From contig NZ_CP094357.1 of assembly GCF_014779555.2 (NCBI RefSeq), positions 682,001 to 746,000 of the forward strand: a DNA stretch of 64,000 nucleotides, written 5' to 3'. The DNA comes from Lysobacter capsici (lineage in GTDB: Bacteria; Pseudomonadota; Gammaproteobacteria; Xanthomonadales; Xanthomonadaceae). Of the stretch, positions 1 through 64,000 are shown one piece after another. Numbering within the stretch: position 1 is the stretch's first letter; every line of letters begins with the position of its first letter. The notes under the pieces were generated by a model. The model had not been told where the DNA came from, did not search any database, and saw only the letters and a list, made by a program, of their open reading frames with translations. The translations under genes were made by a program, and so were the position numbers.

Positions 1-821
1 ACCACGTTTTCCAGCAGCAGTTGCAGGGTCATCGGCGCGATCGCGCGGGCGGTGACATCGTCGCAACCGCTCACTCGCACCTGCAGGCCTTCGCCGTGCC
101 TGGCCCGCAGTATCTTCAGGTAGGCCTCGAGAAACGCAAGTTCCTGCGGCAGCGGCACCAGATCGAGGTGATTGTGCAGCAGCACGTAGCGGAAGATGTC
201 CGACAGATCGAGCAGAACCGAGCGCGCCCGCTCGGGATCGTGTTCGATCAGTCCGTACACCGTGTTGAAGCTGTTGAACAGGAAGTGCGGATTGATCTGG
301 GCCTTGAGCGCATCGAGTTCGGCCCGGGTGACGGCCAGACGCTGTTGTTCGGCCTCGGCCTGAGCGGCCCGCCACTGCCGGAAAAAATCGAACAGCAGTT
401 GAAACGCGGCGAGGGCCGTGCCGAAGATCAGCGCCAGCAGCAGGGTGAAGGCGATATGCGGCCATGCGAGCACGTCGTCGGCGCCCTGGGAAATCTCATA
501 GAGCTTGAGCGGCACATAGATCAGCAACAGGTAGACGCAGGCGAACGCCACCGATAAACCGAGCTGCGCCACGACCCGCAACGCGCCCGCGTTCTTCCAC
601 GACACACGCCGGTCGAGGTAGCGCGAAATGGCGCGGATGGCTTCGGCGATGACGTAGATATTGATCAGGTACAGGCCCAGCGCGGTCCACGACCGTCCCG
701 GCGGCTCGTCGAACATCGCCGCCAGCTCGATGCTGGCCAGGGCGAGTGCGGCGACCAGCGCCGGCACCCACAGCCGTGCCCATGTCTCGATGCGATCGGC
801 GCCCGCGTCCAGAGGTTTCAT
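1..821 (-). CDS. Sensor histidine kinase, LytS/AlgZ type (C-terminus cut by window edge)
   Basis: The reading frame starts at an ATG (819-821, minus strand) and runs off the left edge; 273 residues are visible. The N-terminal ~140 residues are strongly hydrophobic, with about four membrane segments and no large extracellular loop. A helical linker follows, then the His_kinase (PF06580-type) phosphoacceptor block INPHFLFNSFN at about residues 176-186, with H179 the likely phosphorylated histidine. The visible end (TLQLLLENV) is the beginning of the ATP-binding N-box. In this family the kinase phosphorylates a LytTR-type response regulator, usually encoded next door; here it would lie beyond the left edge. 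The signal sensed cannot be told. Identification of the family is firm; the exact orthologue is not. Confidence 0.85.
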   Translation of the reverse strand, partial: MKPLDAGADRIETWARLWVPALVAALALASIELAAMFDEPPGRSWTALGLYLINIYVIAEAIRAISRYLDRRVSWKNAGALRVVAQLGLSVAFACVYLLLIYVPLKLYEISQGADDVLAWPHIAFTLLLALIFGTALAAFQLLFDFFRQWRAAQAEAEQQRLAVTRAELDALKAQINPHFLFNSFNTVYGLIEHDPERARSVLLDLSDIFRYVLLHNHLDLVPLPQELAFLEAYLKILRARHGEGLQVRVSGCDDVTARAIAPMTLQLLLENV

Positions 822-954
822 CGAACCAGGGTGCCCGCTGGCCGGCGCGCTGCCAAGGATTGCGGCGCGAAGCCCGAATAATCCGGTGTGAGCCGGGACG
901 ATGACGCCGCAATCGGTTCCAGCCTGCCGTCTCGGACTGCGGTCGCATCGGATC

Positions 955-2196
955 TCATTGGAACGCGCCGCCCAGCCATGCCCAGGCCGATGCGGACCCC
1001 ACGCACCAGGCCACGACCCACAGCGCCGGCAACCGGAAAACCATCAGCATGCCCAACCCGATCGCCACGATGACCATGTCGACCGGACTGTTCACGCCCT
1101 CGCGCCAGACCGGATCGTAGAACGCGGCGGCGAGCAGGCCGACCACGGAGGCGTTGACGCCGGCCAGCGCGCGGCCGGCAAGGGGACGCCGCGCTACCGT
1201 GGCCCATACCGGAAGCGTCGCGAACAGCAACAGGAAGCCCGGTAGAAAAACGCAAAGCAGCGCGAGCGTGGCGCTTGCCAGCGGCGCCGCGCCCGCATCG
1301 ACGCTGGCGCCCAGGTAAGCGGCCAATGAAAACATCGGCCCGGGCATCGCCTGCGCGGCGCCGTAACCGGTCAGAAACGTATCGGCGCTCATCCATCCGC
1401 TGGCGACCAACTCGCTTTCGAGCAAGGGCAATACGACGTGTCCGCCGCCGAACACCAACGCGCCGGATCGATAGAACGCGCTCGCCAGCCCGCCCAGCGA
1501 GGGTGGCCCGGCCGGCAGCAGCAACGAGCCGGCCAGTCCGGCCAAAAACAGCAGCGCGCAGATCGCCGCGGTGCGGCGCGCATACGGAACCGGAAAGGTC
1601 GCGACCGCGCCGGTGGCGACGGCCGGACACAGCCACGCGCCGAGCGCGCCGCCGGCCGCGATCGCCAGCAATTGCCAGCCGGCGCCGCCGGCCACAAGCA
1701 CCAGCGCGCACGCACCGGCCGCGATCGCCACGCGCCGCAGATCGGGCGTCAGGGTGCGCGCCATGCCGATCAGGCCATGCGCGACCACGACCACGGCCAC
1801 GAGCTTGAGTCCGTGCACCAACACCGCGCCCGCGGCATGGCCGAACACATGCGGCGCGAACACGGCGAGGCAGAACATCAACAGCATCGACGGCGCGGTG
1901 AAGGCGACGAACGCCGCCGCCGCGCCCCACCATCCAGCGCGGAACAGGCCGATGGCCGCGCCCATCTGGCTGCTGGCCGGCCCCGGTAGAAACTGGCATA
2001 GCGACAGCAACTGCGCGAAGGACGCATCGCTGAACCAGCCGCGGCGCGCGACGAACTCCTCGCGGAAGTAGCCCAGGTGCGCGATCGGCCCGCCGAAGGA
2101 GGTCAGGCCCAGGCGAAGGAAGATCCGGAATACTTCGCCCGCATCGCCGCGCGTCGCGAACGAAGGATGCGACTCGGTGTCGGGCTGCGGATTCAT
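955..2196 (-). CDS. chrA: Chromate transporter, ChrA (CHR) family
   Basis: 413 residues from an ATG at 2196 (MNPQPDTE...). The frame stays open further upstream, but that extension is low-complexity and unlike the family. Two homologous halves are visible. Each begins with the CHR signature: FLRLGLTSFGGPIAHLGYFR near residue 25, and the second-half equivalent ALVFGGGHVVLPLLE. PGP motifs occur in both halves (FLPGPASSQ and AMPGPMF). About 10-12 hydrophobic segments fill the rest, typical of the long-chain bidomain form (about 400 residues). Family members extrude chromate from the cytoplasm across the inner membrane. No chrB or chrF regulator is seen beside it. It is transcribed toward the sensor kinase, from which it is separated by about 130 bp. 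Confidence 0.9.
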   Translation of the reverse strand: MNPQPDTESHPSFATRGDAGEVFRIFLRLGLTSFGGPIAHLGYFREEFVARRGWFSDASFAQLLSLCQFLPGPASSQMGAAIGLFRAGWWGAAAAFVAFTAPSMLLMFCLAVFAPHVFGHAAGAVLVHGLKLVAVVVVAHGLIGMARTLTPDLRRVAIAAGACALVLVAGGAGWQLLAIAAGGALGAWLCPAVATGAVATFPVPYARRTAAICALLFLAGLAGSLLLPAGPPSLGGLASAFYRSGALVFGGGHVVLPLLESELVASGWMSADTFLTGYGAAQAMPGPMFSLAAYLGASVDAGAAPLASATLALLCVFLPGFLLLFATLPVWATVARRPLAGRALAGVNASVVGLLAAAFYDPVWREGVNSPVDMVIVAIGLGMLMVFRLPALWVVAWCVGSASAWAWLGGAFQ

Positions 2197-2803
2197 GCGC
2201 GAATTGTAGCGGTGGCGATTTTGGCTGACGATGGTGGCGATGAGCGAGTCGGCCGATTCGGTTGGGCGAAACGGGAAGACCGACCTGCCTGTCGATACCT
2301 TCCCGTCGGCAGACGGCGGCTCGATGCCATCGAAGCCGGTGCACGCAATGTCGGCGCACGAGCCGATGAGCCAATTCTCGCGAGTCGGTGTTGACGCTTG
2401 AGCGTCGCATCGATGCGACGACGTGCGACGAGGTCCGGTAGCCGCTTGTGCATCGCAGCAGAACGGCCATGGCCATGTCGACGCCGTCACCGTGTTTCAT
2501 TCGCGATATTTTTCGTGGAAAAGCGTCGATGCGGTCACTTTTAATTGACCGGTCGCAACCCATCGCGGGAGTCCAGTCCGGGGTCGTGCGCGTTTGGCTT
2601 TCGACGATCCGTTTCGACCCGCGCGAAAAAACGCTGACTTGCGATCGCGCGCGCCGATATCGCACGCGATCCCGATTGACACCGCTCAACCGTGCATCTA
2701 GCGTGTGCGCTCGCGTTCCGTGCCTGGAGTCGCTGCACAACGCATGGACGCGAGACGTCTTTCCTGCACTTCAACCGCAGTCGACGCAACCAAGGAGTAG
2801 GTG
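2197..2803. promoter_or_regulatory. Divergent intergenic region between chrA and lanA1, with overlapping dyads
   Basis: About 600 bp without a convincing gene. It must hold the promoters of chrA (leftward) and lanA1 (rightward). Two overlapping inverted repeats stand out: GACGC-TTGA-GCGTC at 2393-2406, and a perfect 18-bp palindrome at 2403-2420 with half-site CGTCGCATC. They are nearer chrA (about 200 bp upstream of its start) than lanA1 (about 390 bp). I could not assign clear -35/-10 boxes. Whether the dyads bind a regulator is inference. Confidence 0.4.
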
Positions 2804-2992
2804 ATGAGCGATGTTTCCGAAGGCGCGGCCCTGGTCGCCCAGTGGCGCACCGATGCTGAAAGCAACAACCCGGCGGGTCCTCTGTTCATCGGGGGCGAGT
2901 ACGTAGAGTCGGACATCATCGGTGAAGTGGCTCCGGCCATCACCGGGTGTTCGCTTTGTACCGGTTCGATGCGCATTAACTGCTGCGCCTGA
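2804..2992 (+). CDS. Class II lanthipeptide precursor LanA1
   Basis: 62 residues. The ATG at 2804 has a strong ribosome site AAGGAG at 2792-2797, six bases upstream; the GTG directly before it is less likely to be used. The leader contains NPAGPLFIGGEYV (residues 22-34), resembling the (N/H)P(A/V)G block of mersacidin/lichenicidin-type leaders. The C-terminal core, from about residue 46, is ITGCSLCTGSMRINCCA, with Cys at 49, 52, 60 and 61 and Ser/Thr at 47, 50, 53 and 55: four of each, enough for up to four thioether rings. There is no canonical GG or GA cleavage site; the leader/core border may lie around EVAPA. The lanM gene follows 262 bp downstream. Ring pattern and activity are unknown. 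Confidence 0.82.
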   Translation: MSDVSEGAALVAQWRTDAESNNPAGPLFIGGEYVESDIIGEVAPAITGCSLCTGSMRINCCA

Positions 2993-3014
2993 TCCACGCG
3001 ACACCCGATGGGTT

Positions 3015-3060
3015 CCAGGCCGTCCGCCGACTCTCGCAAGCGGCGCCGGCGGCCTGGTTT
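3015..3060 (+). terminator. Hairpin with short T tract between lanA1 and lanM1 (possible partial terminator)
   Basis: CCAGGCCG at 3015-3022 pairs with CGGCCTGG at 3050-3057 and is followed at once by TTT. The inner part is GC-rich and can pair further. Its position just after the precursor gene suits a leaky terminator that keeps precursor mRNA above synthetase mRNA. A similarly placed hairpin occurs in cassette 2. Strength is uncertain because the T run is short. Confidence 0.45.
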
Positions 3061-3254
3061 ATCGGACGCGCTTGCGCGCCGGTTCGCATCCTCGGGTTTC
3101 AACACCGACTCTACTTCTTACCGATTCGCTACGGCCGCAAGGGCGATGCCATGGATGCAATGCAGCATGCGCGCGGCGGGCGTCGCCGCCGCGATGACGT
3201 GAGCCCGGTTCCGCCGTCGCGTTTCCCGCCACTCGTCTTGTCGGCCGATCGCGC

Positions 3255-6137
3255 GTGACCGTCGCCGCGATCGAGGAAAATTTTCAAGCCTCGCTGCATT
3301 GCCTGGTCGAACCGGCGCTCGATGCGCTGCGTGCCGAGCTTGCCGCGGTTGACGGTCTGGGCGCGGGCGAATCCGAGGCCGTGCTCGCCGCGACCCGCGA
3401 ATCGCTGCTCGCCTTCCTGCACGGCAAGCTCGCCCGCGTGCTGGTGCTCGAACTCAACGCCGCGCGCGTCACCGGCCGCCTCGATGGCATCGATGCCGCG
3501 CAGCGCTGGGTGCAGTTCCGCGAGCTGTCCTCGCAGCAATCGTTCTGGGACGAACTCGCGCCGCACTATCCTTCGCTGCCGTTGCGCATCGAGCGGATCG
3601 TCGCGAACCGCTGCGCGGCGTCGCTGGATTTCGCCCGTCATTGGATCGCCGACAAATCCCTGTTGACGTCGTTGTGCGGCGCCGCGCCGGGTGAGCTGCG
3701 GCAACTGAGTTTCGGCGCCGGCGACAGCCATCGCGGCGGGCTGTCGGTGGCGCTGCTGCGTTGCGACGGCGGCCGGCTGGTGTACAAGCCGCGCTCGGTC
3801 GCGATCGACGATGCCCTGCACGCGTTCGTCGCCGAGCTCGGCGCCGACGCCGGTATCGAATCGAGCATCCGCGTGCCGCGCGTCGTCGACGGCGGCGAGC
3901 ACGGCTGGGCCGAATTCGTCGCCCACCGTTACGCCGCCGACGAGGTCGAACTCGCCGCGTTCTACCGCGGCATCGGCCATTGGCTGGCGATCATGCGCGC
4001 GCTCGGCGGCAGCGATCTGCATGCCGAAAACCTGATCGCCGCCGGGCCGAGCCCGGTGGTGGTGGATTGCGAGACCTTGTTCACGCCGCGCATCGCGCCG
4101 CATCCGTCGGGTTTCGGCGAGGCCTACGATCAGGCCGCGGGCCTGCTCGGCCGCAGCGTGCTGACCATCGGCCTGCTGCCTGGGCGCGGTCAGGGGCTGG
4201 GCTGGCGCGGGGTCGACAACTCCGGCATCGGCATGCTGCCGGGGCAGCAGCCGATGATGCCGCTGCCGCATATTCTCGAAGCCGGCACCGACCAGGCGCA
4301 TATCGGCATGGCGATGTTCGAGGCCGGCGTGGCCCAGAACCATCCCTGCGCGCAACCGGCGCTGGCGCGGTTCTGGCCCGACGTGCTCGATGCCTTCGAC
4401 GGCGTGACCGCGCATCTGCAACGGCTCGACGACAGCGGCGCGTTGCGGCAACGGCTGCAGCGCTTCGCCGATTGCGAAGTGCGCGTGGTCACGCGCGCGA
4501 CCGAGGTCTACGCCGAGATCGGCCGCATGCTGTGGCATCCGGTCTCGCTGCACGACGATGCCGCCGCGCGTCGGCGCGCCCACGACGTGCTGGCGAAGAT
4601 GGCGCGCAACAGCTCGATCGCGCCGGCCGATCCGGCGGTGATCGAGGCCGAGATCGACGATCTGCTCGACGGCGACGTGCCGTTCTTCAGCACGCTCGCG
4701 CGCGACGGTCGTCTGGTCGGTCCACACGACACGTTCTGGCTTGCGCCTTGCGATCTGGTCGAGCACACGCTGCAGCAATGGCGCAGCTCCGATCTGCCGC
4801 TGGAACGCGGCATCATCCAGGCCGCGCTGGTCAGCGCTTACCTCAACGATGGCTGGGTGCCGAGCGAGCGGTCGCTGCGGCCGCAACAGGTCCGCGACGG
4901 CGATATCGATTCGCGCAGGCGCACGCAGGCGGCGGCGATCATGCGCCGCTTGCTGGACGCGGCGATTCGCGGCCGCGACGGCAGCGTCGCCTGGATCGCG
5001 CCGAGCGTCACTCCGACCGGGTCGTCGATCCAACCGATCGAACAGGATCTGTACGGCGGTATCTGCGGTATCGCCCTGCTGGCGGCGGCGTATGCGCGCG
5101 AGACCCAGGCCGGTCGCGCCGATCCGGTCGACGGCGTCGACGATCTGTTGGCCGCGACGTTGCATACGCTCGATCTGGCCGAAGAAAAACGCCGCGTCGC
5201 CGAAAGCCGCGCGCTCAAGCTGCGGCCGCGATCGATCGGCGCTTACATCGGCCTGGGCTCGCAGATCTGGACCCATCTCGTGCTGGCGCATTGGCGCCGC
5301 GACGGCGGTCAGGGCGTGCAACGCGCGCGCGCGCTGGCCGATCGCATTCCAGCCGCCGCGGCCGCCGAGCGCAGCAACGATCTGATCGATGGCGTGGCCG
5401 GCGCGATCGCGCCCTTGCTCGCGCTGGCGACCGCGAGCGGCGAGTCGAGTTACCTGACGATGGCCTGCGAACTAGGCGATCTGCTGGCCGAACGCGCGCA
5501 GCATCGCGACGGCACCGCGTGCTGGGCCGAGACGCGCTGGCCCGACGGCATGGGCGGTTTCGCTCATGGCGCCACCGGCATCGGCTGGGCCTTGAGTCGG
5601 CTCGCGCGCGCCTGCGGCCGGTCGAGTTATCAGACGCTGGCGCAAGCGGCGTTCGCGTTCGAGGATGGGTTGTTCGATCACGACGAAGGCAACTGGCTGG
5701 ATCTGCGCGACTTCGAAGATGCGCGGTCGACCGCGGCCTGGTGCCACGGCTCGGTCGGCATCGGTCTGGCGCATGTCGATCTCGATCCGCGGTTGGCCGA
5801 TCCGGCCACGCGTGTGTTGCTGCGGCGCGCGGCGGCGGCGACCTGGCGCATGGGGTTCGGCGCGAACCACGGCCTGTGCCATGGCGATCTGGGCGCGTGG
5901 GAATTGCTCGACCGCGCGATCGCGCTCGGCGAAGCGCCGCAGGGGCTCGATCGCGAGCAGGTGTTGGCGTCGATCCTGACCAGCCTGGAGGATCACGGCC
6001 CGACCTGCGGCGTATTGCGCGATACGTTCGTGCCCGGCCTGATGTCGGGCCTGGGCGGCATCGCCTATCAATTGCTCAGGGCGCATCCCGACAGCGCTCT
6101 GCCGTCGGTGTTGACGCTGACCGATCCGGGCCGGTGA
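3255..6137 (+). CDS. lanM: Class II lanthipeptide synthetase LanM1
   Basis: 960 residues from a GTG at 3255; no strong ribosome site precedes it, so the exact start is uncertain. The N-terminal dehydratase half (DUF4135-type) carries kinase-like motifs: YKPRS at 177-181, SDLHAEN at 253-259, and VVVDCETLF just after. It would phosphorylate and eliminate Ser/Thr of the precursor using ATP. The C-terminal LanC-like cyclase half has the zinc ligands in WCHG (C830) and LCHGD (C875, H876), needed to activate Cys for thioether formation. Length is typical of LanM. The precursor lanA1 lies directly upstream on the same strand. No LanT, LanP or immunity genes follow; the next gene is convergent. Identification is firm; substrate pairing with LanA1 is inferred from proximity. 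Confidence 0.95.
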   Translation: MTVAAIEENFQASLHCLVEPALDALRAELAAVDGLGAGESEAVLAATRESLLAFLHGKLARVLVLELNAARVTGRLDGIDAAQRWVQFRELSSQQSFWDELAPHYPSLPLRIERIVANRCAASLDFARHWIADKSLLTSLCGAAPGELRQLSFGAGDSHRGGLSVALLRCDGGRLVYKPRSVAIDDALHAFVAELGADAGIESSIRVPRVVDGGEHGWAEFVAHRYAADEVELAAFYRGIGHWLAIMRALGGSDLHAENLIAAGPSPVVVDCETLFTPRIAPHPSGFGEAYDQAAGLLGRSVLTIGLLPGRGQGLGWRGVDNSGIGMLPGQQPMMPLPHILEAGTDQAHIGMAMFEAGVAQNHPCAQPALARFWPDVLDAFDGVTAHLQRLDDSGALRQRLQRFADCEVRVVTRATEVYAEIGRMLWHPVSLHDDAAARRRAHDVLAKMARNSSIAPADPAVIEAEIDDLLDGDVPFFSTLARDGRLVGPHDTFWLAPCDLVEHTLQQWRSSDLPLERGIIQAALVSAYLNDGWVPSERSLRPQQVRDGDIDSRRRTQAAAIMRRLLDAAIRGRDGSVAWIAPSVTPTGSSIQPIEQDLYGGICGIALLAAAYARETQAGRADPVDGVDDLLAATLHTLDLAEEKRRVAESRALKLRPRSIGAYIGLGSQIWTHLVLAHWRRDGGQGVQRARALADRIPAAAAAERSNDLIDGVAGAIAPLLALATASGESSYLTMACELGDLLAERAQHRDGTACWAETRWPDGMGGFAHGATGIGWALSRLARACGRSSYQTLAQAAFAFEDGLFDHDEGNWLDLRDFEDARSTAAWCHGSVGIGLAHVDLDPRLADPATRVLLRRAAAATWRMGFGANHGLCHGDLGAWELLDRAIALGEAPQGLDREQVLASILTSLEDHGPTCGVLRDTFVPGLMSGLGGIAYQLLRAHPDSALPSVLTLTDPGR

Positions 6138-6148
6138 GCGCGTCGATG

Positions 6149-6178
6149 TCCGATGCGGCGCGCGGCGACCGCATCGGA
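6149..6178. terminator. Hairpin between convergent lanM1 and esterase gene
   Basis: TCCGATGCGG (6149-6158) and CCGCATCGGA (6169-6178) form a perfect 10-bp stem with a 10-base loop. It sits in the 67-bp gap between the ends of two convergent genes. On the plus strand only TT follows, so it is terminator-like rather than a textbook terminator. It may serve both directions. Confidence 0.5.
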
Positions 6179-6204
6179 TTCGATCGAAGCCGCGGCGCGG
6201 CGAC

Positions 6205-7149
6205 TCAGGGCTTGGGATGGGCGAGAAAGAAATCCCAGGTCAGGTTGCTGGCGTCGGGGCCGGAGGTATCGCCGTACAGACTGCAGGCGCAGCCGCCGGG
6301 ATAGGCATGGCCCGCGCCGTCGATCATGTACTGCTCGATCAGCGATTGACCCGCGGCGTCGCGATACGTCGTGCGCGTATACGAACGACCGCCGGGAACC
6401 TGTCCGTATTCGACCTGGTCGGCGACCGCATCGATGCCGTCGATGGTGGCCCATTGCGCGGCGATGCGATCGGCGGTGGCCGGCGGAACCACGAGATCGG
6501 CGGTGCCCTGGAAGATGATCGCGGGCACCGCGCGACGGCGGCTGCCCATTTCCGTGATCGCCTTGTTGCCGGCGGTCGCCCCCGATTGCTGTTGCAGGAT
6601 GTCGCAGTCGTACTCGCAGCCGGCCAGGATGCTGGTGGCCGCGTACACATCGGGATAGGCGATGGCCATGATGTTGGCCATGACGCCGCCCGCGGACACG
6701 CCGGTCACATAGATCCGTTTCGCATCCACGCTGTACTGCGAACGCACCTTGTTGGTGATGCCGGCGATCAGCGCCGGCTCGCCCATGCCGCGGTGACGGT
6801 TGCTGCTCAGGAACCAGTTCCAGCAGCCGGCCGGGTTGGCGAAATTGTTCTGGTCGGGAAACACGACGATGAAGCCGCGCTCCTCGGCGACGCGCGCCCA
6901 GCCCGACAACAGTTCGAAGCCGACATCGTTCTCGGTGCAGCCGTGCAGCGCGACCAGCAGCGGCATCGCCACGCCGGGGCGGTAACTCGTCGGCACGTAG
7001 CCGTGGTAGTCGCGCGCGCCGAACACGCTGATGTAGGCGCCGTTGAAATAACCGGCGGCGTAGGACGGACCGGGGATCGCGACGGCCAGCATCAGCGCGG
7101 CCAGCGCGAGGATGAGGCGTCGGCGTAACGATTTGCGCAACTCGTACAT
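6205..7149 (-). CDS. Secreted PHB-depolymerase-family esterase (LpqC-like)
   Basis: 314 residues from an ATG at 7149. A signal peptide is clear: positive residues (RKSLRRR), then a hydrophobic run ending PGPSYAAG near residue 33, so the enzyme is exported. It has an alpha/beta-hydrolase fold of the esterase/PHB-depolymerase family: oxyanion motif LHGC near residue 90, nucleophile in GVSAGG (S152), a likely Asp in GTADLVVP, and His in GAGHAYPGG. No separate substrate-binding or linker domain is present, so the substrate could be a short-chain ester, a feruloyl-type ester or a polyester; the sequence does not decide. Convergent with lanM1 and divergent from the MaoC gene. Confidence 0.85.
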   Translation of the reverse strand: MYELRKSLRRRLILALAALMLAVAIPGPSYAAGYFNGAYISVFGARDYHGYVPTSYRPGVAMPLLVALHGCTENDVGFELLSGWARVAEERGFIVVFPDQNNFANPAGCWNWFLSSNRHRGMGEPALIAGITNKVRSQYSVDAKRIYVTGVSAGGVMANIMAIAYPDVYAATSILAGCEYDCDILQQQSGATAGNKAITEMGSRRRAVPAIIFQGTADLVVPPATADRIAAQWATIDGIDAVADQVEYGQVPGGRSYTRTTYRDAAGQSLIEQYMIDGAGHAYPGGCACSLYGDTSGPDASNLTWDFFLAHPKP

Positions 7150-7532
7150 GCCACTGTCTCCTGGTGGGTACGGCGGGGTGGAGCGTGCGGACGTTCCGGG
7201 CCTATGGTCGACACAGCCGCCGATGGTCGCGATGACGGTTGTCCGCGAGGCGCTGGGCCTGCGAACGGTCGAGCGCCCGAATAGCGGTGTTGTAGCCGCT
7301 TGCGGGCCACGGGGTTTTACCGTCGGCGAACTCGTTGTTGACGTACGCCGAACCCGAATTGCGAGCGGCATCGCGCGATACTCGCAACCGTCTTGTAGTC
7401 GCGCGGCAGGTCCGCAATGATGCGGCGACGCCGGCGCGGCTTCGCGGCCGCGGCACGGATCGCTCGAAACCAGCCGTTGCGGCCGTTCGCCGCGCAACCC
7501 ATCGCAACCCCATCGCAACCCGTGGAGAGGGC
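7150..7532. promoter_or_regulatory. Divergent promoter region between esterase and MaoC genes
   Basis: 383 bp with no credible gene. A short tandem repetition of ATCGCAACCC (7501-7510 and 7512-7521, with a partial copy CGCAACCC at 7493-7500) lies just before the MaoC ribosome site (GGAGAGG, about 7523-7529). I could not identify promoter boxes. Confidence 0.35.
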
Positions 7533-7994
7533 ATGACCGCTCGCTATAGCCTGGATACCGTCGCCGATTTCGTGTCGCAGGAAATCGGCGTGACCGACTG
7601 GCAGGCGGTCGAGCAGGCGACGATCGATCAGTTCGCCTCGGCCACCGGCGACCGGCAATGGATCCATGTCGATGTCGAGCGCTGCCGTCAGGAAAGCCCG
7701 TTCGGCGGCCCGATCGCGCACGGTTTCTTGTTGCTGTCCCTGCTCGCGCCGATGCAGATGCGGCTCGGGCTGATGCCGTCGGGCGTGTCGCGGGCGATCA
7801 ACGCCGGCCTGGGCGAGGTGAAGTTCCAGTCGCCGGTGCTCGCCGGCGAATCGGTGCGGTTGCGGGTGACGCTCGAATCGATCGAACCCAAGGGCGCCGA
7901 CCGCTTGCTGATGGTCACCCGCAACGTGCTGGAAGTGCAGGGCAAGGACAAGCCGGCGCTGACCGCGAGCATGGCGGCGATGCTGTATCGCTAG
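7533..7994 (+). CDS. MaoC-like (R)-specific enoyl-CoA hydratase
   Basis: 153 residues from an ATG at 7533 behind a good ribosome site (GGAGAGGGC). It is a single hot-dog domain of the MaoC/NodN type. The catalytic signature is present: FASATGDRQWIHVD with D40 and H45, followed by SPFGGPIAHGFL. Family members hydrate trans-2-enoyl-CoA to (R)-3-hydroxyacyl-CoA, or act on related acyl thioesters, in the cytosol. Its neighbours (esterase, acyl-CoA ligase, receptor) fit an acyl-chain catabolic role. The AraC-family gene is convergent, 27 bp away. The exact chain-length preference cannot be read from sequence. Confidence 0.85.
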   Translation: MTARYSLDTVADFVSQEIGVTDWQAVEQATIDQFASATGDRQWIHVDVERCRQESPFGGPIAHGFLLLSLLAPMQMRLGLMPSGVSRAINAGLGEVKFQSPVLAGESVRLRVTLESIEPKGADRLLMVTRNVLEVQGKDKPALTASMAAMLYR

Positions 7995-8021
7995 CGGCCC
8001 GCCGTTAGTCGTGCATCGCGC

Positions 8022-8984
8022 TCAATGGCGGCGCAATTGCGTCGGCGACACGCCGTAGATCTGGCGGAACACCCGGCAGAAATTCGACTGCGAGCGAAAG
8101 CCGTTGCGGTAGGCGATCTCCGAGATCGGCAGATTCGCCAGCGCGGCGCTGGTCAACATCTCGCGCGCCTTGCTCAGGCGCAGCGCGCGCAGGCGCTCCA
8201 TCACCGACTGGCCGCTGTCGCGGAACAGCCGATGCAGATAGCCCTCGGAGATGCCGCAGCGCCGGGCGATTATTTCGGCCGACAGGTCTTCGTCGGCGTA
8301 ATGCGATTCGATGCAGTCCAGCGCCTTCTGCTTGTGCGCGGCGGCCAGCGTGCGGTCGTCGCAGAAGGTGCGGGTATCGCCGCGCAGCATCAGCGCGACC
8401 AGATCGCACAGCTGGGTGGTCAGCACCTGCGCTTCGCTGTCGCCGATCTGGCCGGCGAGGCGATCGATCTGGCGCGCGTACACGCCCAGCAGTTCGGCGC
8501 GCGGGTCGCTGCCGTCCAGCGGCGCGGAAAACACCGTCGGCAGGTTGGACACGCGCTGGCGCAGCAGATGCACCGGGATCAGGGTGTTGAAGCTTTCGTA
8601 GTGGCCTTCGGGTTGCACGTCGCCGACCACCGCCGCGGAGATCAGATAGATGCGCCGCGGCTCCAGCAGCACGTCGTGGCCGCCGACGACATTGCGCGAG
8701 CGGCCGGCCGCCGGCAGCGCGAGCACGTAGTTCTGCGCCAGCCCGGACAGATGCACCGAGGTGCGGCGCATGTGCAGGCCGCTGAGCGCGATGTGATTGA
8801 GCTGCAGCGCGCCGACCGATTGGCTCGCCAGCCAGCCCATGCGGCCCTCGGGCCGGGTCAGCTGGATGTCGGCGCTGCCGAATCCGGGCGAGGACACGGT
8901 CGACCAGCCGCCCATCGCGACCGCGGGACTCGACGCATTCCTCGCGGAAAACACCGTGCGCGTGGAAGGAACGGTTGCGGACAT
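8022..8984 (-). CDS. AraC-family transcriptional regulator
   Basis: 320 residues from an ATG at 8984. The C-terminal ~100 residues form the double helix-turn-helix AraC domain: first helix pair at LSAEIIARRCGISEGYLHRL, second at ISEIAYRNGFRSQSNFCRVF, ending in YGVSPTQLRRH. The N-terminal ~200 residues look like the AraC_binding_2 (AraC-like ligand binding) domain found with many catabolic activators. It is divergent from the TonB receptor gene with a 276-bp gap, the usual layout for a regulator that activates the adjacent uptake operon. The ligand is unknown; an acyl or aromatic compound handled by the neighbouring genes is inferred. Confidence 0.88.
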   Translation of the reverse strand: MSATVPSTRTVFSARNASSPAVAMGGWSTVSSPGFGSADIQLTRPEGRMGWLASQSVGALQLNHIALSGLHMRRTSVHLSGLAQNYVLALPAAGRSRNVVGGHDVLLEPRRIYLISAAVVGDVQPEGHYESFNTLIPVHLLRQRVSNLPTVFSAPLDGSDPRAELLGVYARQIDRLAGQIGDSEAQVLTTQLCDLVALMLRGDTRTFCDDRTLAAAHKQKALDCIESHYADEDLSAEIIARRCGISEGYLHRLFRDSGQSVMERLRALRLSKAREMLTSAALANLPISEIAYRNGFRSQSNFCRVFRQIYGVSPTQLRRH

Positions 8985-9260
8985 CGGCCACCTCGGGCGG
9001 ATCGGATCAGCGGCATCTTAGGAGCGATCCGGCCCGCGCCGCATGCTGCGACGCAGCACATCGAGTGCAGTCATCGTCAATGCGCGGTGCTGCAAACGTA
9101 GAACCGACCCGGCGCATCGCCGCTATGTTGCTTGCGACACACCGACGCCCATGGGGCGCGGTCCGAGTCGGACGCGTCCGGCGCCCGGGCCGCACGCGGC
9201 GCGGCATGCATCCGATGACGGCCGCGCCTTGCGCGGCCATGGGCGAGGGGATCGAACGAA

Positions 9261-11489
9261 ATGAGACAAGGGATTTTGAGCGCGGCGATCGGTCTGGCGA
9301 TGCTGATGCATCTGCAGCAGGCGCAGGCGCAGGACGCGGCCGAGCCTGAGCAGGCGCAAAGCGCCGAAGCCTCGGCAAGGAAACCGACCCAGCTGGAATC
9401 GGTCACCGTGACCGCGCGCAAACGCGAGGAGACCTTGCAGGACGTGCCGATCGCGGTCAGCGCGTTCACCGCGTCGGCCCTGTTCGAACAGAACGTGCAG
9501 AACCTCGGCGACCTGCAGGGCAAGGTGCCGTCGTTGCAGGTGTATGCCGCGCGCGGCTCCAACACCACCTTGACCGCGTACATCCGCGGCATCGGTCAGG
9601 CCGATCCGACCTGGGGCTTCGATCCCGCGGTCGGCGTGTATCTCGACGATGTCTACCTGGCCCGGCCGCAGGGCGCGTTGCTCGACGTGTTCGATGTCAG
9701 CCGGATCGAAGTGCTGCGCGGCCCGCAGGGCAGCCTGTACGGCAAGAACACCATCGGCGGCGCGATCAAGTACGTGTCCAACCCCTTGCCGAAAACCACC
9801 CAGGGTTCGGTCGAAGCCAGCATCGGCACGCACGGCGAGCAGGGCATCAAGGCGAGCCTCGGCGGCGCCAGCGACGACGGCGTGTGGCGCGCGCGGGTCG
9901 CGGCGGCGAGCATGCACAACGACGGCTACGGCGAAAACCTGACCTACGACAGCCGCAACGGCAACAAGAACACCAATGCCGCGCGCGCGACCCTGGGTTT
10001 TTTCCCGTCCGACGAGTTCAGCATCGAGCTGGCGCTCGACGGCATGCACGACAATTCCAATCCGCGCGGCGCCAAGATGCTTAAGGCCAACCGCTTCTAT
10101 CCGTCGTACCGGCCGCTGGACAGCGATTACGACACCCGCAGCGGCATGCCGCAGGTCAATCACAGCGAACTCGAAGGCGCCGCGCTGACCTTCAAATGGA
10201 TCGCCAATGCCGACTGGAGTTTCAAGTCGATCACCGCGTATCGCAGTTCGGAAACCCGCTCGAACATCGATTTCGACACCTTGCCGCAGAAGATCGGCGA
10301 CGCCGGCGGCAGCTACAGCGATCACCAGTTCAGCCAGGAGCTGCAGGCGAATTTCGATTCCGGCGGCAGCGTGCACGGCGTGCTGGGCCTGTTCTATTTC
10401 AACGGCGCGGCCGGCGGCATCAACCGCAGCACGTTCCTGGGATCGCCGCCGTACACCTTGCTGGGCCTGTCGCAGTTCGCGGTCAGCAGCGGCAAGGTCG
10501 ACACCCGCAGCGTGGCGGCCTACGCCGATTTCAGCTGGGACATCGACCCGGACTGGAGCCTGGACGTCGGCCTGCGCTTCACCGACGAAACCAAGCGCGC
10601 GCTGATCCTCAACTACGCCTACGCCGATCCGGCGTTCCAGCGGCCGATCGCGGAGCTGGCCAACTTCACCGGTTCCAATTCCTCGCGCAATGTGTCGCCG
10701 AAGGTGTCGCTGTCGTGGCGCGCGAACGACCGGATCAACCTGTATGCCAGCTACAACACCGGCTTTCATTCCGGCGGCTACAACATCCGCGCCAACTGCG
10801 CGGTGATCCCGAGTTCGTGCCGGCCGATCGACGACGAGAAGGTCCAGTCCTATGAACTGGGCAGCAAGATGAGCTTCTTCGACGATCGCCTGATGATCAA
10901 CACCTCGGTGTTCCACAACGACTATTCCAACATCCAGCTGTCGGTGTTCACCTCCTACACCTTGCCCGGCGGCAGCACCGGCTTCTTCGGCGACTACACC
11001 AATGCCGGCAAGGGCTACATCCAGGGGCTGGAGCAGGAGTTCGCCTGGAAGCCGTCGGAACATTGGACGCTCAGCGGCAACCTTGCGTATCTGCGCACCA
11101 AGTACAGCGAATACCTGAGCGGCGGCGTCGATATCGCCGACAGCCAGCGCTTCACCAACGCGCCGCGCTGGTCGGGCGGACTCAGCCTGGAAGGGCAGTA
11201 TCCGCTGGCCCGCGGCGGCAGCCTGGGCGGTCGGATCAATTACAGCTACCAGACCCGGATCTATCCGGAGACCACGTTGTCGCCGCTGATCGCGCAGCGC
11301 GCCTACGGGCTGTGGAACGCCGGGGTGATCTGGCGGATCAACGAGCCGTGGACGCTGAGCCTGCAAGGCAGCAACCTGGCCGACAAGTCGTATCGCACCA
11401 CCGGTTACAACGTCGCCGCGCTGGACATCGTGACCGGTTTCTATGGCGCGCCGCGCACGGTGACCTTGTCGGCGCGTTATGAATTCTGA
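9261..11489 (+). CDS. TonB-dependent outer-membrane receptor
   Basis: 742 residues from an ATG at 9261 with an AGGGGA ribosome site. The signal peptide ends near AQAQD (residues 20-25). The TonB-box/plug entry VTVTARKREETLQDVPIAVS follows, then the plug domain (DVYLARPQG, VLRGPQGSLYGKNTIGGAI) and a beta-barrel ending in the usual aromatic residue (SARYEF). There is no N-terminal STN signalling domain. The plug type (RKREETLQDVPIAVSAF) is common in receptors of sphingomonads and xanthomonads for non-siderophore substrates. It is followed at once by an alpha/beta hydrolase and an acyl-CoA ligase, so it probably imports the substrate they process. Divergent AraC regulator upstream. Confidence 0.92.
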   Translation: MRQGILSAAIGLAMLMHLQQAQAQDAAEPEQAQSAEASARKPTQLESVTVTARKREETLQDVPIAVSAFTASALFEQNVQNLGDLQGKVPSLQVYAARGSNTTLTAYIRGIGQADPTWGFDPAVGVYLDDVYLARPQGALLDVFDVSRIEVLRGPQGSLYGKNTIGGAIKYVSNPLPKTTQGSVEASIGTHGEQGIKASLGGASDDGVWRARVAAASMHNDGYGENLTYDSRNGNKNTNAARATLGFFPSDEFSIELALDGMHDNSNPRGAKMLKANRFYPSYRPLDSDYDTRSGMPQVNHSELEGAALTFKWIANADWSFKSITAYRSSETRSNIDFDTLPQKIGDAGGSYSDHQFSQELQANFDSGGSVHGVLGLFYFNGAAGGINRSTFLGSPPYTLLGLSQFAVSSGKVDTRSVAAYADFSWDIDPDWSLDVGLRFTDETKRALILNYAYADPAFQRPIAELANFTGSNSSRNVSPKVSLSWRANDRINLYASYNTGFHSGGYNIRANCAVIPSSCRPIDDEKVQSYELGSKMSFFDDRLMINTSVFHNDYSNIQLSVFTSYTLPGGSTGFFGDYTNAGKGYIQGLEQEFAWKPSEHWTLSGNLAYLRTKYSEYLSGGVDIADSQRFTNAPRWSGGLSLEGQYPLARGGSLGGRINYSYQTRIYPETTLSPLIAQRAYGLWNAGVIWRINEPWTLSLQGSNLADKSYRTTGYNVAALDIVTGFYGAPRTVTLSARYEF

Positions 11490-11538
11490 GCGCTCGCCAG
11501 TCGCGAACCCATCGCTTGCAGAGGATTTGACCGCCACC

Positions 11539-12426
11539 ATGTCGGCCGAACGATTCAACACGCTGCGCTGGCGCAGCCAGGACGGATTGCAGCTGTACGC
11601 GCGCGATTACCCGGGCGCGCCCGGCGCCGAAGCCTTGGCGCGTTGTCCGGTGATCTGCATTCCGGGCCTGACCCGTAATTCGGCCGATTTCGACCAGATC
11701 GCGGCGACGGTGGCGGCGAGCGGGCGGCGGGTGCTCGCCGTGGATCTGCGCGGACGCGGGAAGTCGCATTACGCCACGGATCCCGCGACTTACGGCGTCG
11801 ATACCTACGCGCTCGACGTCCTGGAGTTGATGCGTTCGCAATCGATCTCGCGCGCGGTGTTCATGGGCACCTCGCTGGGCGTGTGGGTGACGCTGACGAT
11901 CGCCGCCAAGCGCGCCGACGCGGTGGTGGCGGCGGTGCTCAACGATGCCGGGCCGGAAGCGCCGAAGGCCGCGCTGGACCGGATCGCGCGTTACGCCGGC
12001 ATCCCGGTGCCGCCGATGACGCGCGAGGACGCCGCGGCCTATATCGAGCGGATCGGCGCCGCAGCCTATCCGCGTTATACGCGGGCCGACTGGGTGGGCA
12101 TGATCGACCGGATGTTCCGCGTGCGCGACGACGGGCTGCTGGTGCTCGACTACGACCCGCGCATCATCCGCACCCTGGGCCCGATCAAACTGTGGTTGCT
12201 GCGGCCGCTGCTGTGGCGCCTGTACCGCAAGCTCGCCACGCAGCGGCCGACCTTGATCCTGCGCGGGGAGTTGTCGGACGTGCTCGAAGCGCGCACCGCG
12301 CGGCGCATGGCGGCGGTGTCGCCCAACGCCCGTCTGGTCGAAGTCGAGCAGGTCGGGCATGCGCCGTCGTTGTCGGAGCCCGATGCGGTCGCCGCGATCA
12401 TGGCCTTGTTGCGCGAGGTGGACTGA
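11539..12426 (+). CDS. Alpha/beta hydrolase
   Basis: 295 residues from the ATG at 11539. An alternative in-frame ATG at 11479 would overlap the receptor gene by 11 bp and add 20 residues; the shorter form begins where family homology is expected. The fold is clear: oxyanion region CIPGLTRNS, strand VLAVDLRGRGKS, nucleophile elbow GTSLGV (S112), and C-terminal VGHAPSL with the catalytic His. There is no signal peptide, so the enzyme is cytosolic. It lies between the receptor and the CoA ligase on the same strand, in an apparent operon. It likely hydrolyses an imported ester or lactone before CoA activation; the substrate itself is not known. Confidence 0.85.
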   Translation: MSAERFNTLRWRSQDGLQLYARDYPGAPGAEALARCPVICIPGLTRNSADFDQIAATVAASGRRVLAVDLRGRGKSHYATDPATYGVDTYALDVLELMRSQSISRAVFMGTSLGVWVTLTIAAKRADAVVAAVLNDAGPEAPKAALDRIARYAGIPVPPMTREDAAAYIERIGAAAYPRYTRADWVGMIDRMFRVRDDGLLVLDYDPRIIRTLGPIKLWLLRPLLWRLYRKLATQRPTLILRGELSDVLEARTARRMAAVSPNARLVEVEQVGHAPSLSEPDAVAAIMALLREVD

Positions 12427-12526
12427 ATCGATCGCCCGGGTTCGCCGCGACCCGGCGCAACGCATCGGGGCTCAGACCCGCCCATAAAACCTCGTGGCTG
12501 GCTCGCAGCCCGGAGACTCCCGCGCC

Positions 12527-14110
12527 ATGCTCAACATCCCCGCGCCGTTGCTGCCCGAGATCTTCGCGACCCATGGCCGATGGCTCGGCGCCAAGCCGGC
12601 GATCGTCGCGCCGGACCGCAGCCTGGACTGGCGCAGCCTCGACGCGCAGACCAACCGCATCGCCAACGCGTTGATCGCGAGCGGCGCGCGCCATGGCGAT
12701 CGCATCGCGATGCTGATGTCGAACTGCATCGAGATGGCCGAGCTCATCGTCGGCATCATGAAGGCCGGCTGCGTCGCGGTCCCGCTCAATACCTCGGTCA
12801 GCGATGCCAGCGCGGCGGCGATGATCGCCGACGCGGGCGCGACGATGGTGTTCGCGACCGCCGATCATGCCGCGCGTGTGCAACCCACGGCGGGCGTTAT
12901 GCGGATCGAGGTCGGCGCGGTCGCGAGCGCTCGCGATGACAGTGCGAGCGCGGCCGGATGGAAGGCGTATCCGGATTGGCTCGGCACCGCCGGCGTCGAG
13001 CCGCCGAAGCTGCCGATCGCCGGCTCGGACCTGTGCAATATCATCTATTCCTCCGGCACCACCGGCGAGCCGAAGGGCATCGTGCACAGCCACCAGGCCC
13101 GGCTGCTGTGGGCTTACGACGTCGGCCTGGCCCTGCGCCAGCATTCGGGCACGCGCAGCCTGATCGTGACCGGGCTGTATTCGAACATCAGCTGGGCGGC
13201 CTTGCTGGGAACCTGGCTCAGCGGCGGTACCGTCGTGCTGCGTCACGGCTTCGATGTGGCCGACACCCTGGCGACGATCGCGCGCGAGCGGATCACGCAT
13301 ACCGCGATGGTGCCGGTGCAGTATCAGCGGCTGCTCGATCATCCCGCGTTCGCCGCGACCGATCGTTCCTCGCTGCAGATGGTGATGAGCGTGGGCTCAT
13401 CGTTGCCGTTGGCGACGAAAGCGCGCTTGATCGAGACCTGCCGCTGCGATGTGGTCGAGGTGTACGGCACCACCGAAGGCATCCTCACCGCCTTGGCGCC
13501 GGAAGACGCGCAAGGCCGGCTGGCCTCGGTCGGCAAGCCGCTGCCCGGGGTGGAGCTGTCGATTCTCGATGCGGACGATCGCCCGGTCGCGGCGGGACAG
13601 GCGGGCGAGATCGTCGGCCGCAGCCGGTTCGCGATGGACGCGTACTGGCGCCGGCCCGCGGCGACGGCCGAGGCGATGTGGGTCGATGCCGATGGGCGGC
13701 CGTGGCTGCGCACCGGCGACATCGGTCGTCTCGACGACGAGGGCTATCTGTACATTCTCGACCGCAAGAAGGACCTGATCATCTCCGGCGGGCAGAACCT
13801 TTATCCGGCCGATATCGAGGCGGTGCTGATGCAGCACGAGGACGTCGGCGAATGCGCGGTGATCGGCATCCCCAGCCCGACCTGGGGCGAATCGCCGCTG
13901 GCGCTGGTGGTGCTCAAGGACAGCGACCTCAAGCCCCGCGGCGCCGGCGATGCCGAGCAAATCAAGGATTGGCTAAATCAGCGCGTGGGCAAGCAGCAGC
14001 GCGTGGTCGCGGTCGAGTTGCGCGAGCGCTTGCCGCGCAATCCCACCGGCAAGCTGCTCAAGCGCGAACTGCGCGCGCCGTATTGGTTGGATGTTCGGTC
14101 GGGGGGCTGA
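12527..14110 (+). CDS. Acyl-CoA synthetase (AMP-dependent, class I adenylate-forming)
   Basis: 527 residues from an ATG at 12527 (GGAG upstream); an in-frame GTG at 12494 is possible. The motifs of the ANL superfamily are all visible: P-loop YSSGTTGEPKG (about residues 175-186), YGTTEG, TGDIGRLDDEGYL, hinge and lysine region DRKKDLIISGGQNLYP, and the C-terminal catalytic lysine in NPTGKLLKRELR. The reaction would be acid + ATP + CoA giving acyl-CoA. There is no carrier-protein domain, so it is not an NRPS module. It closes the receptor-hydrolase-ligase operon. Chain length or aromatic preference is not evident. Confidence 0.9.
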   Translation: MLNIPAPLLPEIFATHGRWLGAKPAIVAPDRSLDWRSLDAQTNRIANALIASGARHGDRIAMLMSNCIEMAELIVGIMKAGCVAVPLNTSVSDASAAAMIADAGATMVFATADHAARVQPTAGVMRIEVGAVASARDDSASAAGWKAYPDWLGTAGVEPPKLPIAGSDLCNIIYSSGTTGEPKGIVHSHQARLLWAYDVGLALRQHSGTRSLIVTGLYSNISWAALLGTWLSGGTVVLRHGFDVADTLATIARERITHTAMVPVQYQRLLDHPAFAATDRSSLQMVMSVGSSLPLATKARLIETCRCDVVEVYGTTEGILTALAPEDAQGRLASVGKPLPGVELSILDADDRPVAAGQAGEIVGRSRFAMDAYWRRPAATAEAMWVDADGRPWLRTGDIGRLDDEGYLYILDRKKDLIISGGQNLYPADIEAVLMQHEDVGECAVIGIPSPTWGESPLALVVLKDSDLKPRGAGDAEQIKDWLNQRVGKQQRVVAVELRERLPRNPTGKLLKRELRAPYWLDVRSGG

Positions 14111-14422
14111 GCGGCCGCATCCGACTGTCGTCTGACAACTGCGGTGCTGGTGTCGCGCAACGATCGGCGGCGAGCCGTCACGACGATATCCGGTCGTAGG
14201 ACCAGACGTTCGAACCGCCCGTCATCGGCTGCGAACGCGGTCGGCCCGCGCCGCGCCGTCGCGCGCGATCCGGACCGCGCGCCGGGGCCAGGCCCCGGCG
14301 GCGGCTTGTGCATGGCGAATGGCCGGACGCTTTCGATCCGCGCGGCCGATCCGCTTAGAGCGTCGACTATCCAGCAGGCCGGGCGTCAGCGACCGCGCGC
14401 GCGGCGCCACGCCCGTGCAGGC
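14111..14422. other. Intergenic gap between convergent genes, weak hairpin
   Basis: 312 bp with no convincing gene on either strand. A GC-rich dyad, GCCGGGG (14281-14287) with CCCCGGC (14293-14299), could end transcription from either side. It has no T run, so support as a terminator is weak. Confidence 0.4.
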
Positions 14423-14635
14423 TCATTCGTCCTCGCCTTCCTCTTCCTCTTCTTCGTCCTCGTCTTCTTCGTCCTCATCTTCGTACTGCTGGCCCAGTGA
14501 GTAGCGAATCCACGGCTCGCCTTCGGTGTGCTTGCCGGTGGCGATGGCGATGAGCACCCAGCCTTCGTCCAGCAACCGATTGACGTCCTGCACGCTGTCG
14601 GTCTCCTGGACCGTTCCGATCGTTTCCAAATCCAC
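14423..14635 (-). CDS. Small protein with extremely acidic C-terminal tail
   Basis: 70 residues from a GTG at 14635, chosen because AAGGAA lies nine bases upstream. An in-frame TTG at 14665 has no ribosome site. The N-terminal half is an ordinary globular-looking stretch (ETDSVQDVNRLLDEGWVLIAIATG), similar in feel to small conserved proteins of unknown function. The last ~20 residues are almost only Asp and Glu, encoded by a run of GAx codons that appears as a TC-rich simple repeat at about 14424-14480. No membrane segment. It lies downstream of the M13 peptidase gene on the same strand, with a 119-bp gap. Function unknown; such tails often bind basic proteins or metals, but nothing here shows it. 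Confidence 0.75.
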   Translation of the reverse strand: MDLETIGTVQETDSVQDVNRLLDEGWVLIAIATGKHTEGEPWIRYSLGQQYEDEDEEDEDEEEEEEGEDE

Positions 14636-14754
14636 GGTGAGTGTTTCCTTGAGGGCGGCCGACAAGGATAAATCAGCGGCGTGTCATCGGTAAGAACGAG
14701 ATGTCGTCGGCGCCGACCCGGCGGGCGGCAGCAGGCGGATGCGGATCGCGGCGC

Positions 14755-16830
14755 TTACCAGACCGCGGCGCGCTGCTCGGGCGCGAGGAACAGTTTCGCC
14801 CCGGCGTCCACGTCGAACGCGTCGTACCAGGCCTGCAGATTGCGCACCACGCCGTTGACCCGATACCGCGAAGGCGAGTGATAGGCGCGCTCGATGTCGG
14901 CCCGCAGCGAGGCATCGGTGTCGAGCGAGCGCCACAGCTGCGCCCAGCCCAGGAAGAAGCGTTGTTCGCCGCTGAATCCGTCGCGCATCGCCCGGGTGTC
15001 GATGCCCCGCGCCGCCGCATACAGGCGATACGCGTCCAGGGCCACGGTGACGCCGACCAGATCGGCGAGGTTTTCGCCGAGGCTGCGGCGGCCGTCCAGA
15101 TGCACGCCGGGCAGCGGCGCATACGCGGAGTATTGCGTCGCCAGCACCTGCGTCCTGGCGTCGAACGCGGCGCGCGCGGGCGGCGACCACCAATCGCGCA
15201 GATTGCCTTGATCGTCGAAGCGCGAGCCCTGATCGTCGAAACCGTGCGCCATCTCGTGACCGAGCACCGCGCCGATCGCGCCGAAGTTCACCGCGCTGTC
15301 GGCGCTGGCGCTGAAGGCCGGCGCTTGCAGCAGCCCGGCCGGAAACGTCACCGCGTTGAGTTGTGGGCTGAAACTGCCGTCGACCGACTGCGGCGGCAGA
15401 TGCCAGCGATACGGTCGCTCGGGATCGCTGAGGTAGAGCGCATCGAGCTCGATCTGCGCGGCCTTGAGGCGATGGATATTGCCGATCGGATCGTCCGGCA
15501 GGATTTCGACCTCGGCGTAGTCGCGCAGATCGTCGGGATAGCCCAGGCGCAGACCCATCCGGTCGATCTTCGCCAGCGCGGTCGCGCGCGTCGCCGGGTC
15601 CAGCCAGTCGGCCTTGGCGATGCGCGCGCGGAACGCCTGCTTCATGAAAGGCGCCATCGCCTCGACCGCGTCGCGGTCGGCCGACTTGAAGAACTGCGCG
15701 ACGTAGCGGGCGCCGACCAGTTCCGGCAGGTTCTGGCTGACGAACTGGATGCCGCGTTCGGCGCGCGAACGGCGGGTCGTCTGCCCAGCCAGGGCGGTGC
15801 CGTAGAACTGGAAGCTCGCGTCCTGGAACGCGGTCGGCAGCAGGTGCGCGTGGTTGTGGACCCAATGGAAGGCCAGGTACGAACGCCAGGTATCCACGGC
15901 AGTCGCGGCGAAGATGGCCGCGCTGTCGCGGATGGCGGTGTCGGTGTTGAGCACCACGGTCTCGACCGAGGGATAACCGCTGGCGGCGACGAACGCCCGC
16001 CAGTGGAAACCGGGCGCGTAGTCCGACAGCTCGGCGAACGGCATCGGGTGGTAGTTCAATTTTCGATCGCGCAACTGCTGCGCGTTCCACTGGACCTTGG
16101 CCAGCTTCGCCTCCAGCGCCAGGATCGCGGCGGCGCGGGCCGGGCCGTCGGCGATGCCGACGCGGGCGAAGGTCTGCGCGATGTAGTCGAGGTAAGCCGC
16201 GCGCTGGCCGGCGTATCGGTCGCTGGCGGTGTCGTAGTGGTCCGGATTCGGCAGGCCGACGATGCGGCCGCTCGCGGTCTGCTGGTCCAGGTGCAGCAGG
16301 CTGCGGCGGGTGTCGCCGGCATCCAGGAACACGTAGCAGCCCACGATGGTGTGCGAGAGCGGGTGGGCCATGCGCTGCGCGACCTGGGCGTGGTCGGCGA
16401 TGGCGAGGATCGCATCCAGGTCGGCGCGGATCGGCGCGAGGCCGGCGCGGTCGATCGCCGCGACGTCCGCGTAGCTGGTGTACAGGTCGGCGAGCTTGTC
16501 GCCACGCGCCGGTTGCGCGGCGGCGGCTTCGATGATGGTCTTGATGCGCGCTTGCGTACGCAGGAACATCGCGTTCAATTCGCCGTATTGCGCATAGCCC
16601 GCGGGTCGCGCGGCGGTGTCGATCCAGCCTTGATTGACGTACTGGAAGAAGTCGTCGCCGGGCGTCAGTGTGTCGCTGATACGGGCCAGGTCGACGCCCC
16701 AGTAGGCGACCGGCGGCGATGCGGCAGCGGCGAACCCGGTGCGAGTTGCCGCGGCCAAGGGCAGCAGCGCCAGCCCCAGGCAGATCCGCCTGCGTTCGAG
16801 GGACAGACCCTGCGGTTCGCGCTCGCTCAT
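14755..16830 (-). CDS. M13-family zinc metallopeptidase (neprilysin/PepO type)
   Basis: 691 residues from the ATG at 16830. An upstream in-frame start at 16863 would lie inside the operator palindrome. The N-terminus has a signal peptide with arginines (LERRRICLGLALLPLAAATR), so the protein is exported; the RRR motif leaves Tat export open. The M13 zinc site is complete: HEMAH at 525-529 and ENLAD at 586-590, with the usual preceding LNAVTFPAG and following GFDDQGSRFD. Family members cleave short peptides in the periplasm or outside. The gene is 79 bp behind lanM2 on the same strand, which makes it a candidate lanthipeptide leader peptidase. However, a separate operator precedes it. M13 enzymes are also common as general peptidases in this group. 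Confidence 0.92.
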   Translation of the reverse strand: MSEREPQGLSLERRRICLGLALLPLAAATRTGFAAAASPPVAYWGVDLARISDTLTPGDDFFQYVNQGWIDTAARPAGYAQYGELNAMFLRTQARIKTIIEAAAAQPARGDKLADLYTSYADVAAIDRAGLAPIRADLDAILAIADHAQVAQRMAHPLSHTIVGCYVFLDAGDTRRSLLHLDQQTASGRIVGLPNPDHYDTASDRYAGQRAAYLDYIAQTFARVGIADGPARAAAILALEAKLAKVQWNAQQLRDRKLNYHPMPFAELSDYAPGFHWRAFVAASGYPSVETVVLNTDTAIRDSAAIFAATAVDTWRSYLAFHWVHNHAHLLPTAFQDASFQFYGTALAGQTTRRSRAERGIQFVSQNLPELVGARYVAQFFKSADRDAVEAMAPFMKQAFRARIAKADWLDPATRATALAKIDRMGLRLGYPDDLRDYAEVEILPDDPIGNIHRLKAAQIELDALYLSDPERPYRWHLPPQSVDGSFSPQLNAVTFPAGLLQAPAFSASADSAVNFGAIGAVLGHEMAHGFDDQGSRFDDQGNLRDWWSPPARAAFDARTQVLATQYSAYAPLPGVHLDGRRSLGENLADLVGVTVALDAYRLYAAARGIDTRAMRDGFSGEQRFFLGWAQLWRSLDTDASLRADIERAYHSPSRYRVNGVVRNLQAWYDAFDVDAGAKLFLAPEQRAAVW

Positions 16831-16841
16831 GCACGTCTCTC

Positions 16842-16865
16842 GTGTGACTACAAGTGTAGTCACAC
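16842..16865. promoter_or_regulatory. Perfect 24-bp palindrome, BlaI/MecI/CopY-like operator
   Basis: Arms GTGTGACTACA (16842-16852) and TGTAGTCACAC (16855-16865) are perfect inverted repeats around AG. The centre, ACTACA-N2-TGTAGT, matches the known operator core of the BlaI/MecI/CopY winged-helix repressors (TACA-N2-TGTA). It lies 11 bp upstream of the M13 peptidase start, where a bound repressor would block transcription. No blaI-like gene is in the window. Also readable as a hairpin, but the 2-base loop argues for a DNA site. Confidence 0.7.
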
Positions 16866-16909
16866 TAGCACGAGGCGAGGCCGCGACGACGGGCCGGACT
16901 TGCCGCGCC

Positions 16910-19750
16910 TCAGGCCATCGACACCCGCCGTTCCAGCAGCAACGGCGAGGCCAATCCCGATTGCGGATGCATGCGGTTGAGGCCGTGGATCGCGCCCGAC
17001 AGCCCGGTCATCAGGCCCGGGGTGAACGCGGCGCGGGTCAGGCCGCCGACCATGCCGCGATGTTCCTCGATCGAGGAGACGATCTGCGCGGTGGCTTCGT
17101 CGGGATCGGTCGCGCACTGTTCCGGATCCAGCGCGGCCGCGGCGACCAGCAATTCGCGCAGCGACATATCGCCGTGGCACAGGGTGTGGCTGGTGCCCCA
17201 TTGGTCGCGCACGGTGGCGACCGCGCGGCGCATGGTGCGCAGGTGGCGCGGGCTGCGCGTGCGCGCGTACAGATCGCAGGCGCTCAGGCCGATGCCGACG
17301 CTGCCGTGGCACCAGGTCGGGAAGTTGAAGCTGCCGTCGAGCTCGCGCGAATCGAGCCAGTTGCGCAGGGTTTCGTCGTAGCACGATTCCTGAAAGGCGA
17401 AGGCGGCATCGGACAAGGCGCTCCAGCGCGCGCGTTGCTGCGCGTCGCCGGCGCCGGCCAGGACCAGCCGCGCCAGCGCCCAGGCGATGCCGGTGGCGCC
17501 GTGGGAAAATCCGTTCGACGGGTGCGGCGATCCGCTGGTCGGCCAACGCGCGCCGCGCTCGTCGACGATCGCGCCGGCTTCCAGCCGTTGCGCCGCGCGC
17601 GTGGCCAGCGCGGTCCAGCGCGCGTCGCCGGTCGCTTCGGCCAGTCCGAGCAGCGGCACGATCGCGCCGGCCGCGCCGTCGATGATGTCGAAGTGCTCGT
17701 CGTCGTCGAAGCCGCGCTGTTCCAGCGCCCGCGCGCTGGCGACCGCATGCGGCAGCAGCTCGGGGCGCTTGAGCAGATCGTGCAGGGTCAGCCAGGTCCA
17801 TACCTGCGAGGCGTAACCGGTGAAGCCGCCGACCTTGTCCGGCACGTCGATCGCTTCCATCGCGATCTGGCTTTGCAGCGCGCCCTCCAGCGCCTGCTCG
17901 ACCCCGTCCACCGGATCGGCGCGGCCGTGCTCGACTTCATGCAGATAGCCGGCGAGCACGACGGCGACGCCGCCGAGCCCGAAATACAGATCGGCGCGCA
18001 CCGGCTGCACCAGCCAGCCGCCTTGGGTGATCTCGGGCGTGATCCAGGTCGCCGAGCCGTCCTCGCCGCGCACCGACAGCCGCAGCAGCCGCGCGATCGC
18101 CTCGGCCGCGACCTTGCGCCGGCGTGTTTCGAGTCGATCGCGATGCGGATGGCGGGCGACGTAACGATGGCCGCTGCGCTCTTCTTCGCGATCGCGCATG
18201 CGTTGATTGAGATCGGTGGCGACCAGCGCGCTGCGGATCGTCAGTTCCTCCAGATCGGTGCGCATGCCGCGCCAGTCCAGCAGCACGCTGTCGATGCGCT
18301 CGGCGCTCAAGGGCTCGACGAAGATCGGGACGTCGCCGTAGCGCAGCGCGTCGATCTCGGCCATGACGTCGGCGTCGCTGGAGCGCTCGTTGGGCAGCAT
18401 GATCGCGTTGCGTTCGAACAAGTCGCGCGCGCGTTCGATCGCCTCGGCTTCCTTGTGCAGCGAAGCCGGGTGCCACAGCATGCGGCCGACTTCCACGTAG
18501 GCGCGGGTGGTGCGGCGGATGTCGCGCACCTTGCAGCCCTGGAAGCGCGCGAGCAGCGGCGCGAGTTCGCCGGCCTGGTCGAGCCGGCGCAGGCGGGCGG
18601 TGATGTCGAGGAAGCCTTCGCTGATCTCGTCCCAGTAACGCGACACGTCCGGGCGCGGGCTGGGGTGGTTCTGGGCGACGTCGACCTCGATCTCGATGAC
18701 TTTCAGCCGCGCCTGGGTCGTGCCGTCGTCGACGATGGTCGGCGCGCGCACGCGCGGCTGCTGGTCCGGCAACGCGCCGGCGGCGGACATGTCGACGCCT
18801 TCGAAGCCGAGCGCGCGGGTGCGGAACGGCACGATGCCGGTGCGCAACACCGAATTGCGGATCAGCGACTGGGCGAAGTCGAAGGCCTGGCCATACGGCG
18901 TGGGCACCGGCTCGGGCACGATCTCGAACAGGCTTTCCACATCGATCACCACCGGCACCGGGCCGACCGCGATCAGATTTTCCAGGTGGATGTCGGTGCC
19001 GCCGAGCAGGCGCAATACCGCCAGCCAGTGGCCCAGGCCGCGATAGAAGCTGCGCAGTTCCTCGTCGCTGTCGCAGTGGCGATGCCTGGCGAACGCGGCC
19101 CAGCCGTAGCGGTCGCGATCGATCACCGCGGGCACGCGCACGCGATCGGCGAGGTCGCCGAAAACGCGCGCGAGGAATGCGTCGAGCACCGCGTCCACCC
19201 GCAGCGAACGCGGCTTGTACATGATCGTGCCGCCTTGCATCGTCAGCTTGGCCACGGTCTGGCCGCCGTCGTGCAGATCGCCCTGGCCGAGCGAAACGCC
19301 GGTGAGCCGTCCGCAGGGCGCGCCCAGCAGCGGCGTCAGCAGGTCGCGATCGGCGACGAAGCGTTCGACCATGGTTTCGATCGCGCGGCGCTGCAAGTCG
19401 AGCGTGCGTTGCAGTCGCTCGCGCAGCGGCGGGTAACGGCGGTCGAGGTGTTCGGCGAACGCCGGCGTCAGGCATTGCGCGACGAACTGGGCGAAGCGGC
19501 CGGCGTCGTCGTCGGCGGTCAGTTCGCCGGCGCGCCGCGCCGCATGCAGTTCCAGCAGCAGCACGCGGTTGAGCTTGAGCTTGGCGTTGGTGTACAGCGC
19601 TTCGTCGCCCGCGGCCTGGATCGAGGCGATTTCCGCGTCGTCGAGCTGGCCCGAGAACGTCGCGAGTTTGGCGGTGAAGGCGGCGCGCGTGGGCGCGGCG
19701 AAATGATCGATGATGCGGGCGAACGCATCCGTTGAAGCCGTTTCGCTCAT
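16910..19750 (-). CDS. lanM: Class II lanthipeptide synthetase LanM2
   Basis: 946 residues from an ATG at 19750; AAGGA lies 12 bases upstream. Same architecture as LanM1: dehydratase half with MYKPRS (Y178), GTDIHLENLI and VVIDVESLF; cyclase half with zinc ligands in WCHG (C814) and LCHGD (C858, H859). It would dehydrate and cyclise LanA2, encoded 110 bp upstream. The two LanMs align along their whole length but are clearly diverged paralogues, not a recent duplication. Downstream, 79 bp away, is the M13 peptidase gene. No fused peptidase-transporter and no LanT are visible. Confidence 0.95.
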   Translation of the reverse strand: MSETASTDAFARIIDHFAAPTRAAFTAKLATFSGQLDDAEIASIQAAGDEALYTNAKLKLNRVLLLELHAARRAGELTADDDAGRFAQFVAQCLTPAFAEHLDRRYPPLRERLQRTLDLQRRAIETMVERFVADRDLLTPLLGAPCGRLTGVSLGQGDLHDGGQTVAKLTMQGGTIMYKPRSLRVDAVLDAFLARVFGDLADRVRVPAVIDRDRYGWAAFARHRHCDSDEELRSFYRGLGHWLAVLRLLGGTDIHLENLIAVGPVPVVIDVESLFEIVPEPVPTPYGQAFDFAQSLIRNSVLRTGIVPFRTRALGFEGVDMSAAGALPDQQPRVRAPTIVDDGTTQARLKVIEIEVDVAQNHPSPRPDVSRYWDEISEGFLDITARLRRLDQAGELAPLLARFQGCKVRDIRRTTRAYVEVGRMLWHPASLHKEAEAIERARDLFERNAIMLPNERSSDADVMAEIDALRYGDVPIFVEPLSAERIDSVLLDWRGMRTDLEELTIRSALVATDLNQRMRDREEERSGHRYVARHPHRDRLETRRRKVAAEAIARLLRLSVRGEDGSATWITPEITQGGWLVQPVRADLYFGLGGVAVVLAGYLHEVEHGRADPVDGVEQALEGALQSQIAMEAIDVPDKVGGFTGYASQVWTWLTLHDLLKRPELLPHAVASARALEQRGFDDDEHFDIIDGAAGAIVPLLGLAEATGDARWTALATRAAQRLEAGAIVDERGARWPTSGSPHPSNGFSHGATGIAWALARLVLAGAGDAQQRARWSALSDAAFAFQESCYDETLRNWLDSRELDGSFNFPTWCHGSVGIGLSACDLYARTRSPRHLRTMRRAVATVRDQWGTSHTLCHGDMSLRELLVAAAALDPEQCATDPDEATAQIVSSIEEHRGMVGGLTRAAFTPGLMTGLSGAIHGLNRMHPQSGLASPLLLERRVSMA

Positions 19751-19811
19751 CGCAGCTGCGAATCCTTGCGGTGGGACGGAACCGGTCGCGTTGCGCGACC
19801 CGTTATCGATG

Positions 19812-19847
19812 AAAGCACGCGGCCGGACGCGAGGCCCGGCCGCGCGC
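19812..19847 (-). terminator. Hairpin with short T tract between lanA2 and lanM2
   Basis: On the minus strand, CGCGGCCGG and CCGGCCGCG form a 9-bp perfect stem. It extends to 12 pairs with one G-U, and TTT follows directly (plus-strand AAA at 19812-19814). Placed between precursor and synthetase genes, it probably lowers lanM2 expression relative to lanA2, as in cassette 1. Confidence 0.55.
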
Positions 19848-19860
19848 CATCACGCATTAC

Positions 19861-20070
19861 TCAGCAGCAAAGGCAGCCGCCGCCGTAGCTGCAGGTGGTC
19901 CCGCCGAACGTGCCGCACACGCCGAGCGTGGCGCGCATGTCGGTGTTGCCGAGCGCTGCTTCGGCCACGGCCTGACCTTCGATGTAGAGCGAACCGGCCG
20001 GATTGTCCTGGCCGTCGATGCTGTCGGAACCGTTGAGCCAGCCGGACACGACGTCGTCATTGTTCTGCAT
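19861..20070 (-). CDS. Class II lanthipeptide precursor LanA2
   Basis: 69 residues from the ATG at 20070, preceded eight bases upstream by AAGGAG (plus-strand CTCCTT at 20079-20084). The frame is open further upstream but lacks another good start. The leader holds NPAGSLYIEGQAV (residues 23-35), matching the LanA1 leader at NPAG-L-[FY]-I-x-G-x-x-V. The core, from about residue 47, is ATLGVCGTFGGTTCSYGGG followed by CLCC: Cys at 52, 60, 66, 68 and 69, and Ser/Thr at 48, 54, 58, 59 and 61, five of each. The Gly-rich core with a C-terminal Cys cluster suggests several small, overlapping rings. No GG cleavage motif at the border. lanM2 follows. Confidence 0.85.
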   Translation of the reverse strand: MQNNDDVVSGWLNGSDSIDGQDNPAGSLYIEGQAVAEAALGNTDMRATLGVCGTFGGTTCSYGGGCLCC

Positions 20071-20509
20071 TGCCCTATCTCCTTTTTGGGGTTCATTTAG
20101 AAGCGCGAATTCGGACAAGCCCTCCCCGGCTTGCGAGTCGAACCGTTCCGAATGTGGCGTATCAACGCATGCGGCGCCTGCGTCCGGCCAAGCTTTGCGA
20201 GTGTCGGCAGGACGCGCTTTTGGCGCCGCACACCTACGCTGCGCGCGAAGCGCAATGTGCGTCAACTGTTATTTTGGTGGTGCGTTGCAGCACATGCTGC
20301 GCGACCGAAACAAACTGTGATTGGCGTCTTAGGTGAACGCGACGCAGGTTGTCTGAACAGGCGAAAGCCGTTGCACGAGGCTATCCGAAGCGTCGATCGC
20401 AAGGCGGCGCATGCGGCGCGTGGTGAGGTCGGCACGTGTTTCGGCTTGGCCGAATGACGGCCGGCGGAGCGAGCGCTCTGCCGGCGTGGATCGAGTCATC
20501 GGGCGTCGT
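20071..20509. promoter_or_regulatory. Region upstream of lanA2
   Basis: About 440 bp between lanA2 and the small secreted-protein gene, with both neighbours on the minus strand. It must contain the lanA2 promoter. I see no convincing gene and no clear promoter hexamers. Confidence 0.4.
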
Positions 20510-20749
20510 TTACTGCACCGGACCGTAGTAAGCGTCGATCAAGGTCAGATACCCGTACACGCTGTGATCCACGGTGGGGGCGCAGCGCGAACGCGACAGG
20601 AATTCGTATACGCCGCTGTTATCGGACTGATAGATGCAGTGCCAGTACGAAGCGGGAAATGCGGCGGCTCGTGCGTTGGTTGCGTCGGCGACGGCCGCGC
20701 CCGAGAAGCACAGCGCCATCAGTACCGCTGCGTTCGATAATCTGTTCAT
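20510..20749 (-). CDS. Small secreted protein of unknown function
   Basis: 79 residues from an ATG at 20749 with AAGGAA upstream. A signal peptide is evident: MNRLSNAAVLMALCFSGAAVADA, cleaved near residue 22. The mature ~57-residue part is rich in Tyr and Ser and has two Cys (in YWHCIYQ and SRCAPT), likely forming one disulfide. It contains no family motif I recognise. It lies between lanA2 and the paralogous pair of membrane-anchored proteins, on the same strand, with 217 bp to the next upstream gene. It could be an exported accessory protein; no function is claimed. Confidence 0.7.
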   Translation of the reverse strand: MNRLSNAAVLMALCFSGAAVADATNARAAAFPASYWHCIYQSDNSGVYEFLSRSRCAPTVDHSVYGYLTLIDAYYGPVQ

Positions 20750-20966
20750 TGGCGAATTCCTTTTTCGGATGCGATGCCGGACGGCCTGTCCGGTCCGCCC
20801 ATCTTGGACAGGCGTCGGCGCACGCGCCATCGGCATTTTTCGCTTGCTGGACGCAGTGCCCGCTGGGCGATGACATCCCGTCGCAAATCCACCGCCGATC
20901 GCATCGATGAATCCGGGCGTTCGCCGGGGCCGAGCGATCGGGTGCGCCAAGCTCTCGACGACATGC

Positions 20967-21926
20967 CTAAAACTCGCAGGCGTCCCAACCCGGTGGCGTG
21001 GTGTGGGTCGAAGGGCCGTGGAAATCGCGCAGCTTCGTCTGCGCCCATTCGTCGGCCTCGGCGCGTTGCGCCGGACTCAGGTTCGCCGCGGTCGCGGCCA
21101 GTTGCTGATCGAGCTGGGCGACACGATGCTGTTCCGCGCCCAGGCGATACAGCTTGAGGTAGCGATAGTGCCGCGCCGGATCGGTGCCGACCACGCCGGC
21201 GAGCAGGCCTTGCGCGCCCGGTTCGTACGCCTTCTGCAACAGATCGACGACTCGCCAGTCGCCCTTGGCCAGTCCGGCGTCGATCATCGAGGTCGCGGCG
21301 GCGCGATAGTTGCGGATCGAATCGGGATGCTTGAGCAGGCTGCGCGCGTCGTACAGCGGACCGCGTTCGAGATAGCACGCGCGCGCGCGCTCGTCGCCCA
21401 GACGCGCGGCCTGGGCGATGTTCGGCACCAGGCTGTCGAGCATCGCGTCGCTGACGCCGTCGCACAGTCGCAGGCTGTTGCTCTCGGCCTGCCGACGCAG
21501 TTCCACCGCGTCGAGCAGCATCTGGTAGGTGCGCAGCTGCGCCGCGCTCATTCCCTCGGTGGATTTACGGGTGAGCGTGTCGGTGGCGTTCGCGTTTTTC
21601 CATTGGGTGGCGCGCAGCTGAGTGCATTGGTTGAGATCGCGCAGCAGACGCGCGGCCGCGTCGACGTCGCCGGCGTTCGCGCGCGCCTGCAGCTTGGCGA
21701 AGATGTCCTTGAGCGGGGTTCCGGCGGTCGGCAACACGCCGCCCTTGATGACGGTCGGCGGCGTGGCGAAATCGGGCGTCGCATCGGTCACGCCCGCAGC
21801 GGCGTCGCGCGGGCCGACGGACGCGGCGGCGTGGGGCCGGCTTACCTCCGCGCGGCCGACGAAGTACGCGCCGGTCACCGCGGCGATCACGGCCACGCCC
21901 AACAGGATCGATCGCTTCATCTGCAT
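20967..21926 (-). CDS. Membrane-anchored periplasmic protein, paralogue A of a tandem pair
   Basis: 319 residues from 21926; a second in-frame ATG two codons later is equally possible. An N-terminal hydrophobic segment (ILLGVAVIAAVTGAYFVG) anchors or exports the protein. The rest is predicted helical, with Sel1/TPR-like phrases (LQARANAGDVDAAARLLRDL, AARLGDERARACYLERG). It ends in PPGWDACEF. Four to six Cys are spread through the mature part. It is a clear paralogue of the gene immediately upstream, sharing PLK-x(2)-FA-x-LQARANAGD and the C-terminal LYRLGAE/LFRLGAG region. Gap to paralogue B is 46 bp, so they are probably co-transcribed. Function unknown. Confidence 0.78.
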   Translation of the reverse strand: MQMKRSILLGVAVIAAVTGAYFVGRAEVSRPHAAASVGPRDAAAGVTDATPDFATPPTVIKGGVLPTAGTPLKDIFAKLQARANAGDVDAAARLLRDLNQCTQLRATQWKNANATDTLTRKSTEGMSAAQLRTYQMLLDAVELRRQAESNSLRLCDGVSDAMLDSLVPNIAQAARLGDERARACYLERGPLYDARSLLKHPDSIRNYRAAATSMIDAGLAKGDWRVVDLLQKAYEPGAQGLLAGVVGTDPARHYRYLKLYRLGAEQHRVAQLDQQLAATAANLSPAQRAEADEWAQTKLRDFHGPSTHTTPPGWDACEF

Positions 21927-21972
21927 AAGGTCCGGCCAGCCTGGGTCGGCCCACGGTCGCTCGTGGGCATGC

Positions 21973-22968
21973 TCATTCGTAGGGAAACACGCAAGGGTCC
22001 CACAGCGGTCCGTCCGCGCCGATCGGCTTGCCCTGGAAGTTGCGGGTAAAGGTCTGTTCGGCCCAGGCGTCGGCCTGGGTGATCTGGGCGGCGCTGAGTT
22101 TCATCGACGCCGCGCGCAGGTCCTGGTCGAGTTGTCCGGGGTCGGCGATCGAGCGGTCGGATCCGGCGCCAAGCCGGAACAGCTTGAGATAGCGATAGCG
22201 CTGGTACGCCTCCTTGCCCACCGCCGCCGACAGCAGATTGGCCGCGCCGGGTTCGTAGGCGCCGCGCAGCAGGCTGACCACTTGCCAGTCGCCGTTTTCG
22301 ATGCCGGTGTCGATCATCTGTTGCGCGCTGCGCCGGTAATCGCCCAGCCGCTGCGGATGATCGAGCAGGCTGGCCGGGTCGTAGTTCGGGCCGCGGTCGA
22401 GGTAACAGGCGCGCGCATAGGCGTCGCCGAGTTGCGCGGCGCGTTGCAGGTTCGGCACCAGGCTGTCGAGCATGTCGGCGCTGGCGCCGTCGCACAGCGC
22501 GCGCAGGCCGCCGAGATTCTGCCCGCGCGATTCCACCGCGTCGAGCTGGGCGCGATAGTTTTTAAGCTGCTGCGGAGTCATGGTGTCGACGGCCTGGCTG
22601 AGCAGTTCGTCGGAGAGTCTGGCGTTGTCGCGATCCAGGCGCTCGTAACGGCGACACAGGTTGAGATCGCGGTACAGGCGAGTGGCCGCGGCGGCATCGC
22701 CGGCATTCGCGCGGGCCTGCAGATCGGCGAATACGTATTTCAACGGCGTGCGCGGGGCGGGGAGTTTCTGCGCTGCGGCGGAGCTCGCGGCGAGCGTCGG
22801 CGCGGGTTTTGCCTGGCTGTTCGCCGCTTCGGACGACACGGCGGCGGTGTCGATGCCGCCGGTCGCAGGGGCCGCAGCGGGCGCGCCTTGAACGCGACCG
22901 CCGAAATAACCGGCGGCCGCGGCGACCGCGGCCAGCATGATCGCGGCGGCTATGTTCCGGCCGCGCAT
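21973..22968 (-). CDS. Membrane-anchored periplasmic protein, paralogue B of a tandem pair
   Basis: 331 residues from the ATG at 22968. An earlier in-frame ATG at 23010 would make the N-terminus overlap a strong hairpin (22980-23009), so the shorter start is preferred. N-terminal anchor NIAAAIMLAAVAAAAGYFGG. The body is helical with LQARANAGDAAAATRLYRDL and AAQLGDAYARACYLDRG, the same positions as in paralogue A, and ends LWDPCVFPYE. The Ala/Pro-rich linker after the anchor is longer than in A. Likely a periplasmic or outer-face scaffold of Sel1-like helical repeats. Function unknown. Confidence 0.78.
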   Translation of the reverse strand: MRGRNIAAAIMLAAVAAAAGYFGGRVQGAPAAAPATGGIDTAAVSSEAANSQAKPAPTLAASSAAAQKLPAPRTPLKYVFADLQARANAGDAAAATRLYRDLNLCRRYERLDRDNARLSDELLSQAVDTMTPQQLKNYRAQLDAVESRGQNLGGLRALCDGASADMLDSLVPNLQRAAQLGDAYARACYLDRGPNYDPASLLDHPQRLGDYRRSAQQMIDTGIENGDWQVVSLLRGAYEPGAANLLSAAVGKEAYQRYRYLKLFRLGAGSDRSIADPGQLDQDLRAASMKLSAAQITQADAWAEQTFTRNFQGKPIGADGPLWDPCVFPYE

Positions 22969-22979
22969 CGCGCTACGAC

Positions 22980-23009
22980 TGCGCAGCGGTTCTCGCGAAC
23001 CGCTGCGCA
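22980..23009 (-). terminator. Strong hairpin between secreted protein and paralogue B
   Basis: GCGCAGCGGTT (22981-22991) and AACCGCTGCGC (22998-23008), plus a flanking T-A pair, form a 12-bp stem around CTCGCG. It sits between the stop of the secreted-protein gene (23051) and the start of the next gene (22968). No T run follows on the minus strand, so it is terminator-like or an mRNA-processing element. Confidence 0.5.
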
Positions 23010-23050
23010 TCCGGAATGAAGCGAACTCGATGCATCGACACCCATTCCAC

Positions 23051-23965
23051 TCAGTTTTCGCTGTCCAGTACGTAAGCCGCCGCGGCGATCGAGGCGTTGC
23101 CAGTCATGATCGCGGTGTTCTTGCCCGCGGCCGACGGCAAACCGACCTTGAGGTTGACCGCGCCGGAGACCAGGGCGTCGAGGATCGGGGTGATGATCGG
23201 CAGGCCCAGCGCAATATTGCCGCAACCGCTGGCTGCCGGCACGGCGAAAGCGTTGTCGACCAGGCTGGTGTCGTCGATCTGCAGGTAGCCGATGAAATTC
23301 GGCTCATCCGTCCATACCGTGGTCGCCGTGCCAGGACTGCCCGAAATCGGCAGGTTCGGCAACGGCGGCGCGGTGGTGCCGGTCTGCAGCTTGATCACCA
23401 CCGGGTTCTGCGCCGAACCGATGTAGCAACTATTGCCGAGGAACGGATTCTGCAGGTGCACGCGAACGGCCAGGCGTGCCACCGTGGGATCGCTGCCGTC
23501 GGTCGGCGGAAACAGCGCGTTGCCGAAATTGGTCTGCAGGCCCTGCACCGGTTCGATCGTCGCGGTGACGTCGTTAAAGGTGGCGACGAAGCCCCAGAAC
23601 GCCGTCCACAGCGGGCCGGGCCAGTTGGGCGCGGGGTTGACGATGCCGAGCAGGCCGCCGGGCACCTTGGCCGGAGGCGCGGACAGGGTTGGACCGCCGA
23701 CCGCGGCGTACAGCGGCGAGGGGCCGATGCTTTCGATGCCGCCCTGCAGCACGATCGGCTTGTCGATCGGCATGGTGGTGTTGCCGATCTTGAGCACGCC
23801 GGAGTTGGTGGTGTTGATCACGCAACTGCCGACCGAAGGATTGGTGTACGGGCAGTACTTGAACATCGCATACGGGCCCGACGGCGTGCCGGCGATGGCC
23901 GCGGACGCGCTGGTGAGCGTCAGCGCCGCCGCAACCGCGGCCGTGTAAAGCGGGGTCTTGCGCAT
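23051..23965 (-). CDS. Secreted protein of unknown function
   Basis: 304 residues from an ATG at 23965. The signal peptide is clear (MRKTPLYTAAVAAALTLTSASAAIAG). The mature protein is neutral, Gly/Pro/Asn-rich and beta-like, with many short hydrophobic stretches (ITPILDALVSGAVNLKVGLP) but no transmembrane helix. Cys are few and paired (YCPYTNPSVGSC; NSCYIG; SGCGN). The layout resembles exported proteins of unknown role in actinobacteria and some proteobacteria, but I cannot name a family with certainty. It follows a PraB-like secreted protein on the same strand, with a good intrinsic terminator between them. Function not assigned. Confidence 0.75.
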   Translation of the reverse strand: MRKTPLYTAAVAAALTLTSASAAIAGTPSGPYAMFKYCPYTNPSVGSCVINTTNSGVLKIGNTTMPIDKPIVLQGGIESIGPSPLYAAVGGPTLSAPPAKVPGGLLGIVNPAPNWPGPLWTAFWGFVATFNDVTATIEPVQGLQTNFGNALFPPTDGSDPTVARLAVRVHLQNPFLGNSCYIGSAQNPVVIKLQTGTTAPPLPNLPISGSPGTATTVWTDEPNFIGYLQIDDTSLVDNAFAVPAASGCGNIALGLPIITPILDALVSGAVNLKVGLPSAAGKNTAIMTGNASIAAAAYVLDSEN

Positions 23966-24054
23966 TCTGGGATCCTCCTGAAAGTTGAGTGCGGCCGACG
24001 CGCTTCATTTGCGGCCGGGCCTGCCCGCGACGACCGCATTGCGCGGTCGCGGAC

Positions 24055-24080
24055 AAAAAGGGGAGGAAATACTCCTCCCC
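24055..24080 (-). terminator. Intrinsic terminator of the PraB-like gene
   Basis: On the minus strand a GGGGAGGA/TCCTCCCC stem (24060-24067 with 24073-24080, loop of 5) is followed by TTTTT (plus-strand AAAAA at 24055-24059). It lies 116 bp downstream of the PraB-like gene. Confidence 0.8.
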
Positions 24081-24195
24081 CGCGCCGAAATCCTTGTCGG
24101 CTCATCGACCTGTCCGGGGTTGTTGGAAACCGCGGTCCGCGCGCGCCACGCATGAAGCGCGGCGGATCACCGGTCAACCGGACGATGTCGGATGC

Positions 24196-24777
24196 TTACG
24201 GAACCACGCGTACCAGCGTAGTCGCTCCCAGCCAGCCGTTGTTCTGGGTCTGCACCGAGCAGGCGCCCAGCGCGCCCTTGAACACGAACTGGTTGTTCTG
24301 GGTGGCCGTGGAGGTGGAGTCCAGCACGCCGTTGATGCTGCCCGAGCCGGTCGAGCTGGGGCAGTAGACGTTCAACGGAGCCGGGATGTAGATACGCACG
24401 CCGCTGATGGCGACGCTCCATAGCGTCGGGGTCAGGGTCGGAGAGCCGCTGAACGGCGGATTCGCGCCGCTGTACGCGCTGGGCGTCATCGCCCACGGCA
24501 GGTTGTAGGCGGTGATGCCGGTGCAGGCCGAGGAACCGCTGAAGCTCGCGGCGGTCACCGAAGCGGCGCCGCCGCTCACTGTGACGGTGAAGCTGGCGTT
24601 GCAAGGCACGGCGATGCCGAGGTAGCTGGCGGTGGTCGGGCCGAAGAAGGTCAGCGAGCCGGTGTTGGTCCAGCCGCTGCCGTTCCACAGTTCGAACGAT
24701 GCCGCGGAGGCCGAACTCGCGCCGAAGACGGCCGCGGCCGTGGCCAGAGCGAGAAGGGAGTTCTTGAGCTTGGACAT
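24196..24777 (-). CDS. Secreted protein resembling alkane-oxidation activator PraB
   Basis: 193 residues from an ATG at 24777. Signal peptide MSKLKNSLLALATAAAVFGASSASA. The mature part is Ser/Thr/Gly-rich and beta-like. The segment GIAVPCNASFTVTVSGGAASVTAASFSGSSACTGITAYNLPWAM, split here by function, has the pattern I associate with PraA/PraB-type exported proteins: a PC motif, then ASFSG, a second Cys, and LPW. Those proteins were described as stimulating alkane growth in Pseudomonas. Resemblance is from memory and moderate. It sits between a signalling TonB receptor and an unknown secreted protein, all on the minus strand, and has its own terminator. Confidence 0.6.
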   Translation of the reverse strand: MSKLKNSLLALATAAAVFGASSASAASFELWNGSGWTNTGSLTFFGPTTASYLGIAVPCNASFTVTVSGGAASVTAASFSGSSACTGITAYNLPWAMTPSAYSGANPPFSGSPTLTPTLWSVAISGVRIYIPAPLNVYCPSSTGSGSINGVLDSTSTATQNNQFVFKGALGACSVQTQNNGWLGATTLVRVVP

Positions 24778-24866
24778 TGCGTTTCTCCTGTGAGGCGTCG
24801 ATGTATGCGGACACGGGGTGTGTCCTAACGGGCTGTCACGGATGTAGCGGGCGCCGTGGCTGCGCT

Positions 24867-24904
24867 GCCTGACGGCTACGGTGAGCGGTCCGTAGCCGTC
24901 AGGC
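24867..24904. terminator. Very strong hairpin between TonB receptor and PraB-like gene
   Basis: GCCTGACGGCTACGG (24867-24881) pairs perfectly over 15 bp with CCGTAGCCGTCAGGC (24890-24904), with an 8-base loop. It is 52 bp past the receptor stop. No T run follows, so it may stabilise or process the receptor mRNA 3' end rather than terminate it. Confidence 0.55.
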
Positions 24905-24955
24905 TCTGCTCGTCGTCATCCCGTTCGCGAACGCGACCGGGGAACGACACTCAAC

Positions 24956-28369
<3,414 letters not shown>

Positions 28370-28683
28370 TCGCTCTCCCCTCCGGTTTCGGGTCGTCTTT
28401 GGTTGCGACCTCAGTTAGTACAGACGCGAGCGCATGCAAAACCCGAACCTGCGAATGTGTCGATGTGTGTTCGCGCGTGTTGTTGAACCCGCGAGTTCAC
28501 TTTTGCACTGCAACACCGATGAGGCGAGCGCGTGGTCGCGGGCGTGCGGTTGCGAGCGGTTCGTCGCGCGCGCGCGCGGGCGCTCGCGCGTGTCGATCAC
28601 GCGTCGATGGATGTCCGCATGGGATGGCGCGCGGCGGCGCGATGCGAACGACGCATCCGGCCTCGCGCCGCGACACTCGCGGC
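28370..28683. promoter_or_regulatory. Promoter region of the STN receptor gene
   Basis: 314 bp between the fecR-like gene and the receptor start, both minus strand. No gene is credible here. The FecI-type sigma factor would be expected to act on a promoter in this gap, but I cannot recognise a specific ECF motif. Confidence 0.4.
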
Positions 28684-29763
28684 TCAGCCGCGGCTGACGG
28701 GACGCGGCTTGAGGACGATGGTGTCGTCTTGCGCGGTGCTGCGCTCGATCGGGAAATACGCGGTCAGCGCTTCGACGAAGGTGCCGGTATCGCCGGTGTT
28801 GAACGCGCCGCTGATCTTCAGCGAAGCCAGGTGGGAATCGCTGAGCACGACTTGCCGGCTCGAATAACGATTCATCTCGGCGATCGCGTCTTCGAGCCGT
28901 TCGTTCTCGAACACGATCTGGCCATGGCGCCAGCTGACCACGCGCTTGACGTCGGCCACGCGCACCTGCGGCTGGGTCTTGGCGATCGCGACGAACTGCT
29001 GGCCCGGACGCAATTCGGCCAGCGGCGAAGCGGCGCTCGACTTGGCCGAGGCGACGGCGCGATCGCGGGTGACCGTCACCCGTCCTTCCAGCAAGGTCAC
29101 TTCGAACGCGCGCTTGGACAGGTACACGTCGAACTCGGTGCCGAGCGCGGTCACCTGGCGTCCGGCCGCGGTCACCACGAACGGGCGGGTGTGATCCTTG
29201 GCCACCTTGAACAGCGCCTGCCCGCGTTCGAGCGTGACCGCGCGCAGACCGGCGCGGTAATGCGCCGAAATGCGGCTGTCGGTGTTGAGGGTGATGACCG
29301 AGCCATCGTCGAGCGTCACCACCGCGCGCTGGCCGACGCCGGTCTGGTAGACGTTGCCGGCCGACGCTTCGCGGCTGTCGCCGGAGCGGTTCCAGTTCAT
29401 CTGCGAACTCAGCGCCAGCACGCCGAGCACGGCGGCGACGAACAGCGAGGCGGCGATCGACCAGCCGCGGGTGCGGCGCGAACGGCGCACGTTGCTGTCG
29501 ACCATGCGCGCCATCGTCTCGTGGCGCAGCGATTGCATTTCCGGGGTGAACGCGAGCGCCGAGGCCAGCGCGTGCGCGGCCTGGGCGCGATCGAACGCGG
29601 CGGCGTGTTCGCGCGACTGCGCGCGCCAGGCCTCGAACGCCTCGCGGGTCATCGCGCTGGTGTCGTCGCGCAGGATCTCGCTCCAGCGCGCCGCGACCTC
29701 GTACACGCCTTCGGGCGCGAGGTCCGTCGCTTCGTCACCCAACTGCGAGATTTTGCATTTCAT
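28684..29763 (-). CDS. FecR-type anti-sigma factor / signal transducer
   Basis: 359 residues from an ATG at 29763. The N-terminal cytoplasmic part (DUF4880-like: VYEVAARWSEILRDDTSAMTREAFEAWRAQ) would bind the sigma factor. One membrane helix lies at about residues 101-119 (GWSIAASLFVAAVLGVLAL). The periplasmic FecR domain follows (VYQTGVGQRAVVTLDDGSVITLNTDS; GQALFKVAKDHTRPFVVTAAG). The C-terminal STN-binding part is KISGAFNTGDTGTFVEALTAYFPIE. It would relay occupancy of the receptor to the sigma factor. Order sigma, fecR, receptor matches the classic cell-surface signalling operon. 139 bp separate it from the sigma gene. Confidence 0.93.
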   Translation of the reverse strand: MKCKISQLGDEATDLAPEGVYEVAARWSEILRDDTSAMTREAFEAWRAQSREHAAAFDRAQAAHALASALAFTPEMQSLRHETMARMVDSNVRRSRRTRGWSIAASLFVAAVLGVLALSSQMNWNRSGDSREASAGNVYQTGVGQRAVVTLDDGSVITLNTDSRISAHYRAGLRAVTLERGQALFKVAKDHTRPFVVTAAGRQVTALGTEFDVYLSKRAFEVTLLEGRVTVTRDRAVASAKSSAASPLAELRPGQQFVAIAKTQPQVRVADVKRVVSWRHGQIVFENERLEDAIAEMNRYSSRQVVLSDSHLASLKISGAFNTGDTGTFVEALTAYFPIERSTAQDDTIVLKPRPVSRG

Positions 29764-29902
29764 CTGCCGTTACCTCTTCGCGGGATCCGCTTACGTTTTC
29801 CAGCGCCGCCCCGACCCGCATGCCGATCCGTGACGGATCGCTCAACCGAACCCCGTGCCGATGCGCGGACTCACCTGCCGTCCGCGACGGTTCGCGCCCC
29901 GA

Positions 29903-30475
29903 TCAGTCCCGATCCTGTGCCTTGCCCATGATGCCGCCCAATTGCGCCAGCGCCTTGGCCATGTGCTTTTCGGCCGCCCGCACCGATATCGCCATCATGA
30001 CCGCAATTTCCGCATATTTCTTCTTCTCCAGCACCCGCAGCACGAACACGTCGCGGGTCCGTTCGGGCAGCGCGCGCAGCACGGCGCTGACCAGTTTTAT
30101 TTCTTCCTTACCCAGTAAGACGCGCTCGGGCGAAATATCCGTAGCGGGCTGGTGAATTTCCGCGTCGAACGACTCGTGGGCCTCCTGGTTGCGGGCCCGC
30201 CGGCGCCGGCCCCAGTCGCGCAGGGTGTTGGCGGCGACCTGGAACACGTACTGCTCGACATGCTCGATCGGCCCGCCGCGGGCGCGGCGGATCAGGTGCA
30301 AGAACACCTCCTGGGTCAGGTCCTCGACCTCGGCGCTGTCCTTGACCCGCTTGGAGAAAAAGCCCCGCAACGGCACCCGGTACCGCAGCGACACGTTGTT
30401 CCATTGCTTGACGCAGTCCTCTCCGTAATCGGCTAGCGATGCGGACTCGTGCGGCCATGACGCCGGATCGGTCAT
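29903..30475 (-). CDS. ECF sigma factor, FecI type
   Basis: 190 residues from the ATG at 30475, chosen because GGGGAAGAG sits just upstream; in-frame starts at 30496 and farther upstream are weaker. Region 2 is clear (EVEDLTQEVFLHLIRRA, VEQYVFQVAANTLRDWGRRR). Region 4 has the helix-turn-helix KYAEIAVMMAISVRAAEKHMAKAL, preceded by LRALPERTRDVFVLRVLE, the usual sigma70 region-4.2 pattern. It would direct RNA polymerase to the adjacent receptor gene when released from or activated by the FecR-like protein. No Fur-like box was identified upstream, so an iron link is not shown. Confidence 0.92.
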   Translation of the reverse strand: MTDPASWPHESASLADYGEDCVKQWNNVSLRYRVPLRGFFSKRVKDSAEVEDLTQEVFLHLIRRARGGPIEHVEQYVFQVAANTLRDWGRRRRARNQEAHESFDAEIHQPATDISPERVLLGKEEIKLVSAVLRALPERTRDVFVLRVLEKKKYAEIAVMMAISVRAAEKHMAKALAQLGGIMGKAQDRD

Positions 30476-30603
30476 TGTCTCTTCCCCGTACCGCATGGAA
30501 TGGCGCCGGCGCTCAGGTCGGCGAGTGGACGCTATCGTCCGCCGATGTCGTCGGCCGCGACGGCGCGGGCCGTCGCTGCCGCCGCGCGCGCAAGGGTTTC
30601 GCC

Positions 30604-30627
30604 CGCGACCGGCCGTGGCCGGTCGCG
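30604..30627 (-). terminator. Terminator-like hairpin downstream of the TetR gene
   Basis: CGCGACCGGC (30604-30613) and GCCGGTCGCG (30618-30627) form a perfect 10-bp stem with a 4-base loop. It sits 46 bp after the TetR stop and before the sigma-factor gene. No T run follows. Confidence 0.45.
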
Positions 30628-30673
30628 ACGCGGGGTCCGGCGTTCCCCAACGCCGCACCGTATTGCTTCGCCT

Positions 30674-31480
30674 TCATGTCCCCACCACTTTTTCGGCCCA
30701 CAGCGGCAGGATCCCGCGCGGCTTGCGCGAACCGGCCGACTCGCCGTCGGCCTGGACCTTGGAGTCGGCCGCCTGCGCGGCGGCCGCGGCCATCTCCATG
30801 ATCTGCTCCACGCCGCGGATGTGTTCGCGATTGTCGAACGGCACGGTCAGCATCGGCGAGACGAACGCGATCAGCCGCGCCAGCATCAGCGAGTCGCTGA
30901 CCGGCTCGCCCATGCACAAGGCCGAAATCAGTTCGTCCATGTCCTCGCTGGCGAGCACGCCGGACAGCGCCTTGAGGGCGAAATGCAGGCGCATGCCCAG
31001 TTCGTTGCGCGACAGATGCGGCAGGGCGCGGGCGAAGGCTTCGAAGAAGCGTTCGTAGATCGGCTGGTAATGTTCGTGCAGATAATCGCGAATGAACGGC
31101 GACGGGTCGCTGTAGACGCGTCCGAGCAGACGCATGAAACCCATGCCGCCGGTGCGGTCGCGGCTGATCCGCACCGCCGGCACGAACAGCACCCCGAACA
31201 CCGCCGAGGCGTCCATCGCGTGTTCGCCGTAGCGCGCCTCGCACAGCGACAACAGCGCCAGGCGTTCCTGGTTCAGGCGGTCCAGCCGCGCCGACAGCAG
31301 TTCCTGGACCAGCGCTTCCTTGCTGCCGAAGTGGTAGTTCACCGCCGCCAGATTGACCTTGGCGTGGCTGGTGATCTGGCGCAGCGACATGCCTTCGTAG
31401 CCGTGCTTGACGAACAGCAGCTCCGCCGCCTCGAGCAGACGCCCCCGGGTGTTGCCTGGGATAGGGCTGTGACTGTTCAC
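30674..31480 (-). CDS. TetR-family regulator, PsrA-like
   Basis: 268 residues from a GTG at 31480. The N-terminal TetR helix-turn-helix is TRGRLLEAAELLFVKHGYEGMSLRQITSHAKVNLAAVNYHFGSKEALV (in pieces), residues about 11-60. The recognition segment LRQITSHAKVNLAAVNYHFG closely resembles that of PsrA, the long-chain acyl-CoA-responsive repressor of beta-oxidation in Pseudomonas. The rest is the helical ligand domain, with a charged, low-complexity end (ADSKVQADGESAGSRK). An inverted repeat upstream (31524-31560) suggests autoregulation. Assignment to TetR is firm; the PsrA role is inference. Confidence 0.85.
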   Translation of the reverse strand: MNSHSPIPGNTRGRLLEAAELLFVKHGYEGMSLRQITSHAKVNLAAVNYHFGSKEALVQELLSARLDRLNQERLALLSLCEARYGEHAMDASAVFGVLFVPAVRISRDRTGGMGFMRLLGRVYSDPSPFIRDYLHEHYQPIYERFFEAFARALPHLSRNELGMRLHFALKALSGVLASEDMDELISALCMGEPVSDSLMLARLIAFVSPMLTVPFDNREHIRGVEQIMEMAAAAAQAADSKVQADGESAGSRKPRGILPLWAEKVVGT

Positions 31481-31804
31481 GGCGGGTATCCGCGGAGGGT
31501 TTCAGCTCGGGCGGCCGACAGGGCGTTTCAATTCCCGGTCTGAGTGGCTGGATTGAAACGGGCGTTAGACTAATCAGATCAAATCGGCGCATGCACGCTG
31601 CAGCGCAATATCTGTGCCGCTGCGAGTCGGTGTGAGCGCGCCTGTATGTCGCGAATCTGGAATCTGCATCGCGCTATCGGGGTGCTCATCGCTCGCGCAC
31701 CCCATCCGGGCCGCCGTGCCCCTGCGAGCGAGGGAGCAGGGAACGCCTGTGTGGCATGCAGACGCCGAGCTGATTCGTACCGAGGGTCCGGCGCGAGTTG
31801 ATTG
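31481..31804. promoter_or_regulatory. Upstream region of the TetR gene
   Basis: 324 bp between the TetR gene and the next gene, both on the minus strand. Apart from the inverted repeat described separately I see nothing supportable here. Confidence 0.4.
31524..31568. promoter_or_regulatory. Candidate operator of the TetR/PsrA-like regulator
   Basis: CGTTTCAAT (31524-31532) and ATTGAAACG (31552-31560) are perfect inverted arms 19 bp apart. The right arm continues as GAAAC-GGGC-GTTAG (31555-31568), one base from the PsrA consensus (G/C)AAAC-N2-4-GTTT(G/C). It lies 44-88 bp upstream of the regulator start. Binding is inferred. Confidence 0.5.
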
Positions 31805-32203
31805 TCAGGTCTGTGAAGGCTTGGGGCGTTGCGCCAGGAGAACGGCAATCGCCGCCGCGCCGCTGATGGCGACGCCCGTGATGACAAACGGCGGGTGCCA
31901 ACTTATCGAGGTCAGCATCCCCGACACGGCCGCTATGAGCAGGATCACAGCGGCACGGCGTCGAACCAAGAGCAATGCACCGCCCACGACGAGCAGCGCG
32001 GTCGACAACGTTGCCCCCACGAGTGCCACAGGCGCGATATCGCCGTGCTTGAGCAATTCGAACCCGCGTGGCAGCGAGAAAAACGTGACCGGCAGTTGCA
32101 AGGCAATCAAGCACGCCAGCAAGCGCCGGGTAGAACTTGCCAAGCCCGGTTGTGCCACGCAGACGGGCGCATTCGGCGGGGTGTAGGGGTTCGAATGATC
32201 CAT
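31805..32203 (-). CDS. Small inner-membrane protein of unknown function
   Basis: 132 residues from an ATG at 32203. The start MDHSNPYTPPNAP is typical of small DUF-type membrane proteins that open with an NPY-x-PP motif. Four hydrophobic helices follow: about residues 27-45 (LLACLIALQLPVTFF), 55-80, 86-101 and 106-125, ending in a basic tail. No catalytic motif. 70 bp separate it from the cold-shock/DUF1294 gene on the same strand. Function unknown. Confidence 0.7.
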   Translation of the reverse strand: MDHSNPYTPPNAPVCVAQPGLASSTRRLLACLIALQLPVTFFSLPRGFELLKHGDIAPVALVGATLSTALLVVGGALLLVRRRAAVILLIAAVSGMLTSISWHPPFVITGVAISGAAAIAVLLAQRPKPSQT

Positions 32204-32273
32204 TGATCGATCCAGCGAGGCCTGAGGTGTGAAGTACGCCGCATCCAGATGCTGGTTCGGCTTGAAGCGAGGG

Positions 32274-32882
32274 TTAGCCGCCGAACCGCCCGGCCAACTC
32301 GGCGAACATGCCGGACCTCAGAAGCCAGGCGACGACGGTCAAGTTGACGACGACCGTAGCCCAAAAAACCAGTTGGAACGATTGTTTCGCGGTCTTGTGG
32401 CGGAACTGTTGTTGGGCCACCAGCGCTCCCGGCCATCCGCCCAGCAGGTCCGCGAGATGCAGATTGGCCTCCGGCGTGCGCGGCGCCTGGCTCTGCGCGG
32501 CGATCTTGTCGGACCGGTACATCAGGTACGACAGCGCACTCATCGCGATGTATATCCCCACCAAGACCGCCGGGAGCAGGCCGAACGCGGCGGCCGCAAC
32601 ACCACCCAGCAGGGCTCCCAGGCCCAGCGACGCTCTTGGAACCCGAGAGGGCGTGCGCGGGGCTTCTATTTTTTGACCGGCATGACGAATCTGCCGAGCG
32701 TTGGTGCGTCCTCGCGCGTCGACGACAGGAAGGTAAGAAATCAGGTCGCCCACGAGCGGTCTACGCGAGCCGCGCTGAAACTCATTGATATGGACGAACG
32801 CGCGGGCACCGCCGCCGGCGGGTACGACGAAGCCAAAGCCTTTGTCGTCGTTCCAGTCCGTGATCCGACCTGCCAGTCGCAT
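32274..32882 (-). CDS. Cold-shock domain fused to DUF1294 membrane domain
   Basis: 202 residues from the ATG at 32882, which has GGGGACAG upstream; a start at 32894 is possible. Residues 1-65 form a cold-shock-type OB fold (LAGRITDWNDDKGFGFVVP, RAFVHINEF). Residues about 85-125 and 165-190 are hydrophobic. The DUF1294 block (SALSYLMYRSDKIAAQSQAPRTPEANLHL, split; LLGGWPGALVAQQQFRHKTAKQSF) lies between and is diagnostic. The fusion is widespread in proteobacteria. The OB fold may bind RNA at the membrane. Its role is not established. Confidence 0.88.
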   Translation of the reverse strand: MRLAGRITDWNDDKGFGFVVPAGGGARAFVHINEFQRGSRRPLVGDLISYLPVVDARGRTNARQIRHAGQKIEAPRTPSRVPRASLGLGALLGGVAAAAFGLLPAVLVGIYIAMSALSYLMYRSDKIAAQSQAPRTPEANLHLADLLGGWPGALVAQQQFRHKTAKQSFQLVFWATVVVNLTVVAWLLRSGMFAELAGRFGG

Positions 32883-33177
32883 GGCTGTCCCCATCAGCGG
32901 TTAAGGCCTGAATTGAGTCGCGCGGCAAAGCCGGTTCGGCTTGAATGAATCATCGGGCATTGATCCAGGCGGATCGAACATGATGGGCGGTCATTGTCAG
33001 CTGCGAACCATGGCTGTCCATGGAGTCCTTGGAAAACTTTCTGTGCCGGTGATTAAAAAACCAAGCTGCGGTGATCCAGAAGGCAAGGCGCTTCTTTCTC
33101 CGTCGCCCGCGAAGCAACTTAGGCTATTGCACAACCGCCCGCGATTCGCCGGCACGCCTGTCGTCGCCGCACCGGCG

Positions 33178-33399
33178 TCAGTCAGAGGTATCCGGTTGCC
33201 ACTGGAACACCTCGGTCAGCGGCACGCCGAAGACCTGCGCGATCCGGAACGCCGCCTCCAGCGACGGTGAGTACTTGCCGGCTTCGATCGCGGCGACCGT
33301 CTGCCGGGTCAGGCCGATGCGCTGACCCAACTGCGCCTGCGACATTTCGCCGTGGTGGAAACGCAAGGTCCGGATGTTGTTCGAAATCGTTCCTTGCAT
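33178..33399 (-). CDS. XRE-family transcriptional regulator (single HTH)
   Basis: 73 residues from an ATG at 33399. It is a bare Cro/C1-type helix-turn-helix: IRTLRFHHGEMSQAQLGQRIGLTRQTVAAIEAGKYSPSL (in pieces), followed by AFRIAQVFGVPLTEVFQW. Such short regulators of the YozG/HTH_3 type repress their own operon. The ATG overlaps the stop of the upstream membrane-protein gene by four bases (ATGA), so the two are translationally coupled. A dyad at 33851-33870 ahead of the pair is the likely operator. Confidence 0.88.
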   Translation of the reverse strand: MQGTISNNIRTLRFHHGEMSQAQLGQRIGLTRQTVAAIEAGKYSPSLEAAFRIAQVFGVPLTEVFQWQPDTSD

Positions 33400-33821
33400 C
33401 AGGCCTGCCTGCGATAGTTCAACACGGCGATGCCGTAGTGAACGACCTGCGAGGCGGTGATCATCGCCAGCGCGGTATTGACCAATGTCCAGCCGCCGGT
33501 CGTGAACGGCATGATGCAGCCGACGACGATCATGCCGGCGATGAGCACGTAATAGGCCCAGGTGGTCGCGCGCTGACTGATGGCGCGATCGCGTTCGTCC
33601 GCGGGCATGCGCGCTTCCTCGGGCGAGGCGCGGCGCAGGTACAGGTGCCCGGCGCCCAGGATCAGCAACTGCACGATCGCCACCGTGGCGTACAGGCCGA
33701 GCTGGCGCAGGTTGGGCAGGGTGCCGCCCGGCGGGTTGATGGCCACCATGGCGAAGTAGGGGCCGAAGGTAACGGCCAGCGCGATCAGCGACAGCCAGGC
33801 GGTCTTCTCTCGGTGCGACAC
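33399..33821 (-). CDS. Four-helix membrane protein coupled to the XRE regulator
   Basis: 140 residues from a GTG at 33821 with GAGGA seven bases upstream. Four hydrophobic helices are visible: about 8-28 (AWLSLIALAVTFGPYFAMVA), 41-60, 88-110 and 115-132. Between helices 2 and 3 is a charged cytoplasmic loop with DERDRAISQRA, a motif seen in small membrane proteins that pair with XRE regulators (DUF2178-like). Its stop codon overlaps the regulator start. It may be a sensor or partner for the regulator; this is inferred from the conserved pairing only. Confidence 0.8.
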   Translation of the reverse strand: MSHREKTAWLSLIALAVTFGPYFAMVAINPPGGTLPNLRQLGLYATVAIVQLLILGAGHLYLRRASPEEARMPADERDRAISQRATTWAYYVLIAGMIVVGCIMPFTTGGWTLVNTALAMITASQVVHYGIAVLNYRRQA

Positions 33822-33850
33822 GTGGGCGTCCTCGGTTCAAGGTAGGATGA

Positions 33851-33870
33851 ATGTAAAAAATACTTTACAT
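33851..33870. promoter_or_regulatory. Dyad operator ATGTAAA-N6-TTTACAT upstream of the XRE operon
   Basis: Seven-base perfect arms at 33851-33857 and 33864-33870, in an AT-rich patch within GC-rich DNA, 30 bp upstream of the membrane-protein start. Spacing and composition suit an XRE repressor dimer. The arms also supply -35/-10-like AT-rich sequence. Confidence 0.65.
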
Positions 33871-34123
33871 GGTGTCAAGTAATGTTTGCATCCATGGCCT
33901 GGCGCCCGGTCCGGGCCGGGTGGTTCGACCGCCGCCGCGGCGCGCGAGCGCTTGCCGCGGCGGATCGCTTGCTTACTTATATGTGCGTCGCGCTGGACGC
34001 TTCGGTCCCAAGCGCGTCTTGTCCGGCGAGGGCGCGGGATTCGGACCGCGCGGCGACGACTGCAATGTGCGGCCTGCATGCGTGCGAACCGGCCAGATCG
34101 CGGGTTGGGTCTACAATCGCCGG

Positions 34124-34435
34124 ATGGATCAACAACTCATCATCAAGTTCTGGCGCAAGTCGCTGGCCGACGAAGCTTTCCTGGCGACGATCGAGGACGA
34201 GTTGAAGGCGGTGCTGGGCAAGACGGTGGAGCTGGAGGGCTACGACGTCAGCGCGAAGGAGATCAATCTGTTCATGCTGACCGCCGACCCGCGCCACTCG
34301 TTCCGCCGCGCCAAGGACATCCTGGAAGGCAAGGGCATCCACAACGGCATGTCGGCCGCGTTCCGGCTGGTGGGCGGCGCGAAGTTCACCTCGATCTGGC
34401 CGCTGCGCTCGACGCGCAAGTTCACGCTGCCCTGA
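34124..34435 (+). CDS. Conserved hypothetical small protein
   Basis: 103 residues from an ATG at 34124. No signal peptide or membrane segment; the protein is soluble and mixed alpha/beta (QQLIIKFWRKSLADEAFLATIEDELKAVL split; EINLFMLTADPRHSFRRAKDILE; AAFRLVGGAKFTSIWPL). I do not recognise a named family. TACAAT at 34112-34117 lies only six bases before the ATG, and there is no ribosome site, so the transcript may be leaderless. The gene stands alone, divergent from the XRE operon. Confidence 0.7.
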   Translation: MDQQLIIKFWRKSLADEAFLATIEDELKAVLGKTVELEGYDVSAKEINLFMLTADPRHSFRRAKDILEGKGIHNGMSAAFRLVGGAKFTSIWPLRSTRKFTLP

Positions 34436-35216
34436 TCGGTTCGCCCGCGCATGGGCAAGCGACGCGCACTCGTTCGCGCGAGCGCATGCGGCGCGATCGC
34501 GCCTGGGATGAGTTGACGGACGGGACGGCAAGGGCGTGCCGCCGACGCCCGTCGCGAACGCGCGATGCAAACCGGCGATGTTCATTTGATAGCCGGGCCG
34601 GTCGACCGCGACACCGCTCAACGCATCGGCATCGTCGGCGTCACTCGCGCCATGCACGCATCGATTGGACGATCGACCAGCGCCCCTGCCCGTCGTGGAC
34701 CTGGATCGCGATCGATCCGCCGTCGTCGCCGAAGTAACGCCGGCCGGACATCGTCGCCGTCGCTCGTTCAGGCGAATCCGGCCGCATCGGCCAGCCTTCG
34801 CTTTCCGCCGTCTCAACCGCCAGGGCATAACCACGCGCCGCCGATTGCGCCGGGCGGTCGATGCGATTCAAGTGCGTGCGAACGCGCGAGTGCATGGGTG
34901 TTCCGGCTGCGCTTGTGGCGACGCGTGAGGGCGACGAACAGCGGTCGCGCGAGTACTTGCAGCGATACCACCATAGCAGTCATCGCCGCCGCGCATGTGA
35001 CGATCGCCCGCTTCGAACGCGCACGGATCACGGTTAGCTAACACTCGGCGGCGCAGTGTAGGCCGGCGACACGACGCAACGTCGTGGCAGTGACTCAGGC
35101 GCGGCGATTGACATTGCCCAACCGCACGAGCCTAGAACTCCCCGCGTTTGTGGGAGATGCGGCTTAGGCCGTTGATTGATCCGTTTCTGACGGATCGTAG
35201 CGAAGGCGAAATCTTG
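34436..35216. other. Long gap with at most a decayed or doubtful small gene
   Basis: About 780 bp before the fasciclin gene. Only a doubtful minus-strand frame (34641-34895, listed separately) shows protein-like composition. I see no RNA gene, repeat or strong hairpin here. Confidence 0.4.
34641..34895 (-). CDS. Doubtful small ORF, possibly the 3' part of a frameshifted secreted-protein gene
   Basis: 84 residues from an ATG at 34895. The C-terminal part (MSGRRYFGDDGGSIAIQVHD, then GQGRWSIVQSMRAW) reads like a real beta-rich protein. In another minus-strand frame, a GTG at 35031 opens a signal-peptide-like stretch (AIVTCAAAMTAMVVSLQVLA) that runs into the same region. One frameshift would join them. 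There is no good ribosome site at either start. It may be a pseudogene or chance. Confidence 0.25.
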   Translation of the reverse strand: MHSRVRTHLNRIDRPAQSAARGYALAVETAESEGWPMRPDSPERATATMSGRRYFGDDGGSIAIQVHDGQGRWSIVQSMRAWRE

Positions 35217-35699
35217 ATGAATACCCCGATGGCCCCGGCCGGCGCGATGGCCGATTCCGCTGCCCGTGCCTTGCCCGAAACGGCGCCGAAAAACCTGCTC
35301 GAAGTCGCCGCCGCGCAAGGCTCGTTCTCGATCTTCTGCGACGCGGTCGAGCGCGCCGGCCTGACCGAACTGCTCAACGGCAACGGCCCGTTCACCGCGT
35401 TCATTCCGATCGACGCGGCATTCGGCAAATTGCCCGAGGGCATGCTGGAGACGTTGTTCAGACCGGAAAACAAATCACAACTCGCCGACGTGCTGTATGG
35501 CCATCTGGTGCCCAAGCGCAAGACGGTGGTCGAGTTCGAACGCTGGGACGCGTTGAAGACCGTCAACGGTCGCAACGTCGCGATCCAGTCGGTCAACAAG
35601 CAGGTCAGCTTCGGTACCGGCAAGGTCATGCTGCCGAACATCTATTCGAGCAACGCGGTGATCCACGGCATCGACCGGGTCAACCTGCCGACCAATTAG
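35217..35699 (+). CDS. Fasciclin (FAS1) domain protein
   Basis: 160 residues from an ATG at 35217. A single FAS1 domain covers about residues 25-158: NLLEVAAAQGSFSIFCDAVERAGL, the H1-box-like GPFTAFIPIDAAFGKLPEG, a degenerate YH region (LYGHLVPKR), and the H2-box end VMLPNIYSSNAVIHGIDRVNLP. There is no convincing signal peptide, although most bacterial FAS1 proteins are exported; the N-terminus (MNTPMAPAGAMADSAARAL) is short and not hydrophobic. The domain usually mediates adhesion at the surface. It lies 164 bp upstream of ndvB. Confidence 0.88.
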   Translation: MNTPMAPAGAMADSAARALPETAPKNLLEVAAAQGSFSIFCDAVERAGLTELLNGNGPFTAFIPIDAAFGKLPEGMLETLFRPENKSQLADVLYGHLVPKRKTVVEFERWDALKTVNGRNVAIQSVNKQVSFGTGKVMLPNIYSSNAVIHGIDRVNLPTN

Positions 35700-35863
35700 T
35701 TTTTTCGTCGCGCCGCGCGGCCAGCGATCGCTGGTCGAGCGACGCGTGGTTCCGATGTTTTATCTACGGTACTTCCTTGGGTCTGCACGCCAGAGTTTTC
35801 GACCCCGACGGTGGATCGTCCGAGTCTGGCTGAACCTGGCGGCCGCTAAAGTTTGGATATCGT

Positions 35864-38800
35864 ATGTCCTATGTGTGGCGAATTCTCAGTCATTGGTTGC
35901 GCCTGCACCGGCGTTTGTGGCGCTGGGGACGCATAGCGAAAGGCAGGCCGTGGCTGGCCGAGGAGCCGCTGCGATCGCGCCTGCTCAGCGCCGAGCAGAT
36001 GGAGCAGCACGGCAAGGCGCTCGCCCAGAGTCATCGGGTGCAGGCGGCGGAAGGCTCGGACCTGCTGCTGGCGCGGCTGAAGGACAACGAAGGCGTGCTC
36101 GGCGACGCCAGCGCGCTGCTGACCCAGATGGTGCAGGACGAAGTCCGCATCACTCCGGCCGGTGAGTGGCTGCTCGACAACTATTATCTGATCGAAGAAC
36201 AGATCCGCACCGCGCGCCGGCATCTGCCAAAAGGCTATAGCCGCGAACTGCCGGCATTGAGCGAAGGCCCGGGCACCGGCATGCCGCGCGTCTACGATCT
36301 GGCGATGGAGGCGATCGCCCACGGCGACGGCCGCATCGACGCTGAGACGATGACCCGCTTCGTCGCCGCCTATCAATCGGTCACTCCGCTCAAGCTCGGC
36401 GAGCTGTGGGCGATCCCGATCATGCTGCGTCTGGCGTTGATCGAGAACCTGCGGCGCATGGCGGTGCGGGTGATGCGCGACGGCCTGGACCATCGCCGCG
36501 CCGCGGAATGGTCGCAGCGGCTCAACGAAACCGCCGACAACAATCCCAAGGACGTGGTCCTGATCGTGGCCGACATGGCGCGTTCGGACCCGCCGATGAC
36601 CGGCGCCTTCGTCGCCGAACTCGCGCGCGGACTGCACGGTCGCAGCGCGGCGCTGGCGATGCCGATCAGCTGGATCGACCAGTGGCTGACCGACAGCGGC
36701 CACAGCGTCGAGGAACTGGTGCGCTCGGAAAGCCAGCAACAGGCCTCCGATCAGGTCTCGATCAGCAACAGCATCGGCAGCCTGCGTTTCCTGGTCAACA
36801 TGGACTGGCGCGAGTTCGTCGAGACCATGAGCCGGGTCGATCACATCCTGCGCGAGGATCCGCTCGGCGTGTACGCGCTGATGGATTTCAACACCCGCGA
36901 CATGTACCGGCATGTGGTGGAAAAACTCGCGCGCCGCAGCGGCACCAGCGAGACCGACGTGGCTCAGATCGTACTCGAACTGGCGCGCGCGTCCGGCGAT
37001 GCGCAAGGCAGCAAGGCCCATGTCGGCTATTACCTGATCGACGACGGCACCGCGCAGATCAAGCAAGCGCTGGCCGCGTCCGGACGCGCGCGCAAACCGG
37101 TAAGCCTGAGCCGGCGGCGGGTGCCGCTGGGCGCGTATCTGCTGCCGATCGGATCGGTCGCGGCGATCTGCACCTACGGCCTGCTGTGGCAGACGCGCGA
37201 GGTGTCGCTGAGCCTGACGCCGCTGCTGGTGTTGGCGGCGCTGGCCTTCATCGCCTTCAGCGATCTGGGCATCCATCTGGTCAATTGGCTGGCGACGGTG
37301 TTGATCGCGCCCAAGCCCTTGCCGCGCCTGGACTACTCCAAGGGTTTGCCGGCGCGGGCGCGCAGTCTGGTGGTGGTGCCGGCGATGCTGACCAGCGCGC
37401 AGGCCATCGATCGCCTGGTCGAAGGCCTGGAAGTGCGCTTCCTCGCCAATCGCGACACCTATCTGCATTTCGCCCTGCTGACCGATTTCCTCGACGCCGA
37501 CGAGCAGACCTTGCCCGGCGACGAAGCGCTGGTGGCGCACGCGGCGCAGCACATCGAACGCCTCAACGGCCGTTATGCCGGCGAACGCGGCGACCTGTTC
37601 TTCCTGTTCCATCGCCCGCGCCTGTGGAACGCGCAGGAACGCAAGTGGATGGGCCTGGAGCGCAAGCGCGGCAAGCTGGCCGCGCTCAACCGCTTGCTGC
37701 GCGGCGGCGCGCGCGATTCGTTCTCGCAGGTCACCGGCAACACCGAGGTGCTGGAGAACGTGCGCTACGTCATCACCCTGGACACCGACACGCGCCTGCC
37801 GCGCGATGCCGCGCGCGAATTCATCGCGACCTTGTCGCATCCATTGAATCAGGCGCGCTTCGACGAGCGCCGCCAACGGGTCACCCGCGGCTACGGCATC
37901 CTGCAGCCGAGCGTCGGCAGCGGCATGAGCGAACGCCGCGGCTCGCGCTATGCGCGCATGTTCGGCAGCGAGGCGGGCATCGATCCGTACACGCGGATCG
38001 TCTCGGACGTCTACCAGGATCTGTTCGCGGAAGGCTCGTTCGTCGGCAAGGGCATCTACGATGTCGACGCGTTCGAGTACGCGCTGGCCGATCGCCTGCC
38101 CGACAACCGCGTGCTCAGCCACGATCTGCTCGAAGGCTGTTACGCGCGCGCCGGCCTGATCAGCGACGTGCGCCTGTTCGAGGACTATCCCTCGCGCTAT
38201 GCGGCCGACGTGAAGCGCCGTTACCGCTGGATCCGCGGCGACTGGCAGCTGTTGCCGTGGCTGCTGCCGTGGGTGCCGCGCATGCATGGCGGCTTCGAAC
38301 GCAATCCGCTGTCGTGGCTGTCGCGCGGCAAGCTGCTCGACAATCTGCGCCGCAGCCTGGTGCCGGCCGCCGCGTTGGCGTTGCTGGTGTGGGGTTGGGC
38401 CACGTTGCCGCAGCCGTTGGCCTGGACCTTGTGGCTGCTCGCGCTGTGGCTGGCGCCGATGCTGGTGCTGGCCGGGTGGGAACTGGTCCGCCGGCCCTCC
38501 GACATGGCGCTGGAAACCCATCTGGTGCAGGTCGGCGGCTCGCTGGCGCGGCAGTTGCAGCGCGCCTTCGTGACCCTGGCCTGCCTGCCGTTCGAAGCCT
38601 TCTTCGCGCTCGGCGCGATCGTTCGCACCTTGTGGCGGATGACGGTCAGCCATCGCCGCCTGCTGCAATGGAATCCGTCCAGCGAGGTCGAGCGCAGTCT
38701 CGGCGATCGCTTCGGCGCCGAGCTGCGCGAGATGTGGTCCGCGCCGGTGTTCGCGATCGCGGTCGCCGCGCTGTTGGTGCGGGTGCAGCCGATGTCGCTG

Positions 38801-41800
38801 TGGATCGCCGCGCCGTGGCTCGCGGCCTGGCTGATCTCGCCGCTGTTGATGGCTTGGCTGGGGCGTCCGCCCAGACAGCGCCGCGCCGGTCTGTCGCACA
38901 CGCAGACGCGTTTTCTCGGCCGCCTGGCCCGGCGCACCTGGGCGTTCTTCGAAGTGCATATCCGCGCCGAGGATCACTGGCTGCCGCCGGACAATTTCCA
39001 GGAACACCCAACGCCGGTGGTGGCGCGACGCACCTCGCCGACCAATATCGGCCTGTCGTTGCTGGCCAACCTGAGCGCCTACGACCTGGGCTATGTGCAG
39101 GCCGGCGCGGTGATCGAACGCACGCGTCTGGCCCTGGCCACGCTGGAAACGTTGCCGCGTCATCGCGGGCATTTCTATAACTGGTACGACACCGAAACCC
39201 TGCAGCCGTTGCCGCCGCGTTACATCTCCACGGTCGACAGCGGCAATCTGGCCGCGCATTTGCTGACTCTGCGCCAGGGTTTGCTCGGCTTGATCGACGA
39301 ACCGGTGCTAAGCGCTGTGGTGTTCCAGGGGCTGGCCGATACCTGCGGCGTACTCGAGGAAAACCTGCGCAACGCGCAGGCCGCGGCCAAGTCGCCGGCG
39401 CAAGCCCAGGCCGCGGCCGCGTTTCGCGAGCGGGTCGAAGCGATCCTGGCCGAACCGCCGCGGGCCGTGGACGCGATCGAACGTTGTCTGTCGGAGTTGT
39501 TGGCGCTGGCGCAAGCGATCGAATCCAGTCGTACCGACGTCGACAGCGCCGTCGACGACGAGACCGCCTCGCGCTGGCCGCGCGCATTGATCGACGCCTG
39601 CCGCGAGGCCCTGCGGGAACTGTCCGACTTCCTGCCCGCGCAGGCCGTTACGGCACGACCGTCCGCCGACGAAACCGAATCGACCCTCGGCGCCGCCGCC
39701 ATTCCCAGCCTGCGCGACCTGCTGCGGCAATCCGACGACGGCAATGTGCGCGAACGCGCGCGCCGCCGCATCCGCGAACTCGAACGCCTGGCGCACATCG
39801 CCGGCCAGTTCTCGCTGATGGAGTACGAATTCCTGTACGACCGCGGCCGCCATCTGCTGGCGATCGGCTACAACGTCGACGAACGCCGCCTGGATGCGGG
39901 CTATTACGATCTGCTCGCGTCGGAAGCGCGCCTGACCAGCTTCGTCGCCATCGCCCAGAGCCAGTTGCCGCAGGAGACTTGGTTCTCGCTGGGCCGGCTG
40001 CTGACCGAGATCGACAGCGGCGCGACCTTGCTGTCGTGGAGCGGCTCGATGTTCGAGTACCTGATGCCGCAGCTGGTGATGCCCAGTTATCCGGACACCT
40101 TGCTCGACCAGACCGCGCAGCACGCGGTGCTCGCGCAGATCCACTACGGTCGTCAGCGCGACGTGCCGTGGGGGATTTCCGAGTCGGGCTACAACACTGT
40201 CGACACGCGCATGAACTATCAGTACCGCGCGTTCGGCGTGCCGGGATTGGGGCTCAAGCGCGGTCTCGGCCAGGACCTGGTGATCGCGCCCTACGCCAGC
40301 ATCATGGCGCTGATGGTGATGCCCGAAGCGGCCTGCCAGAATCTGCAGCGTTTGACCGATCTGGGCTTCGGCGGCGAATTCGGCCTGTACGAAGCCATCG
40401 ACTACACCCCGGCGCGGGTGCCGCGCGGCCAGACCCATGCGGTGGTGCGTTCATTCATGGCCCATCACCAGGGCATGGGCCTGCTCGCGCTGGACTATCT
40501 GCTGCGCGACCAACCGATGCAGAAGCGCTTCGTCGCCGACGCCGAATTCCAGGCGACCTTGTTGTTGCTGCAGGAACGCATCCCGCGCACCGGCGTGTTC
40601 CATCCGCACGAAGCCGAAGCCAGCGGCGCGCGCGCCGCCCCGCCGGTCACCGAGACCCAGCTGCGGGTGTTCCGCAATCCCGCGACCGCGCGGCCGGCCG
40701 TGCAGTTGCTGTCGAACGGCCGCTATCACGGGCTGCTCAGCAGCGCCGGCGGCGGTTACAGCCGCCTGGGCGACATGGCGGTCACGCGCTGGCGCGAGGA
40801 CGCCACCCGCGATCATTGGGGCGCGTTCTGCTATCTGCGCGATGTCGACACCGGCGAGTACTGGTCGGCGACCCATCAGCCGACCTGCGTGCCGGTCGAG
40901 CATTACGAGGCGATCTTCTCCGACGCCAAGGCCGAGTTCCGCGGGCGCAAGAACCGCTACGAAACCCATCTGGAGATCGCCATCTCCGCCGAGGACGATA
41001 TCGAGCTGCGCCGGCTGCGGGTGAGCAATCATTCGCGTCGCACCCGCACCATCGAGATCACCACCTACGCCGAAGTGGTGCTGGCGCCGGCGCTGTCGGA
41101 CGAACTGCATCCGGCCTTCAGCAATCTGTTCGTGCAATCGCAGATCGACCGCGACAAGCAGGCGCTGCTGTGCACGCGCCGGCCGCGCGCGCACGACGAA
41201 GTGCCGCCGTGGATGTTCCATCTGATCGCGGTGCACGACGCCGACATCGGCCAGATTTCCTACGAGACCGATCGCTCGCGCTTCCTCGGCCGCGGCAACA
41301 CCCCGCGCACGCCGCAGGCGATGAGCGGCGATGCCGCGCTGTCGGATTCGGTCGGCTCGGTGCTCGACCCGATCGTCGCGATCCGCACCCGGATCGAACT
41401 GGCGCCGGACCAGACCGCGATCATCGACATGGTCACCGGCGTCGGCGCCGATCGCGCCGCCTGCACCGCGCTGATCGATCGCTATCGCGACCGCCGTCTG
41501 GCCGATCGCGTGTTCGACCTGGCCTGGACCCACAGCCAGGTCGTGCGCCGCCAGATCAACGCCTCGCAGGCCGACGCGCAGTTGTACGAGCGCCTGGCCG
41601 GTTCGATGGTGTATGCGCATCCGTATTTGCGCGCCGAGCAATCGGTGCTGCTGCAGAACCGGCGCGGTCAGTCGGGGCTGTGGGGGCATTCGATCTCCGG
41701 CGATTTCCCGATCGTGCTGTTGCAGGTCAGCGAGGCCGACAACATCGAACTGGTCCGGCAGATGGTGCAGGCGCATGCGTATTGGCGTCTGAAGGGCCTC

Positions 41801-44644
41801 AATGTCGACCTGGTGATCTGGAACGAAGAGCAAAGCGGTTATCGCCAGCAGCTGCAGGAACAGATCCTGGGGCTGGTCTCGGCCGGCCCGGAAGGCAGCG
41901 TGCTCGACCGGCCCGGCGGCATCTTCGTGCGGCCGATCCAGCAGATGTCGCAGGAAGACCGGATCCTGTTGCAGGCGGTGGCGCGAGTCATCATCAGCGA
42001 CAAGCGCGGCACTCTGGCCGCGCAGGTCAGCCGGCACGTGCCGCCCGAACGCGGCGCGGCCTTGCTGTGGCCCGACGGCGCGCCGGTCGCGACCGAACTG
42101 CCGGCGCTGCCCGCGCCGGCCGCGACGGGCGATTCGAACGTGCTGCCCGGCCTGCCGCCGCCGCATGTCGACGGCGACGACGACAGCCGCTTCGACAGTT
42201 GGCCGTTCGAACCGGTCAGCACGTCGTTGAATTTCGACAACGGCACCGGCGCGTTCGCGGCCGATGCGCGCGAGTACGTGATCGAGCTGCGCGAAGGCGA
42301 ACCCACGCCGGCGCCGTGGTCGAACGTGATGGCCAATGCGCAGCTGGGCACGGTGGTCAGCGAGAGCGCGCCGGGCTATACCTGGTTCGAGAACGCGCAC
42401 GAGTTCCGCTTGACGCCCTGGCATAACGACCCGGTCGCCGACACCGGCGGCGAAGCCTTCTATCTGCGCGACGAGGACACCGGCCGGGTGTGGTCGCCGA
42501 TGCCGCTGCCGTGTCGCGGCCGCGGCGCGTATCGCACCCGCCACGGCTTTGGTTACAGCGTGTACGAACACGTCGAGGACGGCATCGCCAGCGAGCTGTG
42601 GGTGTATGTCGGGCTGGAAGACGCGGTCAAGTACTCGGTGCTCAAGCTGCGCAACCGCTCCGGCCGCGCGCGGCGGATCACCGCGACCGGTTATGTCGAA
42701 TGGGTGCTCGGCGACATCCGCGCGCGTTCGCAGATGCACGTGGTCAGCGAAATCGATCCGGCCAGCGGCGCCTTGACCGCGCGCAATCCGTACAACACCG
42801 AGTTCGAAGGACGCGTGGCGTTCTTCGACACCGACAGCGACGGTTGCACCTTTACCGCCGACCGCACCGAGTTCATCGGCCGCAACGGCGACCTGGGCCA
42901 TCCGGCGGCGATGCTCAACGAGCGTCTGTCCGGGCGACTGGGCGTCGGTCTGGACCCGTGCGCGGCGATCCAGGTGCCGGCATCGCTGGTCGCGGAGGAA
43001 ACCTGCGAGATCGTGTTCCGCCTCGGCGCCGCCGCCGATGCCGCCAGCGCGGCGCAGCTGATCGATCGCTGCAAGGGCGAATCGGCGGCTTACGACGCGC
43101 TCGACGCGGTGCGCATGCACTGGACCCGCACCCTGGGCGCGATCCGGGTCGAGACGCCCGATCCCAGCGTGGATGCCTTGGTCAACGGCTGGCTGCCGTA
43201 TCAGGCGCTGGCCTGCCGTTATGTCGCGCGCAGCGGCTATTACCAGTCCGGCGGCGCGTTCGGTTTCCGCGACCAATTGCAGGACACCATGGCGACCGTG
43301 CATGCGCGGCCGGCGCTGAGCCGCGAGCATCTGCTGCTGAGCGCCGAGCACCAGTTCCCGCAGGGCGATGTGATGCACTGGTGGCATCCGCCGTTGAACC
43401 GCGGCGTGCGCACGCGCTGTTCCGACGATTTCCTGTGGCTGCCGCTGGCGGCCTGCCGTTATCTGCAGGTCACCGGCGATATGAGCCTGCTCGACGAGCA
43501 GGTCGGCTTCGTCGAGGGCCGCGCGCTTAACGCCGACGAGGAGTCTTATTACGACCGGCCGTGGACCACCGATCGCCGCCAGCCGTTCTACGACCACTGC
43601 GTGCTCGCCTTGCAGCGTGGCATGGAGTTGCTCGGCGAACGCGGCCTGCCGCTGATCGGCAGCGGCGACTGGAACGACGGCATGAACCTGGTCGGCCAGG
43701 CCGGCCGCGGCGAGAGCGTGTGGCTGGGGTTCTTCCTGTTCGACACCTTGAATCGGTTCGAGCCGATCGCGCGCGCGCGCGGCGATGCCGCGTTCGCCGA
43801 TGCCTGCGTCGATGCGGCAAAACGCCTGCGCGAGAATCTGCAAACCCATGCCTGGGACGGCGAATGGTACCGGCGCGCGTGGTTCGACGACGGCACCCCG
43901 TTGGGAACGCATGAGGGCGACGAATGCCGGATCGATTCGATCTCGCAGAGTTGGTCGGTGCTGTCGGGCGCGGCCGATCCGGCGCGCGCGCGCCAGGCGA
44001 TGGATTCGCTCGATCGCCATCTGGTGCGTCGCGACGCCGGCCTGATCCAGTTGCTCGATCCGCCGTTCGACAAGACCGTCAAGGACCCGGGCTACATCCG
44101 CGGCTACGTGCCCGGCGTGCGCGAGAACGGCGGCCAGTACACCCATGCCGCGGTGTGGGCGGCGATGGCCTTCGCCGAGTTGGGCGACGGCGCGCGCGCG
44201 TGGGAACTCGCGCGCATGATCAATCCGATCCATCACACCGCCGATGCCGCCTCGACCGCGCGTTACAAGGTCGAACCGTACGTGCTGGCCGCCGATGTCT
44301 ACGGCGTGGCGCCGCATACCGGCCGCGGCGGCTGGACCTGGTACACCGGTTCGGCCGGCTGGATGTATCGCTTGCTGACCGAATCCTTGCTCGGCTTGAA
44401 TCGGCGCGGCGACCGCTTGGAACTGGCGCCGTGCATCCCACCCGAGTGGACGCAGTACAAGATGCATTACCGCTATCGCGAGACGCCGTACCTGATCCAG
44501 GTGCGGCAGGTCGAGCCCGGCGGCGATGAGAACGTCGCCGGCGTGAAACTCGACGGCGTCGCCCAGGACGGACTGAGTTTCCCGCTGGTCGACGACGGCG
44601 CATTGCATCAGGTCGAAGTGCTCTGGCCGCGCGCGCAGTCATGA
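35864..44644 (+). CDS. ndvB: Cyclic beta-1,2-glucan synthase, NdvB/ChvB type (GT84-GH94)
   Basis: 2926 residues from an ATG at 35864, the usual size of this family. An N-terminal helical region (to about residue 420) is followed by membrane helices (about 425-490). Then comes the GT84 glycosyltransferase core with the DTD metal/sugar motif at 640-642, and further membrane helices at about 830-1000. After that come repeated carbohydrate-binding and glucoamylase-like modules and a C-terminal GH94 phosphorylase module with SGDWNDGMN (S2600-N2607). Inner-membrane enzyme that initiates, elongates and cyclises beta-1,2-glucan from UDP-glucose; the GH94 part controls chain length. The product is exported to the periplasm, for osmoadaptation and host interaction. 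A small coupled gene follows. No ndvA/chvA exporter is beside it. Confidence 0.95.
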   Translation: MSYVWRILSHWLRLHRRLWRWGRIAKGRPWLAEEPLRSRLLSAEQMEQHGKALAQSHRVQAAEGSDLLLARLKDNEGVLGDASALLTQMVQDEVRITPAGEWLLDNYYLIEEQIRTARRHLPKGYSRELPALSEGPGTGMPRVYDLAMEAIAHGDGRIDAETMTRFVAAYQSVTPLKLGELWAIPIMLRLALIENLRRMAVRVMRDGLDHRRAAEWSQRLNETADNNPKDVVLIVADMARSDPPMTGAFVAELARGLHGRSAALAMPISWIDQWLTDSGHSVEELVRSESQQQASDQVSISNSIGSLRFLVNMDWREFVETMSRVDHILREDPLGVYALMDFNTRDMYRHVVEKLARRSGTSETDVAQIVLELARASGDAQGSKAHVGYYLIDDGTAQIKQALAASGRARKPVSLSRRRVPLGAYLLPIGSVAAICTYGLLWQTREVSLSLTPLLVLAALAFIAFSDLGIHLVNWLATVLIAPKPLPRLDYSKGLPARARSLVVVPAMLTSAQAIDRLVEGLEVRFLANRDTYLHFALLTDFLDADEQTLPGDEALVAHAAQHIERLNGRYAGERGDLFFLFHRPRLWNAQERKWMGLERKRGKLAALNRLLRGGARDSFSQVTGNTEVLENVRYVITLDTDTRLPRDAAREFIATLSHPLNQARFDERRQRVTRGYGILQPSVGSGMSERRGSRYARMFGSEAGIDPYTRIVSDVYQDLFAEGSFVGKGIYDVDAFEYALADRLPDNRVLSHDLLEGCYARAGLISDVRLFEDYPSRYAADVKRRYRWIRGDWQLLPWLLPWVPRMHGGFERNPLSWLSRGKLLDNLRRSLVPAAALALLVWGWATLPQPLAWTLWLLALWLAPMLVLAGWELVRRPSDMALETHLVQVGGSLARQLQRAFVTLACLPFEAFFALGAIVRTLWRMTVSHRRLLQWNPSSEVERSLGDRFGAELREMWSAPVFAIAVAALLVRVQPMSLWIAAPWLAAWLISPLLMAWLGRPPRQRRAGLSHTQTRFLGRLARRTWAFFEVHIRAEDHWLPPDNFQEHPTPVVARRTSPTNIGLSLLANLSAYDLGYVQAGAVIERTRLALATLETLPRHRGHFYNWYDTETLQPLPPRYISTVDSGNLAAHLLTLRQGLLGLIDEPVLSAVVFQGLADTCGVLEENLRNAQAAAKSPAQAQAAAAFRERVEAILAEPPRAVDAIERCLSELLALAQAIESSRTDVDSAVDDETASRWPRALIDACREALRELSDFLPAQAVTARPSADETESTLGAAAIPSLRDLLRQSDDGNVRERARRRIRELERLAHIAGQFSLMEYEFLYDRGRHLLAIGYNVDERRLDAGYYDLLASEARLTSFVAIAQSQLPQETWFSLGRLLTEIDSGATLLSWSGSMFEYLMPQLVMPSYPDTLLDQTAQHAVLAQIHYGRQRDVPWGISESGYNTVDTRMNYQYRAFGVPGLGLKRGLGQDLVIAPYASIMALMVMPEAACQNLQRLTDLGFGGEFGLYEAIDYTPARVPRGQTHAVVRSFMAHHQGMGLLALDYLLRDQPMQKRFVADAEFQATLLLLQERIPRTGVFHPHEAEASGARAAPPVTETQLRVFRNPATARPAVQLLSNGRYHGLLSSAGGGYSRLGDMAVTRWREDATRDHWGAFCYLRDVDTGEYWSATHQPTCVPVEHYEAIFSDAKAEFRGRKNRYETHLEIAISAEDDIELRRLRVSNHSRRTRTIEITTYAEVVLAPALSDELHPAFSNLFVQSQIDRDKQALLCTRRPRAHDEVPPWMFHLIAVHDADIGQISYETDRSRFLGRGNTPRTPQAMSGDAALSDSVGSVLDPIVAIRTRIELAPDQTAIIDMVTGVGADRAACTALIDRYRDRRLADRVFDLAWTHSQVVRRQINASQADAQLYERLAGSMVYAHPYLRAEQSVLLQNRRGQSGLWGHSISGDFPIVLLQVSEADNIELVRQMVQAHAYWRLKGLNVDLVIWNEEQSGYRQQLQEQILGLVSAGPEGSVLDRPGGIFVRPIQQMSQEDRILLQAVARVIISDKRGTLAAQVSRHVPPERGAALLWPDGAPVATELPALPAPAATGDSNVLPGLPPPHVDGDDDSRFDSWPFEPVSTSLNFDNGTGAFAADAREYVIELREGEPTPAPWSNVMANAQLGTVVSESAPGYTWFENAHEFRLTPWHNDPVADTGGEAFYLRDEDTGRVWSPMPLPCRGRGAYRTRHGFGYSVYEHVEDGIASELWVYVGLEDAVKYSVLKLRNRSGRARRITATGYVEWVLGDIRARSQMHVVSEIDPASGALTARNPYNTEFEGRVAFFDTDSDGCTFTADRTEFIGRNGDLGHPAAMLNERLSGRLGVGLDPCAAIQVPASLVAEETCEIVFRLGAAADAASAAQLIDRCKGESAAYDALDAVRMHWTRTLGAIRVETPDPSVDALVNGWLPYQALACRYVARSGYYQSGGAFGFRDQLQDTMATVHARPALSREHLLLSAEHQFPQGDVMHWWHPPLNRGVRTRCSDDFLWLPLAACRYLQVTGDMSLLDEQVGFVEGRALNADEESYYDRPWTTDRRQPFYDHCVLALQRGMELLGERGLPLIGSGDWNDGMNLVGQAGRGESVWLGFFLFDTLNRFEPIARARGDAAFADACVDAAKRLRENLQTHAWDGEWYRRAWFDDGTPLGTHEGDECRIDSISQSWSVLSGAADPARARQAMDSLDRHLVRRDAGLIQLLDPPFDKTVKDPGYIRGYVPGVRENGGQYTHAAVWAAMAFAELGDGARAWELARMINPIHHTADAASTARYKVEPYVLAADVYGVAPHTGRGGWTWYTGSAGWMYRLLTESLLGLNRRGDRLELAPCIPPEWTQYKMHYRYRETPYLIQVRQVEPGGDENVAGVKLDGVAQDGLSFPLVDDGALHQVEVLWPRAQS

Positions 44645-44874
44645 CTACGCGCCTGCAACTGGATATCGAGCTCGACCGGCTGGAGCAGATGCTGCCGCAC
44701 TGGCGCGAGACGATGCGTCACGAAGCGCAGTTCTGGCCGCAGTTTCGCGCGCTGCTGGAGCCGATCGTCGACGGCCTGGACCGCGACGATCGGCGCTATG
44801 TGGAAGAGCGGGTCGCGCGCATGCTGACCTTGAACGGCTGCGATCCGGGCAAGCGGCACGGCGAGGGTTGGTAG
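44641..44874 (+). CDS. Small soluble protein translationally coupled to ndvB
   Basis: 77 residues. Its ATG overlaps the ndvB stop (ATGA at 44641-44644), so translation is probably coupled. It is charged and helical (LQLDIELDRLEQMLPHWRET, RDDRRYVEERVARML), with no signal peptide or membrane segment and one Cys near the end. I do not recognise the family. The coupling suggests a partner or regulator of the giant synthase; that is inference. Confidence 0.75.
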   Translation: MTTRLQLDIELDRLEQMLPHWRETMRHEAQFWPQFRALLEPIVDGLDRDDRRYVEERVARMLTLNGCDPGKRHGEGW

Positions 44875-44977
44875 CGCCGGCTCGCGTCGCCGACGCCCGG
44901 ATGACTTATGCCATAGGGGGCGCGGCCCGGCGATTCGTGCAAACTCGGCGCCAACCCATGGCTCAGGCGTTCCGCGA

Positions 44978-47827
44978 ATGCGCGTGCGGTATTTCCCCGT
45001 CTCTTTGGCCGTCGCGGTCGCCGTCCTGTCGTGCCTGAGCCTGCAGGCGACAGCCGCAGCATCCGGACCGTCCGCGCTCGAACCCGCGTACGAAACTTCG
45101 CTTCCGCCGGCGCCGGCCTTCACCCAACGCACCCTCGCCAACGGCCTGCGCGTCTACGCGATGCGCGACACCTCGGTGTCCGAGGTCGCGGTCAACGTGT
45201 GGTACGACGTCGGCGGCAAGGACGATCCGAAAGGCCGCTCCGGCCTGGCGCATCTGTTCGAACACCTGATGTTCAAGTCCAGCCGCAACCTGCCGGCGGG
45301 CGGTTTCACCGGCCTGGCCGAGGACGTCGGCGGCAGCAACGACGCGTCCACCGAAGACGACTACACCCGCTATTTCGAGACCGTGCCGGCCGCGTACCTG
45401 GAACGCATGCTATTCGCCGAGGCCGATCGCATGGCCGGTCTGGTCGTCGACGCGCCGACGCTCGCATCCGAACGCAAGGTGGTGAAGGAAGAAATCGGCA
45501 CGCGCGTGCAGTCGCAGGCCTACGGTCGTCTGGTCCAGGAGTATCTGCCGGCGCTGTCGTACGCGCGCCTGCCGTATGCGCGTCCGGCGATCGGGTGCGG
45601 CGACGATCTCGACGCCGCCACGCTCGAGGAAGTTCGCGCGTTTCATGCCACCTATTACCGACCCGACAACGCGGTGCTGGTGGTCGCCGGCCATTTCGAT
45701 CCGGAACAACTGGATCGCTGGATCGATCGCTACTTCGCGCCGATTGCGCGTCCCGCCACGCCGATCCCGCGCGTCGACTTGTCAGAACCGCCGCGCGAAA
45801 CCGCCAGCCGCCAGACCGTCTACGAACCGGCGACGCCATTGCCGGCGGTGGTCAAGAGTTATCCCTTGCCGCGTGACGATCATGCCGATACGCCGGCGTT
45901 GATGGTGCTCGATGCGTTGTTGTCGGCCGGCGCGAGCGCGCGGCTCAATGCGCATCTGGTCCGGCAGCGTTCGCTCGCGCAGAGTGCGTCGACCCGGTTC
46001 GAACGGCGCAGGCTCGGCGGCTATCTGGCGGTCTACGCGATCCTCGCCGGCGATGTCGACGTGGATGCCGGCGAAGCCGCGTTGAGCGAAGAGGTGGCGA
46101 AACTGCGCGACGCGCCGGTGACGGCGGAGGAACTGAGCCGGGCGAAGAACCAGTTGCTGACCGCGGCGCTGCGCAGCCGCGAGACCCCCGACGGCCGGGC
46201 CATGGCGCTGGGTCGCGCGGTGTTGGTCGCTGGCGATGCGCGCGCCGATCAGCGTCAGCTGGCCGCGGCCTTGGCGGTGAGCGCGGCCGATGTACAGCGC
46301 GTGGCCAATACTTATCTGCTCGAGCGCCGCGCCGCGACCCTGCGCTATCTGCCGATCGACGCGGCGCCGGCCGGAACCAAGGGCGACACCATCGCGGTCC
46401 GGCCGACGGTGGTCGAAACCACGCTGACGCCCGCGCCTGACCTGCCGGTCGTGACCCTGGCGCCGCCGGACGAACGCATCGCATTGCCGGCCGCGGGGCC
46501 GGCGGTGCTGCCGACGATTCCCGCGCCGCTCGAATGGCGCCTGCGCAACGGCCTGCGCGTGGTGCTGGTGGAAAAACGCGGCGCGCCGCTGCTGACCTTG
46601 GCGATGGTGACGCCCGACGGCAGCGCCAGCGATCCGCTCGGACGCGCGGGTCTGGCCGAGCTGGGCACGGCGCTGATGACCACGGGTCGCGCCGCTGCAT
46701 CGAACGGCGACATCGCCGCTCGGGTCGAAGCGCTAGGCGGCAGCCTCGGCAGCGGCGCCGGCCTGGATGCGGCCTCGGTCACCTTGAACGTCGGCGCGGC
46801 GTCGCGCTCGGCCGCGCTCGCGATCCTCGCCGACATCGTGCGTCGTCCGGCGTTCGCCGCCGACGATATCGAACGCGCGCGCGGTCAGGCGCTGGATGCG
46901 CTCGACGGCTACGGCGAAGACCCGATGCGGATCGCGCGCCGCGTTGCGTCGCGCGCGGTGTTCGGCGATGCGCCTTACGGCCGGCCATCATCCGGCACGG
47001 CGGCGAGCTTGAAAGCCATCACCCGCGACGACCTCGCCGCCGCGCATGCGCGCGCCTGGCAACCCGCGCGCGCGAGTCTGGTCATGGTCGGCGATGTCAG
47101 CGCGGCGCAAGCGCGCGAGCTCGCCGAAGCGGCGTTCGGCGATTGGCGGGTCGATGCGGTCGGTGAAGCATCGCCGCCGCAGGCGACCTCGACGCCCAAG
47201 CCGCGGGTGATCGTGGTCGACATGCCCGAGGTGAGTCAGGCCGCGATCGTCGTCGCCCGGCCCGCGCTCGCGCGCAACGATCCCGACTGGTACGCGGCCT
47301 TGGTCGCCAACGCCGCCCTCGGCGGCGGCAGCGCCTCGCGCCTGAATGCCGAACTGCGCTACAAGCGCGCATTGACCTACGACGCCGGCAGCGTATTGAG
47401 CCAGACCCGTCAGCCCGGTTCGCTGGTCGCGGCCACCTTGACCCGACCTGAGGTGGCCGCGAGCGCGGTCGAACTGATCCTGGCCGAACTGCGCCGGCTC
47501 GGCGCCGAGCCGATGGACGCGGCCGAATTGCAGGCGCGCAAGCAACTGGTGATCGGCGAATTCAGCCGCAGGGTCGGCACCGGCGCGGGCGTGGCCGGCC
47601 TGATCGGCGATCACGCCGCGCAGGCGATGGCCTTGAGCGAACTCGACCGATTCATCGCCGCGGTGGAGCGGGTCACGCCGCAGGCGGTGCGGCAGGCGGC
47701 GCGGCGATCGTTCGATCCGGACGGCGCTAGCATCGTCGTGGTCGGAGACGCCAAACGCTTCGCCGATGCATTGCGCAAGACGCATCCGCGGGTCGAATCG
47801 ATGTCGGTGAGCGACGCGCTGCGTTGA
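44978..47827 (+). CDS. M16-family zinc peptidase (pitrilysin type), exported
   Basis: 949 residues from an ATG at 44978. Signal peptide: MRVRYFPVSLAVAVAVLSCLSLQATAAASG. The first M16 domain has the inverted zinc motif HLFEH (H92, E95, H96) and the distal ligand E172, 76 residues after the second His, as in active pitrilysins. The second half repeats the fold (LEWRLRNGLRVVLVEKRGAPLLTLAM) but has GLAELGTALM in place of the zinc motif, the usual inactive partner domain. It acts in the periplasm on short or unfolded peptides. It stands alone between ndvB and the OsmC operon. Confidence 0.92.
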   Translation: MRVRYFPVSLAVAVAVLSCLSLQATAAASGPSALEPAYETSLPPAPAFTQRTLANGLRVYAMRDTSVSEVAVNVWYDVGGKDDPKGRSGLAHLFEHLMFKSSRNLPAGGFTGLAEDVGGSNDASTEDDYTRYFETVPAAYLERMLFAEADRMAGLVVDAPTLASERKVVKEEIGTRVQSQAYGRLVQEYLPALSYARLPYARPAIGCGDDLDAATLEEVRAFHATYYRPDNAVLVVAGHFDPEQLDRWIDRYFAPIARPATPIPRVDLSEPPRETASRQTVYEPATPLPAVVKSYPLPRDDHADTPALMVLDALLSAGASARLNAHLVRQRSLAQSASTRFERRRLGGYLAVYAILAGDVDVDAGEAALSEEVAKLRDAPVTAEELSRAKNQLLTAALRSRETPDGRAMALGRAVLVAGDARADQRQLAAALAVSAADVQRVANTYLLERRAATLRYLPIDAAPAGTKGDTIAVRPTVVETTLTPAPDLPVVTLAPPDERIALPAAGPAVLPTIPAPLEWRLRNGLRVVLVEKRGAPLLTLAMVTPDGSASDPLGRAGLAELGTALMTTGRAAASNGDIAARVEALGGSLGSGAGLDAASVTLNVGAASRSAALAILADIVRRPAFAADDIERARGQALDALDGYGEDPMRIARRVASRAVFGDAPYGRPSSGTAASLKAITRDDLAAAHARAWQPARASLVMVGDVSAAQARELAEAAFGDWRVDAVGEASPPQATSTPKPRVIVVDMPEVSQAAIVVARPALARNDPDWYAALVANAALGGGSASRLNAELRYKRALTYDAGSVLSQTRQPGSLVAATLTRPEVAASAVELILAELRRLGAEPMDAAELQARKQLVIGEFSRRVGTGAGVAGLIGDHAAQAMALSELDRFIAAVERVTPQAVRQAARRSFDPDGASIVVVGDAKRFADALRKTHPRVESMSVSDALR

Positions 47828-48131
47828 GTGCGCGCGAACCGCGGCGTGACCCGGTGTGTTGTCGAATCCAGTGGCTAGTGGGGCCTTGTCGCGCTCGCGC
47901 GTCGGCGTCGCGATGCCAAGCTTTTCGCAGCTCCGCGGCAGGCTTCGCGGCGTGATCGGCGCCCACGCCCGCCTCGATCGATTGTTCGCCGGATGGGACT
48001 GTGTGTGTAGATTCCGGCAACCGCGATACCGCCGGGTCTGCGCTATGGTTCGCTCATAACCGCATCGCCGGTATGGCGCGTCGACGATCGGCGCGCGGCA
48101 AGGGCGATGCGCTTCATCATCAGGATATCCA
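47828..48131. promoter_or_regulatory. Promoter region of the OsmC-pirin-OsmC operon
   Basis: 304 bp between the M16 gene and the first osmC-like gene, both on the plus strand. I see no gene here, and no clear promoter boxes or OxyR/OhrR-type dyad. Confidence 0.35.
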
Positions 48132-48599
48132 ATGCCCGACTCCAACCTCGTGGTTCCCAGCGTGCATGCCGCCAGCGCGGCCGCGCCGTACCGGGTCGAC
48201 CTGCGCGACGATCTCGGCCATCTGTGGCAAGCCGACGAGCCGGCCGATCTGGGCGGCGGCGACACCGCGCCGTCGCCCGAGCGCTTGCTGCTGTCGAGCC
48301 TGGGCGCCTGCACCGCGATCACCGTGCGCATGTACGCGGCGCGCAAGCAGTGGCCGTTGACCGAGGTGCGGGTCGAGCTGCAGTTCAATCCCAACGGCAA
48401 GCCCGAGGCCGGTACCGAGCTGACCCGCGTCGTTTCCTTGCACGGCGATCTGTCCGACGAACAGCGCCAACGCTTGCTGCAGATCGCCAACGCCTGTCCG
48501 ATCCACAAGGTGCTGACCGGCGAGGTGCGCATCGCGACCTCGTTGCAGGCGGCGGTCGGGTCGAACGAAGCCGCGCCGACCACAGGAGTATCGCCATGA
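48132..48599 (+). CDS. OsmC-family protein (first copy)
   Basis: 155 residues from an ATG at 48132. OsmC/Ohr fold: substrate-site block TAPSPERLLLSSLGACTAITVRMYAA with the peroxidatic Cys in GACTA (about residue 58). The second Cys is in NACPIHKVLTG (about residue 121), so both redox Cys of thiol peroxidases are present. Family members reduce organic hydroperoxides. Its stop overlaps the pirin ATG (ATGA at 48596-48599). A second OsmC gene follows the pirin gene, an unusual arrangement. Confidence 0.9.
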   Translation: MPDSNLVVPSVHAASAAAPYRVDLRDDLGHLWQADEPADLGGGDTAPSPERLLLSSLGACTAITVRMYAARKQWPLTEVRVELQFNPNGKPEAGTELTRVVSLHGDLSDEQRQRLLQIANACPIHKVLTGEVRIATSLQAAVGSNEAAPTTGVSP

Positions 48600-49552
48600 G
48601 CCGTCCCGAAGCGTCCGCCGAACCGGTGCGCAGCAGCGACGGCGCGCAATGCGCCGGCCAGCCCGTGCTGGAACGCATCGCCACGCGCAGCCGCGAGATC
48701 GCGCCGGGCTTCGAAGTGCATCGCGCGGTGCCGTCGCGGACCCGGCGCAAGGTCGGCGCCTGGTGTTTTCTCGATCATGCCGGCCCGATCCAGCACGGTC
48801 CCGGCGCCGGTCCCGCGGTCGGCCCGCATCCGCATATCGGCCTGCAGACCTTCACCTGGATGCTCGAAGGCGAAGTGCTGCATCGCGACAGCCTGGGTTC
48901 GGAGCAGCTCATCCGTCCCGGCCAGGTCAATCTGATGACCGCCGGCCGCGGCATCGTGCACGCCGAAGAGCCGCCCGACGGCAACGCCGGCCGCGTGCAT
49001 CTGACGCAATTGTGGATCGCGCTGCCCGACGCGCAGCGGCAGCGTGAGCCGTCGTTCCATCACTACCCCGACTTGCCGATCCTCGAGCGCGGCGGCTTTC
49101 GCATCACCGTGCTGGCCGGCGAAGCCCTGGGCGAGCGCGCGCCGGCGCGGGTGTTCACGCCGCTGGTCGGCATCGATCTGGCCGCCAGCGCCGCGGCTTC
49201 CACCGAGCTGCCGCTCACGCCCGGATTCGAACATGCGGTGCTGTGTCTGCAAGGCGAGATCGAGGTCGAAGGCGAACGCATCGAAGCCGACACCCTGCTG
49301 TACCTGGGCCTGGGCCGCGACACATTGCGATTGCGCTGCGACGGCGCGGCGCGGTTGTTGCTGATCGGCGGCGAGCCGCTGGAAGAGGACTTGCTGATGT
49401 GGTGGAACTTCGTCGCGCGCACGCCCGAGGAAGTGTTGCAGGCCAGCGAGGACTGGAATGCCGGCCGTTACTTCGGCGACGTGCCCGGCACCACGCTGGA
49501 ACGTATTCCCGCGCCGGTGCCCGCCAACCTCAATCTCAAGGCGCAACGCTGA
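48596..49552 (+). CDS. Pirin-family protein
   Basis: 318 residues from an ATG at 48596. Bicupin pirin fold. The metal-binding N-cupin residues are visible in HPHIGLQTFTWMLEGEVLHRD (three of the conserved His and a Glu), followed by LMTAGRGIVHAEE, the pirin signature. The C-terminal cupin carries GGEPLEEDLLMWWNFVARTPEEV. Bacterial pirins bind Fe or Ni and include quercetin-2,3-dioxygenases and redox-responsive regulators. The gene is coupled at both ends to OsmC genes. A role in handling reactive or electrophilic compounds is inferred from that context. Confidence 0.92.
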   Translation: MSRPEASAEPVRSSDGAQCAGQPVLERIATRSREIAPGFEVHRAVPSRTRRKVGAWCFLDHAGPIQHGPGAGPAVGPHPHIGLQTFTWMLEGEVLHRDSLGSEQLIRPGQVNLMTAGRGIVHAEEPPDGNAGRVHLTQLWIALPDAQRQREPSFHHYPDLPILERGGFRITVLAGEALGERAPARVFTPLVGIDLAASAAASTELPLTPGFEHAVLCLQGEIEVEGERIEADTLLYLGLGRDTLRLRCDGAARLLLIGGEPLEEDLLMWWNFVARTPEEVLQASEDWNAGRYFGDVPGTTLERIPAPVPANLNLKAQR

Positions 49553-49968
49553 TGAAAGCCATCTCGACCGCGCGGGTTTGCTCCGAAGGCCCGCAGTATC
49601 GTCATCGCATCCGAACCGGCGAGCACGATCTCATCGCCGACGAGCCGGTCGCCGCGGGTGGCCAGGATGCTGGCCCGGCGCCCTACGATTATCTGCTCGC
49701 CGGGCTGGGCGCGTGCACCGCGATCACCTTGCGCATGTATGCCGAGAAGAAAGGCTGGGAACTGGGTGAACTGCGGGTCGAGTTGACCTTGCTGAAAAAT
49801 CGCGAAGGCGATACCCGGATCGAACGCGTCCTGCACAGCGATGCCGGCTTGAGCGAGGAGCAATGGCAGCGCTTGCTCGAGGTGGCGGGCAAGACGCCGG
49901 TGACGCGGACCTTGCAGGAGGGCGCGACGATCGACACGCGCCGTGGCGATGAGGCGCCGGCGGCTTAA
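49552..49968 (+). CDS. OsmC-family protein (second copy)
   Basis: 138 residues. The ATG shares one base with the pirin stop (TGATG at 49550-49554). OsmC fold with PAPYDYLLAGLGACTAITLRMYAEKKGW, so the first redox Cys is present (about residue 58). The position of the second Cys is occupied in GKTPVTRTLQEG by no Cys at all, whereas copy 1 has NACPIHKVL. This copy therefore probably cannot form the intramolecular disulfide of classical Ohr/OsmC peroxidases. It may act as a one-Cys hydrolase-like or binding variant. Confidence 0.88.
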   Translation: MKAISTARVCSEGPQYRHRIRTGEHDLIADEPVAAGGQDAGPAPYDYLLAGLGACTAITLRMYAEKKGWELGELRVELTLLKNREGDTRIERVLHSDAGLSEEQWQRLLEVAGKTPVTRTLQEGATIDTRRGDEAPAA

Positions 49969-50105
49969 TCGTGAGGTCGCGGTGGGCTCGTCGCGTTCAA
50001 CGGTTTGCGTTCGCGCCACGAATGGCTCGTGGCTTCTATGTCGGTGCGCGGCTGGTCGGTGCGGTGGTTTCGGATCGCGCGCCGCGCTTTTTATTTTCTG
50101 CGCGC

Positions 50106-50540
50106 TTAATTGATGATGCTGAAACCCGCCGGCGCCCGCGTCGGCCGCGGCGCATCGCAGTGGTACATATCCAGGTAGACGCGGATCTTGGTCTCGCCGC
50201 ACGCCACCTCGTAGCCGTCGACGATGTGATAGTCGGCCTCGCCCGGCTGCAGGGCCTTGTAGCCCATCATGTCCTCGATCAGCCGATTGGTAGCGTCGTC
50301 GCTCAGATCGCCCGGCAGCGGCGTGCGTTCGCCGAAATTGCCGCTGCGCTCGAACGTCGCATGCTCGCTGTCCGGGCAGACCAGGCGGGCGAGGTACTCG
50401 TGTTCGCCGCGCGGCTTGCAGACCTCCACCGCCTGTTCCTTGGACAGGCCGTAGCTGTCGGCGGCGACCTTGGCCGGTGCTTCGGCGCCGGCGGCGCCGG
50501 TCACGAACAGCAGCGTCAATGCAGCGGTACGAAGATTCAT
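50106..50540 (-). CDS. Small exported protein of unknown function
   Basis: 144 residues from an ATG at 50540. Signal peptide MNLRTAALTLLFVTGAAGAEA. The mature part is acidic and polar, with four Cys (VEVCKPRG, RLVCPDS, EVACGET, MYHCDAP) that could form two disulfides. No known domain recognised. Its start overlaps the stop of the upstream zinc-ribbon membrane-protein gene (50537-50540), so it belongs to a three-gene minus-strand operon. Confidence 0.75.
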   Translation of the reverse strand: MNLRTAALTLLFVTGAAGAEAPAKVAADSYGLSKEQAVEVCKPRGEHEYLARLVCPDSEHATFERSGNFGERTPLPGDLSDDATNRLIEDMMGYKALQPGEADYHIVDGYEVACGETKIRVYLDMYHCDAPRPTRAPAGFSIIN

Positions 50541-50974
50541 CGCGGCGGTTCCTTGGTGGTGGGCGCGGTGGGGGGGCAGGTCGCGTCGTCGGCTGGCGGC
50601 GCGATCCATGGCGGCGTTTTCAGCCAGTACATACAGTGAACACAGTGGTCGATCCAGGTGGCGGCTTGCCTTTGCATGCCGGTCGGGTTGCGGCCGCAGT
50701 GCGGGCAACACAGATCGACGGCGTGGCGCTCGTGATCCAGCGCCAGCAACAGCGCCGCAAGCAGCGCGCCAGCCAGACCCGATCCAAACAGCACCAGAGC
50801 GACCGCGCCGCCATGCAGCGCGGGCACGCAACTCAATCCCAGGCCGGCCACCGCGACCACCGCCGCGACCGACGCGGCTTTGCGGAACAACGGCGGGTGT
50901 GCGGCCAGGGCCTGTTGCCAAGCGCGTACAACCCGCGGATCGTAGGTGGCGCGCATCGTCGGCGTGTCGGCCAT
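50537..50974 (-). CDS. Membrane protein with zinc-ribbon-like Cys pairs
   Basis: 145 residues from an ATG at 50974. Two hydrophobic helices at about residues 34-52 (ASVAAVVAVAGLGLSCVPAL) and 57-79. After them comes a Cys-rich cytoplasmic or periplasmic segment with CCPHCGRNPTG and HCVHCMYW, two CxxC knuckles that could bind zinc. The C-terminus is Pro/Thr-rich. Coupled to the small exported protein by a four-base overlap and 14 bp behind the next upstream gene. Function unknown. Confidence 0.75.
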   Translation of the reverse strand: MADTPTMRATYDPRVVRAWQQALAAHPPLFRKAASVAAVVAVAGLGLSCVPALHGGAVALVLFGSGLAGALLAALLLALDHERHAVDLCCPHCGRNPTGMQRQAATWIDHCVHCMYWLKTPPWIAPPADDATCPPTAPTTKEPPR

Positions 50975-50988
50975 GGCGGCGGTCTGGG

Positions 50989-51867
50989 TTAGTTATAGCC
51001 GCCGCAGATCGCGCACTCGCCGGCCTCGTCGCCGTCCTTGCGAGGCTTGGCCAGGATCGCGCGGATATGCGCCTGCCGGCGTTTCATCAGCGCGTCGTGC
51101 GGCGCGCCGTAGGTCACGGCGAGTTCGTACAGCGTGTTCGCGTTCTCGATCGATCCGCCGACCAGGTGCAGGGTCGCCCAGTCGCGCAGCACGTTGGCGA
51201 CGATCGGGTCGGTCGGCTTGACGAACTGGGTGCGTTCGAACAGCTGATAGCTCATCGAACGTTGCAGCATGGTTGGAGTCACCGGCTTGCCGTCGTTGCC
51301 GGCCGGCATGGCCGGCATCGGCGGAACCAGCGCGTCGCCGAACTGCACTCCGGCCACCGAATGCTTGGCGAGATAGTTCGGGTCCTTCGCCAATGCGATC
51401 TTGCTTTCGAGAATCCGCGCATGCAGCCATTCCGATTGCAGATGGGCATCGTTGTTGCGGCGCATGCCGATGCGGATCCAGCGCAGCGCGACCTGATCGT
51501 AGCCGGCCAGTTCCAGCGCGGTGCCCAGGTTGGCCGCGGTCTCGTAACGTCCCGGCGAGGTTCGTTCGATCATCAGGAACTGGCGGATCGCGATCGGGTA
51601 CTGCCCTTGATAGATCAGCAGCACGCCCAGGTTGTTGAGGTGATCGAAGGTGGGCTTGGCGCGCGCGTCGGCGATCACCTCCCTGGCCCGCTCCATCTGC
51701 CAGCGCCGTCCCACCTGTCCGGTCATGTGCTCGGTGAGCTCCTCGCCGACGATCCAGTCCGGCGAGAACGAGTGTCCCTGGTGATCGGTGCCGATGTAGT
51801 TGATGCAGGCCTGCGCGGCGGCGGCCGGCAGCAGCAACGCGGCCAGCAGCAGTGTCCTTGCGATCAT
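50989..51867 (-). CDS. Exported TPR-like repeat protein
   Basis: 292 residues from the ATG at 51867, which has GGGGG six bases upstream; 51873 is an alternative. Signal peptide MIARTLLLAALLLPAAAAQA. The mature protein is helical with TPR-like units (FDHLNNLGVLLIYQGQYPIA, YETAANLGTALELAGYDQVA) and ends in ECAICGGYN, a Cys pair. First gene of the three-gene operon (51867 to 50106). It may be a periplasmic scaffold. Function unknown. Confidence 0.78.
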   Translation of the reverse strand: MIARTLLLAALLLPAAAAQACINYIGTDHQGHSFSPDWIVGEELTEHMTGQVGRRWQMERAREVIADARAKPTFDHLNNLGVLLIYQGQYPIAIRQFLMIERTSPGRYETAANLGTALELAGYDQVALRWIRIGMRRNNDAHLQSEWLHARILESKIALAKDPNYLAKHSVAGVQFGDALVPPMPAMPAGNDGKPVTPTMLQRSMSYQLFERTQFVKPTDPIVANVLRDWATLHLVGGSIENANTLYELAVTYGAPHDALMKRRQAHIRAILAKPRKDGDEAGECAICGGYN

Positions 51868-52289
51868 TGCCATCCCCCAGGGCCGCATCCGGCGGCCGCA
51901 TGCCGCCACGTTAGCCATTGGCGGGCGCGAAGCCAAGAGCCGCGCGGATGGGTTCGCGGGGCGCCTGCGCGAGACGTGCGGTCCAGCCGTATCGCGAGTG
52001 CCTGAAGGATGCGAAGGATCGCGGTCGAAACAAGCGCTTGTGGCAGCAGCGACGACTCGGGCTCTTGATCTTCCAATTCCCGATTCCCGGCTCACCCAAA
52101 GCGACGAACGCGGCGGCCGAAGAGACGTTAGTGAACAGTGAGCGCGGCATGATCCCGGGATAAGAATCGCGTAGGCAATTGGTGAGCATTCATGGCGAAT
52201 GTAAGCTCGATATGACTGAACACGCGCACATTCATTCCGCGTTTGCATGCGCTGGCCACAATCGAAACCTCCTCAAGCAGGAGCACATC
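51868..52289. promoter_or_regulatory. Divergent region between the TPR-like operon and the PepSY gene
   Basis: About 420 bp with no supportable gene. A stretch near 52065-52092 (TTCCAATTCCCGATTCCCGG) resembles the short TTCCC-rich intergenic repeats common in xanthomonads. No promoter boxes assigned. Confidence 0.35.
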
Positions 52290-52724
52290 ATGAAACCGAT
52301 CATGCTGGCACTGGCCTTGGCCATCGGCGTACCGACCGTCGCCGCGGCGCAGGAACCGCAGGCCCAGACTTCGCTGACCGAGCATCAGATCCGCACCCGC
52401 CTGGCCGAGCAGGGCTATACCAAGGTCAACGATCTGGATTTTGACGAAGGCGTGTGGAAGGCCGATGCGCGCAGCGCCGACGGCAATCGGGTGCAGGTGC
52501 TGCTGGACCCGCGCACCGGCAACGTATACGCCAACGAACAAGTCACCCAGTTGAGCGAGCGCGACGTGCGCGCCGCGCTGTCGAGCGCCGGGTACACCGA
52601 CATCCATGACGTCGATTACGACGAGGGCATCTGGAACGCCAAGGCCGAGGACACCGGCGGCCGCGACGTGAAGCTCAAGCTCGATCCGCGCAACGGCAAG
52701 ATCTTCGGTATCGAGAAGAACTGA
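52290..52724 (+). CDS. Periplasmic protein with two PepSY-like domains
   Basis: 144 residues from an ATG at 52290 with GGAG nine bases upstream. Signal peptide MKPIMLALALAIGVPTVAAA. Two tandem PepSY-like repeats: LTEHQIRTRLAEQGYTKVND to DPRTGNVYANE (about residues 27-80), and LSERDVRAALSSAGYTDIHD to DPRNGKIFGIE (about 85-142). The DPR-x-GxV/I ending recurs in both. PepSY modules often inhibit or chaperone proteases, or bind metals, in the periplasm. It is monocistronic, with a strong hairpin downstream. Confidence 0.85.
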   Translation: MKPIMLALALAIGVPTVAAAQEPQAQTSLTEHQIRTRLAEQGYTKVNDLDFDEGVWKADARSADGNRVQVLLDPRTGNVYANEQVTQLSERDVRAALSSAGYTDIHDVDYDEGIWNAKAEDTGGRDVKLKLDPRNGKIFGIEKN

Positions 52725-52746
52725 TACGGCGCGGTAACCGCCTGAT

Positions 52747-52775
52747 GATGGCCGCCCGGGCTCCGGGCGGCCATC
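52747..52775 (+). terminator. Strong hairpin downstream of the PepSY gene
   Basis: GATGGCCGCCCGG (52747-52759) and CCGGGCGGCCATC (52763-52775) form a perfect 13-bp stem with a 3-base loop, 23 bp after the stop. No T run follows, so termination would rely on the stem or on Rho. Confidence 0.55.
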
Positions 52776-52878
52776 GCCGGCGATCGAGCGGTGGCCGTCT
52801 CAGGCCATGCTGGCCAGCGCGAACGACCGCTTGCGCCGTTGCTACACTGGCCGCAGTTCCACTGCCGCGAACCGCGCC

Positions 52879-53664
52879 ATGTTCCAGATCGCCTATATCG
52901 AGAGCCGGGGCAACGGCCCCCTGGGCGACGAGGAGACGCGCGTCGTCGGCGAACTGCAGCGACGCGGCGTCGCCATGAAGTTTTTTACCCGCAAGCAGAT
53001 CGACCGGCGCAGCCTGCCGCTGGACGAACGCAGTTTCGTGATGGGCGCGATGCCGGCGATGCTCGGCGCGATCAAGCAACTGGGCATCGAGGTGCCGCCG
53101 CCCAACGATTATCCGCGGGTGCTGCGCGATCTGCTGCGTCGCGAGGTCTGGCAATCCACCCTGGGCGAGATCGAACAACGCATCTGGGACGACCGGCAGC
53201 AGCCGGTGTTCGTCAAGCCGGCCGAGCGGATCAAAACTTTCACCGGCCGGGTCTTCGAAAGCAATGCCGATCTTTACTTCCTGGGTTCCGCGTCGCGCCG
53301 GCAGAAGGTGTGGTGCTCGCAGGTCGTGAAGTGGCGCTCGGAGTTCCGCGCCTATGTGATCGGTACCCAGGTGGTCGCGCTGGATCCCTACGACGGCGAC
53401 GCGCAGCTCGTGCCTTGCGCCCGGACCATCGCCGAGGCGGTGCGGGCCTTTCGCGACAGCGGCGAGGCGCCGGCGGCGTACGCGATCGATTTCGGTGTGC
53501 TGGCCGACGGCCGGACCGCCCTGATCGAGGTCAACGACGGCTATGCGCTCGGGGCGTACCGGATCGCCGCCGCGCCGTATACCGATCTGTTGCTGGCGCG
53601 CTGGGCCGAACTGCTGGCCGGGCGCCGGGTGCCGGCACGTGAAGCGGCGCTTCCGGCCGGTTGA
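52879..53664 (+). CDS. ATP-grasp domain protein (DUF4343-like)
   Basis: 261 residues from an ATG at 52879. The N-terminal half (IAYIESRGNGPLGDEETRVVGELQRRGV) looks like the pre-ATP-grasp fold. The C-terminal ATP-grasp part has PVFVKPAERIKTFTGRVF (nucleotide lysine region), EFRAYVIGTQVVALDPYDGD, and the metal-binding end AIDFGVLADGRTALIEVNDGY with Asp, Glu and Asn ligands. ATP-grasp enzymes join a carboxylate to an amine or thiol through an acyl-phosphate. Substrate not identifiable; there is no peptide precursor beside it. The gene stands alone. Confidence 0.8.
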   Translation: MFQIAYIESRGNGPLGDEETRVVGELQRRGVAMKFFTRKQIDRRSLPLDERSFVMGAMPAMLGAIKQLGIEVPPPNDYPRVLRDLLRREVWQSTLGEIEQRIWDDRQQPVFVKPAERIKTFTGRVFESNADLYFLGSASRRQKVWCSQVVKWRSEFRAYVIGTQVVALDPYDGDAQLVPCARTIAEAVRAFRDSGEAPAAYAIDFGVLADGRTALIEVNDGYALGAYRIAAAPYTDLLLARWAELLAGRRVPAREAALPAG

Positions 53665-53860
53665 GCGAGCGGGCCGATGTGGGCGCGGCCGGCGGATCGG
53701 GGCGGCCGGCCGCGGCCTCGGAACCGGCGCGAAATTTTTTTATCGGGCCTGTCGATTCCCGCAATCGTGGCTCGTCGCTAACAGGAGCAGGCAGCAAACG
53801 CAGGGTCATCCAGGCCTGCGCCGCCGGCCAAACCAATCCTCACCAACCAGGACCTTCGCC

Positions 53861-54280
53861 ATGACCACCCACTCGCAACTGTTCGTCAATCTGTCCGTCA
53901 AGAGCCTGCCGCGCGCGGTCGAGTTCTACACCCAGCTCGGTTACAGCTTCAATCCAAAATTCACCGACGAAAACGCGACCTGCATGATCCTCGGCGAGAA
54001 CATCTTCGTGATGCTGCTGGTCGAGCCGTTCTTCCAGTCGTTCACCAAGAAGACCCTGGTCGACGCGAGCAAGCAGGTGGAATCGCTGATCGCGGTCAGC
54101 CTGCCCGGCCGCGCCGAGGTCGATGCGCTGGCCGACAAGGCCGCCGCGGCCGGCGCGACGATGCATGAGCCGAAGGACTACGGTTTCATGTACCAGCGCT
54201 CCTACGACGATCTGGACGGCCACACCTGGGAAGTGTTCTACATGGACCCGGACGCGGACCCGAGCGCTGCGCAGCAGTAA
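53861..54280 (+). CDS. VOC-superfamily (glyoxalase/bleomycin-resistance fold) protein
   Basis: 139 residues from an ATG at 53861. One VOC module: LFVNLSVKSLPRAVEFYTQLGYSFNPKFTD at the start, and the C-terminal DLDGHTWEVFYMDPD with the usual Glu metal ligand. It resembles the PhnB/lactoylglutathione-lyase-like group of unknown substrate, with FFQSFTKKTLVDASKQVE in the middle. Cytosolic. It ends at a strong bidirectional terminator. Specific function unknown. Confidence 0.88.
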   Translation: MTTHSQLFVNLSVKSLPRAVEFYTQLGYSFNPKFTDENATCMILGENIFVMLLVEPFFQSFTKKTLVDASKQVESLIAVSLPGRAEVDALADKAAAAGATMHEPKDYGFMYQRSYDDLDGHTWEVFYMDPDADPSAAQQ

Positions 54281-54389
54281 GCCATCGCGCGATCGCGGCG
54301 GCGCGAACGGTTACAGCCGTTCGTGCCGCCTGGTCCGGGCCGCATGGTTCAAAGCGCTGGCGCGATCGAAGCGCGGCGATGCAGGAAAC

Positions 54390-54418
54390 GAAAAACCCCG
54401 CGCGATGCGGGGTTTTTC
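54390..54418. terminator. Bidirectional intrinsic terminator
   Basis: GAAAAACCCCGC (54390-54401) pairs with GCGGGGTTTTTC (54407-54418) around a 5-base loop. A T run therefore follows the GC stem in both directions. It lies between the convergent VOC and DUF3016 genes. Confidence 0.92.
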
Positions 54419-54455
54419 ATGCGGTCGACACCGGTGGGTTGCGACCTCGGCGCGA

Positions 54456-55016
54456 TTACGCGCTCGGACTCTTGAATTCCTGATACAGCCAGTCGTCGAT
54501 CAGGCGCTTCTCGTAGCGCAACGGATCGCTGTCGCTGCCGGTGCGCGGGCCCATCAGGAAGCTCATGTCGCGCAGGGTGCGCTGGCCTTCCTCGACGGTC
54601 TGGCCGTTGGCGTCGGTGCGCTTGAAGTTCAACACGATCCGCGGCGGGTAGATGTCGCGGATGAAACGGGTGTCGTCGAACTGCGGCCCGTGCCAGGGCT
54701 CGTAATCGCCGGCCCGCTTGATGTCGGTGATGTCGACCTGCAGGGTCTGGCCTTCGGGCAGCTGTTTCTGCGCGCGGGTGCGCAGATGCTGGGCGAGTTG
54801 TTCGACCCAGTTGCCGCGGCGCGCGTCGAAGCGGTTGCGGCTGTGCCGGATCTCGGTGAAGTTCGTCGGGTCTTCCCAGCGCACGCTGACCGGGCCCTGG
54901 TCGGGCAGGCTGCGCGGCGCGGCGGGATCGGTGACGGTGCGCGAAGCGGCGCCGACGTCCGCGGCCGCCAGCACGGCGACCGACAGGGCGATGGCGAATG
55001 CGGTCCGCAGGTTCAT
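54456..55016 (-). CDS. DUF3016 family exported protein
   Basis: 186 residues from an ATG at 55016. Signal peptide MNLRTAFAIALSVAVLAAADVGA. The mature part matches the DUF3016 layout: VSVRWEDPTNFTEIRHSRNR near the start, LQVDITDIKRAGDYEPW in the middle, and RTLRDMSFLMGPRTGSDSDPLRYEKRLIDDWLYQEF (in pieces) at the end. Family members are small periplasmic or surface proteins of unknown function in xanthomonads and relatives. Ends at the bidirectional terminator. Confidence 0.88.
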   Translation of the reverse strand: MNLRTAFAIALSVAVLAAADVGAASRTVTDPAAPRSLPDQGPVSVRWEDPTNFTEIRHSRNRFDARRGNWVEQLAQHLRTRAQKQLPEGQTLQVDITDIKRAGDYEPWHGPQFDDTRFIRDIYPPRIVLNFKRTDANGQTVEEGQRTLRDMSFLMGPRTGSDSDPLRYEKRLIDDWLYQEFKSPSA

Positions 55017-55142
55017 GACGGGCTCCGATGCGGTGGGGACGCTTCGATTCTCCGCCTCGCCACCGGCACTGCATAGCGGCAATGCGTTAAACGCCGTGGC
55101 CGTTGCCGCGAATTCACGATCGTGGCGATGCTGCGACCGGAT

Positions 55143-55505
55143 TCATTCGCAGCCCTTGCCGTCGCCGTCGCGGTCCAGATGCGGGCCGTAGCCCGGGTCG
55201 CCGCGCCGCACCGGGGCCGCGCCGGCCGCGCGCGCGGCGCTGCAGTTGCGGTAGTAGGCGGGGCCGGATCCGGCCGCCAGCGCCGATGGCGCCAGGCCTT
55301 GCGCTGACTGTGGCCGACGCGGCCGCGGCGCCGCGTCGGGCATCAGCGACGCCGCGCCGGCGGCCGGGCCGCGATGGCAGTGATAGCCGCCGCGCTTGCG
55401 ATCGTGATGGCAGCCTTCGGCGTTGAGACCGCCGCCGTGGGCGCCGGCCTGCGTCGCGCAACACAGCCCGACCAACGCGAGCCATCCGATCCGTACCGAT
55501 GCCAT
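55143..55505 (-). CDS. Excalibur calcium-binding domain protein, exported
   Basis: 120 residues from an ATG at 55505. Signal peptide MASVRIGWLALVGLCCATQAGA. A first motif GGLNAEGCHHDRKRGGYHCH resembles the YHYH/GGxHCH nuclease-associated motif. The C-terminal excalibur domain is YYRNCSAARAAGAAPVRRGDPGYGPHLDRDGDGKGCE (in pieces), with the DRDGDGKGC calcium-loop signature. Such proteins act outside the inner membrane. The ribosome site lies inside a hairpin (55512-55540), so translation may be controlled. Confidence 0.88.
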   Translation of the reverse strand: MASVRIGWLALVGLCCATQAGAHGGGLNAEGCHHDRKRGGYHCHRGPAAGAASLMPDAAPRPRRPQSAQGLAPSALAAGSGPAYYRNCSAARAAGAAPVRRGDPGYGPHLDRDGDGKGCE

Positions 55506-55511
55506 GCTGTC

Positions 55512-55540
55512 CCCCTGTCCCGATCGCCACGGGACAGGGG
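55512..55540 (-). promoter_or_regulatory. Hairpin overlapping the excalibur gene ribosome-binding site
   Basis: CCCCTGTCCCG (55512-55522) and CGGGACAGGGG (55530-55540) form a perfect 11-bp stem, loop of 7. On the minus strand its 3' arm ends in CAGGGGG, which is also the only Shine-Dalgarno-like sequence, 6-7 bases before the ATG at 55505. The stem would hide it. It could equally be a terminator for the upstream gene, but there is no T run. Confidence 0.6.
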
Positions 55541-55580
55541 TTTCAACGCGCCCCGGCGCGGGCGGCGGCCACGCCCGCGC

Positions 55581-57500
<1,920 letters not shown>

Positions 57501-57666
57501 GCGGACATCCTTGTAGCGTTCGGGCGGTGGGCGAAGCGCGTCGGCGACCTCGCGATGCAACTGCGAACGCGCCGGGTCGCGGTTCGGGGTCGATGCCGTG
57601 TCGCTGCATCGACCTGTCGGCCGGACCGGCCCGTGCGGCGGGTCCGTCCGCCTTGCTTATAACGCA

Positions 57667-57692
57667 AGCAAGCCGGCATGCGCCGGCTTGCT
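57667..57692. terminator. Hairpin between YCII and beta-propeller genes
   Basis: AGCAAGCCGGC (57667-57677) and GCCGGCTTGCT (57682-57692) form a perfect 11-bp stem with a 4-base loop, 35 bp after the YCII gene stop. No T run. Terminator-like. Confidence 0.5.
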
Positions 57693-57727
57693 AAGGTGAT
57701 GCGGGGTGGCGACGTGGTGCCGGCGGG

Positions 57728-58102
57728 TCAGGCGTCGAACGCGAGCCGCACCTGTTCGAAATCCATCACCGGGCGCACTTCGATCCGGCCGGTGCGGCTC
57801 CAGGGGAATTCCTGAGCGACGCGGACCGCTTCGTCCATGTCGGCCGCTTCGATCAAGTTGAAGCCGCCCAGGTACTCCTTGGCTTCGGCATAGGGACCGT
57901 CCATGAAGGTGGTGCGGCCGTTGCGGGTGCGCAGCGAGGTCGCCTTGGCGGGCGCGGCGAGCATCTGCGAATCAAGCAGCACGCCGGTCTCGCGCAGGTC
58001 GTCGGCGTGGGCGATGCAGCCGCGCATCATGGTTTCGTATTCGCCGGCGGGCAGGGCTTCGATCAGGCTGTCGTCGTTGTAGATCATGACCAGGTATTTC
58101 AT
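57728..58102 (-). CDS. YCII/DGPF-domain protein
   Basis: 124 residues from an ATG at 58102. A single YCII-related ferredoxin-like fold: MKYLVMIYNDDSLIEALPAG at the start, the family signature FMDGPYAEAKEYLGGFNLIEAADMDEA (in pieces), then EVRPVMDFEQVRLAF. The DGP motif is typical of the group found near ECF sigma factors, but no sigma gene is beside it. Soluble. Specific function unknown. Confidence 0.9.
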   Translation of the reverse strand: MKYLVMIYNDDSLIEALPAGEYETMMRGCIAHADDLRETGVLLDSQMLAAPAKATSLRTRNGRTTFMDGPYAEAKEYLGGFNLIEAADMDEAVRVAQEFPWSRTGRIEVRPVMDFEQVRLAFDA

Positions 58103-58379
58103 GGCGTCCTCGTGGCGGGCGGGGGAGACGGCAGCGCGGGGCTGCGGCGCGTGCGCTCGGCGCCGAGCATACCGCCATCGGCGCAGGGTGCAGCAGTGAC
58201 AAAACGCATGCGCTGGCGGTCGTGCCGGGGCTTGAGCGGGTCGAGCGGCGCAGCCTGGGCCGCGGCGGTCTCGCAGGCTGCGATGAGGGTCGCTGGCGTT
58301 GTTGGAAGCGCGGACCCGTTCCCACAAACACGCTCGTGGCGGCGACAATGATCGCCGCACCGCCGCGAAGCCTGGTCCG

Positions 58380-58910
58380 ATGTCCGACGCGTTTTCCTGC
58401 CGCCCGATCGCCTATCTGCGCTCGCCGTATGCGCAACGCATCGATGCGCCGCACCAATCGACGGTGGTGCAGGGCACGCAGAGCGGCGAGGCGATCGAGG
58501 CGCGGCTGGAATTCGTCGACGAGCTGCCGGCGCTGGCGTACGCCGATCTGCACGGGTTCGAGCGCATCTGGCTGATTTTCGCGTTCCACCGCAGCCAGGG
58601 CTGGACGCCTCAGGTCAAGCCGCCACGTGGCGGGCCCAAGCGCGGGGTGCTGGCCACGCGTTCGCCGCACCGGCCCAATCCGCTCGGGCTGTCGGCGGTG
58701 GAACTGGTCCGGGTCGAGCCGCGGGCGTTGATCGTGCGCGGCGTGGATTTGCTCGACGGCACGCCGATCCTCGATATCAAGCCGTACGTGCCGTACGCCG
58801 ATGCCTTCGCCGGGTCGCGCGCGGGCTGGATCGACGAGATCGATGCGGCGCAGGGCCGGCATTCGGCGCCCGGGCCGAAGCGGCCGCGCAAGGCCACGCC
58901 GGCGGGCTGA
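58380..58910 (+). CDS. trmO: tRNA (N6-threonylcarbamoyladenosine(37)-N6)-methyltransferase TrmO
   Basis: 176 residues from an ATG at 58380. Matches the TsaA/TrmO family: CRPIAYLRSPYAQRIDAPHQ at the N-terminus, LHGFERIWLIFAFHRSQGW, the diagnostic RGVLATRSPHRPNPLGLSAV, and LLDGTPILDIKPYVPYADAF. The enzyme methylates t6A37 in tRNA-Thr using S-adenosylmethionine. The size is slightly short because the C-terminal domain ends early in a basic tail (GPKRPRKATPAG), as in the single-domain bacterial/archaeal forms. Monocistronic. Confidence 0.93.
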   Translation: MSDAFSCRPIAYLRSPYAQRIDAPHQSTVVQGTQSGEAIEARLEFVDELPALAYADLHGFERIWLIFAFHRSQGWTPQVKPPRGGPKRGVLATRSPHRPNPLGLSAVELVRVEPRALIVRGVDLLDGTPILDIKPYVPYADAFAGSRAGWIDEIDAAQGRHSAPGPKRPRKATPAG

Positions 58911-59193
58911 GGATCTGCGGCGCCGGGAAGGCCGCAATCGGGATGTGTGTGTGCCCGACAAGATGCCCGGACACAAGGTTCGAACGCCGCGAGCCGCCGT
59001 CTCAGGCTCTGGGACGAAGACGTGGATTCTGTGTGCCGATCGGCTTGACGCTTGCACCTTCGGGTTGTAGTTTCCCGATTGGTTAATTAGCAGGCCGATT
59101 CATCCGCCGGCGTCCATGCCGGCATCCGGCCCGCAGCGCGCGGACCGCGGCCTGGCCGTGGCCGGCGCGGTTATCCATGCTCAGGAGTTCGAC

Positions 59194-59700
59194 ATGACGT
59201 CCGACGGTTCCGGCACGCTCGTCGCCGCGCCCGCGCGCACCACGCATTGCATCGACGAACGCAGCATCACCGTGCAACGCATCATCGACGCGCCGAGCGA
59301 TCTGGTGTTCCTCGGTTGGACCGACCCGATCCATGTCGCGCGCTGGTGGGGGCCGCGCGGTTTTCGCGGCGTGGTGCGGCAGATGGATGTCGCGGTCGGC
59401 GGCCGGTTCCGGATCTGCACGGTCGGCCCGGACGGCGCCGAATACCCGATCAAGGGGACGTATGAGGAGGTCGTCGAACCCCAGCGGTTGGTCTACGTCG
59501 ACGATTGGGACGACGAGCGGCCGTCGCAGCCGTCGCGGGTGACCGTGCTGTTCGCCGGACACGGCCCGGAGCAGACCCTGCTGAGCGTGCGGATCGAGTT
59601 CGCCGGCCAGGCCGAACGCGAGGCGGCGCAGGCGCGCGGCATCGTCGCGGGCTGGGGCGAAAGCTTCGAGCGCCTGGACGCGTACCTGGCCGAGCGTTGA
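59194..59700 (+). CDS. SRPBCC/AHSA1-domain protein
   Basis: 168 residues from an ATG at 59194 with AGGAG seven bases upstream. START-like AHSA1 fold: [30 protein letters not shown] (in pieces), [20 protein letters not shown], and the closing [15 protein letters not shown]. Bacterial members of this group bind small hydrophobic ligands; their link to Hsp90 is by fold only. No signal peptide. Stands alone. Confidence 0.9.
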
Positions 59701-59921
59701 GCGCGCTTGGACGCACGCGTGCAACGGTGCATCGCATCGGCATGAATCGCGCCGTCGTCGCATCGCTCTACCCTGCGCCAGCCGTACACTGAGCGCCACG
59801 CACGCGATCGCGATGCAGTGACGTGCCGCTGTATCGATCCACGCCCGCATCGCATCGCGCTTCCGCTCGACCGTCCGTTTCCGGCGCAGCATCGCCACGC
59901 ACCCTTCGCCACGGAGAGTCC

Positions 59922-60940
<1,019 letters not shown>

Positions 60941-60944
<4 letters not shown>

Positions 60945-61702
60945 ACCTGCACGCGATCAAGGCGATCTATTTCTTCGAAATGCATCGCACCTTCCGCACC
61001 CTGATGCAGTCGATCGCGACGCCGGTGCTGTCGACCTCTTTGTACTTCATCGTGTTCGGTTCGGCGATCGGCTCGCGCATGGTCGAGATCGGCGGGATCA
61101 GCTACGCGGCCTTCATCGTGCCGGGCCTGATCATGATGTCGCTGCTGACCGAGAGCATTTCCAACGCGTCCTTCGGCATCTACCTGCCCAAGTGGTCGGG
61201 CACGATCTACGAGCTGCTGTCGGCGCCGGTGTCGTTCGTCGAGGTGATCTGCGGCTATGTCGGCGCGGCGGCGAGCAAGTCGGTGATCCTGGGCTTGCTG
61301 ATGCTGATCACCGCGCGCTGCTTCGTCGATTTCACCATCGTCCATCCGGTGTGGATGGCGGTGTTCCTGGTGCTGACCGCGGTCACCTTCAGCCTGTTCG
61401 GCTTCATCATCGGGGTGTGGGCCGACGGCTTCGAGAAGTTGCAGATGATCCCGATGATGATCGTGATGCCGCTGACCTTCCTGGGCGGCAGCTTCTATTC
61501 GATCGACATGCTGCCGCCGTTCTGGCGCGGGGTCTCGCTGTTCAATCCGGTGGTGTATCTGGTCAATGGGTTTCGCTGGAGTTTCTACGGCAAGTCGGAT
61601 GTGGATATCGCCTTGAGCATGGGGATGACGGCGGGGTTCATGGTGTTGTGCCTAATTGCGGTGTGGTGGATCTTCCGCACGGGGTACAAGCTCAAGAGTT
61701 GA
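60941..61702 (+). CDS. ABC-2 type exporter, permease subunit (YadH-like)
   Basis: 253 residues from an ATG at 60941. Six hydrophobic helices of the ABC2_membrane type, with the family signature near the end: [38 protein letters not shown] (in pieces). Forms a half-transporter dimer with the ATPase encoded by the overlapping gene upstream. Exports an unknown compound from the cytoplasm. A dyad-repeat element follows. Confidence 0.93.
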
Positions 61703-61736
61703 GGGCTTCCCTTCTCCCTTAAGAGCCGGCTGTTTT

Positions 61737-61847
61737 CCTTCTCCCGCATGCGGGAGAAGGTGCCCGAAGGGCGGATGAGGGCAAGCGCTGTCGCCAACTG
61801 CGGCGCGCATGCCCTCACCCCAGCCCTCTCCCGCAAGCGGGAGAGGG
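61737..61847. repeat. Intergenic dyad-repeat element, copy 1
   Basis: Two hairpins of the CTCTCCCG type: CCTTCTCCCGCA/TGCGGGAGAAGG (61737-61760) and CCCTCTCCCGC/GCGGGAGAGGG (61824-61847). Between them are inverted TGAGGGCA (61776-61783) and TGCCCTCA (61810-61817). The element is related to copy 2 at 63392-63512. Such elements are scattered in xanthomonad genomes and can act as terminators. Confidence 0.8.
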
Positions 61848-61993
61848 AGTAGGTGCGGCGGAAGAGGGAGCACGCGAAAGCGGCCGCTAATCCGCCGCTG
61901 CGCAGACACCCGGAGTATGCTTCGCCGATTCCGGACCGGTCGCGTTGAGCGCAGCGCCGCCGTCGCGCCGGGAGCCTGCGGAGAGTCCGGCGG

Positions 61994-63373
61994 ATGCAGA
62001 CCAATCAACAGCAACTCCATCGCGGCCTGAGCGAGCGCCACATCCGCCTGATGGCGCTGGGCGCGGCGATCGGCGTGGGCCTGTTCCTGGGCTCGGCCAA
62101 TGCGATCAAGCTCGCCGGTCCCGGCATCCTGCTGGCCTACCTGCTCGGCGGCGCGGCGATCTTCATCATCATGCGCGCGCTGGGCGAGATGGCCGTGCAC
62201 AACCCGGTCGCCGGCTCGTTCAGCCGCTACGCGCGCGATTACCTCGGCCCGCTGTCGGGCTATCTGACCGGCTGGAACTACTGGTTCCTGTGGCTGGTGA
62301 CCTGCGTGGCCGAGATCACCGCGGTCGGCATCTACATGCAGATGTGGTTCCCGGATTCGCCGCAGTGGGCGTGGGCGCTGGCCGCGCTGATCGCGATGGG
62401 TTCGGTGAACCTGATCACGGTCAAGGCCTACGGCGAGTTCGAATTCTGGTTCGCGATGATCAAGGTCGTGACCATCGTGGTGATGATCCTGGCCGGCCTG
62501 GCGATGATCGTGTTCGGCTTCGGCAACAACGGCGTGGCGATCGGCATCAGCAACCTGTGGGCGCACGGCGGGTTCTTCCCCAACGGCGCGCAGGGCGTGC
62601 TGATGTCGCTGCAGATGGTGATGTTCGCCTACCTGGGCGTGGAGATGATCGGCCTGACCGCGGGCGAGGCGGCCAATCCGGCCAAGTCGATTCCCGATGC
62701 GATCAATTCGGTGTTCTGGCGGATCGTGATCTTCTACGTCGGCGCGCTGTTCGTGATCTTGTCGCTGTACCCGTGGAACGAACTGGGCACCACCGGCAGC
62801 CCGTTCGTGATGACCTTCGAGCGCCTGGGCATCCGCGAGGCGGCCGGCATCATCAACTTCGTCGTGCTGACCGCGGCGTTGTCCTCGTGCAACGGCGGCA
62901 TCTTCAGCACCGGGCGCATGCTCTACAACCTGGCCCAGCAGAAGCAGGCGCCGGCGTTCTTCGCCCACACCTCGGCCGGAGGCGTGCCGCGCGCCGCGAT
63001 CCTGGTGTCGGCGGTGGCGTTGCTGATCGGCGTGGTGGCGAACTATCTGGCGCCGGCCAAGGTGTTCGTGTGGGTGACTTCGATCGCGACCTTCGGCGCG
63101 ATCTGGACCTGGGGCGTGATCCTGGTCTCGCACATGAAGTTCCGTCAGCGCCTGAGCGCGCAGGACAAGGCGGCGCTGGCGTTCCGCATGCCGATGTACC
63201 CGGTCGCCTCGTGGATCGCGCTGGCGTTCCTGGTGCTGGTGATCGGCCTGATGGCGTATTTCCCGGATACGCGCGTGGCCTTGTACGTCGGGCCGGCGTT
63301 CCTGATCTTGCTGGTGGTGCTGTACTTCGCGACGGGGATCAACAAGCGCGATGGCGCGGTGCCTTCGGCTTGA
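61994..63373 (+). CDS. proY: Amino-acid permease, APC family (ProY/AroP group)
   Basis: 459 residues from an ATG at 61994. Twelve membrane helices. The APC signature of the first helix is AAIGVGLFLGSANAIKLAGP (residues about 25-44), followed by RALGEMAVHNPVAGSFSRYA and GWNYWFLWLVTCVAEITAVG. This subgroup includes ProY, AroP and GabP; the size and LGIREAAGIINFVVLTAALS stretch favour ProY-type proton symporters, but the substrate is inferred only. Flanked on both sides by related dyad-repeat elements. Confidence 0.85.
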   Translation: MQTNQQQLHRGLSERHIRLMALGAAIGVGLFLGSANAIKLAGPGILLAYLLGGAAIFIIMRALGEMAVHNPVAGSFSRYARDYLGPLSGYLTGWNYWFLWLVTCVAEITAVGIYMQMWFPDSPQWAWALAALIAMGSVNLITVKAYGEFEFWFAMIKVVTIVVMILAGLAMIVFGFGNNGVAIGISNLWAHGGFFPNGAQGVLMSLQMVMFAYLGVEMIGLTAGEAANPAKSIPDAINSVFWRIVIFYVGALFVILSLYPWNELGTTGSPFVMTFERLGIREAAGIINFVVLTAALSSCNGGIFSTGRMLYNLAQQKQAPAFFAHTSAGGVPRAAILVSAVALLIGVVANYLAPAKVFVWVTSIATFGAIWTWGVILVSHMKFRQRLSAQDKAALAFRMPMYPVASWIALAFLVLVIGLMAYFPDTRVALYVGPAFLILLVVLYFATGINKRDGAVPSA

Positions 63374-63391
63374 TCGTCGAGCGTCTAAAAG

Positions 63392-63512
63392 CCCCTCTCC
63401 CGTTTACGGGAGAGGGGTTGGGGTGAGGGAAGCGCGTAGCGCGAACTGTGTGGCTTGTGAATTCGAGCCGGAGCGGCCCTCACCCTAGCCCTCTCCCGTA
63501 AACGGGAGAGGG
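63392..63512. repeat. Intergenic dyad-repeat element, copy 2 (inverted pair)
   Basis: Two inverted units of the same family: CCCCTCTCCCGT/ACGGGAGAGGGG at 63392-63417 followed by TTGGGGTGAGGG, and its reverse complement CCCTCACCCTAGCCCTCTCC... with CCCTCTCCCGT/ACGGGAGAGGG to 63512. 47 bp separate the units. The pair lies between the permease and the YfbK-like gene, which converge, and may act as a bidirectional terminator. Confidence 0.85.
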
Positions 63513-63564
63513 AATTCAGCGCGGATCTTGAAGGTTGTACGGTAAGTCTCAGGAACCGTCGCGC

Positions 63565-63999
63565 TTACTCGCCCGCGACCGCCACGCCCTTCACCGGCCC
63601 GCTCGCCTGCAGGCTGCTCGCGGTCTGCGCCAGTTGCAGGAACTCGCCGCGGTAACCGTTGCGATCGTCCCCGCGCGCGCCGCGGGCCAGGCCGATCACC
63701 CCGTTCCAGCCGAAATCCTGGCCGACGTAGGTGCCGCCTCGCAGCAGATCGCCGAAGGCGGCGACCGAGGCGGCGAAACGCAGGCGTTCGCTGGGTTCGC
63801 CGGCGATGTCCTTGCGCAGCAGCGGGGTCTCGATCAGGCGGCTGTCGTTCTCGCCCGGACGCTTGTAGCGCAGCCGCAGCAAGGCCAGTTCGCCGCTCTT
63901 GGCATCGCCGGCCGCGGCCCGCGGCGCTTTCGCATCGGCCGCCGCCTCGCTGCCCTTGCCGTAACGCAGCGGATCGACCGACTCGCCGCCGGAACCGAC
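63565..63999 (-). CDS. YfbK-like von Willebrand factor A / DUF3520 protein (N-terminus cut by window edge)
   Basis: Only the last 144 residues are visible; the frame enters from the right edge. The visible part is the DUF3520 domain that closes YfbK-type VWA proteins: ALLRLRYKRPGENDSRLIETPL, then SERLRFAASVAAFGDLLRGG, then GWNGVIGLARGARGDDRNGYRGEFLQL. A Lys/Ala-rich linker (KGSEAAADAKAPRAAAGDAK) precedes it. The upstream VWA domain is outside the window. Function of the family is unknown; it is membrane-linked in other species. Confidence 0.85.
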   Translation of the reverse strand, partial: VGSGGESVDPLRYGKGSEAAADAKAPRAAAGDAKSGELALLRLRYKRPGENDSRLIETPLLRKDIAGEPSERLRFAASVAAFGDLLRGGTYVGQDFGWNGVIGLARGARGDDRNGYRGEFLQLAQTASSLQASGPVKGVAVAGE

Positions 64000-64000
64000 C

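Follow-up and report, generated by a model that had tools for sequence, protein, structure and literature searches.

The class II lanthipeptide genes of the window, that is, the whole 64,000-nucleotide stretch analysed here (bases 682,001-746,000 of a 6.24 Mb single-contig Lysobacter genome), very likely represent two independent minimal DUF6229 cassettes, each composed of one precursor gene and one full synthetase gene. The main features are given below; in what follows, G-numbers label the compared genomes, G000 being the window's own, and L-numbers the compared loci.

2804..2992, plus strand: LanA1, DUF6229 precursor of 62 aa, predicted core with four Cys (PF19740, 73.7 bits; type B leader cluster)
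3255..6137, plus strand: LanM1, class II lanthipeptide synthetase of clade B, 960 aa (TIGR03897, 577 bits; PF13575 and PF05147; tree)
6205..14110: catabolic block with esterase, MaoC-like protein, AraC regulator, TonB receptor, alpha/beta hydrolase and AMP ligase, outside both cassettes
14755..16863, minus strand: M13 (PepO/neprilysin-like) zinc metallopeptidase (PF05649, 296 bits; PF01431, 189 bits)
16910..19750, minus strand: LanM2, class II lanthipeptide synthetase of clade A, 946 aa (TIGR03897, 516 bits; PF13575 and PF05147; tree)
19861..20070, minus strand: LanA2, DUF6229 precursor of 69 aa, predicted core with five Cys (PF19740, 71.7 bits; type A leader cluster)

In the proposed scheme, each LanM would recognise the leader of its own precursor, dehydrate Ser and Thr in the short C-terminal core and then close thioether rings onto Cys. 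As the synthetases fall into two old clades, each matched to one leader type, the cassettes should be able to operate in parallel without crossing. Export of the modified precursors from the cytosol would depend on an unlinked transporter, most likely of a type that lacks a peptidase domain. An unlinked protease would remove the leader of cassette 1, and the M13 zinc peptidase encoded downstream might, tentatively, remove that of cassette 2. The products are probably small antibacterial peptides, by analogy with rhodanocin. The latter was obtained by refactoring a DUF6229 precursor and a LanM of Dyella sp. 333MFSha in E. coli, which gave four dehydrations and three rings, and it was active against Klebsiella at 126 uM, as described in the accessible part of the report (PMC9576775).

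Gene content and integrity of the two cassettes

The earlier note had described two class II cassettes, each with one precursor and one full LanM, and its coordinates and strands proved exact. Both precursors, each adjoining a LanM gene, matched PF19740 well above its cut-off of 25 bits, and both synthetases exceeded the TIGR03897 cut-off of 304 bits. The LanM gene lies 262 nt downstream of its LanA gene in cassette 1 and 110 nt in cassette 2, and the two LanM genes are convergent with a gap of ~10.8 kb. The ATG of LanA1 is located six bases downstream of an AAGGAG sequence, LanM1 starts with GTG, and scans for promoters and terminators gave no signal exceeding that of shuffled sequence. Upstream of LanA2, two tandem paralogous proteins (20967-21926 and 21973-23010, minus strand) were without a Pfam match.

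The kinase-like and zinc motifs, noted before as intact, were present in both LanMs at all 11 residues checked, namely eight of the kinase-like dehydratase site and three zinc ligands (Cys-Cys-His), a choice that we take to follow CylM and cyclase work. Among 78 LanMs, eight of these 11 columns were invariant and the remaining three were the same in 76-77, with gaps otherwise. The closest solved structure by sequence was LicM2 (6st5), and CylM (5dzt) for the dehydratase half. Two further genomes, G090 and G571, have close relatives of LanM1 (92-93% identity) and LanM2 (90%), while LanM1 relatives past this group reached ~62% in G551 and 58-59% in five Lysobacter genomes. Between the three genomes the dN/dS of the LanMs was 0.16-0.22, and the enzymes are under purifying selection. 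LanA1 was unchanged in G090 and differed by one change in G571; the dN/dS of the LanAs ranged from 0 to 0.42 over 61-68 codons, which is too short to carry weight.

Transcription of such genes has been reported in L. capsici VKM B-2533T, where, according to the accessible part of the source, LanM genes IEQ11_02800 and IEQ11_02845 were up 1.7/3.5-fold and 5.2/2.0-fold, respectively, in two media (PMC10380237). LanM1 and LanM2 are nine gene steps apart, and nine tags lead from IEQ11_02800 to IEQ11_02845 if tags advance by five; from this equal spacing, the two genes are very probably the LanM genes of the window, whose source would on this basis probably be L. capsici or a very near relative. 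The absence of transporter and immunity genes nearby might suggest that both cassettes are functionless relics. Such a state is extremely improbable in view of the intact motifs, the low dN/dS of the LanMs and published expression data for genes that very probably correspond to them (PMC10380237). Two reports state, in their accessible parts, that no lanthipeptide had yet been isolated from the genus Lysobacter (PMC10380237, PMC10745450).

Two diverged synthetases with their own substrates in one locus had been considered unusual outside dedicated multi-lanthipeptide producers. The divergence was supported, with 40% identity between LanM1 and LanM2 and their placement in different clades of a likelihood tree, but the genome itself turned out to be such a producer. 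G000 encodes five LanC-like proteins, four LanMs and one class III LanKC, and those outside the window are:

5.40 Mb: third LanM, with a DUF6229 precursor
4.14 Mb (8527-11253 of L077): fourth LanM, without DUF6229
2.44 Mb: class III LanKC

Just upstream of the fourth LanM, a 52-aa Cys/Ser-rich ORF without a family match (8101-8259 of L077) may be a precursor of another type. LanM-like matches were found in 17 of 20 Lysobacter genomes, with two or more in 12 of them (some class III-like, at ~30% identity), and 10 of the 18 Lysobacter genomes searched contained at least two DUF6229 genes. On a wider scale, DUF6229 occurred in 23 of 297 sampled genomes of the family and 43 of 397 of the order, two samples that overlap. 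A published survey, in its accessible part, counted 72 class II clusters in Lysobacter; among their 27 unique precursors, 21 belonged to DUF6229, in six families (PMC11451712). The locus is one instance of this published family, which is common in Lysobacter, rather than an exceptional double locus. Gene pairs of this kind were already known, and what is new here comprises the matching of leaders with LanM clades, the exporter comparison and the M13 gene.

Two other genes were recorded in passing. In five Lysobacter loci (L041-L045), a gene that clustered with a GT4 glycosyltransferase (the L041 copy was scanned) follows LanM after 49-67 nt. The window also encodes a 2881-aa protein (35999-44644, plus strand) with glycoamylase and GH94 domains, which we take to resemble cyclic beta-glucan synthases.

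Leader types and synthetase clades

To compare leaders with synthetases, 20-kb stretches around DUF6229 matches were taken and their genes were called by script. As a result, 80 LanMs were found, from which L077 (without a DUF6229 partner) and L080 (a copy of LanM1) were left out. Average-linkage clustering into two groups divided the remaining 78 LanMs into 51 and 27 and the leaders alone into 51 and 27, and the two splits agreed in all 78 pairs. Six pairs were added to this set (L065, L121, L208, L209, L210 and L211), three of them from G571 and G572; the LanMs of L065 (G118) and L121 (G551) were located by tblastn in open frames. In the extended set the split was 54/30, and the LanM and leader groupings agreed in 84 of 84 pairs. 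The Mantel r was 0.868 and none of 999 permutations was as high, for 84 pairs that include many close kin and do not amount to 84 independent trials. A leader motif, [EQK][AS][DE][IL], was present in 30/30 members of the smaller group and 0/54 of the larger, K having been added for one row; without K, the figures for the 78-pair set were 27/27 and 0/51. The likelihood tree of the LanMs gave the same two-way split as the clustering.

LanM1 belongs to the smaller group and LanM2 to the larger one. The LanA1 leader is of type B, WRTDAESNNPAGPLFIGGEYVESDI, and the LanA2 leader of type A, VVSGWLNGSDSIDGQDNPAGSLYIEGQAVAEAAL; the leader of L126 also clustered with type B. The window thus holds one pair of each clade and leader type and therefore does not stem from a recent duplication of one cassette, an origin likewise ruled out by the 40% LanM identity and the different clades. 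The pair accordingly represents two lineages that parted long ago and differ in leader type. Most simply, each LanM would act solely on its own precursor, and with two clades matched to two leader types, cross-modification between the cassettes would be unlikely. The matching rule, which had no exception in 84 pairs, could aid in predicting and building peptides in Lysobacter and its kin.

In lacticin 3147, haloduracin and lichenicidin, which are two-component lantibiotics, each peptide has its own LanM. The cassettes might similarly encode the alpha and beta halves of one such lantibiotic, as there are two precursors and two dedicated LanMs within 11 kb, close copies of both cassettes are kept 11-13 kb apart in G000, G090 and G571, and both LanM genes, if they are the same as very probably they are, are expressed in L. 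capsici (PMC10380237). However, precursor types A and B were not tied together: among 56 DUF6229 genomes, both types were found in 15, A only in 29 and B only in 12, and the nearest A and B cassettes in G273 and G293 were ~99 and ~97 kb apart. The two cassettes also have no shared transporter and enclose an unrelated catabolic block, which recurs in G283 and G138 at 77-84% DNA identity, where the stretches fetched around it gave no LanM match. A single two-component product is accordingly regarded as very unlikely. Since the block occurs elsewhere without a LanM match, the closeness of the two independent cassettes is probably due to chance, kept by descent; the AraC gene between them belongs to this block, which exists elsewhere without the cassettes.

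Export and leader removal

It had been stated in the earlier note that the window lacks a LanT and that export must be supplied from elsewhere. Both statements held: the window contains no C39 domain, just two occur in the whole genome (at 42,980 and 5,278,829), and without a linked LanT export must come from another place. A LanT together with further lan genes immediately outside the window would have made the locus part of one conventional cluster. Such a LanT was ruled out as far as C39 is concerned, the nearest domain lying >600 kb from the cassettes, and >1.7 Mb separates them from any other LanC-like or DUF6229 gene above cut-off. For DUF6229, it is usual for a LanA-LanM pair to have no LanT linked to it. 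Although C39 was present in 54 of 56 DUF6229 genomes, its shortest distance from any of the 88 DUF6229 matches on a shared contig was 27,972 bases (in G514), a figure for which broken assemblies could hide some cases.

An ABC exporter without a C39 match was found within 1 kb in 18 of the 84 pairs, and neither cassette of the window has one. Thirteen of the 18 were rhodanocin-like loci; their exporter was closest to YojI and cyclic-peptide exporters but below both cut-offs in the one copy scanned, to which the other 12 were 60-79% identical. The exporters of L066 and L126 were MsbA-like, under the cut-off, and those of L130 and L131 had only the ABC domain by Pfam. In L065 (G118), a frame for a peptidase-less ABC exporter directly follows LanM (about 12851-14875, plus strand). 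ABC-like matches farther off (L046 and L047 at 1.3 kb, L127 at 2.8 kb) were left uncounted as exporters; by Pfam, a transport domain is lacking in L046, which has two ABC domains, and L127 is a lone ATPase.

The window's own genome encodes one YojI/PvdE-like protein (508 bits) at 2.99 Mb, located by eye between NRPS-like and PKS-like frames. A TGA within the match is the gene's own stop, past which the profile match extends. As a candidate for an unlinked orthologue of the rhodanocin-linked exporter, this protein was set aside, since it probably serves the NRPS-like/PKS-like cluster. Within the window, an ABC ATPase of another kind (59922-60944, plus strand) with a weak DrrA-like tail lies 40 kb from LanM2, and nothing ties it to the cassettes; presumably it is of the broad kind that includes lantibiotic immunity ATPases.

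In prochlorosin producers, one LanT serves many precursors in trans. The C39 transporter at 5.28 Mb, a 718-aa C39 ABC protein, might in the same manner export and trim both precursors, and a GG does occur in LanA1, inside the conserved leader block (FIGGEY). The best model for this transporter, however, was NHLM_micro_ABC1, whose score of 467 bits fell short of the cut-off (853). In both LanA1 and LanA2, the stretch from the leader block to the core is free of GG, GA and GS; in the region tested, G[GAS] was found in 29 of 78 precursors. Moreover, in the two DUF6229 genomes of 56 without a C39 match, G020 and G118, an ABC exporter is encoded behind the LanM of a DUF6229 LanA-LanM pair (L066 and L065, respectively). 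The C39 protease LahT150 also failed to cut rhodanocin, as stated in the accessible part of the report (PMC9576775). Export and trimming of both precursors by this transporter is therefore considered improbable, and an unlinked exporter lacking a peptidase domain is preferred.

Attention is drawn to the M13 gene, which lies downstream of LanM2 on the same strand with a gap of 46 nt, or 79 nt if the ATG at 16830 is the start. In addition to its two Pfam matches, the encoded protein carries, by eye, the motifs HEMAH and ENLAD, corresponding to HExxH and a downstream ExxxD, which place it in the M13 family, and its N-terminal stretch resembles an export signal. Orthologues at 91% were found in G090 and G571, which makes 3 of 20 Lysobacter genomes with the window's own included, and the next best match by score was at 40%. 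A close orthologue is present in 3/3 Lysobacter genomes with cassette 2 and in 0/17 without it; the three are close kin, so their co-occurrence may be a single event. The gene is under purifying selection (dN/dS 0.17-0.21 among the three genomes). In a tree, the three proteins formed a clade of their own on a long branch, beside a copy present in 15 of 20 genomes (bootstrap 96, SH-aLRT 89), although a long-branch warning applies to this tree, so that the sister group of the lan M13 is not firmly placed. Compared with the window, G571 has ~2.5 kb extra between the ligase and the M13 gene (L208, about 15895-18412).

These features are consistent with the M13 protein being a candidate leader peptidase of cassette 2, which is possible although doubtful. 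Cassette 2 could then be a LanA-LanM-M13 operon, in which a lineage-specific, fast-diverged paralogue of the neprilysin/PepO type would serve as a dedicated post-export periplasmic leader peptidase, a proposal that we make with the same caution. Alternatively, and somewhat more probably than not, the M13 protein is a mere neighbour, a general periplasmic oligopeptidase without a role in maturation, and housekeeping or secreted proteases remove the leaders. An M13 gene was located within 1.2 kb of LanM in just 4 of 47 LanM groups (grouped at 80% identity), and three of these four form one related group with a convergent M13 of another clade, which is also found without a LanM neighbour, as in G283; G000 itself carries four further M13 genes. 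In addition, no M13 gene lay beside the nearest other LanM2 relatives (L046, L047, L050 and L052, from G293, G273, G070 and G144). Against a mere neighbour speak the same-strand position 46 nt behind LanM2 and the separate long-branch clade, seen only together with cassette 2. As a general DUF6229 peptidase, M13 was rejected, for most loci have none and the second kind of adjacent M13 belongs to the clade that also stands alone. In three rhodanocin-like loci (L119, L122 and L123), a gene for an S9 prolyl oligopeptidase, another possible leader peptidase, is divergently oriented to LanA.

The leader of rhodanocin was removed with a commercial enzyme, and the accessible part of that report does not name a native protease for DUF6229 lanthipeptides (PMC9576775). 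Our literature search, partly judged by title, gave no report of an M13 peptidase in such lanthipeptide clusters. If the candidate role is true, export and cleavage would be separate in DUF6229 lanthipeptides, and the M13 gene, new here, would supply the kind of processing step missing for rhodanocins. It is a testable candidate for this final step, and together with the leader-synthetase rule it is worth a bench test.

Comparison with known systems

The window cassettes very probably belong to the Lysobacter DUF6229 clusters surveyed before, with which they share the genus and the precursor family; in its accessible part, that survey gives no leader-LanM clade split, M13 gene or exporter comparison (PMC11451712). 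Rhodanocin (LanII) of Dyella resembles cassette 2 in its PF19740 precursor, its single LanM and, as judged via relatives, its leader type and clade A. The 13 rhodanocin-like loci (L110-L120, L122 and L123) have cores of the CSxCTASRPxxCC pattern and a linked YojI/PvdE-like ABC exporter, whereas the cores of the window differ and no such exporter lies within 1 kb, so that neither cassette is a rhodanocin proper by core pattern and linked exporter. The core of Dyella sp. 333MFSha rhodanocin is presumably of the same pattern, which fits its family. No M13 gene was seen alongside the rhodanocin-like loci, whereas cassette 2 has one.

Lacticin 3147, haloduracin and lichenicidin resemble the window in having two LanAs and two LanMs in one region. 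Two-component lantibiotics share one transporter in one cluster, whereas the window has convergent pairs, an unrelated block between them and no linked transporter. The prochlorosin system (ProcM, ProcT) is of class II, as is the window, and its precursors lie far from the transporter. One LanM serves many precursors in that system, whereas in the window each LanM has one precursor.
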